A stretch of DNA of 64,000 nucleotides from Mayamaea pseudoterrestris (Eukaryota; Bacillariophyta; Bacillariophyceae; Sellaphorales; Sellaphoraceae), in NCBI GenBank assembly GCA_027923505.1, contig BROI01000013.1, positions 558,001 to 622,000 of the forward strand, read 5' to 3'. A program made the position numbers and the translations under genes. The notes beneath the pieces were generated by a model, which saw nothing but the letters and a program-made list of their open reading frames with translations, was not told where the DNA came from and ran no database searches. This document shows, piece after piece, positions 1-64,000 of the stretch (positions within the stretch are counted from its first letter, which is position 1; each line of letters opens with the position of its first letter).

Positions 1-1976
1 CAGACGACGCAACTTACGATTCTGATGCATACCCAAGCAGTCAAAGTTACGGATCAGACTCCTTCACTTACGAAGGCTATCAAGCTTTTCTTCAAGCATG
101 GGATCACCGCAATCAAGCGCCTGAGCATGTCGTTTCTCGAGCGCGCTACGAAACCACCATCCAGCAAATAAAGAAAGATGAGCAAGACATCGAGACAAAC
201 CCTGCAAGCGCCGCACGACTGTGCATGCTAGAACGTTTCAGCCAAAGGCGTTTCCTCAAGGATCTCATCTTCTGGTTCAAAGAAATCAATGAAGAAGACG
301 AAGAAGCACTGTTTGACGAACGTTTAAAGGTTGTCATCGATCATGCAATTGCCAAGGAAGTCAAAAGACGAGCACTCGAAGGAACATTGCGAACGCGCAG
401 CATACTAGAAGAAGACCTCTGCAACGTCGGCTTGGAATTCAGCAAAGACTTAACGACTTTCAACTACCTCGACCAATTTCCAGAAAGCGAGAGAGAAGCA
501 GAACGACAGGAACTACTAGACCTTCTTGCAGAACGCGAGGCAAGAGACGCACGCGAAGCAGCAGAGCAGCGCGCACGCAGATACCAGCCTCCAGCTCGCA
601 ATTCAAATCAACTGCAACATGAAAGCCCAAATCCATTCAATGCATTGAGATACAACGTAAGCGCCAATGCCTACGCGGTTCGAAGAAACAACAACAACAA
701 CAACGAATTCGCCCTTGCAACTATCCATGAATCCATTACGTGTCCAACCAACTTGGATATACTGAAGCATCCCGAAATCTTCATTGGCGATACTGCAGCA
801 ACCGTCGACTGCACACCTCATCCAGAAGGCCTATTCGATGCCCGCCAGATAAGGAACGAAGGCATTACAATGGGAAATCAAACAGTTGCAGACATTCAAA
901 CCATGGCAAAACTACGAGTCGACGCATGCGATCGATTTGGCAATCCTCTCTATCAAGGAGTCCTCAACAACATTGCTTACGCGCCCGACTGCGCCTTCAA
1001 TCTGTTCAGCATCACTCAACGTTTAGCGACAGGATGGAACCTCCGCAGCGGCAACAAGAAGATTTGGTTGGAGAAAGAAAACCAACACTCCATCGTCTTT
1101 GATTTGCTGATTCTTACCAAGCGAGGTCATCTTTACTGCATGTACTTGAGACGAGTCATTCCAATGCCATTAGTTCAAGCGCCTCGTAACGAGTTCGCCA
1201 TGATTGCAGCCAACTTGCTTCCGACACGCCGTCTCTCCTACAAACAAATGCACGAACTGTGCGGACACCAAAGCCCCCAAATGACACTCGCAATTGCCAA
1301 GCACTTCAAATGGGAAATACATGGATCGTCCAAGAACAAGTGTGTTGCCTGCGCAATAGGAAAAGCCAAGAAACAACCGGTTCCTCAAATATCGCCGCGC
1401 ATCCGAGCCACAGAGCCAGGCGAGCGACTCTACATGGACCTTTCTTCATTCAGAGTCATGAAGAGCAAATCAGAACTTGGATTCTCCTCCATTCAACCGC
1501 AATGGCAACTCATCGTCGACGAAGCGACGGGCTACAAACATAGTGCCATGTACCGCACCAAAGGGGAAATCGTCGAGCCGACATGCCAGATGCTCTACTA
1601 TCTCATCCAACGCGGCATTACAGTCAAATACCTTCGAATGGACAACGCCGGAGAGAACCAAGCATTAGCCAAGTCAATGAAGAGCTCCGCTTGGAAATTG
1701 CCGATCGAGATCGAATGGACTGCAAGAGACACCCCGCAGCAGAACAGTCTTGTCGAGATTGGATTCCCGACGCTTACCAACCGCACGCGCGCCATATTCA
1801 CAGCCCAAAACATTCCACCTTCAATTCGGTTTCATTTGGCACCATCTGCCTTCGAATACTCAACTGACATGGACAATCTTGCTATCGTCGAGCACAAGGG
1901 CACTCTAGCAACAACCACATCGCCAACGACGACACACATCGAGCGCACCGCAGTCACGGGCCGATATCCGGATTAA
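1..1976 (+). pseudogene. Ty1/copia retroelement: gag-protease-integrase part of the polyprotein (5' end outside window, frameshifted at the 3' end)
   Basis: The frame is open from base 3, so the reading frame begins left of the window; the first visible Met is at 225. Counting from that Met: a charged helical Gag-like stretch (about 1-125), an Asn run (155-160, from AAC repeats), a retropepsin-like motif DTAAT at 189-193 (Ala where Gly is usual), the GAG-pre-integrase/HHCC zinc finger (H343, H348, C373, C376), then the integrase core with candidate acidic triad D405 (YMD), D473 (RMDN) and E511 (QQNSLVE). This order, integrase before reverse transcriptase, is diagnostic of Ty1/copia elements. 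The frame stops at TAA 1974-1976, but the integrase C-terminal motif FVGYS continues at once in the next frame (from about 1975), so a frameshift lies a little upstream. The products would serve reverse transcription and insertion of the element; this copy looks inactive. Confidence 0.88.
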
Positions 1977-4900
1977 AGTCTCACAAAAGTTCCAAGGCAT
2001 CTTTGTCGGCTACAGCAAAAGTGTCACGAACTCCACCGACCAATTCGCGCAATGGCGTAGTCCCCAGACGATTCCTTCACCGACCGAGCACTTCCAACCT
2101 AAGCCCCGCGCACGAAATCGTCACTCACAACATTGCCGCATTTCCTGCACTCAACCTCTTTCCTCACCGCATCACCATGGGAATTTGCCGCCGCCACCCG
2201 CGAAATCTCCAGACGACAAGAACAAGAAGAAACCAACGTTCCATACAAAGCGCATCTTGACACGATCTACCTCGCTGATTGATCTGACTGACCATGACAC
2301 TCCAGAAGCATCGGAAGCCTCACCAACAAACTCAATCCAATCAGCACCCGACACCTTCAATCCAACTGCACTTACAATATACCACCCAAATGCGAATGCA
2401 CCAACAAGCGCGCAAGAAGAAGGAACAGACATTCTCAATACGCCTCAATCTCCAAGAGCGCATACTACAATCGCCGATCGCCAAGCAAACGCAATTCAAA
2501 GACACATCGCTCGATTCTCATCAAATCACTCACGAGGATCGCAAAGCTCAAGATCATCTACACGCTCCACACGATCAAATCCTGGTGGCCTGCGTCGCAC
2601 TACACGAGAAACAAGAACACCAACTTGATTCGATCCGACCAACCCTGCAACATTCGCCGCCATACTGGCCGCACTCGACGAACGATTCGGCAATCGCACA
2701 ACACTATACAACGCACGCGACAACGGCTATGACAGTGACCGATCAGCTGAATCAGAATATGACAAGTACTGCGAGTCTGACGAGCAAGAATTCCACCGCC
2801 GACCATATGACGACCAGCAAGACGAAGAATCAGTCTCATCGAGCGGGTCCATACCTCCTCTGGTACCTCGAAATGACGACTACAGCAGCGCAGGTGACAG
2901 CGAAGCTCCTGAACTATGGGGCAACGAAGACAGTTTCTGTTTGCCTACACAAGATCAACGTTACGAAGCTGCCTACGAGCCATCACACGAGCGCGACGAC
3001 GACTCCGTATCATTAAATGATTCCATACCCGACTTAGTCCCAAGAGCCGACGACCATAGCAGTGCAGGAGACAGTCAAGTAATCGAGCTGTGGGACATTA
3101 ATGCAGACGACGATGAATATGAAGAAGAGCTCACCCGAGCAAATGGACGTCCTGCACCTCAACCAGCCGCCCCTCAAGCGTCTATCGAAACAGTGATCAC
3201 GACTCGAGTCTCCAACGTTTGCAGCCCGACTCTTCAACTCGGGAAGGGTTTCAATCCAGATGACCATGAAGATAAAACATCTATACTAGTCACCGAGACA
3301 CAAGACGAAAGCGACGAGTCGACAAACCAGCAAATCGATCTACCGCCAGAACAACTTGCCATCATGGCCGATCTCCTACACGTTCCCTCTTCAACGATTC
3401 TCGACGACACACATACATCCGTCCATGATTCGCCATACCAACAAGAAAACGACCATGAAGATCAACAAAGCTTCCATAGCGCCGACTTGATCCCTGCAGA
3501 AATCCATTTAAACCTCGACGAGACAAGCGAACCACCGAACGAGCCCACGAATTCCACCTTTGAATACTTCTTCCGCGACATGCCCAGCGTGCCGTCTAGT
3601 GCAAGCATCTTTTACGACGCGTCTCCCATTCCCACACTCGGAGAGTTTGCGTGCGTTGGAGCAGGCATTGGAGGCGGATTCATCAACACAGAAGAGTTGC
3701 ACACGATCAAGTTCAAGCAAGCCATGGGCAGTCCAGAGCGTCCCGAATGGATCAAGGCAATTCGCAAAGAGAAGGACAACCTCATCAAGCACGGCACATT
3801 CCAAGTCGTTTCACGCAGCATGATACCACCTCGAACAAAGTGCATGACAAGCAAGTGGGTGCTCAAGAAGAAGTCAAACGGCACATACAAAGCACGAATC
3901 ACAGCAAGAGGCTACGAACAAGAAGACGGAATCCATTACGACAGCAACAAGATCTCATCTCCAGTAGCATCGCCAACGTCCATCAAGATTGTCACAACTC
4001 TTGCCATCATGATGGGATACGAGCCACACATCTTCGATATAAGCGGAGCATTCCTCTACGGCACGTTTGACGAAGGCCACGAGTGTTACATGCACATACC
4101 TGAAGGTTTCCAAGACGACTATCCACCCAATCACGTTTGGCTACTCAAGCGCACGCTATACGGAACTAAACAAGCTGCGCGAGCGTTCTGGGACCAACTG
4201 GTCAAAGCACTTCGACAAATAGGATTTGAACGGAGCGTTGCCGACCCTTGCCTGTTTTACAAACAAGATGGCGACCGCCACATGCACATCGTCTCACACA
4301 TCGACGATCTCCTGTTAAGCGGCCCTCCGGACATGATTGAAGACACTAAGAAACAACTTCTACAGCACTTTGACGGCGAAGACGGCGGACCAATGGACGA
4401 GTACATCGGTTGCAAGATTGAACGAGGCGAAAACTACATGCGATGGACGCAACCAGTCCTCCTACAAAGCTTACAAGACGAGTTTACAATCCCTCCGCCG
4501 AAACGCCAAGAGGCATGCGTTCCTGCTCAACCCGGGACGGTGCTACCATGCATCAAAGAAGGCGATCCTTCCGCTCTGAGCAACAACAAACAGACGATTC
4601 TTCGACAAGGCCTAGGCAAACTACTTTACCTCGCCCGATGGTCTCGACCAGAGACACTCTACGCCATAAATGACTTATGCCGAGCCATGAAGACGGGAGA
4701 AGAAGCCCACGAGAAAGCCATGTACCGAGCCATCCGCTACATGTGTGCAACACCAAAGAGAGGCAGACTGTTCCTCCCAAACCGCGAGTATACCGGCCCA
4801 AACCACGTCTTTATCATTAGCGCCAGAAGCGACTCAGATTACGCCAAGGATCCCGACAAGCACAAGAGCCATTCCGGTGGCATCACCTACCTTGAAGGCG

Positions 4901-5320
4901 TTCCCGTCGCCGAAGTTTGCCGCCTACAGAAACACGTCTCCCTTTCAGTAACTGAGTCCGAAATGTCCGCAGGTACCGACGTCATACAAGACATGCTTCA
5001 CACACATGCCATTCTTCAGTCAATAGGCCTCAAAGTCCAACTACCAATGGTCCTGGAAATGGACAACAGCGGGGCAATCGACATCATCAACAGCTGGAAG
5101 ACAGGAGGGCGCACACGCCATGTTGACGTACGCCACAACTTCGCTCGAGAGCTCAAAGAACACGGCATCCTCCTCGTCAAGTACATTGAAACCAAGAAGA
5201 ACACTGCCGACATCTTCACCAAGAACTTGGACCTTTCCACCTTCAATCGCCATGCACGGATCCTAGTTGGAGAGGATGAGTACTACAAGATGGATTCAAT
5301 GCCTGAAGCCATCGCTCTCC

Positions 5321-5330
5321 AAGGGAAGGG
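5321..5330 (+). promoter_or_regulatory. Candidate polypurine tract (plus-strand primer site)
   Basis: AAGGGAAGGG, all purine, sits after the last conserved RNase H segment and directly before a TG dinucleotide, as expected for the primer of plus-strand DNA synthesis in LTR elements. Confirmation needs the matching 5' LTR. Confidence 0.4.
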
Positions 5331-5856
5331 TGCTGGGATCCCCGTTTTGGCCGACGAACAAAGCAACATTGAAAAGGACATCGACACGGTCTCAGCGGCA
5401 CCAAGACACGGAACATCCCGTTCACGACCACACTCCTACGACGGCGAGAGTAGAAAGTCAGCCACTGGCCCAAACCCTACACACTTCACCGTACCCGAAG
5501 AATTCACGACTGACAACCGTAGAAAGACTACCGCAGGTACATCAAATACCGGAACCGGCGTACACAGCGAATGTTCGGCCTCTACAGAGCGAAGCTGTGC
5601 AAACACTACCAGCAGTGAAGACTATACTGCCAATTCTGTAGACGGACGAGAGCCATCCCGCCTACGGGATGGCCAGTACAAAATGACACGACCGGTAGAC
5701 AATACACATACGTATGAATGAGAAGACACTCTTGGATGCGAAATCGACCGCTTCACTTTCGTCTCATTCTAGAGGATCTACTAACAATAGATTCAATTTA
5801 AAACACCCCCCGCCAAACGCAAGTCCCAATTAGCGTTCAAACCGTCTTCCCTCACA
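5331..5856 (+). mobile_element. Candidate 3' LTR of the copia element
   Basis: A purine tract AAGGGAAGGG (5321-5330) just downstream of RNase H is followed by TGCTGGGATC, the expected arrangement of polypurine tract and LTR 5' end (TG). The stretch ends with CTCACA at 5851-5856, giving possible CA ends at 5854 or 5856, directly before the first recognisable satellite A sequence. The 5' LTR and target-site duplication lie outside the window, so the borders are inferred. The retroelement reading frame stays open until 5721 inside this interval, which is unusual but not excluded. Confidence 0.4.
5652..5673 (+). other. Perfect 9-bp stem hairpin in the retroelement 3' region
   Basis: GCCATCCCG, loop CCTA, then CGGGATGGC: a perfect GC-rich inverted repeat in the presumed LTR. 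As RNA it would fold into a stable stem with a four-base loop; it could take part in transcript 3'-end formation or packaging, or be incidental. Confidence 0.6.
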
Positions 5857-8022
5857 TGGGTACGCCTCCATCTTGGGTCTCAGCAAACACCACAAATTGT
5901 CAATTCTTCCCTGTCAAACGCCCCATGCCCTGGCCACCCAAATACCCAATGAGTCAGGCCAAACATGTCCAGGGTATGCCATTGACTGGTGCAGAGTCTC
6001 AAATGGTGCAAAAAGGACTGCCTGGAGGCTGACACCATGGGTACGGCCTCCACGGTGGGTATGGCCAACACCACAAGTTGTCAATTCTTCCCTGTCAAAC
6101 GCCCCATGCCCTGGCCACCCAAATACCCAATGAGTCAGGCAAAACATGTCCAGGGTATGCCATTGACAGGTGCAGAGTCTCAAATGGTGCAAAAAGGACT
6201 GCCTGGAGGCTGACACCATGGGTACGGCCTCCACGGTGGGTATGGCCAACACCACAAGTTGCAGATTCTTACCTGTCAAACGCCCCATGCCCTGGCCACC
6301 CAAATACCCAATGAGTCAGGCAAAACATGTCCAGGGGATGCCATTGACAGGTGCAGAGTCTCAAATGGTGCAAAAAGGACTGCCTGGAGGCTGAAACCAT
6401 GGGTACGGCCTCCACGGTGGGTATGGCCAACACCACAAGTTGTAGATTCTGCCCTGTCAAACGCCCCATGCCCTGGCCACCCAAATACCCAATGAGTCAG
6501 GCAAAACATGTCCAGGGTATTCCATTGACAGGTGCATAGTCTCAAATGGTGCAAAAAGGACTGCCTGGAGGCTGACACCATGGGTACGGCCTCCACGGTG
6601 GGTATGCCAACACCACAAGTTGTCGATTCTTACCTGTCAAACGCCCCATGCCCTGGCCACCCAAATACCCAATGAGTCAGGCCAAACATGTCCAGGGTAG
6701 GCCATTGACAGGTGCATAGTCTCAAATGGTGCAAAAAGGACTGCCTGGAGGCTGACACCATGGGTACGGCCTCCACTGTGGGTATGGCCAACACCACAAG
6801 TTGCCGATTCTGACCTGTCAAACGCCCCATGCCCTGGCCACCCAAATACCCAATGAGTCAGGCAAAACATGTCCAGGGTATGCCATTGACAGGTGCAGAG
6901 TCTCAAATGGTGCAAAAAGGACTGCCTGGAGGCTGACAACATGGGTACGGCCTCCACTGTGGGTATGGCCAACACCACAAGTTGTCGATTCTTCCCTGTC
7001 AAACGCCCCATGCCCTGGCCACCCAAATACCCAATGAGTCAGGCAAAACATGTCCAGGGTAGGCCATTGACAGGTGCAGAGTCTCAAATGGTGCAAAAAG
7101 GACTGCCTGGAGGCTGACACCATGGGTACGGCCTCCACGGTGGGTATGGCCAACACCACAAGTTGTCGATTCTGACCTGTCAAACGCCCCATGCCCTGGC
7201 CACCCAAATACCCAATGAGTCAGGCAAAACATGTCCAGGGTATGCCATTGACAGGTGCAGAGTCTCAAATGGTGCAAAAAGGACTGCCTGGAGGCTGAGA
7301 ACATGGGTACGGCCTTAAGTATGGCCAACACCACAAGTTGCAGATTCTTCCCTGTCAAACGCCCCATGCCCTGGCCACCCAAATACCCAATGAGTCAGGC
7401 CAAACATGTCCAGGGTATGCCATTGACAGGTGCAGAGTCTCAAATGGTGCAAAAAAGGACTGCCTGGAGGCTGACACCATGGGTACGGCCTCCACTGTGG
7501 GTATGGCCAACACCACAAGTTGCAGATTCTGACCTGTCAAACGCCCCATGCCCTGGCCACCCAAATACCCAATGAGTCAGGCAAAACATGTCCAGGGTAT
7601 GCCATTGACAGGTGCAGAGTCTCAAATGGTGCAAAAAGGACTGCCTGGAGGCTGACACCATGGGTACGACCTCCACTGTGGGTATGGCCAACACCACAAG
7701 TTGCAGATTCTTCCCTGTCAAGCGCCCCATGCCCTGGCCACCCAAATACCCAATGAGTCAGGCAAAACATGTCCAGGGGATGCCATTGACAGGTGCAGAG
7801 TCTCAAATGGTGCAAAAAGGACTGCCTGGAGGCTGAAAACATGGGTACGGCCTCCACTGTGGGTATGGCCAACACCACAAGTTGCAGATTCTTCCCTGTC
7901 AAACGCCCCATGCCCTGGCCACCCAAATACCCAATGAGTCAGGCAAAACATGTCCAGGGTATGCCATTGACAGGTGCATAGTCTCAAATGGTGCAAAAAG
8001 GACTGCCTGGAGGCTGAAACCA

Positions 8023-11000
8023 TGGGTACGGCCTCCACTGTGGGTATGCCAACACCACAAGTTGCAGAATCTTCCCTGTCAAACGCCCCACGCCCTGGCC
8101 ACCCAAATACCCAATGAGTCAGGCAAAACATGTCCAGGGTATGCCATTGACAGGTGCATAGTCTCAAATGGTGCAAAAGGACTGCCTGGAGGCTGAAAAC
8201 ATGGGTACGGCCTCCACTGTGGGTATGGCCAACACCACAAGTTGCAGATTCTTCCCTGTCAAACGCCCCATGCCCTGGCCACCCAAATACCCAATGAGTC
8301 AGGCAAAACATGTCCAGGGATGCCATTGACAGGTGCATAGTCTCAAATGGTGCAAAAAGGACTGCCTGGAGGCTGACACCATGGGTACGGCCTCCACTGT
8401 GGGTATGGCCAACACCACAAGTTGCAGATTCTTCCCTGTCAAACGCCCCATGCCCTGGCCACCCAAATACCCAATGAGTCAGGCAAAACATGTCCAGGGT
8501 ATGCCATTGACAGGTGCATAGTCTCAAATGGTGCAAAAAGGACTGCCTGGAGGCTGACACCATGGGTACGGCCTCCACTGTGGGTATGCCAACACCACAA
8601 GTTGCAGATTCTTCCCTGTCAAACGCCCCATGCCCTGGCCACCCAAATACCCAATGAGTCAGGCAAAACATGTCCAGGGTATGCCATTGACAGGTGCATA
8701 GTCTCAAATGGTGCAAAAAGGACTGCCTGGAGGCTGACAACATGGGTACGGCCTCCACTGTGGGTATGGCCAACACCACAAGTTGCAGATTCTTCCCTGT
8801 CAAACGCCCCATGCCCTGGCCACCCAAATACCCAATGAGTCAGGCAAAACATGTCCAGGGTATGCCATTGACAGGTGCATAGTCTCAAATGGTGCAAAAA
8901 GGACTGCCTGGAGGCTGACAACATGGGTACGGCCTTCACTGTGGGTATGGCCAACACCACAAGTTGCAGATTTTTCCCTGTCAAACGCCCCATGCCCTGG
9001 CCACCCAAATACCCAATGAGTCAGGCAAAACATGTCCAGGGTATGCCATTGACAGGTGCAGAGTCTCAAATGGTGCAAAAAGGACTGCCTGGAGGCCGAA
9101 AACATGGGTACGGCCTTCACTGTGGGTATGGCCAACACCACAAGTTGCAGATTCTTCCCTGTCAAACGCCCCATGCCCTGGCCACCCAAATACCCAATGA
9201 GTCAGGCAAAACATGTCCAGGGTATGCCATTGACAGGTGCATAGTCTCAAATGGTGCAAAAAGGACTGCCTGGAGGCTGAAAACATGGGTACGGCCTCCA
9301 CTGTGGGTATGGCCAACACCACAAGTTGCAGATTCTTCCCTGTCAAACGCCCCATGCCCTGGCCACCCAAATACCCAATGAGTCAGGCAAAACATGTCCA
9401 GGGTATGCCATTGACAGGTGCATAGTCTCAAATGGTGCAAAAGGACTGCCTGGAGGCTGACACCATGGGTACGGCCTCCACTGTGGGTATGGCCAACACC
9501 ACAAGTTGCAGATTCTTCCCTGTCAAACGCCCCATGCCCTGGCCACCCAAATACCCAATGAGTCAGGCAAAACATGTCCAGGGGATGCCATTGACAGGTG
9601 CATAGTCTCAAATGGTGCAAAAGGACTGCCTGGAGGCTGAAAACATGGGTACGGCCTCCACTGTGGGTATGGCCAACACCACAAGTTGCAGATTCTTCCC
9701 TGTCAAACGCCCCATGCCCTGGCCACCCAAATACCCAATGAGTCAGGCAAAACATGTCCAGGGTATGCCATTGACAGGTGCAGAGTCTCAAATGGTGCAA
9801 AAGGACTGCCTGGAGGCTGACAACATGGGTACGGCCTCCACTGTGGGTACGGCCTCCACTGTGGGTATGCCAACACCACAAGTTGCAGAATCTTCCCTGT
9901 CAAACGCCCCACGCCCTGGCCACCCAAATACCCAATGAGTCAGGCAAAACATGTCCAGGGTATGCCATTGACAGGTGCATAGTCTCAAATGGTGCAAAAG
10001 GACTGCCTGGAGGCTGAAAACATGGGTACGGCCTCCACTGTGGGTATGGCCAACACCACAAGTTGCAGATTCTTCCCTGTCAAACGCCCCATGCCCTGGC
10101 CACCCAAATACCCAATGAGTCAGGCAAAACATGTCCAGGGATGCCATTGACAGGTGCATAGTCTCAAATGGTGCAAAAAGGACTGCCTGGAGGCTGACAC
10201 CATGGGTACGGCCTCCACTGTGGGTATGGCCAACACCACAAGTTGCAGATTCTTCCCTGTCAAACGCCCCATGCCCTGGCCACCCAAATACCCAATGAGT
10301 CAGGCAAAACATGTCCAGGGTATGCCATTGACAGGTGCATAGTCTCAAATGGTGCAAAAAGGACTGCCTGGAGGCTGACACCATGGGTACGGCCTCCACT
10401 GTGGGTATGCCAACACCACAAGTTGCAGATTCTTCCCTGTCAAACGCCCCATGCCCTGGCCACCCAAATACCCAATGAGTCAGGCAAAACATGTCCAGGG
10501 TATGCCATTGACAGGTGCATAGTCTCAAATGGTGCAAAAAGGACTGCCTGGAGGCTGACAACATGGGTACGGCCTCCACTGTGGGTATGGCCAACACCAC
10601 AAGTTGCAGATTCTTCCCTGTCAAACGCCCCATGCCCTGGCCACCCAAATACCCAATGAGTCAGGCAAAACATGTCCAGGGTATGCCATTGACAGGTGCA
10701 TAGTCTCAAATGGTGCAAAAAGGACTGCCTGGAGGCTGACAACATGGGTACGGCCTTCACTGTGGGTATGGCCAACACCACAAGTTGCAGATTTTTCCCT
10801 GTCAAACGCCCCATGCCCTGGCCACCCAAATACCCAATGAGTCAGGCAAAACATGTCCAGGGTATGCCATTGACAGGTGCAGAGTCTCAAATGGTGCAAA
10901 AAGGACTGCCTGGAGGCCGAAAACATGGGTACGGCCTTCACTGTGGGTATGGCCAACACCACAAGTTGCAGATTCTTCCCTGTCAAACGCCCCATGCCCT

Positions 11001-11664
11001 GGCCACCCAAATACCCAATGAGTCAGGCAAAACATGTCCAGGGTATGCCATTGACAGGTGCATAGTCTCAAATGGTGCAAAAAGGACTGCCTGGAGGCTG
11101 AAAACATGGGTACGGCCTCCACTGTGGGTATGGCCAACACCACAAGTTGCAGATTCTTCCCTGTCAAACGCCCCATGCCCTGGCCACCCAAATACCCAAT
11201 GAGTCAGGCAAAACATGTCCAGGGTATGCCATTGACAGGTGCATAGTCTCAAATGGTGCAAAAGGACTGCCTGGAGGCTGACACCATGGGTACGGCCTCC
11301 ACTGTGGGTATGGCCAACACCACAAGTTGCAGATTCTTCCCTGTCAAACGCCCCATGCCCTGGCCACCCAAATACCCAATGAGTCAGGCAAAACATGTCC
11401 AGGGGATGCCATTGACAGGTGCATAGTCTCAAATGGTGCAAAAGGACTGCCTGGAGGCTGAAAACATGGGTACGGCCTCCACTGTGGGTATGGCCAACAC
11501 CACAAGTTGCAGATTCTTCCCTGTCAAACGCCCCATGCCCTGGCCACCCAAATACCCAATGAGTCAGGCAAAACATGTCCAGGGTATGCCATTGACAGGT
11601 GCAGAGTCTCAAATGGTGCAAAAGGACTGCCTGGAGGCTGACAACATGGGTACGGCCTCCACTG
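8023..11664 (+). repeat. Higher-order tandem duplication, 2 x 1,821 bp, in satellite A
   Basis: Copy 1 (8023-9843) and copy 2 (9844-11664) are ordered blocks of about 10 monomers with the same private variants: GCAGAATC with CACGCCC near 8065 and 9886, the shortened CCAGGGATGCC near 8316 and 10137, the run GATTTTTCCC near 8970 and 10791, and GGAGGCCGAAAAC near 9092 and 10913. The junction near 9844 repeats an 18-base piece (TACGGCCTCCACTGTGGG), as expected for unequal exchange out of monomer register. I saw no difference between the copies, so the event is recent. Confidence 0.9.
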
Positions 11665-12272
11665 TGGGTATAGCCAACACCACAAGTTGCAGATTCTTCC
11701 CTGTCAAACGCCCCATGCCCTGGCCACCCAAATACCCAATGAGTCAGGCAAAACATGTCCAGGGGATGCCATTGACAGGTGCAGAGTCTCAAATGGTGCA
11801 AAAGGACTGCCTGAGGCTGACAACATGGGTACGGCCTCCACTGTGGGTATGGCCAACACCACAAGTTGCAGATTCTTCCCTGTCAAACGCCCCATGCCCT
11901 GGCCACCCAAATACCCAATGAGTCAGGCAAAACATGTCCAGGGGATGCCATTGACAGGTGCAGAGTCTCAAATGGTGCAAAAAGGACTGCCTGGAGGCTG
12001 ACAACATGGGTACGGCCTCCACTGTGGGTATGGCCAACACCACAAGTTGCAGATTCTTCCCTGTCAAACGCCCCATGCCCTGGCCACCCAAATACCCAAT
12101 GAGTCAGGCAAAACATGTCCAGGGTATGCCATTGACAGGTGCATAGTCTCAAATGGTGCAAAAAGGACTGCCTGGAGGCTGAACACATGGGTACGGCCTC
12201 CACTGTGGGTATGGCCAACACCACAAGTTGCAGATTCTTCCCTGTCAAACGCCCCATGCCCTGGCCACCCAG

Positions 12273-14512
12273 ATACCCAATGAGTCAGGCAAAACATGTC
12301 CAGGGTATGCCATTGACAGGTGCATAGTCTCAAATGGTGCAAAAGGACTGCCTGGAGGCTGACAACATGGGTACGGCCTCCACTGTGGGTATGGCCAACA
12401 CCACAAGTTGCAGATTCTTCCCTGTCAAACGCCCCATGCCCTGGCCACCCAAATACCCAATGAGTCAGGCAAAAACATGTCCAGGGGATGCCATTGACAG
12501 GTGCATAGTCTCAAATGGTGCAAAAGGACTGCCTGGAGGCTGAACAACATGGGTACGGCCTCCACTGTGGGTATGGCCAACACCACAAGTTGCAGATTCT
12601 TCCCTGTCAAACGCCCCATGCCCTGGCCACCCAAATACCCAATGAGTCAGGCAAAACATGTCCAGGGTATGCCATTGACAGGTGCATAGTCTCAAATGGT
12701 GCAAAAGGACTGCCTGGAGGCTGACAACATGGGTACGGCCTCCACTGTGGGTATGGCCAACACCACAAGTTGCAGATTCTTCCCTGTCAAACGCCCCATG
12801 CCCTGGCCACCCAAATACCCAATGAGTCAGGCAAAACATGTCCAGGGTATGCCATTGACAGGTGCATAGTCTCAAATGGTGCAAAAGGACTGCCTGGAGG
12901 CTGACAACATGGGTACGGCCTCCACTGTGGGTATGGCCAACACCACAAGTTGCAGATTCTTCCCTGTCAAACGCCCCATGCCCTGGCCACCCAAATACCC
13001 AATGAGTCAGGCCAAACATGTCCAGGCGATGCCATTGACAGGTGCAGAGTCTCAAATGAGTGAAAAAGGACTGCCTGAGGCGAAAACCAGTGGGTATGGC
13101 CAACACCACAAGTTGCAGATTCTTCCCTGTCAAACGCCATCGGACCACCCAATACCCAATGAGTCAGGCAAAACATGTCCAGGGTTTGCCATTGACAGGT
13201 GCAGAGTCTCAAATGGTGCAAAAAGGACTGCCTGGAGGCTGACACCCGACGGTCCACTGTGGGTATGGCAACACCACAAGTTGCAGATTCTTCCCTGTCA
13301 AACGCCCCATGCCCTGGCCACCCAAATACCCAATGAGTCAGGCAAAACATGTCCAGGGGATGCCATTGACAGGTGCAGAGTCTCAAATGGTGATACCCAA
13401 TGAGTCAGGCAAAACATGTCCAGGGTATGCCATTGACAGGTGCATAGTCTCAAATGGTGCAAAAGGACTGCCTGGAGGCTGACAACATGGGTACGGCCTC
13501 CACTGTGGGTATGGCCAACACCACAAGTTGCAGATTCTTCCCTGTCAAACGCCCCATGCCCTGGCCACCCAAATACCCAATGAGTCAGGCAAAAACATGT
13601 CCAGGGGATGCCATTGACAGGTGCATAGTCTCAAATGGTGCAAAAGGACTGCCTGGAGGCTTAACAACATGGGTACGGCCTCCACTGTGGGTATGGCCAA
13701 CACCACAAGTTGCAGATTCTTCCCTGTCAAACGCCCCATGCCCTGGCCACCCAAATACCCAATGAGTCAGGCAAAACATGTCCAGGGTATGCCATTGACA
13801 GGTGCATAGTCTCAAATGGTGCAAAAGGACTGCCTGGAGGCTGACAACATGGGTACGGCCTCCACTGTGGGTATGGCCAACACCACAAGTTGCAGATTCT
13901 TCCCTGTCAAACGCCCCATGCCCTGGCCACCCAAATACCCAATGAGTCAGGCAAAACATGTCCAGGGTATGCCATTGACAGGTGCATAGTCTCAAATGGT
14001 GCAAAAGGACTGCCTGGAGGCTGACAACATGGGTACGGCCTCCACTGTGGGTATGGCCAACACCACAAGTTGCAGATTCTTCCCTGTCAAACGCCCCATG
14101 CCCTGGCCACCCAAATACCCAATGAGTCAGGCCAAACATGTCCAGGCGATGCCATTGACAGGTGCAGAGTCTCAAATGGGTGAAAAAGGACTGCCTGAGG
14201 CGAAAACCAGTGGGTATGGCCAACACCACAAGTTGCAGATTCTTCCCTGTCAAACGCCATCGGACCACCCAATACCCAATGAGTCAGGCAAAACATGTCC
14301 AGGGTTTGCCATTGACAGGTGCAGAGTCTCAAATGGTGCAAAAAGGACTGCCTGGAGGCTGACACCCGACGGTCCACTGTGGGTATGGCAACACCACAAG
14401 TTGCAGATTCTTCCCTGTCAAACGCCCCATGCCCTGGCCACCCAAATACCCAATGAGTCAGGCAAAACATGTCCAGGGGATGCCATTGACAGGTGCAGAG
14501 TCTCAAATGGTG
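12273..14512 (+). repeat. Higher-order tandem duplication, 2 x 1,120 bp, in satellite A
   Basis: Copy 1 (12273-13392) and copy 2 (13393-14512) share a very distinctive set of damaged monomers, for example GCCTGAGGCGAAAACCAGTG (near 13073 and 14193), CGCCATCGGACCACCC (near 13135 and 14255) and GACACCCGACGGTCC (near 13241 and 14361). The join at 13392/13393 breaks a monomer (AAATGGTG directly followed by ATACCCAATGAG). At least two substitutions separate the copies (ATGAGTG versus ATGGGTG; GGCTGAAC versus GGCTTAAC). The damaged monomers therefore existed before the duplication. Confidence 0.9.
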
Positions 14513-14640
14513 GTGTTGGCCAACACCACAAGTTGCAGATTCTTCCCTGTCAAACGCCCCATGCCCTGGCCACCCAAATACCCAATGAGTCAGGCAAAAC
14601 ATGTCCAGGGTAGGCCATTGACAGGTGCAGAGCCTCAAAT

Positions 14641-17600
14641 GGGAAAAAAAGGACTGCCTGGAGGCTGACAACTGGGTACGCCTCCACTGTGGGTATACCA
14701 ACAAGTTGCAGATTCTTCCCTGTCAACATGCCCTGGCCACCCAAATACCCAATGAGTCAGGCAAAACATGTCCAGGTGATGCCATTGACAGGTGCAGAGT
14801 CTCAAAGGTGAAAGATGGAGGCTGACAACATGGGAGCCTCCAGTGGGTATGGCCAACACCACAAGTTGCAGATTCTTCCCGTCAAACGCCCCATGCGGCC
14901 ACCCAAATACCCAATGAGTCAGGCAAAACATGTCCAGGGTATGCCATTGACAGGTGCATAGTCTCAAATGGTCAAAAAGGATGCCTGAGGCTGACAACTT
15001 AGCTCCACTGTGGGTATGGCCAACACCACAAGTTGCAGATTCTCCTGTCAAACGCCCCATGCCTGGCCACCCAAATACCCAATGAGTCAGGCAAAACATG
15101 TCCAGGGTATGCTATTGGCAGGTGCATAGTCCAAATGGTGCAAAAGGAGCCTGAGGCTGAACCATGGGTACGGCCCACTGTGGGTATGCCAACACACTGC
15201 AGATTCTTCCCAAACCCCATGCCCTGGCCACCCAAATACCCAATGAGTCAGGCAAAACATGTCCAGGGTAGGCCAGACAGGTGCATAGTCTCAAATGGTG
15301 AAAGGACCGTCTAGAGGTGACAACATGGGTACCTAGTGGGATGGCAAACACAAGTTGCAGATTCTTCCCTGTCAAACGCCCCATGCCCTGGCCACCCAAA
15401 TACCCAATGAGTCAAGCAAAACATGTCCAGGGATACCATGACAGGTGCAGAGTCTCAAATGGTGCAAAGCTGTGCTGGAGGCCGACAACATGACGGCTCC
15501 ACTGGGGTATGGCCAACACCACAAGTTGCAGATTCTTCCTGTCAAACGCCCCATGCCCGGCCACCCAAATACCCAATGAGTCAGGCAAAACAGTCCAGGG
15601 TGCCACACAGGTGCAGAGTCTCAAATGGCGCAAAAGGACTGTGAGGCTGGAAAAACTCCACTGGGTAGGCCACACCACAAGTTGAGATTCTTCTGTCAAA
15701 CGCATGCCTGGCCACCCAAATACCCAACGAGTCAGGCAAAACATGTCCAGGGTATGCCATTGACAGGTGCATAGTCTCAAATGGTGCAAAAGGACTGCTG
15801 AGGACACAGGGTCCCTCCATGGGTATGGCAACACCACAAGTTGCAGATTCTTCCCTGTCAAACGCCCCATGCCCTGGCCACCCAAAACCCAATGAGTCAG
15901 GCAAAACATGTCCAGGGGAGGTGAGGTGCATAGTCTCAAATGGTGAGGGAGGTGAACCGGGTACGCTCCATGGGTATGGCCAACACCACAATTGAGATCT
16001 CCTGTCAAAGCATGCTGGCACCCAACCAATGAGTCAGTAAAACATGTCCAGGGTATGCATTGAGTCTCATGGTGCAAAAGGAAAGACACAAGTTGTCGAC
16101 GGACTGTCAAACGCCGCCCTGCCACCCAAATACCTGATGAGTCATGTCCAGGGTATGCCATTGACAGGTGCAGAGTCTCAAATGGTGCAAAGGAGGAGGT
16201 GACACAGATCCCCACACCGCAGCCGTTGGCCAAACCACAAGTTTTTCAAAATGCTGGCCACCCAAATGCAAACATGTCCAGGGTATGCATTGACAGGTGC
16301 AGAGTCTCAACGGTGCAAAAAGGACTGTGGAGGCTGACACCATGGGTACGGCCCCACCGTGGGTGTAAGGGCCAAACACAAGCTGTCAAACCATGCCTGG
16401 CCACCCAAATACCAATGATCAGGCCAAACATGTCCAGGGTATGCCATTGACAGGTGCAGAGTCTCAAATGGTGCAAAAGGACTGCCTGAGGCACACCATG
16501 GGGTAGCCCAGTGGGTATGGCCAACACCACAAGTTGACGATTTTCTGTCAAAGCCCCATGCCTGGCCACCAAATACCCAATGAGTCAGGCCAAACATGTC
16601 CAGGGTATGCCATGACAGCAGCGTCTCAAATGGTTGGCAAAAGGATGGGAACGGGTGGTCCATGGGTATGGCCAACACCACAAGTTGCCGATTCTTCCTG
16701 TCAAACGCCCCATGCCCTGGCCACCCAAATACCCAATGAGTCAGGCAAAACACCCAGGGTATGCCATTGACAGGTGCAGAGTCTCAAATGGTGCAAAAAG
16801 GACCGCCTGGAGGTTGACACCATGGGTACGGCCCCACTGTGGGTTGGCCAAACAAGTTGTCGATTCCCCTGTCAAACCCCCTGCGGCCACAAATACCATG
16901 AGTAAAACATGTCCAGGGTATGCCAATGACAGGTGTAGTCCGGTGCAAAAGGACTGTGGAGGCTGACACCAGGCGGGAACACAAGTTGCGATTCCTGTCA
17001 AACCATGCCCTGGCCACCCAAATACCAATGAGTCAGGCCAAACATGTCCAGGGAGGATACAGCATAGTCTCATGGTGCAAAAGGACTGCCTGGAGGCTGA
17101 ACATACGCCCACTGTGGGTATGGGCCAACACCCGCAAGTGTCGATTATGTCAAGCATGTGGCCACCCAAATACCCAATGAGTCAGGCAAAACATGTCCAG
17201 GGATGCCATTGACAGGTGCAGAGTCTCAAATGGTGCAAAGGACTGCCGAGGCTGAACAGGGGCCTCCATGGGTATGGCCAACACCACAAGTTGTCGACTG
17301 CTGTCAAACCCCATGCCTGGCCACCCAAAAACCCAATGAGTCAGGCAAAATGTCCAGGGGAGGATTGAAGGTGCATAGTCTCAATGGTGCAAAAGGACTG
17401 CTGGAGGTGACACCATGGAGCCCCACGGTGGGTATGGCCAACACCACAAGTTGTCGATTCCCCGTCAAACGCCCCATGCCCTGGCCACAAATACCCAATG
17501 AGTCAGGCCACAAATGTCCAGGGTATGCCATTGACAGGTGCAAGTCTCAAATGGTGCAAAAGGACTGCCTGGAGGCTGACAATCCATGTTATGGCAACAC

Positions 17601-18955
17601 ACAAGTTGTCATCCTGTCAAACGCCCCATGCCCTGGCCACCCAAATACAATGAGTCGGGCAAAACATGTCCAGGGTAGGCCATTGACAGGTGCAAGTCTC
17701 AAATGGTGCAAAAGGAGCTGAGGCTGACACAGGGTACGGCCTCCAGTGGGTTGAAACACAAGTTGCCGAATTTCCTGTCAAAGCCATGCTGGCCACCAAA
17801 ACCAATGAGTCAGGCAAAACATGTCCAGGGATGCCATTGACAGGTGCAGAGTCTCTGTGCAAAAAGGACTGCTGAGGCTGACAACATGGGTACGGTCTCC
17901 ACTGTGGGTTGGCCAACACCACAGGTTGCAGATTCTCCTGTCAAATGCCCCTGGCCACCAAAACCCAATGAGTCAGAAAAATCAGGGTGTGAGTGATACT
18001 CAAATGTGCAAAAAGGACTGTGAGGCTGACAACATGGGTACGGCCCCACTGTGGGTATGGCCAACACCACAAGTTGGATTCCCTGTCAAACGCCCCATGC
18101 CCTGGCCACCCAAATACCCAATGAGTCAGGCAAACATGTTCAGGGTAGGCCATTGACAGGTGACAGAGTCTCAAATGGAGCGGAGAGGTAACCACGGTCC
18201 CACTGACCAAGTGTGTCAAACGCCCCATGCCCTGCACCCAAAATGAGTCAAACATCCAGGAGGTGCATTGCAAAAGGACTGCCTAGAGGCTGACACCATG
18301 GGTACGGCCTCCACGGTGGGTATGGCCAACACCACAAGTTGTCGATTCCACAAACGCCCATGCCCACACAAATACCAATGAGTCAGGCCAAACATGTCCA
18401 GGGGATGCCATTGACAGGTGCATAGTCTCAAATGGTGTAAAAGGACTGCCTGGGAGTACGACAACATGGGTATGGCTCCACGGTGGTTGTGGCCAACATT
18501 TCACAAGTTGTCGATTCTTCCGTCAAACATCAAACAAAATACCCAATGAATCAGACAATCCAGGGGATACCATTAAAGGAGAGTCTCAAAAGCAAAAAGG
18601 ACTGCCTGAGGCTGACACCATGGGTACCGTCATTGGGTGTGGTTGGCAACACAAGTTTTCAAACGCCCATGCCTGGCCACCCAAATACCGATGAGTCAGG
18701 CAAAAACATCCAGGGCTGACGGGGTGCTCGGGCAAGGGTAAGTTGCAATCCCTCATGCCCAAATACCCAATGAGTCAGGCCAAACATGTCCAGGGGATGC
18801 CATTGACAGGTGCATAGTCTGGTGAAAAGGACTGCCTGGAGGCTGAGCCACCAGGTACGGACTCCACGGTATGGCCAATGACCACAAGTTGTCGATTCTG
18901 ACTCAAACGCCCATGCCTGCCGCCCACAATACCCGATGAGTGATTTCAGGGTATT
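14641..18955 (+). repeat. Satellite A, left arm, eroded part running up to the inversion point
   Basis: Same orientation as the preceding array, but monomers are shortened by many small deletions. The half containing CTGGAGGCTGACACCATGGG and GGCCTCCACTGTGGG is badly eroded, while the block from CCACCCAAATACCCAATGAG to AACATGTCCAGGG stays largely readable in most units. The last left-facing unit ends near 18955 (CCGATGAGTGATTTCAGGG). This could be old, unhomogenised DNA at the turning point or poorly polished assembly. Confidence 0.93.
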
Positions 18956-21900
18956 TTGACAGGGAGAGTGCGACAAATTTGGTGTTGGCCACGCCGGAGG
19001 CGGACCTGGTGTCAGCTCCGGCAGTCCTTTTTGCACCATTTGAGACTCTGCACCTGTCAATGGCATACCCTGGACATGTTTTGCCTGACTCATTGGGTAT
19101 TTGGGTGGCCAGGGCATGGGGCGTTTGACAGGTCAGAATCGACAACTTGTGGTGTTGGCCATACCCACCGTGGAGGCCGTGTGTGTCAGCCTCCAGGCAG
19201 TCCTTTTTGCACCATTTGAGACTCTGCACCTGTCAATGGCATACCCTGGACATGTTTGGCCTGACTCATTGGGTATTTGGGTGGCCAGGGCATGGGGCGT
19301 TTGACAGGTCAGAATCGACAACTTGTGGTGTTGGCCATACCCACCGTGGAGGCCGTACCCATGGTGTCAGCCTCCAGGCAGTCCTTTTGCACCATTTGAG
19401 ACTCTGCACCTGTCAATGGCATACCCTGACATGTTGCCCTGTCATTGGGTGTGGTGTGGCCGGGCATGGGCGTTTGACAGGTCAGAATCGACAACTTGTG
19501 GTGTTGGCCATACCCACCGTGGAGGCCGTGGTGTCAGCCTCCAGGCAGTCCTTTTTGCACCATTTGAGACTCTGCACCTGTCAATGGCAAACCCTGGACA
19601 TGTTTAGCCTGACTCATTGGGTATTTGGGTGGCCAGGGGCGGGTTGCGGCAGAATCGCAATGTGGTGTTGGCCATACCCACCGTGGAGGCCGTACCCACG
19701 TGTCAGCCTCCAGGCAGTCCTCTTTGCACCATTTGAGACTCTGCACCTGTCAATGGCATACCCTGGACATGTTTGGCCTGACTCATTGGGTATTTGGGTG
19801 GCCAGGGCATGGGGCGTTTGACAGGTCAGAATCGACAACTTGTGGTGTTGGCCATACCCACCGTGGAGGCCGTACCCATGGTGTCAGCCTCCAGGCAGTC
19901 CTTTTTGCACCATTTGAGACTCTGCACCTGTCAATGGCATACCCTGGACATGTTTGGCCTGACTCATTGGGTATTTGGGTGGCCAGGGCATGGGGCGTTT
20001 GACAGGTCAGAATCGACAACTTGTGGTGTTGGCCATACCCACCGTGGAGGCCGTACCCATGGTGTCAGCCTCCAGGCAGTCCTTTTTGCACCATTTGAGA
20101 CTCTGCACCTGTCAATGGCATACCCTGGACATGTTTGGCCTGACTCATTGGGTATTTGGGTGGCCAGGGCATGGGGCGTTTGACAGGTCAGAATCGACAA
20201 CTTGTGGTGTTGGCCATACCCACCGTGGAGGCCGTACCCATGGTGTCAGCCTCCAGGCAGTCCTTTTGCACCATTTGAGACTCTGCACCTGTCAATGGCA
20301 TACCCTGGACATGTTTGGCCTGACTCATTGGGTATTTGGGTGGCCAGGGCATGGGGCGTTTGACAGGTCAGAATCGACAACTTGTGGTGTTGGCCATACC
20401 CACCGTGGAGGCCGCACCCATGGTGTCAGCCTCCAGGCAGTCCTTTTGCACCATTTGAGACTCTGCACCTGTCAATGGCATACCCTGGACATGTTTGGCC
20501 TGACTCATTGGGTATTTGGGTGGCCAGGGCATGGGGCGTTTGACAGGTCAGAATCGACAACTTGTGGTGTTGGCCATACCCACCGTGGAGGCCGTACCCA
20601 TGGTGTCAGCCTCCAGGCAGTCCTTTTGCACCATTTGAGACTCTGCACCTGTCAATGGCATACCCTGGACATGTTTGGCCTGACTCATTGGGTATTTGGG
20701 TGGCCAGGGATGGGGCGTTTGACAGGTCAGAATCGACAACTTGTGGTGTTGGCCATACCCACCGTGGAGGCCGTACCCATGGTGTCAGCCTCCAGGCAGT
20801 CCTTTTGCACCATTTGAGACTCTGCACCTGTCAATGGCATACCCTGGACATGTTTGGCCTGACTCATTGGGTATTTGGGTGGCCAGGGCATGGGGCGTTT
20901 GACAGGTCAGAATCGACAACTTGTGGTGTTGGCCATACCCACCGTGGAGGCCGTACCCATGGTGTCAGCCTCCAGGCAGTCCTTTTTGCACCATTTGAGA
21001 CTCTGCACCTGTCAATGGCATACCCTGGACATGTTTGGCCTGACTCATTGGGTATTTGGGTGGCCAGGGCATGGGGCGTTTGACAGGTCAGAATCGACAA
21101 CTTGTGGTGTTGGCCATACCCACCGTGGAGGCCGTACCCATGGTGTCAGCCTCCAGGCAGTCCTTTTTGCACCATTTGAGACTCTGCACCTGTCAATGGC
21201 ATACCCTGGACATGTTTGGCCTGACTCATTGGGTATTTGGGTGGCCAGGGCATGGGGCGTTTGACAGGTCAGAATCGACAACTTGTGGTGTTGGCCATAC
21301 CCACCGTGGAGGCCGTACCCATGGTGTCAGCCTCCAGGCAGTCCTTTTTGCACCATTTGAGACTCTGCACCTGTCAATGGCATACCCTGGACATGTTTGG
21401 CCTGACTCATTGGGTATTTGGGTGGCCAGGGCATGGGGCGTTTGACAGGTCAGAATCGACAACTTGTGGTGTTGGCCATACCCACCGTGGAGGCCGTACC
21501 CATGGTGTCAGCCTCCAGGCAGTCCTTTTTGCACCATTTGAGACTCTGCACCTGTCAATGGCATACCCTGGACATGTTTGGCCTGACTCATTGGGTATTT
21601 GGGTGGCCAGGGCATGGGGCGTTTGACAGGTCAGAATCGACAACTTGTGGTGTTGGCCATACCCACCGTGGAGGCCGTACCCATGGTGTCAGCCTCCAGG
21701 CAGTCCTTTTGCACCATTTGAGACTCTGCACCTGTCAATGGCATACCCTGGACATGTTTGGCCTGACTCATTGGGTATTTGGGTGGCCAGGGCATGGGGC
21801 GTTTGACAGGTCAGAATCGACAACTTGTGGTGTTGGCCATACCCACCGTGGAGGCCGTACCCATGGTGTCAGCCTCCAGGCAGTCCTTTTTGCACCATTT

Positions 21901-24900
21901 GAGACTCTGCACCTGTCAATGGCATACCCTGGACATGTTTGGCCTGACTCATTGGGTATTTGGGTGGCCAGGGCATGGGGCGTTTGACAGGTCAGAATCG
22001 ACAACTTGTGGTGTTGGCCATACCCACCGTGGAGGCCGTACCCATGGTGTCAGCCTCCAGGCAGTCCTTTTTGCACCATTTGAGACTCTGCACCTGTCAA
22101 TGGCATACCCTGGACATGTTTGGCCTGACTCATTGGGTATTTGGGTGGCCAGGGCATGGGGCGTTTGACAGGTCAGAATCGACAACTTGTGGTGTTGGCC
22201 ATACCCACCGTGGAGGCCGTACCCCATGGTGTCAGCCTCCAGGCAGTCCTTTTGCACCATTTGAGACTCTGCACCTGTCAATGGCATACCCTGGACATGT
22301 TTGGCCTGACTCATTGGGTATTTGGGTGGCCAGGGCATGGGGCGTTTGACAGGTCAGAATCGACAACTTGTGGTGTTGGCCATACCCACCGTGGAGGCCG
22401 TACCCCATGGTGTCAGCCTCCAGGCAGTCTTTTTGCACCATTTGAGACTCTGCACCTGTCAATGGCATACCCTGGACATGTTTGGCCTGACTCATTGGGT
22501 ATTTGGGTGGCCAGGGCATGGGGCGTTTGACAGGTCAGAATCGACAACTTGTGGTGTTGGCCATACCCACCGTGGAGGCCGTACCCATGGTGTCAGCCTC
22601 CAGGCAGTCCTTTTGCACCATTTGAGACTCTGCACCTGTCAATGGCATACCCTGGACATGTTTGGCCTGACTCATTGGGTATTTGGGTGGCCAGGGCATG
22701 GGGCGTTTGACAGGTCAGAATCGACAACTTGTGGTGTTGGCCATACCCACCGTGGAGGCCGTACCCATGGTGTCAGCCTCCAGGCAGTCCTTTTTGCACC
22801 ATTTGAGACTCTGCACCTGTCAATGGCATACCCTGGACATGTTTGGCCTGACTCATTGGGTATTTGGGTGGCCAGGGCATGGGGCGTTTGACAGGTCAGA
22901 ATCGACAACTTGTGGTGTTGGCCATACCCACCGTGGAGGCCGTACCCATGGTGTCAGCCTCCAGGCAGTCCTTTTTGCACCATTTGAGACTCTGCACCTG
23001 TCAATGGCATACCCTGGACATGTTTGGCCTGACTCATTGGGTATTTGGGTGGCCAGGGCATGGGGCGTTTGACAGGTCAGAATCGACAACTTGTGGTGTT
23101 GGCCATACCCACCGTGGAGGCCGTACCCATGGTGTCAGCCTCCAGGCAGTCCTTTTTGCACCATTTGAGACTCTGCACCTGTCAATGGCATACCCTGGAC
23201 ATGTTTGGCCTGACTCATTGGGTATTTGGGTGGCCAGGGCATGGGGCGTTTGACAGGTCAGAATCGACAACTTGTGGTGTTGGCCATACCCACCGTGGAG
23301 GCCGTACCCATGGTGTCAGCCTCCAGGCAGTCCTTTTTGCACCATTTGAGACTCTGCACCTGTCAATGGCATACCCTGGACATGTTTGGCCTGACTCATT
23401 GGGTATTTGGGTGGCCAGGGCATGGGGCGTTTGACAGGTCAGAATCGACAACTTGTGGTGTTGGCCATACCCACCGTGGAGGCCGTACCCCATGGTGTCA
23501 GCCTCCAGGCAGTCCTTTTTGCACCATTTGAGACTCTGCACCTGTCAATGGCATACCCTGGACATGTTTGGCCTGACTCATTGGGTATTTGGGTGGCCAG
23601 GGCATGGGGCGTTTGACAGGTCAGAATCGACAACTTGTGGTGTTGGCCATACCCACCGTGGAGGCCGTACCCATGGTGTCAGCCTCCAGGCAGTCCTTTT
23701 TGCACCATTTGAGACTCTGCACCTGTCAATGGCATACCCTGGACATGTTTGGCCTGACTCATTGGGTATTTGGGTGGCCAGGGCATGGGGCGTTTGACAG
23801 GTCAGAATCGACAACTTGTGGTGTTGGCCATACCCACCGTGGAGGCCGTACCCCATGGTGTCAGCCTCCAGGCAGTCCTTTTTGCACCATTTGAGACTCT
23901 GCACCTGTCAATGGCATACCCTGGACATGTTTGGCCTGACTCATTGGGTATTTGGGTGGCCAGGGCATGGGGCGTTTGACAGGTCAGAATCGACAACTTG
24001 TGGTGTTGGCCATACCCACCGTGGAGGCCGTACCCATGGTGTCAGCCTCCAGGCAGTCCTTTTTGCACCATTTGAGACTCTGCACCTGTCAATGGCATAC
24101 CCTGGACATGTTTGGCCTGACTCATTGGGTATTTGGGTGGCCAGGGCATGGGGCGTTTGACAGGTCAGAATCGACAACTTGTGGTGTTGGCCATACCCAC
24201 CGTGGAGGCCGTACCCATGGTGTCAGCCTCCAGGCAGTCCTTTTGCACCATTTGAGACTCTGCACCTGTCAATGGCATACCCTGGACATGTTTGGCCTGA
24301 CTCATTGGGTATTTGGGTGGCCAGGGCATGGGGCGTTTGACAGGTCAGAATCGACAACTTGTGGTGTTGGCCATACCCACCGTGGAGGCCGTACCCATGG
24401 TGTCAGCCTCCAGGCAGTCCTTTTGCACCATTTGAGACTCTGCACCTGTCAATGGCATACCCTGGACATGTTTGGCCTGACTCATTGGGTATTTGGGTGG
24501 CCAGGGCATGGGGCGTTTGACAGGTCAGAATCGACAACTTGTGGTGTTGGCCATACCCACCGTGGAGGCCGTACCCATGGTGTCAGCCTCCAGGCAGTCC
24601 TTTTGCACCATTTGAGACTCTGCACCTGTCAATGGCATACCCTGGACATGTTTGGCCTGACTCATTGGGTATTTGGGTGGCCAGGGCATGGGGCGTTTGA
24701 CAGGTCAGAATCGACAACTTGTGGTGTTGGCCATACCCACCGTGGAGGCCGTACCCATGGTGTCAGCCTCCAGGCAGTCCTTTTTGCACCATTTGAGACT
24801 CTGCACCTGTCAATGGCATACCCTGGACATGTTTGGCCTGACTCATTGGGTATTTGGGTGGCCAGGGCATGGGGCGTTTGACAGGTCAGAATCGACAACT

Positions 24901-27900
24901 TGTGGTGTTGGCCATACCCACCGTGGAGGCCGTACCCCATGGTGTCAGCCTCCAGGCAGTCCTTTTTGCACCATTTGAGACTCTGCACCTGTCAATGGCA
25001 TACCCTGGACATGTTTGGCCTGACTCATTGGGTATTTGGGTGGCCAGGGCATGGGGCGTTTGACAGGTCAGAATCGACAACTTGTGGTGTTGGCCATACC
25101 CACCGTGGAGGCCGTACCCCATGGTGTCAGCCTCCAGGCAGTCCTTTTGCACCATTTGAGACTCTGCACCTGTCAATGGCATACCCTGGACATGTTTGGC
25201 CTGACTCATTGGGTATTTGGGTGGCCAGGGCATGGGGCGTTTGACAGGTCAGAATCGACAACTTGTGGTGTTGGCCATACCCACCGTGGAGGCCGTACCC
25301 ATGGTGTCAGCCTCCAGGCAGTCCTTTTGCACCATTTGAGACTCTGCACCTGTCAATGGCATACCCTGGACATGTTTGGCCTGACTCATTGGGTATTTGG
25401 GTGGCCAGGGCATGGGGCGTTTGACAGGTCAGAATCGACAACTTGTGGTGTTGGCCATACCCACCGTGGAGGCCGTACCCATGGTGTCAGCCTCCAGGCA
25501 GTCCTTTTTGCACCATTTGAGACTCTGCACCTGTCAATGGCATACCCTGGACATGTTTGGCCTGACTCATTGGGTATTTGGGTGGCCAGGGCATGGGGCG
25601 TTTGACAGGTCAGAATCGACAACTTGTGGTGTTGGCCATACCCACCGTGGAGGCCGTACCCATGGTGTCAGCCTCCAGGCAGTCCTTTTTGCACCATTTG
25701 AGACTCTGCACCTGTCAATGGCATACCCTGGACATGTTTGGCCTGACTCATTGGGTATTTGGGTGGCCAGGGCATGGGGCGTTTGACAGGTCAGAATCGA
25801 CAACTTGTGGTGTTGGCCATACCCACCGTGGAGGCCGTACCCATGGTGTCAGCCTCCAGGCAGTCCTTTTTGCACCATTTGAGACTCTGCACCTGTCAAT
25901 GGCATACCCTGGACATGTTTGGCCTGACTCATTGGGTATTTGGGTGGCCAGGGCATGGGGCGTTTGACAGGTCAGAATCGACAACTTGTGGTGTTGGCCA
26001 TACCCACCGTGGAGGCCGTACCCATGGTGTCAGCCTCCAGGCAGTCCATTTGCACCATTTGAGACTCTGCACCTGTCAATGGCATACCCTGGACATGTTT
26101 GGCCTGACTCATTGGGTATTTGGGTGGCCAGGGCATGGGGCGTTTGACAGGTCAGAATCGACAACTTGTGGTGTTGGCCATACCCACCGTGGAGGCCGTA
26201 CCCCATGGTGTCAGCCTCCAGGCAGTCCTTTTTGCACCATTTGAGACTCTGCACCTGTCAATGGCATACCCTGGACATGTTTGGCCTGACTCATTGGGTA
26301 TTTGGGTGGCCAGGGCATGGGGCGTTTGACAGGTCAGAATCGACAACTTGTGGTGTTGGCCATACCCACCGTGGAGGCCGTACCCCATGGTGTCAGCCTC
26401 CAGGCAGTCCTTTTTGCACCATTTGAGACTCTGCACCTGTCAATGGCATACCCTGGACATGTTTGGCCTGACTCATTGGGTATTTGGGTGGCCAGGGCAT
26501 GGGGCGTTTGACAGGTCAGAATCGACAACTTGTGGTGTTGGCCATACCCACCGTGGAGGCCGTACCCATGGTGTCAGCCTCCAGGCAGTCCTTTTTGCAC
26601 CATTTGAGACTCTGCACCTGTCAATGGCATACCCTGGACATGTTTGGCCTGACTCATTGGGTATTTGGGTGGCCAGGGCATGGGGCGTTTGACAGGTCAG
26701 AATCGACAACTTGTGGTGTTGGCCATACCCACCGTGGAGGCCGTACCCATGGTGTCAGCCTCCAGGCAGTCCTTTTGCACCATTTGAGACTCTGCACCTG
26801 TCAATGGCATACCCTGGACATGTTTGGCCTGACTCATTGGGTATTTGGGTGGCCAGGGCATGGGGCGTTTGACAGGTCAGAATCGACAACTTGTGGTGTT
26901 GGCCATACCCACCGTGGAGGCCGTACCCATGGTGTCAGCCTCCAGGCAGTCCTTTTTGCACCATTTGAGACTCTGCACCTGTCAATGGCATACCCTGGAC
27001 ATGTTTGGCCTGACTCATTGGGTATTTGGGTGGCCAGGGCATGGGGCGTTTGACAGGTCAGAATCGACAACTTGTGGTGTTGGCCATACCCACCGTGGAG
27101 GCCGTACCCATGGTGTCAGCCTCCAGGCAGTCCTTTTGCACCATTTGAGACTCTGCACCTGTCAATGGCATACCCTGGACATGTTTGGCCTGACTCATTG
27201 GGTATTTGGGTGGCCAGGGCATGGGGCGTTTGACAGGTCAGAATCGACAACTTGTGGTGTTGGCCATACCCACCGTGGAGGCCGTACCCCATGGTGTCAG
27301 CCTCCAGGCAGTCCTTTTTGCACCATTTGAGACTCTGCACCTGTCAATGGCATACCCTGGACATGTTTGGCCTGACTCATTGGGTATTTGGGTGGCCAGG
27401 GCATGGGGCGTTTGACAGGTCAGAATCGACAACTTGTGGTGTTGGCCATACCCACCGTGGAGGCCGTACCCATGGTGTCAGCCTCCAGGCAGTCCTTTTT
27501 GCACCATTTGAGACTCTGCACCTGTCAATGGCATACCCTGGACATGTTTGGCCTGACTCATTGGGTATTTGGGTGGCCAGGGCATGGGGCGTTTGACAGG
27601 TCAGAATCGACAACTTGTGGTGTTGGCCATACCCACCGTGGAGGCCGTACCCATGGTGTCAGCCTCCAGGCAGTCCTTTTTGCACCATTTGAGACTCTGC
27701 ACCTGTCAATGGCATACCCTGGACATGTTTGGCCTGACTCATTGGGTATTTGGGTGGCCAGGGCATGGGGCGTTTGACAGGTCAGAATCGACAACTTGTG
27801 GTGTTGGCCATAGTTTGACAGGTCAGAATCGACAACTTGTGGTGTTGGCCATACCCACCGTGGAGGCCGTACCCATGGTGTCAGCCTCCAGGCAGTCCTT

Positions 27901-30900
27901 TTGCACCATTTGAGACTCTGCACCTGTCAATGGCATACCCTGGACATGTTTGGCCTGACTCATTGGGTATTTGGGTGGCCAGGGCATGGGGCGTTTGACA
28001 GGTCAGAATCGACAACTTGTGGTGTTGGCCATACCCACCGTGGAGGCCGTACCCATGGTGTCAGCCTCCAGGCAGTCCTTTTGCACCATTTGAGACTCTG
28101 CACCTGTCAATGGCATACCCTGGACATGTTTGGCCTGACTCATTGGGTATTTGGGTGGCCAGGGCATGGGGCGTTTGACAGGTCAGAATCGACAACTTGT
28201 GGTGTTGGCCATACCCACCGTGGAGGCCGTACCCATGGTGTCAGCCTCCAGGCAGTCCTTTTTGCACCATTTGAGACTCTGCACCTGTCAATGGCATACC
28301 CTGGACATGTTTGGCCTGACTCATTGGGTATTTGGGTGGCCAGGGCATGGGGCGTTTGACAGGTCAGAATCGACAACTTGTGGTGTTGGCCATACCCACC
28401 GTGGAGGCCGTACCCCATGGTGTCAGCCTCCAGGCAGTCCTTTTTGCACCATTTGAGACTCTGCACCTGTCAATGGCATACCCTGGACATGTTTGGCCTG
28501 ACTCATTGGGTATTTGGGTGGCCAGGGCATGGGGCGTTTGACAGGTCAGAATCGACAACTTGTGGTGTTGGCCATACCCACCGTGGAGGCCGTACCCCAT
28601 GGTGTCAGCCTCCAGGCAGTCCTTTTGCACCATTTGAGACTCTGCACCTGTCAATGGCATACCCTGGACATGTTTGGCCTGACTCATTGGGTATTTGGGT
28701 GGCCAGGGCATGGGGCGTTTGACAGGTCAGAATCGACAACTTGTGGTGTTGGCCATACCCACCGTGGAGGCCGTACCCATGGTGTCAGCCTCCAGGCAGT
28801 CCTTTTGCACCATTTGAGACTCTGCACCTGTCAATGGCATACCCTGGACATGTTTGGCCTGACTCATTGGGTATTTGGGTGGCCAGGGCATGGGGCGTTT
28901 GACAGGTCAGAATCGACAACTTGTGGTGTTGGCCATACCCACCGTGGAGGCCGTACCCATGGTGTCAGCCTCCAGGCAGTCCTTTTTGCACCATTTGAGA
29001 CTCTGCACCTGTCAATGGCATACCCTGGACATGTTTGGCCTGACTCATTGGGTATTTGGGTGGCCAGGGCATGGGGCGTTTGACAGGTCAGAATCGACAA
29101 CTTGTGGTGTTGGCCATACCCACCGTGGAGGCCGTACCCATGGTGTCAGCCTCCAGGCAGTCCTTTTTGCACCATTTGAGACTCTGCACCTGTCAATGGC
29201 ATACCCTGGACATGTTTGGCCTGACTCATTGGGTATTTGGGTGGCCAGGGCATGGGGCGTTTGACAGGTCAGAATCGACAACTTGTGGTGTTGGCCATAC
29301 CCACCGTGGAGGCCGTACCCATGGTGTCAGCCTCCAGGCAGTCCTTTTTGCACCATTTGAGACTCTGCACCTGTCAATGGCATACCCTGGACATGTTTGG
29401 CCTGACTCATTGGGTATTTGGGTGGCCAGGGCATGGGGCGTTTGACAGGTCAGAATCGACAACTTGTGGTGTTGGCCATACCCACCGTGGAGGCCGTACC
29501 CATGGTGTCAGCCTCCAGGCAGTCCATTTGCACCATTTGAGACTCTGCACCTGTCAATGGCATACCCTGGACATGTTTGGCCTGACTCATTGGGTATTTG
29601 GGTGGCCAGGGCATGGGGCGTTTGACAGGTCAGAATCGACAACTTGTGGTGTTGGCCATACCCACCGTGGAGGCCGTACCCCATGGTGTCAGCCTCCAGG
29701 CAGTCCTTTTTGCACCATTTGAGACTCTGCACCTGTCAATGGCATACCCTGGACATGTTTGGCCTGACTCATTGGGTATTTGGGTGGCCAGGGCATGGGG
29801 CGTTTGACAGGTCAGAATCGACAACTTGTGGTGTTGGCCATACCCACCGTGGAGGCCGTACCCCATGGTGTCAGCCTCCAGGCAGTCCTTTTTGCACCAT
29901 TTGAGACTCTGCACCTGTCAATGGCATACCCTGGACATGTTTGGCCTGACTCATTGGGTATTTGGGTGGCCAGGGCATGGGGCGTTTGACAGGTCAGAAT
30001 CGACAACTTGTGGTGTTGGCCATACCCACCGTGGAGGCCGTACCCATGGTGTCAGCCTCCAGGCAGTCCTTTTTGCACCATTTGAGACTCTGCACCTGTC
30101 AATGGCATACCCTGGACATGTTTGGCCTGACTCATTGGGTATTTGGGTGGCCAGGGCATGGGGCGTTTGACAGGTCAGAATCGACAACTTGTGGTGTTGG
30201 CCATACCCACCGTGGAGGCCGTACCCATGGTGTCAGCCTCCAGGCAGTCCTTTTGCACCATTTGAGACTCTGCACCTGTCAATGGCATACCCTGGACATG
30301 TTTGGCCTGACTCATTGGGTATTTGGGTGGCCAGGGCATGGGGCGTTTGACAGGTCAGAATCGACAACTTGTGGTGTTGGCCATACCCACCGTGGAGGCC
30401 GTACCCATGGTGTCAGCCTCCAGGCAGTCCTTTTTGCACCATTTGAGACTCTGCACCTGTCAATGGCATACCCTGGACATGTTTGGCCTGACTCATTGGG
30501 TATTTGGGTGGCCAGGGCATGGGGCGTTTGACAGGTCAGAATCGACAACTTGTGGTGTTGGCCATACCCACCGTGGAGGCCGTACCCATGGTGTCAGCCT
30601 CCAGGCAGTCCTTTTGCACCATTTGAGACTCTGCACCTGTCAATGGCATACCCTGGACATGTTTGGCCTGACTCATTGGGTATTTGGGTGGCCAGGGCAT
30701 GGGGCGTTTGACAGGTCAGAATCGACAACTTGTGGTGTTGGCCATACCCACCGTGGAGGCCGTACCCCATGGTGTCAGCCTCCAGGCAGTCCTTTTTGCA
30801 CCATTTGAGACTCTGCACCTGTCAATGGCATACCCTGGACATGTTTGGCCTGACTCATTGGGTATTTGGGTGGCCAGGGCATGGGGCGTTTGACAGGTCA

Positions 30901-33900
30901 GAATCGACAACTTGTGGTGTTGGCCATACCCACCGTGGAGGCCGTACCCATGGTGTCAGCCTCCAGGCAGTCCTTTTTGCACCATTTGAGACTCTGCACC
31001 TGTCAATGGCATACCCTGGACATGTTTGGCCTGACTCATTGGGTATTTGGGTGGCCAGGGCATGGGGCGTTTGACAGGTCAGAATCGACAACTTGTGGTG
31101 TTGGCCATACCCACCGTGGAGGCCGTACCCATGGTGTCAGCCTCCAGGCAGTCCTTTTTGCACCATTTGAGACTCTGCACCTGTCAATGGCATACCCTGG
31201 ACATGTTTGGCCTGACTCATTGGGTATTTGGGTGGCCAGGGCATGGGGCGTTTGACAGGTCAGAATCGACAACTTGTGGTGTTGGCCATACCCACCGTGG
31301 AGGCCGTACCCATGGTGTCAGCCTCCAGGCAGTCCTTTTGCACCATTTGAGACTCTGCACCTGTCAATGGCATACCCTGGACATGTTTGGCCTGACTCAT
31401 TGGGTATTTGGGTGGCCAGGGCATGGGGCGTTTGACAGGTCAGAATCGACAACTTGTGGTGTTGGCCATACCCACCGTGGAGGCCGTACCCCATGGTGTC
31501 AGCCTCCAGGCAGTCCTTTTTGCACCATTTGAGACTCTGCACCTGTCAATGGCATACCCTGGACATGTTTGGCCTGACTCATTGGGTATTTGGGTGGCCA
31601 GGGCATGGGGCGTTTGACAGGTCAGAATCGACAACTTGTGGTGTTGGCCATACCCACCGTGGAGGCCGTACCCATGGTGTCAGCCTCCAGGCAGTCCTTT
31701 TTGCACCATTTGAGACTCTGCACCTGTCAATGGCATACCCTGGACATGTTTGGCCTGACTCATTGGGTATTTGGGTGGCCAGGGCATGGGGCGTTTGACA
31801 GGTCAGAATCGACAACTTGTGGTGTTGGCCATACCCACCGTGGAGGCCGTACCCATGGTGTCAGCCTCCAGGCAGTCCTTTTTGCACCATTTGAGACTCT
31901 GCACCTGTCAATGGCATACCCTGGACATGTTTGGCCTGACTCATTGGGTATTTGGGTGGCCAGGGCATGGGGCGTTTGACAGGTCAGAATCGACAACTTG
32001 TGGTGTTGGCCATACCCACCGTGGAGGCCGTACCCATGGTGTCAGCCTCCAGGCAGTCCTTTTTGCACCATTTGAGACTCTGCACCTGTCAATGGCATAC
32101 CCTGGACATGTTTGGCCTGACTCATTGGGTATTTGGGTGGCCAGGGCATGGGGCGTTTGACAGGTCAGAATCGACAACTTGTGGTGTTGGCCATACCCAC
32201 CGTGGAGGCCGTACCCATGGTGTCAGCCTCCAGGCAGTCCTTTTGCACCATTTGAGACTCTGCACCTGTCAATGGCATACCCTGGACATGTTTGGCCTGA
32301 CTCATTGGGTATTTGGGTGGCCAGGGCATGGGGCGTTTGACAGGTCAGAATCGACAACTTGTGGTGTTGGCCATACCCACCGTGGAGGCCGTACCCCATG
32401 GTGTCAGCCTCCAGGCAGTCCTTTTTGCACCATTTGAGACTCTGCACCTGTCAATGGCATACCCTGGACATGTTTGGCCTGACTCATTGGGTATTTGGGT
32501 GGCCAGGGCATGGGGCGTTTGACAGGTCAGAATCGACAACTTGTGGTGTTGGCCATACCCACCGTGGAGGCCGTACCCATGGTGTCAGCCTCCAGGCAGT
32601 CCTTTTGCACCATTTGAGACTCTGCACCTGTCAATGGCATACCCTGGACATGTTTGGCCTGACTCATTGGGTATTTGGGTGGCCAGGGCATGGGGCGTTT
32701 GACAGGTCAGAATCGACAACTTGTGGTGTTGGCCATACCCACCGTGGAGGCCGTACCCCATGGTGTCAGCCTCCAGGCAGTCCTTTTTGCACCATTTGAG
32801 ACTCTGCACCTGTCAATGGCATACCCTGGACATGTTTGGCCTGACTCATTGGGTATTTGGGTGGCCAGGGCATGGGGCGTTTGACAGGTCAGAATCGACA
32901 ACTTGTGGTGTTGGCCATACCCACCGTGGAGGCCGTACCCATGGTGTCAGCCTCCAGGCAGTCCTTTTTGCACCATTTGAGACTCTGCACCTGTCAATGG
33001 CATACCCTGGACATGTTTGGCCTGACTCATTGGGTATTTGGGTGGCCAGGGCATGGGGCGTTTGACAGGTCAGAATCGACAACTTGTGGTGTTGGCCATA
33101 CCCACCGTGGAGGCCGTACCCATGGTGTCAGCCTCCAGGCAGTCCTTTTTGCACCATTTGAGACTCTGCACCTGTCAATGGCATACCCTGGACATGTTTG
33201 GCCTGACTCATTGGGTATTTGGGTGGCCAGGGCATGGGGCGTTTGACAGGTCAGAATCGACAACTTGTGGTGTTGGCCATACCCACCGTGGAGGCCGTAC
33301 CCATGGTGTCAGCCTCCAGGCAGTCCTTTTTGCACCATTTGAGACTCTGCACCTGTCAATGGCATACCCTGGACATGTTTGGCCTGACTCATTGGGTATT
33401 TGGGTGGCCAGGGCATGGGGCGTTTGACAGGTCAGAATCGACAACTTGTGGTGTTGGCCATACCCACCGTGGAGGCCGTACCCATGGTGTCAGCCTCCAG
33501 GCAGTCCTTTTTGCACCATTTGAGACTCTGCACCTGTCAATGGCATACCCTGGACATGTTTGGCCTGACTCATTGGGTATTTGGGTGGCCAGGGCATGGG
33601 GCGTTTGACAGGTCAGAATCGACAACTTGTGGTGTTGGCCATACCCACCGTGGAGGCCGTACCCATGGTGTCAGCCTCCAGGCAGTCCTTTTTGCACCAT
33701 TTGAGACTCTGCACCTGTCAATGGCATACCCTGGACATGTTTGGCCTGACTCATTGGGTATTTGGGTGGCCAGGGCATGGGGCGTTTGACAGGTCAGAAT
33801 CGACAACTTGTGGTGTTGGCCATACCCACCGTGGAGGCCGTACCCCATGGTGTCAGCCTCCAGGCAGTCCTTTTTGCACCATTTGAGACTCTGCACCTGT

Positions 33901-36900
33901 CAATGGCATACCCTGGACATGTTTGGCCTGACTCATTGGGTATTTGGGTGGCCAGGGCATGGGGCGTTTGACAGGTCAGAATCGACAACTTGTGGTGTTG
34001 GCCATACCCACCGTGGAGGCCGTACCCATGGTGTCAGCCTCCAGGCAGTCCTTTTGCACCATTTGAGACTCTGCACCTGTCAATGGCATACCCTGGACAT
34101 GTTTGGCCTGACTCATTGGGTATTTGGGTGGCCAGGGCATGGGGCGTTTGACAGGTCAGAATCGACAACTTGTGGTGTTGGCCATACCCACCGTGGAGGC
34201 CGTACTCATGGTGTCAGCCTCCAGGCAGTCCTTTTTGCACCATTTGAGACTCTGCACCTGTCAATGGCATACCCTGGACATGTTTGGCCTGACTCATTGG
34301 GTATTTGGGTGGCCAGGGCATGGGGCGTTTGACAGGTCAGAATCGACAACTTGTGGTGTTGGCCATACCCACCGTGGAGGCCGTACCCATGGTGTCAGCC
34401 TCCAGGCAGTCCTTTTTGCACCATTTGAGACTCTGCACCTGTCAATGGCATACCCTGGACATGTTTGGCCTGACTCATTGGGTATTTGGGTGGCCAGGGC
34501 ATGGGGCGTTTGACAGGTCAGAATCGACAACTTGTGGTGTTGGCCATACCCACCGTGGAGGCCGTACCCATGGTGTCAGCCTCCAGGCAGTCCTTTTTGC
34601 ACCATTTGAGACTCTGCACCTGTCAATGGCATACCCTGGACATGTTTGGCCTGACTCATTGGGTATTTGGGTGGCCAGGGCATGGGGCGTTTGACAGGTC
34701 AGAATCGACAACTTGTGGTGTTGGCCATACCCACCGTGGAGGCCGTACCCATGGTGTCAGCCTCCAGGCAGTCCTTTTGCACCATTTGAGACTCTGCACC
34801 TGTCAATGGCATACCCTGGACATGTTTGGCCTGACTCATTGGGTATTTGGGTGGCCAGGGCATGGGGCGTTTGACAGGTCAGAATCGACAACTTGTGGTG
34901 TTGGCCATACCCACCGTGGAGGCCGTACCCCATGGTGTCAGCCTCCAGGCAGTCCTTTTTGCACCATTTGAGACTCTGCACCTGTCAATGGCATACCCTG
35001 GACATGTTTGGCCTGACTCATTGGGTATTTGGGTGGCCAGGGCATGGGGCGTTTGACAGGTCAGAATCGACAACTTGTGGTGTTGGCCATACCCACCGTG
35101 GAGGCCGTACCCATGGTGTCAGCCTCCAGGCAGTCCTTTTGCACCATTTGAGACTCTGCACCTGTCAATGGCATACCCTGGACATGTTTGGCCTGACTCA
35201 TTGGGTATTTGGGTGGCCAGGGCATGGGGCGTTTGACAGGTCAGAATCGACAACTTGTGGTGTTGGCCATACCCACCGTGGAGGCCGTACCCCATGGTGT
35301 CAGCCTCCAGGCAGTCCTTTTTGCACCATTTGAGACTCTGCACCTGTCAATGGCATACCCTGGACATGTTTGGCCTGACTCATTGGGTATTTGGGTGGCC
35401 AGGGCATGGGGCGTTTGACAGGTCAGAATCGACAACTTGTGGTGTTGGCCATACCCACCGTGGAGGCCGTACCCCATGGTGTCAGCCTCCAGGCAGTCCT
35501 TTTTGCACCATTTGAGACTCTGCACCTGTCAATGGCATACCCTGGACATGTTTGGCCTGACTCATTGGGTATTTGGGTGGCCAGGGCATGGGGCGTTTGA
35601 CAGGTCAGAATCGACAACTTGTGGTGTTGGCCATACCCACCGTGGAGGCCGTACCCATGGTGTCAGCCTCCAGGCAGTCCTTTTGCACCATTTGAGACTC
35701 TGCACCTGTCAATGGCATACCCTGGACATGTTTGGCCTGACTCATTGGGTATTTGGGTGGCCAGGGCATGGGGCGTTTGACAGGTCAGAATCGACAACTT
35801 GTGGTGTTGGCCATACCCACCGTGGAGGCCGTACCCATGGTGTCAGCCTCCAGGCAGTCCTTTTTGCACCATTTGAGACTCTGCACCTGTCAATGGCATA
35901 CCCTGGACATGTTTGGCCTGACTCATTGGGTATTTGGGTGGCCAGGGCATGGGGCGTTTGACAGGTCAGAATCGACAACTTGTGGTGTTGGCCATACCCA
36001 CCGTGGAGGCCGTACCCATGGTGTCAGCCTCCAGGCAGTCCTTTTGCACCATTTGAGACTCTGCACCTGTCAATGGCATACCCTGGACATGTTTGGCCTG
36101 ACTCATTGGGTATTTGGGTGGCCAGGGCATGGGGCGTTTGACAGGTCAGAATCGACAACTTGTGGTGTTGGCCATACCCACCGTGGAGGCCGTACCCATG
36201 GTGTCAGCCTCCAGGCAGTCCTTTTTGCACCATTTGAGACTCTGCACCTGTCAATGGCATACCCTGGACATGTTTGGCCTGACTCATTGGGTATTTGGGT
36301 GGCCAGGGCATGGGGCGTTTGACAGGTCAGAATCGACAACTTGTGGTGTTGGCCATACCCACCGTGGAGGCCGTACCCATGGTGTCAGCCTCCAGGCAGT
36401 CCTTTTGCACCATTTGAGACTCTGCACCTGTCAATGGCATACCCTGGACATGTTTGGCCTGACTCATTGGGTATTTGGGTGGCCAGGGCATGGGGCGTTT
36501 GACAGGTCAGAATCGACAACTTGTGGTGTTGGCCATACCCACCGTGGAGGCCGTACCCATGGTGTCAGCCTCCAGGCAGTCCTTTTGCACCATTTGAGAC
36601 TCTGCACCTGTCAATGGCATACCCTGGACATGTTTGGCCTGACTCATTGGGTATTTGGGTGGCCAGGGCATGGGGCGTTTGACAGGTCAGAATCGACAAC
36701 TTGTGGTGTTGGCCATACCCACCGTGGAGGCCGTACCCATGGTGTCAGCCTCCAGGCAGTCCTTTTGCACCATTTGAGACTCTGCACCTGTCAATGGCAT
36801 ACCCTGGACATGTTTGGCCTGACTCATTGGGTATTTGGGTGGCCAGGGCATGGGGCGTTTGACAGGTCAGAATCGACAACTTGTGGTGTTGGCCATACCC

Positions 36901-39900
36901 ACCGTGGAGGCCGTACCCATGGTGTCAGCCTCCAGGCAGTCCTTTTTGCACCATTTGAGACTCTGCACCTGTCAATGGCATACCCTGGACATGTTTGGCC
37001 TGACTCATTGGGTATTTGGGTGGCCAGGGCATGGGGCGTTTGACAGGTCAGAATCGACAACTTGTGGTGTTGGCCATACCCACCGTGGAGGCCGTACCCA
37101 TGGTGTCAGCCTCCAGGCAGTCCTTTTGCACCATTTGAGACTCTGCACCTGTCAATGGCATACCCTGGACATGTTTGGCCTGACTCATTGGGTATTTGGG
37201 TGGCCAGGGCATGGGGCGTTTGACAGGTCAGAATCGACAACTTGTGGTGTTGGCCATACCCACCGTGGAGGCCGTACCCATGGTGTCAGCCTCCAGGCAG
37301 TCCTTTTTGCACCATTTGAGACTCTGCACCTGTCAATGGCATACCCTGGACATGTTTGGCCTGACTCATTGGGTATTTGGGTGGCCAGGGCATGGGGCGT
37401 TTGACAGGTCAGAATCGACAACTTGTGGTGTTGGCCATACCCACCGTGGAGGCCGTACCCATGGTGTCAGCCTCCAGGCAGTCCTTTTTGCACCATTTGA
37501 GACTCTGCACCTGTCAATGGCATACCCTGGACATGTTTGGCCTGACTCATTGGGTATTTGGGTGGCCAGGGCATGGGGCGTTTGACAGGTCAGAATCGAC
37601 AACTTGTGGTGTTGGCCATACCCACCGTGGAGGCCGTACCCATGGTGTCAGCCTCCAGGCAGTCCTTTTGCACCATTTGAGACTCTGCACCTGTCAATGG
37701 CATACCCTGGACATGTTTGGCCTGACTCATTGGGTATTTGGGTGGCCAGGGCATGGGGCGTTTGACAGGTCAGAATCGACAACTTGTGGTGTTGGCCATA
37801 CCCACCGTGGAGGCCGTACCCATGGTGTCAGCCTCCAGGCAGTCCTTTTTGCACCATTTGAGACTCTGCACCTGTCAATGGCATACCCTGGACATGTTTG
37901 GCCTGACTCATTGGGTATTTGGGTGGCCAGGGCATGGGGCGTTTGACAGGTCAGAATCGACAACTTGTGGTGTTGGCCATACCCACCGTGGAGGCCGTAC
38001 CCATGGTGTCAGCCTCCAGGCAGTCCTTTTGCACCATTTGAGACTCTGCACCTGTCAATGGCATACCCTGGACATGTTTGGCCTGACTCATTGGGTATTT
38101 GGGTGGCCAGGGCATGGGGCGTTTGACAGGTCAGAATCGACAACTTGTGGTGTTGGCCATACCCACCGTGGAGGCCGTACCCATGGTGTCAGCCTCCAGG
38201 CAGTCCTTTTTGCACCATTTGAGACTCTGCACCTGTCAATGGCATACCCTGGACATGTTTGGCCTGACTCATTGGGTATTTGGGTGGCCAGGGCATGGGG
38301 CGTTTGACAGGTCAGAATCGACAACTTGTGGTGTTGGCCATACCCACCGTGGAGGCCGTACCCATGGTGTCAGCCTCCAGGCAGTCCTTTTTGCACCATT
38401 TGAGACTCTGCACCTGTCAATGGCATACCCTGGACATGTTTGGCCTGACTCATTGGGTATTTGGGTGGCCAGGGCATGGGGCGTTTGACAGGTCAGAATC
38501 GACAACTTGTGGTGTTGGCCATACCCACCGTGGAGGCCGTACCCATGGTGTCAGCCTCCAGGCAGTCCTTTTTGCACCATTTGAGACTCTGCACCTGTCA
38601 ATGGCATACCCTGGACATGTTTGGCCTGACTCATTGGGTATTTGGGTGGCCAGGGCATGGGGCGTTTGACAGGTCAGAATCGACAACTTGTGGTGTTGGC
38701 CATACCCACCGTGGAGGCCGTACCCATGGTGTCAGCCTCCAGGCAGTCCTTTTGCACCATTTGAGACTCTGCACCTGTCAATGGCATACCCTGGACATGT
38801 TTGGCCTGACTCATTGGGTATTTGGGTGGCCAGGGCATGGGGCGTTTGACAGGTCAGAATCGACAACTTGTGGTGTTGGCCATACCCACCGTGGAGGCCG
38901 TACCCATGGTGTCAGCCTCCAGGCAGTCCTTTTTGCACCATTTGAGACTCTGCACCTGTCAATGGCATACCCATGACATGTTTGGCCTGACTCATTGGGT
39001 ATTTGGGTGGCCAGGGCATGGGGCGTTTGACAGGTCAGAATCGACAACTTGTGGTGTTGGCCATACCCATGGTGTCAGCCTCCAGGCAGTCCTTTTTGCA
39101 CCATTTGAGACTCTGCACCTGTCAATGGCATACCCTGGACATGTTTGGCCTGACTCATTGGGTATTTGGGTGGCCAGGGCATGGGGCGTTTGACAGGTCA
39201 GAATCGACAACTTGTGGTGTTGGCCATACCCACCGTGGAGGCCGTACACATGGTGTCAGCCTCCAGGCAGTCCTTTTTGCACCATTTGAGACGCGCAGGA
39301 CTGTCCGCACCTGCACCCAGCCGTAGCTATTTGAAGACATGTTTGGCCTGACTCATTGGGTATTTGGGTGGCCAGGGCATGGGGCGTTTGACAGGTCAGA
39401 ATCGACAACTTGTGGTGTTGGCCATACCCACCGTGGAGGCCGTACCCATGGTGTCAGCCTCCAGGCAGTCCTTTTTGCACCATTTGAGACTCTGCACCTG
39501 TCAATGGCATACCCTGGACATGTTTGGCCTGACTCATTGGGTATTTGGGTGGCCAGGGCATGGGGCGTTTGACAGGTCAGAATCGACAACTTGTGGTGTT
39601 GGCCATACCCACCGTGGAGGCCGTACCCATGGTGTCAGCCTCCAGGCAGTCCTTTTGCACCATTTGAGACTCTGCACCTGTCAATGGCATTACCCGACAG
39701 TTTTGGCCTGACTCATTGGGTATTTGGGTGGCCAGGGCATGGGGCGGTTGACAGGTCAGAATCGACAACTTGTGGTGTTGGCCATACCCACCGTGGAGGC
39801 CGTACCCATGGTGTCAGCCTCCAGGCAGTCCTTTTTGCACCATTTGAGACTCTGCACCTGTCAATGGCATACCCTGGACATGTTTGGCCTGACTCATTGG

Positions 39901-42900
39901 GTATTTGGGTGGCCAGGGCATGGGGCGTTTGACAGGTAAGAATCGACAACTTGTGGTGTTGGCCATACCCACCGTGGAGGCCGTACCCATGGTGTCAGCC
40001 TCCAGGCAGTCCATTTTGCACCATTTGAGACTCTGCACCTGCCGGGCGCCCGGACAGTTTGGCCTGACTCATTGGGTATTTGGGTGGCCAGGGCATGGGG
40101 CGTTTGACAGGTCAGAATCGACAACTTGTGGTGTTGGCCATACCCACGGTGGAGGCCGAGCCACGAGGTTAACCTCCAGACAGTGCCTTTTGCACCATTT
40201 GAGACTCTGCACCTGTCAATGGCATACCCTGGACATGTTTGGCCTGACTCATTGGGTATTTGGGTGGCCAGGGCATGGGGCGTTTGACAGGTCAGAATCG
40301 ACAACTTGTGGTGTTGGCCATACCCACCGTGGAGGCCGTACCCATGGTGTCAGCCTCCAGGCAGTCCTTTTTGCACCATTTGAGACTCTGCACCTGTCAA
40401 TGGCATACCCTGGACATGTTTGGCCTGACTCATTGGGTATTTGGGTGGCCAGGGCATGGGGCGTTTGACAGGTCAGAATCGACAACTTGTGGTGTTGGCC
40501 ATACCCACCGTGGAGGCCGTACCCATGGTGTCAGCCTCCAGGCAGTCCTTTTTGCACCATTTGAGACTCTGCACCTGTCAATGGCATACCCTGGACATGT
40601 TTGGCCTGACTCATTGGGTATTTGGGTGGCCAGGGCATGGGGCGTTTGACAGGTCAGAATCGACAACTTGTGGTGTTGGCCATACCCACCGTGGAGGCCG
40701 TACCCATGGTGTCAGCCTCCAGGCAGTCCTTTTTGCACCATTTGAGACTCTGCACCTGTCAATGGCATACCCTGGACATGTTTGGCCTGACTCATTGGGT
40801 ATTTGGGTGGCCAGGGCATGGGGCGTTTGACAGGTCAGAATCGACACCGTGTGTGTCAGCCTCCAGGCAGTCAGTTTTGCACCATTTGAGACTCTGCACC
40901 TGTCAATACCATACCCTGGACATGTTTGGCCTGACTCATTGGGTATTTGGGTGGCCAGGGCATGGGGCGTTTGACAGGTCAGAATCGACAACTTGTGGTG
41001 TTGGCCATACCCACCGTGGAGGCCGTACCCATGGTGTCAGCCTCCAGGCAGTCTATTTGAGACTCTGCACCTGTCAATGGCATACCCTGGACATGTTTGG
41101 CCTGACTCATTGGGTATTTGGGTGGCCAGGGCATGGGGCGTTTGACAGGTCAGAATCGACAACTTGTGGTGTTGGCCATACCCACCGGGGAGGCCGAACC
41201 CATGGTGTCAGCCTCCAGGCAGTCCTTTTTGCACCATTTGAGACTCTGCACCTGTCAATGGCATACCCTGGACATGTTTGGCCTGACTCATTGGGTATTT
41301 GGGTGGCCAGGGCATGGGGCGTTTGACAGGTCAGAATCGACAACTTGTGGTGTTGGCCATACCCACCGTGGAGGCCGTACCCATGGTGTCAGCCTCTGTC
41401 AATGGCATACCCTGGACATGTTTGGCCTGACTCATTGGGTATTTGGGTGGCCAGGGCATGGGGCGTTTGACAGGTCAGAATCGACAACTTGTGGTGTTGG
41501 CCATACCCACCGTGGAGGCCGTACCCATGGTGTCAGCCTCCAGGCAGTCCTTTTTGCACCATTTGAGACTCTGCACCTGTCAATGGCATACCCTGGACAT
41601 GTTTGGCCTGACTCATTGGGTATTTGGGTGGCCAGGGCATGGGGCGTTTGACAGGTCAGAATCGACAACTTGTGGTGTTGGCCATACCCACCGTGGAGGC
41701 CGTACCCATGGTGTCAGCCTCCAGGCAGTCCTTTTTGCACCATTTGAGACTCTGCACCTGTCAATGGCATACCCTGGACATAATTGGCCTGACTCATTGG
41801 GTATTTGGGTGGCCAGGGCATGGGGCGTTTGACAGGTCAGAAGAGCAACTTGTGGTGTTGGCCATACCCACCGTGGAGGCCGTACACATGGTGTCAGCCT
41901 CCAGGCAGTCCTTTTTGCACCATTTGAGACTATGCACCTGTCAATGGCATACCCTGGACATGTTTGGCCTGACTCATTGGGTATTTGGGTGGCCAGGGCA
42001 TGGGGCGTTTGACAGGGCAGAATCGACAACTTGTGGTGTGTGTCAGCCTCCAGGCAGTCCTTTTTGCACCATTTGAGACTCTGCACCTGTCAATGGCATA
42101 CCCTGGACATGTTTGGCCTGACTCATTGGGTATTTGGGTGGCCAGGGCATGGGGCGTTTGACAGGTAAGAATCGACAACTTGTGGTGTTGGCCATACCCA
42201 CCGTGGAGGCCGTACCCATGGTGTCAGCCTCCAGGCAGTCCTTTTGCACCATTTGAGACTCTGCACCTGTCAATGGCATACCCTGGACATGTTTGGCCTG
42301 ACTCATTGGGTATTTGGGTGGCCAGGGCATGGGGCGTTTGACAGGTCAGAATCGACAACTTGTGGTGTTGGCCATACCCACCGTGGAGGCCGTACCCATG
42401 GTGTCAGCCTCCAGGCAGTCCTTTTTGCACCATTTGAGACTCTGCACCTGTCAATGGCATACCCTGGACATGTTTGGCCTGACTCATTGGGTATTTGGGT
42501 GGCCAGGGCATGGGGCGCTTGACAGGTCAGAATCGACAACTTGTGGTGTTGGCCATACCCACCGTGGAGGCCGTGTGTGTCAGCCTCCAGGCAGTCCTTT
42601 TTGCACCATTTGAGACTCTGCACCTGTCAATGGCATACCCTGGACATGTTTGGCCTGACTCATTGGGTATTTGGGTGGCCAGGGCATGGGGCGTTTGACA
42701 GGTCAGAATCGACAACTTGTGGTGTTGGCCATACCCACCGTGGAGGCCGCACCCATGGTGTCAGCCTCCAGGCAGTCCTTTTTGCACCATTTGAGACTCT
42801 GCACCTGTCAATGGCATACCCTGGACATGTTTGGCCTGACTCATTGGGTATTTGGGTGGCCAGGGCATGGGGCGTTTGACAGGTCAGAATCGACAACTTG

Positions 42901-45900
42901 TGGTGTTGGCCATACCCACCGTGGAGGCCGTACCCATGGTGTCAGCCTCCAGGCAGTCCTTTTTGCACCATTTGAGACTCTGCACCTGTCAATGGCAACC
43001 CTGGACATGTTTGGCCTGACTCATTGGGTATTTGGGTGGCCAGGGCATGGGGCGTTTGACAGGTCAGAATCGACAACTTGTGGTGTTGGCCATACCCACC
43101 GTGGAGGCCGTACCCATGGTGTCAGCCTCCAGGCAGTCCTTTTTGCACCATTTGAGACTCTGCACCTGTCAATGGCATACCCTGGACATGTTTGGCCTGA
43201 CTCATTGGGTATTTGGGTGGCCAGGGCATGGGGCGTTTGACAGGTCAGAATCGACAACTTGTGGTGTTGGCCATACCCACCGTGGAGGCCGTACCCATGG
43301 TGTCAGCCTCCAGGCAGTCCTTTTGCACCATTTGAGACTCTGCACCTGTCAATGGCATACCCTGGACATGTTTGGCCTGACTCATTGGGTATTTGGGTGG
43401 CCAGGGCAGGGGCGTTTGACAGGGCAGAATCGACAACTTGTGGTGTTGGCCATACCCACCGTGGAGGCCGTACCCATGGTGTCAGCCTCCAGGCAGTCCT
43501 TTTTGCACCATTTGAGACTCTGCACCTGTCAATGGCATACCCTGGACATGTTTGGCCTGACTCATTGGGTATTTGGGTGGCCAGGGCATGGGGCGACAAC
43601 TTGTGGTGTTGGCCATACCCACCGTGGAGGCCGTACCCATGGTGTCAGCCTCCAGGCAGTCCTTTTTGCACCATTTGAGACTCTGCACCTGTCAATGGCA
43701 TACCCCTGACATGTTTGGCCTGACTCATTGGGTATTTGGGTGGCCAGGGCAGGGCGTTGACAGGGCAAATACGCAACTCTGGTGTTGGCAACAAGGAGCC
43801 GTACCCATGGTGTCAGCCTCCAGGCAGTCCTTTTTGCACCATTTGAGACTCTGCACCTGTCAATGGCATACCCTGGACATGTTTGGCCTGACTCATTGGG
43901 TATTTGGGTGGCCAGGGCATGGGGCGTTTGACAGGTCAGAATCGACAACTTGTGGTGTTGGCCATACCCACCGTGGAGGCCGTACCCATGGTGTCAGCCT
44001 CCAGGCAGTCCTTTTGCACCATTTGAGACTCTGCACCTGTCAATGGCATACCCTGGACATGTTTGGCCTGACTCATTGGGTATTTGGGTGGCCAGGGCAT
44101 GGGGCGTTTGACAGGTCAGAATCGACAACTTGTGGTGTTGGCCATACCCACCGTGGAGGCCGTACCCATGGTGTCAGCCTCCAGGCAGTCCTTTTGCACC
44201 ATTTGAGACTCTGCACCTGTCAATGGCATACCCTGGACATGTTTGGCCTGACTCATTGGGTATTTGGGTGGCCAGGGCATGGGGCGTTTGACAGGTCAGA
44301 ATCGACAACTTGTGGTGTTGGCCATACCCACCGTGGAGGCCGTACCCATGGTGTCAGCCTCCAGGCAGTCCTTTTTGCACCATTTGAGACTCTGCACCTG
44401 TCAATGGCATACCCTGGACATGTTTGGCCTGACTCATCGGGTATTTGGGTGGCCAGGGCATGGGGCGTTTGACAGGTCAGAATCGACAACTTGTGGTGTT
44501 GGCCATACCCACCGTGGAGGCCGTGTGTGTCAGCCTCCAGGCAGTCCTTTTTGCACCATTTGAGACTCTGCACCTGATGTTTGGCCTGACTCATTGGGTA
44601 TTTGGGTGGCCAGGGCATGGGGCGTTTGACAGGTCAGAATCGACAACTTGTGGTGTTGGCCATACCCACCGTGGAGGCCATGTGTGTCAGCCTCCAGGCA
44701 GTCCTTTTTGCACCATTTGAGACTCTGCACCTGTCAATGGCATACCCTGGACATGTTTGGCCTGACTCATTGGGTATTTGGGTGGCCAGGGCATGGGGCG
44801 TTTGACAGGTCAGAATCGACAACTTGTGGTGTTGGCCATACCCACCGTGGAGGCCGCACCCATGGTGTCAGCCTCCAGGCAGTCCTTTTTGCACCATTTG
44901 AGACTCTGCACCTGTCAATGGCATATGACTCATTGGGTATTTGGGTGGCCGGGGCATGGGGCGTTTGAGGGCAGAATCACAACTTGTGGTGTTGGCCAAC
45001 CGTGGAGGCCGTACCCATGGTGTCAGCCTCCAGGCAGTCCATTTTGCACCATTTGAGACTCTGCACCTGTCAATGGCATACCCTGGACATGTTTGGCCTG
45101 ACTCATTGGGTATTTGGGTGGCCAGGGCATGGGGCGTTTGACAGGTCAGAATCGACAACTTGTGGTGTTGGCCATACCCACCGTGGAGGCCGTACCCATG
45201 GTGTCAGCCTCCAGGCAGTCCTTTTTGCACCATTTGTGCGATACCCAGGACATGTTTGGCCTGACTCATTGGGTATTTGGGTGGCCAGGGCATGGGGCGT
45301 TTGACAGGTCAGAATCGACAACTTGTGGTGTTGGCCATACCCACCGTGGAGGCCGTACCCATGGTGTCAGCCTCCAGGCAGTCCTTTTTGCACCATTTGA
45401 GACTCTGCACCTGTCAATGGCATACCCTGGACATGTTTGCCTGACTCATTGGGTATTTGGGTGGCCAGGGCATGGGGCGTTTGACAGGTCAGAATCGACA
45501 ACTTGTGGTGTTGGCCATACCCACCGTGGAGGCCGTACCCATGGTGTCAGCCTCCAGGCAGTCCTTTTTGCACCATTTGAGACTCTGCACCTGTCAATGG
45601 CATACCCTGGACATGTTTGGCCTGACTCATTGGGTATTTGGGTGGCCAGGGCATGGGGCGTTTGACAGGTCAGAATCGACAACTTGTGGTGTTGGCCATA
45701 CCCACCGTGGAGGCCGCACCCATGGTGTCAGCCTCCAGGCAGTCCTTTTTGCACCATTTGAGACTCTGCACCTGTCAATGGCATACCCCTGACATGTTTG
45801 GCCTGACTCATTGGGTATTTGGGTGGCCAGGCATGGGGGGCTTGACAGGGCAGAATCGACAACTTGTGGTGTTGGAAGTGGAGCGTACCTGGTGTCAGCC

Positions 45901-46440
45901 TCCAGGCAGTCCTTTTGCACATTTGAGACTCTGCACCTGTCAATGGCAACCCTGGACATGTTTGGCCGGTGGGGTGGGGCGCTTGACAGGCAGAACGACA
46001 ACTGTGGTGTTGGCCAACCCAGACCGGTGTCAGCCTCCGGCAGTCCTTTTTGCACCATTTGAGACTCTGCACTGTCAATGGCATACCCTGGACATGTTTG
46101 GCCTGATCATTGGGTATGGGGGCCAGGGCAGGCGCGCGGTTTTTGCAATTTGAGACTCTGACTGTCAATGGTACCCACATGTTTGGCCTGACTCATTGGG
46201 TATTTGGGTGGCCAGGGCATGGGGCAGCCTCCAGGCAGTCCTTTTTGCACCATTTGAGACTCTGCACCTGTCAATGGCATACCCTGGACATGTTTGGCCT
46301 GACTCATTGGGTATTTGGGTGGCCAGGGCATGGGGCGTTTGACAGGTCAGAATCGACAACTTGTGGTGTTGGCCATACCCACCGTGGAGGCCGTACCCAT
46401 GGTGTCAGCCTCCAGGCAGTCCTTTTGCACCATTTGCGAC
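18956..46440 (-). repeat. Satellite A, right arm, main homogeneous array (180-182-bp monomers, opposite orientation)
   Basis: From 18956 the same monomer reads as its reverse complement on the + strand (TTGGCCTGACTCATTGGG, TTTGGGTGGCCAGGGCATGG, CTGCACCTGTCAATGGC). Most copies from 19.7 to 38.9 kb are nearly identical. Length alternates among 180, 181 and 182 bp through a T-run (CCTTTTGC or CCTTTTTGC) and a C-run (TACCCATGG or TACCCCATGG). The dominant variant here (CAGGTCAGAATCGAC, ATGTTTGGCC) differs from the left arm's dominant variant. From about 39 to 46.4 kb units gain private changes, including truncations near 41.4, 42.0, 44.6 and 45.2 kb and strongly eroded units at 45.84-46.23 kb. 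Confidence 0.97.
24335..31290 (-). repeat. Higher-order tandem duplication, 2 x 3,478 bp, in satellite A
   Basis: Copy 1 (24335-27812) and copy 2 (27813-31290) carry the same order of 180/181/182-bp monomers and the same rare variant CAGTCCATTTGCACC (near 26042 and 29520). The junction at 27812/27813 is out of register: GTTGGCCATA is followed directly by GTTTGACAGGTCAG, so a partial monomer marks the exchange point. The copies appear almost identical. Confidence 0.9.
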
Positions 46441-48345
46441 ACTGCACCTGTCAATGGCATACCCTGGACATGTTTTGCCTGACTCATTGGGTATTTGGGT
46501 GGCCAGGGCATGGGGCGTTTGACAGGTCAGAATCTACAACTTGTAATGTTGGCCATACCCACAGGGGAGGCCGTACCCATGGTGTCAGCCTCCAGGCAGT
46601 TCTGTTTGCACCATTTGAGACTCTGCACCTGTCAATGGCATAACCGGGACATGTTTTGCCTGACTCATTGGGTATTTGGGTGGCCAGGGCATGGGGCGTT
46701 TGACAGGTCAGAATCTACAACTTGTGGTGTTGGCCATACCCACAGTGGAGGCCGTACCCATGGTGTCAGCCTCCAGGCAGTCCTTTTTGCACCATTTGAG
46801 ACTCTGCACCTGTCAATGGCATACCCTGGACATGTTTTGCCTGACTCATTGGGTATTTGGGTGGCCAGGGCATGGGGCGTTTGACAGGTCAGAATCGACA
46901 ACTTGTAGTGTTGGCCATACCCACAGGGGAGGCCGTACCCATGGTGTCAGCCTCCAGGCAGTTCTGTTTGCACCATTTGAGACTCTGCACCTGTCAATGG
47001 CATACCCTGGACATGTTTTGCCTGACTCATTGGGTATTTGGGTGGCCAGGGCATGGGGCGTTTGACAGGTCAGAATCGACAACTTGTGGTGTTGGCCATA
47101 CCCACAGTGGAGGCCGTACCCATGGTGTCAGCCTCCAGGCAGTCCTTTTAGCACCATTTGAGACTCTGCACCTGACAATGGCATACCCTGGACATGTTTT
47201 GCCTGACTCATTGGGTTGTTGGGTGGCCAGGGCATGGGGCGTCTGACAGGTCAGAATCTACAACTTGTAATGTTGGCCATACCCACAGGGGAGGCCGTAC
47301 CCATGGTGTCAGCCTCCAGGCAGTCCTTTTTGCACCATTTGAGACTCTGCACCTGTCAATGACACACCCTGGACATGTTTTGCCTGACGCATTGGGTATT
47401 TGGGTGGCCAGGGCATGGGGCATTTGACAGGTCAGAATCTACAACTTGTGGTGTTGGCCATACCCACAGTGGAGGCCGTACCCATGGTGCCAGCCTCCAG
47501 GCAGTCCTTTTTGCACCATTTGAGACTCTGCACCTGTCAATGGCATACCCTGGACATGTTTTGCCTGACTCATTGGGTATTTGGGTGGCCAGGGCATGGG
47601 GCGTTTGACAGGGAAGAATCTGCAACTTGTGGTGTTGGCCATACCCACAGTGGAGGCCGTACCCATGGTGTCAGCCTCCAGGCAGTCCTTTTAGCACCAT
47701 TTGAGACTCTGCACCTGACAATGGCATACCCTGGACATGTTTTGCTTGACTCATTGGGTTGTTGGGTGGCCAGGGCATGGGGCGTCTGACAGGTCAGAAT
47801 CTACAACTTGTAATGTTGGCCATACCCACAGGGGAGGCCGTACCCATGGTGTCAGCCTCCAGGCAGTCCTTTTTGCACCATTTGAGACTCTGCACCTGTC
47901 AATGACACACCCTGGACATGATTTGCCTGACTCATTGGGTATTTGGGTGGCCAGGGCATGGGGCGTTTGACAGGTCAGAATCTACAACTTGTGATGCTGG
48001 CCATACCCACAGTGGAGGTGGGCCGTACACATGGTGTCAGCCTCCAGGCAGTCCTTTTTGCATCATTTGAGACTCTGCACCTGTCAATGGCATTCCCTGG
48101 ACATGTTTTGCTTGACTCATTGTGTATTAGGGTGGCCAGGGCATGTTGCGTTTGACAGGTCAGAATCTACAACTTGTGGTGTTGGCCATACCCACAGTGG
48201 AGGCCATACCCATGGTGTCAGCCTCCAGGCATTCCTTTTGCACCATTTGAGACTCTGCACCTATCAATGGCATACCCTGGGGAATGTTTTGCCTGACTCA
48301 TTGGGTATTTGGGTAGCCAGGGCATTGGGCATTTTACAGGTCAAT
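46441..48345 (-). repeat. Satellite A, right arm, variant monomers at the outer edge
   Basis: The last ten or so monomers of the right arm carry edge variants: ATGTTTTGCCTGACTC in place of ATGTTTGGCCTGACTC, AATCTACAACTTGTAATG, CCCACAGGGGAGG, and ATTGGGTTGTTGGGTGG in two units (near 47210 and 47755). Several of these states also occur in the left arm or in the diverged A' copies at 53.6-54.7 kb, so the edge records older diversity that escaped homogenisation. A two-monomer repeat is visible (units near 47.1-47.3 kb recur near 47.65-47.9 kb). Confidence 0.92.
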
Positions 48346-51300
48346 GACAACTTGTTTCAGGGGATGGAAAGGTATTTGGTGACAACTTGTCACCAGTCTC
48401 AGCCCGCAGATGCCGTGACATTCAAATGCCCCTACAGCAAGCCCTGTAGGTGCCCAAATTTACACCAGAATGGTGCCAACATCATTAATCAGGCTGCGCT
48501 ACAAGATGGTAGGCTTGGCTGGTGTCTCACGGGATGGCAATGGATTTGGTGACAACTTGTCACCAGTCTCAGCCCACAGATGCCGTGACATTCAAATGCC
48601 CCTACAGCAAGCCCTGTAGGTGCCCAAAATACTCCAGAATGGTGCCAACATTTTATTCAGGCTGCGCCACAAGAAGGTAGTCTTGGCTGGTGTCTCAGGG
48701 GATGGCAATGTGTTTGGTGACAACTTGTCACCAGTCAGCCCGCTGATGCCGCGACATTCAAATGCCCCTACAGCAAGCCCTGTAGGTGCCCAAAATACAC
48801 CAGAATGGTGTCAACATCATTATTCAGGCTGCGCTACAAGATGGTAGGCTTGGATGGTGTCTCAGGGGATGGCAATGTGTTTGGTGACAACTTGTCACCA
48901 GTCAGCCCGCAGATGCCGTGACATTCAAATGCCCCTACAGCAAGCCCTGTAGGTGCCCAAAATACACCAGAATGGTGCCAACATCATTATTCAGGCTGCG
49001 CTACAAGATGGTAGGCTTGGATGGTGTCTCAGGGGATGGCAATGTATTTGGTGACAACTTGTCACCAGTCAGCCCGCTGATGCCGCGACATTCAAATGCC
49101 CCTACAGCAAGCCCTGTAGGTGCCCAAAATACACCAGAATGGTGCCAACATCATTATTCAGGCTGCGCTACAAGATGGTAGGCTTGGATGGTGTCTCAGG
49201 GGATGGCAATGTATTTGGTGACAACTTGTCACCAGTCTCAGCCCGCAGATGCCGTGACATTCAAATGCCCCTACAGCAAGCCCTGTAGGTGCCCAAAATA
49301 CACCAGAATGGTGCCAACATCATTATTCAGGCTGCGCTACAAGATGGTAGGCTTGGATGGTGTCTCAGGGGATGGCAATGTATTTGGTGACAACTTGTCA
49401 CCAGTCTCAGCCCACAGATGCTGTGACATTCAAATGCCCCTACAGCAAGCCCTGTAGGTGCCCAAAATACACCAGAATGGTGCCAACATCATTATTCAGG
49501 CTGCGCTACAAGATGGTAGGCTTGGATGGTGTCTCAGGGGATGGCAATGTATTTGGTGACAACTTGTCACCAGTCTCAGCCCGCAGATGCCGTGACATTC
49601 AAATGCCCCTACAGCAAGCCCTGTAGGTGCCCAAAATACACCAGAATGGTGCCAACATCATTATTCAGGCTGCGCTACAAGATGGTAGTCTTGGCTGGTG
49701 TCTCAGGGGATGGCAATGTATTTGGTGACAACTTGTCACCAGTCTCAGCCCGCAGATGCCGTGACATTCAAATGCCCCTACAGCAAGCCCTGTAGGTGCC
49801 CAAAATACACCAGAATGGTGCCAACATCATTATTCAGGCTGCGCTACAAGATGGTAGGCTTGGATGGTGTCTCAGGGGATGGCAATGTATTTGGTGACAA
49901 CTTGTCACCAGTCTCAGCTTGCAGATGCTGTGACATTCAAATGCCCCTACAGCAAGCCCTGTAGGTGCCCAAAATACACCAGAATGGTGCCAACATCATT
50001 ATTCAGGCTGCGCTACAAGATGGTAGGCTTGGCTGGTGTCTCAGGGGATGGCAATGTATTTGGTGACAACTTGTCACCAGTCTCAGCCCGCAGATGCCGT
50101 GACATTCAAATGCCCCTACAGCAAGCCCTGTAGGTGCCCAAAATACACCAGAATGGTGCCAACATCATTATTCAGGCTGCGCTACAAGATGGTAGTCTTG
50201 GCTGGTGTCTCAGGGGATGGCAATGTATTTGGTGACAACTTGTCACCAGTCTCAGCCCGCAGATGCCGTGACATTCAAATGCCCCTACAGCAAGCCCTGT
50301 AGGTGCCCAAAATACACCAGAATGGTGCCAACATCATTATTCAGGCTGCGCTACAAGATGGTAGGCTTGGATGGTGTCTCAGGGGATGGCAATGTATTTG
50401 GTGACAACTTGTCACCAGTCAGCCCGCAGATGCCGCGACATTCAAATGCCCCTACAGCAAGCCCTGTAGGTGCCCAAAATACACCAGAATGGTGCCAACA
50501 TCATTCTTTAAGCTGAGCTACAAGATGGTAGTCTTGGCTGGCGACTCAGGGGATGGCAATGTATTTGGTGACAACTTGTCACCAGTCTCAGCTTGCAGAT
50601 GCTGTGACATTCAAATGCCCCTACAGCAAGCCCTGTAGGTGCCCAAAATACACCAGAATGGTGCCAACATCATTATTCAGGCTGCGCTACAAGATGGTAG
50701 GCTTGGATGGTGTCTCAGGGGATGGCAATGTATTTGGTGACAACTTGTCACCAGTCTCAGCCCGCAGATGCCGTGACATTCAAATGCCCCTACAGCAAGC
50801 CCTGTAGGTGCCCAAAATACTCCAGAATGGTGCCAACATCCTTTTTCAGGCTGCGCTACAAGATGGTAGGCTTGGCTGGTGTCTCAGGGGATGGCAATGT
50901 ATTTGGTGACAACTTGTCACCAGTCTCAGCCCGCAGATGCCGTGACATTCAAACACCCCTACAGCAAGCCCTGTAGGTGCCCAAAATACACCAGAATGGT
51001 GCCAACATCATTATTCAGGCTGCGCTACAAGATGGTAGGCTTGGCTGGTGTCTCAGGGGATGGCAATGTATTTGGTGACAACTTGTCACCAGTCTCAGCC
51101 CACAGATGCCGTGACATTCAAATGCCCCTACAGCAAGCCCTGTAGGTGCCCAAAATACACCAATCAAAATGGTGCCAACATCTATTCAGGCTGCGCTTCA
51201 AGATGGTAGTTTTGGCTGGTGACTCAGGGGATGGCAATGTATTTGATGACAACTTGTCACCAGTCTCAGCCCGCAGATGCCGTGACATTCAAATGCCCCT

Positions 51301-53647
51301 ACAGCAAGCCCTGTAGGTGCCCAAAATACACCAGAATGGTGCCAACATCATTATTCAGGCTGCGCTACAAGATGGTAGGCTTGGATGGTGTCTCAGGGGA
51401 TGGCAATGTATTTGGTGACAACTTGTCACCAGTCTCAGCCCGCAGATGCCGCGACATTCAAATGCCCCTACAGCAAGCCCTGTAGGTGCCCAAAATACAC
51501 CAGAATGGTGCCAACATCATTATTCAGGCTGCGCTACAAGATGGTAGGCTTGGCTGGTGTCTCAGGGGATGGCAATGTATTTGGTGACAACTTGTCACCA
51601 GTTCAAGCCCTGTAGGTGCCCACTCACGCTACAACGGATGCTGTGACAATTCAAATGCCCCTACAGCAAGCCCTGTAGGTGCCCAAAATACACCAGAATG
51701 GTGCCAACATCATGCTCAGTCCCAGCAGCAGGCTGATGATGGTGTGCTCAGAATGGTGCACATCAGTATTCAGGTGTGTGACAACTTGTCACCAGTCTCA
51801 GCCCGCAGATGCCGTGACATTTAAATGCCCCTACAGCAAGCCCTGTAGGTGCCCAAAATACTCCAGAATGGTGCCAACATCCTTTTTCAGGCTGCGCTAC
51901 AAGATGGTAGGCTTGGCTGGTGACTCAGGGGATGGCAATGTATTTGGTGACAACTTGTCACCAGTCTCAGCCCGCAGATGCCGTGACATTCAAACACACC
52001 TACAGCAAGCCCTGTAGGTGCCCAAAATACACCAGAATGGTGTCAACATCATTATTCAGGCTGCGCTACAAGATGGTAGGCTTGGATGGTGTCTCAGGGG
52101 ATGGCAATGTATTTGGTGACAACTTGTCACCAGTCTCAGCCCGCAGATGCCGTGACATTCAAATGCCCCTACAGCAAGCCCTGTAGGTGCCCAAAATACA
52201 CCAGATTGGTGTCAACATCATTATTCAGGCTGCGCTACAAGATGGTAGGCTTGGATGGTGTCTCAGGGGATGGCAATGTGTTTGGTGACAACTTGTCACC
52301 AGTCTCAGCCCGCAGATGCCGTGACATTCAAATGCCCCTACAGCAAGCCCTGTAGGTGCCCAAATTACACCAGATTTGTGTCAACATCATTATTCAGGCT
52401 GCGCTACAAGATGGTAGGCTTGGCTGGTGTCTCAGGGGATGGCAATGTATTTGATGACAACTTGTCACCAGTCTCAGCCCGCAGATGCCGTGACATTCAA
52501 ATGCCCCTACAGCAAGCCCTGTAGGTGCCCAAAATACTCCAGAATGGTGCCAACATCCTTTTTCAGGCTGCGCTACAAGATGGTAGGCTTGGATGGTGAC
52601 TCAGGGGATGGCAATGTATTTGGTGACAACTTGTCACCAGTCTCAGCCCGAAGATGCCGTGACATTCAAATGCCCCTACAGCAAGCACCATAGGTGCCCA
52701 AAATACACCAGATTGGTGTCAACATCATTATTCAGGCTGCGCTACAAGATGGTAGGCTTGGCTGGTGACTCAGGGGATGGCAATGTATTTGGTGACAACT
52801 AGTCTCAGCCCGCAGATGCCGTGACATTCAAACACACCTACAGCAAGCCCTGTAGGTGCCCAAAATACACCAGAATGGTGTCAACATCATTATTCAGGCT
52901 GCGCTACAAGATGGTAGGCTTGGATGGTGTCTCAGGGGATGGCAATGTGTTTGGTGACAACTTGTCACCAGTCAGCCCGCAGATGCCGCGACATTCAAAT
53001 GCCCCTACAGCAAGCCCTGTAGGTGCCCAAAATACACCAGAATGGTGCCAACATCATTCTTTAAGCTGAGCTACAAGATGGTAGTCTTGGCTGGCGACTC
53101 AGGGGATGGCAATGTATTTGGTGACAACTTGTCACCAGTCTCAGCTTGCAGATGCTGTGACATTCAAATGCCCCTACAGCAAGCCCTGTAGGTGCCCAAA
53201 ATACACCAGAATGGTGCCAACATCATTATTCAGGCTGCGCTACAAGATGGTAGGCTTGGATGGTGTCTCAGGGGATGGCAATGTATTTGGTGACAACTTG
53301 TCACCAGTCTCAGCCCGCAGATGCCGTGACATTCAAATGCCCCTACAGCAAGCCCTGTAGGTGCCCAAAATACTCCAGAATGGTGCCAACATCCTTTTTC
53401 AGGCTGCGCTACAAGATGGTAGGCTTGGCTGGTGACTCAGGGGATGGCAATGTATTTGGTGACAACTTTCTCCAGTCTCAGCCCGCAGATGCCGTGACAT
53501 TCAAATGCCCCTACAGCAAGCACCGTAGGTGCCCAAAATACACCAGATTGGTGTCAACATCATTATTCAGGCTGCGCTACAAGATGGTAGGCTTGGATGG
53601 TGTCTCAGGGGATGGCAATGTATTTGGTGACAACTTGTCACCAGTCT
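48346..53647 (+). repeat. Satellite B (169-bp tandem monomers, about 31 copies)
   Basis: Period 169 bp, easily read from CCTACAGCAAGCCCTGTAGG, GGCTGCGCTACAAGATGG and CTCAGGGGATGGCAATG. Each unit holds the palindrome GGTGACAACTTGTCACC and a second inverted repeat CTACAG-CAAGCC-CTGTAG. The sequence is not a version of satellite A; the only obvious shared word is GACAACTTGT. One eroded stretch lies at 51600-51790. A variant block at about 50400-50880 (CATTCTTTAAGCTGAGC, CAGCTTGCAGATGCTG, CATCCTTTTTCAGG) recurs at about 52950-53430, 2,553 bp downstream. Open frames of 75-130 codons run through the units, but nothing indicates a real gene. Confidence 0.96.
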
Positions 53648-54669
53648 TATAATTTAGGGTGTTGGCCACCTCCATCCTGCAGACCATTCCGTGGTGTAGG
53701 CCTCCAGGCAGTCCGTTTTGCACCATGCCAGACCATCCTCATGTCAATGGCACACTCTGGCCATGTTTTGCTTGACTCATTGGGTTGTTGGGTGACCAGG
53801 GCACAGGGAATTGTAGTGGTATGATTCCATAATTTGGGTTGTTGGCCACAACTAGCCTGCAGACCATTCCGTGGTGTAGGCCTCCATGCAGTCGTTTTGC
53901 ACCATGTCAGACCATCCTCATGTCAATGGCACACCCTGGACATGTTTTGCATGACTCATTGGGTTGTTGGGTGATCAGGGCACGGGGCATTGTAGTGGTA
54001 TGATTCCATAATTTGGGGTGTTGGCCACACCCAGCACGCAGACCATGCCATGGTGTAGGCCTCCCGGCAGTCCAAATTTCACCATTTCAGACCATCCTCA
54101 TGTCAATGGCACACCCTGGACGTGTTTTGTCTGACTCATTGGGTTGTTGGGTGGCCAGGGCACGGGGCATTGTAGTGGTATGATTCCATAATTTGGGGTG
54201 TTGGCCACACCCAGCACGCAGACCATGCCATGGTGTAGGCCTCCCGGCAGTCCAAATTTCACCATTTCAGACCATCCTCATGTCAATGGCACACCCTGGA
54301 CATGTTTTGCATGACTCATTAGGTTGTTGGGTGGCCAGGGCACGGGGCATTGTAGTGGTATGATTCCATAATTTGGGGTGTTGGCCAAACCCAGCCTGCA
54401 GACCATTCCAGGGTGTAGGCCTCCAAGCAGTCCGTTTTGCACCATTTCAGTTCATCCTCATGTCAATGGCACACCCTGGACATGTTTTGCCTGACTCATA
54501 GGGTTGTTGGGGGGCCAGGGCATCGGGCATTGTAATGGTATGATTCCATAATTTGGGGTGTTGGCCACCCCCAGCCTGCAGAACATTCCATGGTGTAGGT
54601 CTCCAGGCAGTCCATTTTGCACCATTTCAGACCATCCTAATGTTAATGGCACACCCTGGACATATGGGC
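53648..54669 (-). repeat. Satellite A' (diverged A-type monomers, 180-bp period, about 5.7 copies)
   Basis: TGATTCCATAATTTGG recurs every 180 bp (53822, 54001, 54181, 54361, 54541). Aligned by eye to the right-arm A monomer, the order of blocks is the same: GGTGTTGGCCACACCC, GGTGTAGGCCTCC, GGCAGTCC, ACCATTTCAGACC, TGTCAATGGCACACCCTGG, ACATGTTTTGC, TGACTCATTGGGTTGTTGG, GGTGGCCAGGGCA. The orientation is that of the right arm. Divergence from A is substantial, but the TGACTCATTGGG block is retained in nearly all copies (one has CTCATTAGG, one CTCATAGGG). The last unit decays after 54660. Confidence 0.92.
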
Positions 54670-55300
54670 CAAATAGAACAAGAGTGTTGTCTATGAATCC
54701 GAACCAATCAAACGATGGCCCTGATTGTCTGTTAGCCATTGCCACCTTTAGACAAGGTACTTGAGGTACTATGACACACACAATGTTGGACAACTCCTTT
54801 TCTCCTGGAAAAACAGGAGTAGATACGCTGTATTCCGTGCGACTGTTTGCCATGTAGCAGCAGCGGCAGCACCCACAGAACTTTGGCCATTTCCATCACT
54901 TGAAGCATTCCCACCTTTCACCTAGCTTTTGGTGAGGTCAATCATAATCTACAACATTGGTGGTCATACAAATCCTTCAAGTTTTGGGAAAAGACATGCT
55001 AGCTTCCACATAGGTAAGTATCCTGTATGTTGCCACACCACACCACAAGGTCCACTGGGAATCCCCATCAATGACAAACATTGCTACCATGGGCCAAACT
55101 ATCAATGAGGCCAAGAAACCCAAAGAAACCTGGCAAGTTTACGTTTTGGGAAAGCTGTGGGAGTAGATGACCAAATAGAACAAAAAAACTCAGTCTTTGG
55201 ATCCAAACCAGTTAAAACGTACCCCTAATTGTAGTCTTGTTCCATCAACCCTGTTTGGCTATGCTTGGAAACATGCTTGCAGTGAGATTGCCCAAAAGTA
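54670..55300. other. Non-coding stretch with decayed repeat remnants
   Basis: No convincing gene. The segment starting CCAAATAGAACAAG at 54671 resembles CCAAATAGAACAAA at 55169, and both are followed by a related block ending near CTGATTGT or CTAATTGT, so an old duplication about 498 bp apart is visible. A 131-codon open frame on the minus strand (54458-54853) spans A' satellite and this stretch and looks fortuitous. Confidence 0.6.
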
Positions 55301-55650
55301 ATGGTTCATAAAACAATGAAATGGAGACTATACCGCGCCATGGCGCCATTCCACTACCATGGCAGGACAGCATTGGTCTATTTGACTGATCAATGATGCA
55401 CTGGAGCCTCCTTCATCAAGTGGTGGGAATCTGGATGGTGTTTGGCAGTCAGCTGATGTGGTTGTTTCCACACATTCTCTGGAGCATTGGCCAGAGCTTG
55501 GCCAGAGCTTGGTGCCTGAAATCCATTATTGGCATGTAGAACAGATACTTACATATATGTTTGGGTTTCTGCGCAAGAATGGATCATTCCAAGTGCTTGT
55601 GGGTGCCAGAGCAAGTGGCATATAGCAGGAACAATGGCTAGGCCCATCAT
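55301..55650 (+). repeat. Direct repeat, copy 1 (350 bp)
   Basis: Begins ATGGTTCATAAAACAATGAA and ends AACAATGGCTAGGCCCATCA. It is matched along its whole length by the next 352 bp, with scattered substitutions and a few indels. It contains short internal doublets (GGCCAGAGCTT twice). No coding signal is seen. Confidence 0.9.
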
Positions 55651-55653
55651 TTT

Positions 55654-56005
55654 ATGGTTCATAAAACAATGAAATGGAGACTATACCAATCCATGGCGCC
55701 CTTCCACTACCATGGCAGGACAGCAGAGGCTTTTTTGACTGATCAATGATGCACTGAAGCCTCCTTCGGCAAGTGGTGGGAGCCTGGTTGGTGTTTTGCA
55801 GTCAGCTGGTGTGGTCGTTTTCAAACTGTCTCAGGAGCATTGGCCAGAGCCTGGCCAGAGCATGGAGCCTGAAATCCATTCTTGGGATGTAGAACAATCA
55901 CTAACATTTATATTTTGGGTTTCTGCGCAAGAGTGGATCATTCCATGTGCTTCTGGGGTGCCAGAGCAGGTGGCAAATAGCAGGAACAATGGCTAGGCCA
56001 ATCAT
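55654..56005 (+). repeat. Direct repeat, copy 2 (352 bp)
   Basis: The tandem partner of 55301-55650, separated by only TTT. Shared landmarks include GAAATGGAGACTATACC, CACTACCATGGCAGGACAGC, GGGTTTCTGCGCAAGA and AGCAGGAACAATGGCTAGGC. The copies differ clearly, so the duplication is older than those inside satellite A. Confidence 0.9.
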
Positions 56006-56571
56006 AGGACCATCTGCCTAGAAGGCGCCCCTGGTGCACTAGTGGAGCATTTTATGAGCACCTGCATGGCCAAACCCTTGTCCCGTATGTTCATTTGGCG
56101 TGGTGAAACCCCTCCATGGCATCCAAGAAGCTCAGTGATGATGAGAAGGAAAAACCTTCTGAGCGCCGCTTGAAGGGTCATCTGCCTACTTGTAGAAGGT
56201 GCCAGTGACCTATTCTACAAAGTTTGGCTGCTCTGATGGTAGGAGTGGCAATAAGGCCAGACATTATGGTAGCTTTGTCGGCATACATGTTATCGTGATA
56301 CCAGGTGACGGTAGGTACACCCCTCGTTGATCGTTGCGGCGTCTCGTGCCATCGTTTTCACCCTCGTGGTGCATCTGTTCGTGACGTCCTTTCGTGTCGC
56401 TCCGTGACACAAGTGTGACGTTTTCAGTGGTGGCTTCCGGGTCTGTAAGTACGTAATCGACTGACGTTGGACGGCCACCAATGGCACGCAATCTTTTGAC
56501 GACGCCATCGATTACAAGCATCTTTCGTCTTGCTATCAACGTTGCGCATCATACATTCTGTAGCAACGACC
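56006..56571 (+). promoter_or_regulatory. Upstream region of petH with three TGACGT motifs
   Basis: No supported gene lies here. TGACGT occurs three times on the same strand, at 56382-56387, 56416-56421 and 56462-56467, about 105-190 bp before the petH start. TGACGT is the core of CO2/cAMP-responsive elements bound by a CREB/ATF-like bZIP in Phaeodactylum tricornutum, and such sites mediate light and CO2 control there. A role at petH is inferred from the motif cluster alone. No clear TATA box was found. Confidence 0.45.
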
Positions 56572-58005
56572 ATGAAGATTGTCCTTGCAGTTTCATTCCT
56601 GGCTTCGGCCAGTGCCTTCGCACCCAGTGCGAGCAAGCCTGCTTTTGCGTAAGTCTCGAGCAGCGATGGATGGATGGATGTAGGCAGAGGCGAGGAATAT
56701 GAGGCAAACGACTAGTCGTCGAGAGCCCCATTCACCAGTTGTTGCTGTATAATGGTAGCAAATGAAGAAACGAATAGTATCGCTCGAGAAAGAGCGCAAC
56801 TCGTTCCAGCCGCTGTGCAGCCGCTGCTTGCCTTTCGCGCGATCGTTTGATCTTTGGCACTCATGCGACGAAGGACGAGTCAACTTTACCCCCTCGTCGA
56901 TTCTTTTAAACGAATGTTTGAACGAGGAAGGCTTTGACAGCTTTGCATCCTTACCTGATCGCGTTCTGCATACGTACTGAATACAGAAATGGTTGTATCT
57001 GCGTCGGCCATCGGATCATTCACTCACTCCATTCATTTAATTCACTGTTATTCATACAGAACATCGCTCGCCGGCAAACAAAACTTTCTCGAGGCTGAGC
57101 CATACTATGACCAGAGCACTGTTCCAGTGAACGTTTACAAGAACAAGGCTCCCTTCACCGGCAAGGTTGTTTCCACCAAGCGCATCGTAGGACCAACGGC
57201 GACGGGAGAAACCTGTCACATTATCATTGACCACAATGGTGATTTCCCATACTGGGAGGGCCAATCATGGGGAGTCATTCCTCCTGGTACTCGCGAGAAG
57301 GACGGCAAGCCGCATTCGGTGCGCCTCTACTCGATTGCCTCCTCGCGTTACGGAGACGACATGACGGGCAAGACTGGCAGCCTCTGCGTCCGACGCGCCA
57401 CCTACTGGTGCCCAGAGCTCAAGGCTGACGACCCAGCCAAGAAGGGTATCTGCAGTAACTTTCTCTGCGACACGCAGCCTGGTGATTCCGTCGACATGAC
57501 TGGACCGGCTGGAAAGGTCATGCTCATGCCCGAGGAAGACCCCAAGACGGACTACATTATGGTTGCCACTGGTACTGGTATTGCTCCGTACCGTGGCTTC
57601 ATTCGCCGCTTGTTTGTCGAAGATACTCCGGCCGGAAATGTGTACAAGGGACAAGCTTGGTTATTCCTTGGAGTCGCCAACAGTGACGCCTTGCTTTACG
57701 ACGACGAGTGGCAATCGGTCAAGTCAAAGTACCCGGACAACTTTCGCCTCGACTACGCACTGAGTCGCGAGCAGGAGAACAAGAAGGGCGGCAAAATGTA
57801 CATTCAGGACAAGGTGGAGGAGTATTCTGATGAAATCTTTGAAAAGCTTTCCAACGGAGCGCACATTTACTTTTGCGGTTTGAAGGGTATGATGCCTGGC
57901 ATTCAAGACATGCTCAAGGGCGTTGCCGAGGCCAAGGGCCTTGACTATGATGAGTGGTTGAAGGGACTCAAGACCAAGAAGCAGTGGCATGTGGAAGTGT
58001 ACTAG
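56572..58005 (+). CDS. petH: Ferredoxin-NADP(+) reductase, plastid-targeted (two exons)
   Basis: FNR transfers electrons from reduced ferredoxin to NADP+ at the stromal face of photosystem I. Exon 1 is 56572-56648, the intron 56649-57059 (GTAAGT ... ATACAG, 411 bp, splitting an Ala codon) and exon 2 57060-58005, giving 340 residues. The N-terminus is a signal peptide (about 1-15) followed by [11 protein letters not shown], so ASA/FAP is the cleavage motif for import into a secondary red plastid. FNR signatures: FAD-binding RLYSIASS (114-121), GICSNFL (155-161), NADP-binding [12 protein letters not shown] (195-206), SREQ (261-264), YFCGLKGM (296-303) and the C-terminal WHVEVY with terminal Tyr340, which stacks on the flavin. 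Length is normal for a precursor FNR. The start was chosen because only the spliced model supplies a targeting peptide; an in-frame ATG at 56989 lies inside the intron. Confidence 0.96.
56649..57059 (+). other. petH intron (411 bp)
   Basis: Donor GC|GTAAGT and acceptor TTCATACAG|A. Removal joins the targeting peptide to the mature FNR in frame. The intron separates the targeting exon from the enzyme, consistent with acquisition of the presequence by exon joining. Small open frames inside it are not supported. Confidence 0.92.
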
Positions 58006-58408
58006 AATTGTAATCAATAGTTGCGCATGTTGAACTTGCTAGCGTGTTGCTTTGTAGAATGTCGTGCCGTATTGATGGCTGACAATAGTATACTACAGTG
58101 TCGTCGAGAAAGGGGCGTTTGATAGACTGCAAGCTTCTAAATAGTAGGTCGCCTTTGCAACAGTATAAAATAACTGGGAATGAATTTGACGGCTGGTCTG
58201 CTTGCGTCTACCGTAGTTGATCTGGTTGCGCAACGGAATTGCACCATACCTACCGACGACTAGCGCCTGTCACTCACTCTCTACGATTAGAAAAAACATT
58301 CACATCGAACTCTAGGTTTAAAAAAATATGGATCCTATTCTTTTACTAGTCACAGGCAGCTTCGTCGTGTCAACGTTTTGTCGGCGACATATAGCACCAA
58401 GCCATCAA
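58006..58408. other. Intergenic region between convergent petH and LRR genes
   Basis: About 400 bp holding the 3' untranslated regions of two genes that face each other. No conserved signal or RNA gene was recognised. Confidence 0.6.
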
Positions 58409-60067
58409 CTAGCTGCCGCTCGTCCCATCAAGCGCCTTGCGTTTTCGAGTTTCCTTTCCACTGCAATCAGATATAGAGACTGTAGCAGTATTGCGCAATA
58501 GCAATAATGGATATTCGCGGACATGGTAATACACACATTCAATGTCGTCCGAGACGGCGCCGAGTAATGCGCTGCCAGCAATTGCGTCGGTGGGATTCTT
58601 TTGGACGTATCCTCTCCCCTCTTTGTTCAAGCGACATATAATATTAGCAATGGCTTGAAGTTGGGGGCTCCAGGGTCTCCGTTTATACCTCAAGTTGAGA
58701 TTGCACAATGAAAAGTTCTGATTGAGGGCTTCGAGCAGGGGTTGGCAATCGTACGATGGAGAACCATTGGGCACGCCCCAACAACAAATATCGATATCTT
58801 CGAGCGTGGTGTTGACTGCAATACCTTCCGCCAAGGCTTGGTTTAAAGCTTCCGAATGCGGCTGCGCCTGAGGCTCCAATTTTAGCCGCTTCAACGTCGG
58901 GCAAAGCATGGCACTTCGAACAAGCTCGACGAATAAATCTTGTGGAATGGCGTAATCATCATTGGACGTATCGTTGTAGACGTGATTGTCATCCCTGGGA
59001 TCCGGGATTTCAAAATAGACATCTTCCAAACGTCCCATGTTTGACATCCTGGCTGCGAATATGGCAAGAAACGAAGCAAAAGTGCCTTTGAACTCGACTC
59101 CGTATCGGAGATGAATCGTTTTGATTTGGCTCACTGCCAAGGCTTTGGCAAACATGGAAGGCGAGCCAAGGAAACATGAGCCAATCTCGAGGTGCTCCAC
59201 TGTAGCTCTCGCAAGACATTCGTAAAACGTTTGGCGCTCATCACGACTCTCCTCGCTTTCTGAATCATCGTGGCCATGAATATCTTCAGACAACTTGACT
59301 GATGCGTCTTCTTCTTCAGAGGAATTCTCGTCGTACATGACTATGTTTTCCAACTTTAGATACTCGAGACGTGCATCCGATGTAATCATGGCAGCAATGG
59401 CTCCAATGTCGTCATCCTCAAGTTCATGCTCCTCATACTGGCTGCTAAAATGCATCTTCACCGAAGCTCGACGAAGCGTCTGGATCGTTTTCAAGACTGA
59501 CAGCATAATGTGACAGCAGAGATGCTCTGTAAAATTCAGGCTTGCCGATTCAAGACTCGGATGGTCCTTGAGCCCCGCGACAACGGCATGCGCCGCGTTA
59601 ATGTGAATGTCTCGATTGGCATAATTACCTTCATGTTCATGTTGTCCAAAATGACCACGAAACTCGAGCGACTTGATCTGCCGCAGATATAAAAAGGCGT
59701 ACTTGAGGACAACCCATGTAATGCCATGTTCTGCACATATATAAAGGTCATGAAAACTCGGAATCTTTCCCATCTCCGCAAATAAATGACGTAACTGGGC
59801 GTCGTGACCATCCGAATTCAGCTCACGCCCTAGAGGTTCAATGACAAGCTTCATTGGCGGAAGCTGGGAAATGCTAGATACGACTTGCTCGCGCTTTGAA
59901 TCGTCCTCTAGTTGTAAATATGCCATTATGAACAGGTAATCAATGTGGAACTCAAGGCGTTCGTCGCTCTGCTGCGCGACGCCGTCTTGTTTCGGCTTGA
60001 TGCTCGCCAACAACTCCATAAATTGGCAATGGCTCATTGATTGCTTCCAGCGTATAATTGTAGTCAT
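58409..60067 (-). CDS. LRR (ribonuclease-inhibitor-like) protein of the diatom type
   Basis: A single-exon frame of 552 residues with no signal peptide or membrane segment. From about residue 100 it shows spaced hydrophobic strands typical of RNI-like leucine-rich repeats (IKSLEFRG 131-138, SLESASLNF 171-179, RLEYLKLENI 233-242, VEHLEIGSC 290-298, IKTIHLRYG 315-323, TLKRLKLEP 391-399, TLEDIDICC 421-429, SLCNLNLRYK 453-462). An acidic Ser-rich insert (about 246-278) interrupts the repeat region. The C-terminus has LNKEGRGYVQ (480-489), which resembles the LNRxGR segment common at the end of many diatom LRR proteins. Function unknown; such domains bind proteins. A second Met is at residue 11. 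An AT-run (60085-60096) lies just upstream. The family assignment is from pattern only. Confidence 0.82.
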   Translation of the reverse strand: MTTIIRWKQSMSHCQFMELLASIKPKQDGVAQQSDERLEFHIDYLFIMAYLQLEDDSKREQVVSSISQLPPMKLVIEPLGRELNSDGHDAQLRHLFAEMGKIPSFHDLYICAEHGITWVVLKYAFLYLRQIKSLEFRGHFGQHEHEGNYANRDIHINAAHAVVAGLKDHPSLESASLNFTEHLCCHIMLSVLKTIQTLRRASVKMHFSSQYEEHELEDDDIGAIAAMITSDARLEYLKLENIVMYDENSSEEEDASVKLSEDIHGHDDSESEESRDERQTFYECLARATVEHLEIGSCFLGSPSMFAKALAVSQIKTIHLRYGVEFKGTFASFLAIFAARMSNMGRLEDVYFEIPDPRDDNHVYNDTSNDDYAIPQDLFVELVRSAMLCPTLKRLKLEPQAQPHSEALNQALAEGIAVNTTLEDIDICCWGVPNGSPSYDCQPLLEALNQNFSLCNLNLRYKRRPWSPQLQAIANIICRLNKEGRGYVQKNPTDAIAGSALLGAVSDDIECVYYHVREYPLLLLRNTATVSISDCSGKETRKRKALDGTSGS

Positions 60068-60809
60068 GGTAGGTATGTGAAAGGATATATATATATGTCA
60101 AGCTAGGCGGATTGCTGATGGCGGATGTGTGATTTCGATGCAAAATCGAGCAATGGATGGTGCTGGGAGGCGGGGACGCTCCGGTACTCACGAGATCTGA
60201 CATTTCAGCTATCCGGCTGGTACATATGTCGTCATTATTGCTGCTTTATGTCTACCGTGACCAAGACGGTTCCGCAACCAAGCCAACCAATAATAACAAG
60301 CCACTTCTAAAAGCCCTATAGAACAATGAAACACTAGAGTGGTACCAGTATGCTCACCGGCTTGGTCGTACGTTTCTTCGAAAGAGAATCAGCACGCATC
60401 AAAGCAAACTAAGGACAAGAGGCCATGTTCAGCCAGCCAAGCGAGCGACTAGATTCATGCGACACTCGTTACTTTATAAAAGTACCTAGTCCACTATTAG
60501 CGTATTCGACGAATCAGGCTCCCTTGCTCGCCCAAGTCTCTGAATGCCTAGCTTTACCGATAGCCTCGGCGGCTCGCGCAGGCATTTCCAATCGGCACCG
60601 CATCCTACAACTTGACACAAGCGTTCGCGACGAATCAGAGTGGTATAAAAAATGTATAATGCAATGGCTAGCGCATGCTCCGCGAGATGAGCCGCCATAT
60701 TCCAAACAGTTGCAACCATAACGCAGTGCGTGTAGGTAGTAGTGACTAAACAGTGACGTCCTCCAGCTCGAACGCAAATGCAACTCGAATTCATCGACGC
60801 TTGATATAA
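60068..60809. other. Intergenic region upstream of the LRR gene
   Basis: About 740 bp. Overlapping open frames of about 100 codons on both strands (for example 60425-60721 on +, 60514-60834 on -) show no recognisable domain and exclude each other, so none is called. The first part should hold the LRR promoter. Confidence 0.5.
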
Positions 60810-61078
60810 ATGGCACGCTCCTTCGTCTCTTCAATATTCATTGCGTCCATCGTGATCCATCCCTTTTCTGCTTCGGCGCATCTGTCCACTGACAAAGCAT
60901 CGGAGCAAAACGGTAGGTGGTCACATGGCATCCTTGGCACTCAAACATTTTTAGAACGAGCAGCTGCTCGTGACAGAAGCTCGATTACCTGCAGCATTGC
61001 CATTTTAGCAATCAAACCGCAGCGGCAAGTGATGCGTTTGCGGAAACAGAGTCAAAGCGTCGCATTCGATTGCAATGA
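60810..61078 (+). CDS. Possible small secreted peptide (two exons), low confidence
   Basis: An ATG at 60810 opens a good signal peptide: Arg3, hydrophobic core SIFIASIVIHPF, small residues SASA before a likely cleavage site. A consensus donor (G|GTAGGT) follows at 60912/60913. Splicing to an acceptor at 61022 (CCGCAG|CGGC) keeps the frame and gives about 52 residues ending in ESKRRIRLQ at TGA 61076-61078. Without splicing the frame runs on to 61124 as 104 codons. The acceptor lacks a strong pyrimidine tract, no family is recognised and an opposite-strand frame overlaps the end. Transcript data would decide. Confidence 0.25.
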
Positions 61079-61662
61079 GACTTTACAGCGAGCGATGGAG
61101 GGGCAGAGACAGAATCATGCATGATGACAATCGTGATTGTCGTCGTAGGGAGCTTTAGGGGTTTCGTTGGAATAAAGTCGTTCTGGCCATGCTGCTTGCT
61201 GATTGCTTGGCCAGTGGCGCAAAGCGTTTTTGCCAACGATTCATCGCCCGTCGCGCTCAAGATAACACCACGAGCATGAGCGGGCAATCTATCTTGACTG
61301 TTTCCATAAAGTACAGCGTGAATGCCGCAAGTGATCAAGCCCGAGCTCTCTGTATAAATCGCTACCCGTCCGGAAAAGTCGTTGAGAAATCGTCCTTGTC
61401 GCTCGTAGCAACAGCTCCTGAAGCAACCACCATGATTGCAAGTGAACAAGTCGGCAAAAGATCGCTTATTATCAAAGTCTTGATTTTTCTTGAATTGTAC
61501 TAGAAGGGATACCGCTCGTTGCGTTATAGCAATGTGATGCATGCAGCAAGTGTAGCGAGCCACCGACAGTCTTGGCCAAATAAATCTGACTCCCGATGTT
61601 CCGAAGCATTGCGATGCGTCCAATGTGACAATCATCGAGAAAATGATCAGCTGCCTTGACAT
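61012..61662 (-). CDS. Hypothetical open frame, 216 codons, possibly the 3' part of a multi-exon gene
   Basis: The longest open frame in a 2-kb region without known genes. No domain is recognised. Its C-terminal two thirds (from about 61470 down) look more protein-like than the start: ordinary Gly, Ser and Ala content and no repeats. A different minus frame is equally protein-like just upstream (61786 to about 61520, with LNKDAKDVKAADHF and DDCHIGRIAMLRN), so the true product may be spliced or broken. A plus-strand frame (61189-61503) competes for the same DNA. Treated as a tentative locus only. Confidence 0.28.
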   Translation of the reverse strand: MSRQLIIFSMIVTLDASQCFGTSGVRFIWPRLSVARYTCCMHHIAITQRAVSLLVQFKKNQDFDNKRSFADLFTCNHGGCFRSCCYERQGRFLNDFSGRVAIYTESSGLITCGIHAVLYGNSQDRLPAHARGVILSATGDESLAKTLCATGQAISKQHGQNDFIPTKPLKLPTTTITIVIMHDSVSAPPSLAVKSHCNRMRRFDSVSANASLAAAV

Positions 61663-61959
61663 CCTTGGCGTCCTTGTTCAGCTTGGTGGCGACGGTCGAC
61701 GAGGACTTGTTGACGGATGAAGAGGTTCTTGGCGAACGCATCCAAAAGCTTGGCGGCGACGATGACGCCGACGTCCTCATCACCATTCATCGCAGCAGTC
61801 TCCTGGCAAAACGCTGCTCCGGCTGCACTATTGGAAAATCCATGTTTTGAAAAAAAATACTTTGCATGCCTTCCTCATGGCGGAACGCTCTTCAAAATAA
61901 ACGAATGAACGAAAGAATCGGTCGTCAACACGCGCGTCGGCTGACGTATCGGTACTCAT
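61647..61959 (-). pseudogene. Possible 5' part of the same minus-strand gene, frame broken at an A8 run
   Basis: An ATG at 61959 (minus) is preceded by TATAAAA at 62040-62046. It opens a frame that is interrupted only where eight A's (61850-61857 on +) shift it. The frame on the far side runs on to TGA at 61647-61649, and the two pieces together span about 104 codons. The second piece contains GDEDVGVIVAAKLLDAF. Explanations include a homopolymer error, a short intron starting GTATTT, or chance. No homologue is recognised. Confidence 0.22.
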
Positions 61960-62424
61960 CTAGCTATGTGAGCGAAAGCAGTTTGATCGGTCGATGGCTG
62001 CGGTTTCGCATCGCTCTCACTTCATCCAAGCCGCAAATGTTTTATACAGCAACGACGATACAAAACACGACAAGATAGATATATATGAGGAACATTGTGA
62101 GCAGAATCTACTCTCAATGGCGCTACAATGGAATGTTTTGGACGACGCAGTTCATATGGTAGAGATTGCGCCGGGAAAGCAATGGTCCGTGGCCGTGTCC
62201 GTGTCGGTCGCAGCTTGTATTTCTGCTCGATTGCCAAGCGACTACAGCAAGTGCAACAAATCTAAAGTGAGCTGCGTAGCAAGAGCCTGCGTGCACGCGA
62301 ATCAGAGCGTGAAATGCTAAGCTACTGCTACTGCCCCAATTCCATCGCCCATCGCAGACGCGTCTCATAATAAAACCATACAACAATTGCTCAACTAAAC
62401 AACCTTATAGTAATATCAATTTGT
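61960..62424. other. Region with no clear gene between the tentative minus locus and RPS28
   Basis: Contains TATAAAA (minus, 62040-62046), which could serve the tentative locus. Open frames up to 108 codons on + and 87 on - were not recognised. RPS28's 3' untranslated region should occupy its right end. Confidence 0.5.
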
Positions 62425-62845
62425 TTATCTCAATCGTCTTGCCTCTCGCTCCCACTCCAATAGACAAAGAATGTCTCCTTCCCGGACTGGTCCCTTGACG
62501 TTGCGGACAATGGATCGGCCGGTCGTTCCGCCACCTTCGGCATCCATAAACTCCACGCGCACCTGCGTGACGTTACCCGTGTTTCCCGTACGTCCGAGGA
62601 CGCGATTCACCTTGGCGAGCTTGACTGGTTGATCCTGTGATATTGAATGAAGATGGAGGAGGAAATACGTTTAGTAAGCAGTGGTAAGAGGTAACCATGA
62701 GCATCAAGGCCGGACGCGTTTCGCAATACAACAAGCATTCCAAATCAATCCAGCAATTCTAGCAGTTCATACACTCGCATGCACCGAATGTAAAAGCGCA
62801 AACGATCAAAAGACTTTGTTGCAGCGACCGTCGGCAACGCACCAT
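62425..62845 (-). CDS. RPS28: 40S ribosomal protein S28 (eS28), first coding exon is the ATG alone
   Basis: eS28 is a small-subunit protein near the mRNA exit/E-site region. Exon 2 (62634-62425) encodes [17 protein letters not shown], then [23 protein letters not shown] and EREARRLR, the signature of the family. The start lies upstream: ATG at 62845-62843 is followed at once by donor GTGCGT, and the acceptor TCACAG ends at 62635, giving an intron of 208 bp and a 70-residue protein starting [10 protein letters not shown], as in other eS28 proteins. An internal Met is not available near the true start in exon 2, which supports the model. Two oddities: a short Gly/Thr-rich insertion (EGGGTTG, about residues 34-40) and Trp in place of the usual Ser in [12 protein letters not shown]. 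The gene is divergent from nadB. Confidence 0.93.
62635..62842 (-). other. RPS28 intron directly after the start codon (208 bp)
   Basis: ATG|GTGCGT at the donor and TCACAG|GATCAA at the acceptor. Introns right after the ATG are a known arrangement in ribosomal protein genes, where they often hold expression-enhancing elements. Confidence 0.85.
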
Positions 62846-63192
62846 GGTGAAGGCTGTGATTTGATTTTGTGCGAGAGCTTCGCGTCGAGTCGGTGTTGAA
62901 CGAGCGGCGGAGGGTCGTCGAGTGGAGCGTCGGACAGACCTTTGTCGCACTACGACAATCACGTGCAGTCGTGCGATTCGCATCCGTGACTCGTTCCCAC
63001 GTCATCCGTCGCGGCAAACGCTTGCCTCCGATCCTTTCGTCGTTCCAAACTTCCATCACAAAACAATACACCAATGGAGGGAGCTGAGTGAAGGATTTCG
63101 CTTTCTAGCCGTACCGCCCTCTCATTGTAAGCTCTTGACGAGTCTACTGTAATACCATACAAAATCCTCTACCCCTTTCGTTTCGCGCTCTT
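62846..63192. promoter_or_regulatory. Shared divergent promoter region of RPS28 and nadB
   Basis: The two start codons are 347 bp apart and point away from each other, so this stretch must hold both promoters and both 5' leaders. No TATA box was identified. Overlapping open frames on both strands (70-110 codons) have no recognisable content and are not called. Confidence 0.6.
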
Positions 63193-64000
63193 ATGCTCAA
63201 GGTTGCGCAACGAGTCTCATTGGCAGTTTCTGCGTCAGTAAGATTGAAATCAGCGACTGCGACTGCTACTGCTGCTCGGGTTGGTAGATCATTGTCAACT
63301 GCCTCGCATCGTCATGTGATTCGTTCCGATTCATCAATCTCGAAAACGACAAACGATCAGCATGAGGACCGCTTGCTGGTGATTGGATCGGGCGTCGCCG
63401 GCAGTGCCGCTGCTCTCATTGCGGCGGAGCAGTACCAAATCCCAGTCACTCTGCTCTTTGCCGGTCATCTTTCCACCGACTGCAACTCGTACTGGGCGCA
63501 GGGAGGCATCATTTACCGCAACCACGACGTCAATAGTGGAGATTCCGCGGCGAGTCTGGCGCAAGACATTCAGCGCGCCGGTGCCGGCCTTTGCGAACAT
63601 GGTGCCGTTTGGAAGGTTGCCAATGAAGGACCGGATCGAGTGAGACAACTTCTGTTGAACAATGAGCATGGTAGTAACGTGAACAATCCGTACTGTCAGG
63701 TTCCGTTTGAGCGCAGTGCGAGCGACTCGTCCGAGTATGCGCTCTGTTTGGAGGCGTCGCACGCCGCACCTCGCATTCTCTTCACGGCCGATCACACGGG
63801 TCGAAGCATTACGGAATGCTTGTCGGAAGCCTTGATCAAACATCCGCTCATTACGTTGCAGCCGCATACGGTAGTGACGGATCTCATTGTCATGGAGTCA
63901 AACGAAAGTAGCAGCAGCAGCAAGCACTGCCTGGGCGTGACGACACTCAATCGCACCACTGGAGCAACTGGCTACGAACTAGCCAATCACGGAACGGTCC
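63193..64000 (+). CDS. nadB: L-aspartate oxidase, N-terminal 269 residues (runs off the window)
   Basis: This FAD enzyme oxidises L-aspartate to iminoaspartate, the first step of de novo NAD synthesis; quinolinate synthase acts next. The frame is open from ATG 63193 to the window end. Residues 1-57 form a presequence rich in Arg, Ser, Ala and Thr with no acidic residue in the first 45, most like a mitochondrial targeting peptide; no ASAFAP plastid motif is present. The FAD-binding fold starts with LLVIGSGVAGSAAAL (61-75; GSGVAG at 65-70), followed by NSYWAQGGI (98-106), IQRAGAGLC (126-134) and PRILFTADHTGRSI (193-206), matching the NadB order and distinguishing it from succinate dehydrogenase flavoprotein. 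The usual EGGHS segment reads EASHA (187-191). The catalytic C-terminal half lies outside the window. The gene is divergent from RPS28. Confidence 0.9.
   Translation, partial: MLKVAQRVSLAVSASVRLKSATATATAARVGRSLSTASHRHVIRSDSSISKTTNDQHEDRLLVIGSGVAGSAAALIAAEQYQIPVTLLFAGHLSTDCNSYWAQGGIIYRNHDVNSGDSAASLAQDIQRAGAGLCEHGAVWKVANEGPDRVRQLLLNNEHGSNVNNPYCQVPFERSASDSSEYALCLEASHAAPRILFTADHTGRSITECLSEALIKHPLITLQPHTVVTDLIVMESNESSSSSKHCLGVTTLNRTTGATGYELANHGTV

Follow-up and report, generated by a model that had tools for sequence, protein, structure and literature searches.

The window analysed here is a stretch of 64,000 nucleotides on contig 13 of the Mayamaea pseudoterrestris assembly (C13:558001-622000; the genome comprises 30.6 Mb in 41 contigs). 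It contains a long tandem array of a 181-bp unit, a Ty1/copia-like element to the left of the array and two further satellites to its right. The features are listed below; positions are those of the window unless a contig is named (C13, C10 and so on).

C13:540.25-556.0 kb (approximate; left of the window), minus strand: 169-bp satellite, same family as that at 48353-53647
225-5721, plus strand: Ty1/copia-like element, with open reading frames at 225-1976 (Pol_BBD) and 2941-5721 (RVT_2)
5857-18955, minus strand when the right-arm monomer is taken as plus: left arm of the 181-bp satellite, with clean sequence up to about 12.9 kb and mostly deletion-ridden sequence beyond
8023-11670, no strand: tandem duplication in the form of an exact 1827-bp repeat at an offset of 1821 (dividing the offset by 181 leaves 11)
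12272-14512, no strand: near-exact tandem duplication at an offset of 1120 (remainder 34 on division by 181)
12911-18955, minus strand: low-quality bridge, deletion-rich with substitutions unchanged
18941-18971, no strand: orientation flip, best placed after 18954
18956-48345, plus strand: right arm of the 181-bp satellite, from Tandem Repeats Finder and alignment
24335-31290, no strand: exact 3478-bp tandem duplication, seam at 27812/27813 (remainder 39 on division by 181)
48353-53647, plus strand: second satellite with a unit of 167-169 bp, right of the 181-bp array
53649-54663, plus strand: satellite with a 180-bp unit, which is about 77% similar to that of 181 bp, right of the 167-169-bp satellite

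The 181-bp block consists of many head-to-tail copies of one unit and is thus a satellite DNA array. Tandem Repeats Finder rows of this family span 5854-48343, with interruptions at about 15.9-17.0 and 18.2-19.0 kb; the two main rows hold 120.8 copies with 97% matches (19007-40853) and 41.9 copies with 96% matches (5854-13392).

Orientation was scored by wrap-around alignment of the array against one right-arm monomer. An earlier note on this DNA had described a single inversion, with minus-oriented monomers at 5857-18955 and plus-oriented monomers at 18956-48345, and had placed no spacer between the arms. Both descriptions agree with the alignment: a flip after 18954 gives the best score (39150, versus 30630 for an array that is all plus and 16894 for one that is all minus), and any spacer at the flip is no more than about 30 bp long. 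Placements scoring at most 3 points below the best occupy 18941-18971, as computed on 17000-21000 only. For the left arm, the score is 10769 in the minus orientation, drops to 2260 when the orientation is reversed and is 1571-1610 after base shuffling (five copies), which puts the flip far above chance. The mirror symmetry proposed at the same time holds for orientation and is overstated at the level of sequence, since the arms measure 13.1 kb (left) and 29.4 kb (right), differ from each other by about 5% and share no exact inverted match longer than 166 bp. The left arm starts from about monomer column 60 at the flip and the right arm from about column 121, so that the flip is not a symmetric fold-back.

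Base loss and alleles on the two sides of the flip

Compared with the right-arm monomer, the clean part of the left arm (6100-12600) and the stretch next to the flip (14500-18955) both carry 33 substitutions per kb, whereas the deleted bases number 9 per kb in the former and 222 per kb in the latter. Inserted bases are constant at 8-9 per kb in the clean left arm and the bridge, and substitutions in the bridge amount to 31-33 per kb. Deleted bases reach 116 per kb at 12600-14500, and about 540 bp within the bridge are clean (13489-14030). Right of the flip, the figure is 43 per kb at 18956-20000 and 2 per kb at 20000-38500. When the deleted share is counted outward from the flip as the fraction of template per 500-bp bin, the leftward values are 0.32, 0.21, 0.17, 0.14, 0.19, 0.13, 0.21, 0.26 and 0.12 in bins 1-9, and 0.09, 0.16, 0.08, 0.01, 0.28, 0.02, 0.01 and 0 in bins 10-17; the late value of 0.28 falls within the first of the two copies that form the 1120-bp duplication. 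Rightward, the values are 0.042 and 0.048, followed by at most 0.008 in 11 more bins. The base loss is thus one-sided.

Biological decay of old monomers is an unlikely cause of these deletions, because deleted bases increase about 25-fold without extra substitutions. One-base deletions fall in homopolymers of at least three bases in 95% of 38 cases at 20000-38500, but in only 15% of 272 cases in the bridge, where 22% would be expected from the columns; this contrast indicates residual long-read errors in the former region and skipped bases in the latter. Multi-base deletions in the bridge (14500-18955) repeat both column and length in 142 of 222 cases, versus 68 (SD 7) at random. Neither plain random skipping nor the controls run explain this recurrence; possible causes are sequence-dependent skipping, common ancestry and alignment habit.

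Nanopore reads are described, in the excerpted part of PMC7229812, as normal before the junction of an inverted duplication and as losing bases after it. Here too, bases are lost on one side of an inverted junction; unlike the single reads with phred scores in that excerpt, the present sequence is a consensus, and some of its deletion-rich patches do not adjoin a flip. Two such patches without an adjoining flip are found at 38.5-46.2 kb in the window (45 deleted bases per kb) and at C10:983-985.5 kb (166 per kb), and 79 of the 418 bins of 250 bp in the fetched 181-bp blocks exceed 8 indel bases per 100. The pattern of base loss is therefore not specific to inverted molecules. The assembly appears to be built on nanopore-type reads, and the exact junction sequence is untrustworthy. 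The template length of the bridge (5350 bases) is close to the distance from the flip to 24335 (5379), a likeness spotted post hoc and given no weight.

The earlier note had also stated that the arms carry different dominant variants, and on this point the alleles at column 78 of the monomer and the alignments of the arms agree. The column-78 marker was typed as right or left by exact 8-base motifs. From left to right along the array, the right:left counts are 3:9 (5857-8000), 0:26 (8000-12911), 2:7 (12911-14512), 0:5 (14512-15500), 8:7 (15500-18955), 3:1 (18956-20000), 102:0 (20000-38500) and 1:8 (46200-48345). Three more markers give 1:5, 5:3 and 3:4 at 15500-18955. Alleles immediately left of the flip are thus mixed, like those at the outer ends of the array. 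The right arm is almost invariant at 20-38.5 kb (0.2 substitutions per kb), and its monomers at 46.2-48.3 kb are mostly left-like.

These counts bear on whether the flip could be a library fold-back, that is, a template followed by its own complement and used as a contig extension. Such reads account for about 0.55-0.6% of genomic ONT reads according to the passages of PMC12870357 consulted, and the base loss starts at the flip, as a fold-back would have it. In a fold-back, however, the second half reverse-complements the first, and by the column-78 marker the left side (8:7) is no plain complement of 20000-38500 (102:0). Left-type alleles reach the flip, the right arm itself goes from 3:1 at 18956-20000 to 102:0 beyond, and the phases differ (column 60 versus 121). 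No trace of an ONT or SMRTbell adapter is present in the 300 bp around the flip, where adapter scores are 6.5-8.0 compared with shuffle means of 8.1-9.2 (200 shuffles each). On alleles, phase and adapter, a simple fold-back chimera is unlikely, and we consider fold-back as an explanation of the flip very improbable. The earlier note's argument from the variants therefore holds in so far as it was aimed at a fold-back; it does not reach a misjoin of two opposite arrays, and the bridge is deletion-ridden and flanked on both sides by duplicated overlaps.

Duplicated segments and other blocks of the satellite

The three large duplications in the window are out of register with the 181-bp unit. In the one with an offset of 1120, exact blocks of 270, 516 and 333 bp are separated by two single differences. 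Unequal exchange normally preserves register, and because these offsets do not, the large duplications are probably uncollapsed assembly overlaps; alternatively, they could be true out-of-register duplications. A looser screen of other 181-bp blocks for exact repeats of at least 400 bp found one on contig 9 (offset 855), two each at C10:479-488 kb (offsets 1912 and 1913) and on contig 18 (offsets 1020 and 1925), and none in contig 2, contig 28 or the end of contig 18. Exact repeats are numerous at C10:993-999 kb, but these belong to the 180-bp relative, which has a period of its own. There the 181-bp array gives way to a long array of this relative, and the repeats reach 1091 bp and recur at offsets near multiples of 352 bp.

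The 181-bp satellite occurs on at least 12 contigs (C1, C2, C7, C9, C10, C12, C13, C16, C18, C23, C28 and C30), and the 169-bp family on at least 18. A single contig can carry separate blocks, for example C10 at 480-487, 985-993 and 1052-1056 kb. Seven 181-bp blocks were read: that of the window and those on C2, C9 (part), C10:982.7-992.6 kb, C10:479-488 kb, C18 (to the contig end) and C28 (first 9 kb). Two of the seven, some of which were read only in part, contain a flip, namely the window's and one at C10:485492; none is seen in the other five. The flip on contig 10 joins monomer columns 87 and 12, compared with 60 and 121 in the window, and is thus probably an independent event. Flips therefore recur in the assembly, at different phases. 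To the right of the contig 10 flip, the first 60 alignment steps comprise 59 matches and one insertion; the block around it has, on both sides, raw-read-like rates of 41-42 substitutions, 73-100 deletions and 30-31 insertions per kb. Contig 18 (C18:708.5-724.151 kb) ends inside the satellite, which indicates that the 181-bp repeat breaks the assembly.

A serious rival to a real flip is misassembly, in which two satellite blocks of opposite orientation, from another locus or haplotype, were joined within the repeat and the bridge produced a spurious flip. This is a real possibility, though not the reading we prefer. It is favoured by the bridge being deletion-ridden on one side only, by the out-of-register duplications with offsets of 1120 and 3478 that flank the bridge, by near-identical blocks on at least 12 contigs, which could confuse an assembler, and by the termination of contig 18 within the satellite. 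The second flip, on contig 10, speaks against it, as does the arrangement of the surrounding satellites described below.

The same survey bears on the idea of a functional palindrome, whose arms would extrude, yield long double-stranded RNA for silencing or mark a centromere. Matches to the Piwi domain at two places on contig 5 make an Argonaute pathway possible. The arms are unequal and diverged to the extent given above, however, and five of the seven blocks, some read in part, lack a flip. A centromeric satellite would carry CENH3, typically in one region per chromosome, and several blocks on one contig speak against one centromere per chromosome built of the 181-bp satellite. Nothing observed here supports extrusion, silencing or a centromere role, and we propose no particular function for the array. 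A functional palindrome is the least probable of the explanations considered, with hardly any weight. The Piwi-domain matches themselves (C5:105655-106557 and 116397-117299) lie 10.7 kb apart, and their surroundings (3903 bases) differ at one position; the pair arose either by tandem duplication very recently or as a duplication in the assembly.

The genome also has 53 matches to PF00504. For one of these proteins the best solved relative is 6ly5_I (FCPI-3) at 331 bits, with 8xls_3 at 306.6 bits, and another has 6l4u_2 as a solved relative; 6ly5 and 6l4u are from Chaetoceros gracilis and 8xls is from Thalassiosira pseudonana.

Order of the flanking satellites

With the 169-bp satellite in minus orientation to the left of the array and in plus orientation to its right, the locus is mirror-ordered over about 72 kb. 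The Ty1/copia-like element sits between the left 169-bp array and the left 181-bp arm; no pair of long terminal repeats was found for it in C13:555900-563899. Among the alignments listed, likeness between the left and the right 169-bp array is 89.5-91.5%, compared with 89-93% between shifted copies inside each array. Since the two arrays are no closer to each other than are the copies within each, a recent inverted duplication is unsupported.

A haplotype folded on itself was rejected as well. No match to the right flank (C13:612700-632000) was found in C13:538501-558000, a stretch of which only about 1.7 kb belongs neither to the 169-bp array nor to the element; there is thus no sign of a folded haplotype. 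Within this scope the missing flank match counts against misassembly, as does the mirrored order of the satellites on contig 13. The matches listed for the left-flank query are all satellite and are not counted as evidence. The 181-bp satellite is followed by the 169-bp satellite in one direction in both arms of the window, on C16 and on C28, and the order is reversed on C9. Because the order varies in this way, the mirrored arrangement is only moderate evidence.

The left 169-bp array is bordered on its outer side by a diverged stretch of the same family (C13:539588-540070) that runs opposite to the array. This stretch differs mainly by substitutions (71 in 455 aligned bases, with 31 bases deleted and 27 inserted) and is taken for an older inversion. 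To the right of the satellites, a 352-bp sequence is present as two adjoining copies that are 88% alike (55301-56005). Also nearby are a gene with the Pfam domain NAD_binding_1 (56989-58005), presumably ferredoxin-NADP-reductase-like, and an open reading frame of 552 amino acids with no Pfam match (58409-60067).

Origin of the flip and comparison with known systems

Inversions occur inside human and Arabidopsis centromere arrays. For the present array, we infer a real flip in a dispersed block of 181-bp satellite, arising from an ordinary rearrangement and poorly sequenced at its junction, with a probability of roughly 0.6. Recombination or repair would have joined two satellite blocks head to head, after which each arm would have been homogenised independently. 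About a fifth of the bases are missing on the left side of the bridge, probably through skipping by nanopore-type reads after they cross the inverted junction. The assembly itself shows the flip, the one-sided loss of bases and the mirrored order; the presence of the flip in the chromosome, the sequencing platform and the cause of the loss are inferred.

The flip score, the mirrored order of the 169-bp satellites, the second flip on contig 10 and the mixed alleles on the left support a real flip, and the one-sided loss, which consists of deletions only, fits bases missed after an inverted junction as in the excerpt of PMC7229812. Several observations weigh on the other side. A real junction with normal two-strand coverage should be polished on both sides, and the out-of-register duplications point to stitching errors within the same array. 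The flip on contig 10 is embedded in raw-read-like errors on both sides; the deletion-rich patches without a flip, the recurring deletions and the variants of satellite order on C16, C28 and C9 also count against a real flip in the window.

A more specific possibility, which we hold to be doubtful, is that the locus forms a genuine palindrome of compound structure, about 72 kb long (C13:540-613 kb), running from the 169-bp satellite (minus) through the copia-like element and the 181-bp satellite (minus) to the 181-bp satellite (plus) and the 169-bp satellite (plus), with a capacity for hairpins that spoils nanopore reads on one side. It would place a macro-dyad architecture outside animals, on a dispersed, non-centromeric satellite.

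If the flip is real, a unicellular alga joins the cases of satellites organised as opposed arms, and the locus illustrates how an inverted molecule may be recognised in a consensus by bases missing on one side. Should the flip be false, the case advises caution, in that satellite flips in long-read assemblies need read support before structural or silencing roles are assigned to them.

A literature search on diatom satellites with Chaetoceros found no related report, and the main text of PMC8147415, on two other diatoms, contains neither 'satellite' nor 'inverted'. Like the fold-back artefact reads in the sections of PMC12870357 at hand, the window has an inverted junction without a spacer in long-read data; unlike those palindromic reads, its arms differ in alleles and are out of phase. 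The closest parallel is provided by the beetle satellites TmSat1 and TmSat2 of Tribolium madens, for which the parts of PMC13081366 consulted describe 'macro-dyad symmetry' with conserved inversion sites, checked on raw HiFi reads. An orientation change that divides an array into two subarrays, which defines a macro-dyad, is found in the assembly at 18954 and at C10:485492, and the diatom locus further resembles these arrays in having subarrays that are joined head to head and span kilobases to tens of kilobases, and in the presence of a second satellite. In contrast to the beetle arrays, which are putatively (peri)centromeric, the diatom blocks are dispersed, and their flips were identified in the assembly. 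The two diatom flips also lie at different monomer phases, unlike the conserved sites of Tribolium madens, and no conserved inversion-site sequence was found between them (columns 60/121 and 87/12). Orientation flips within satellites are thus already known from the Tribolium macro-dyads, and the 181-bp array is a probable new case of them.
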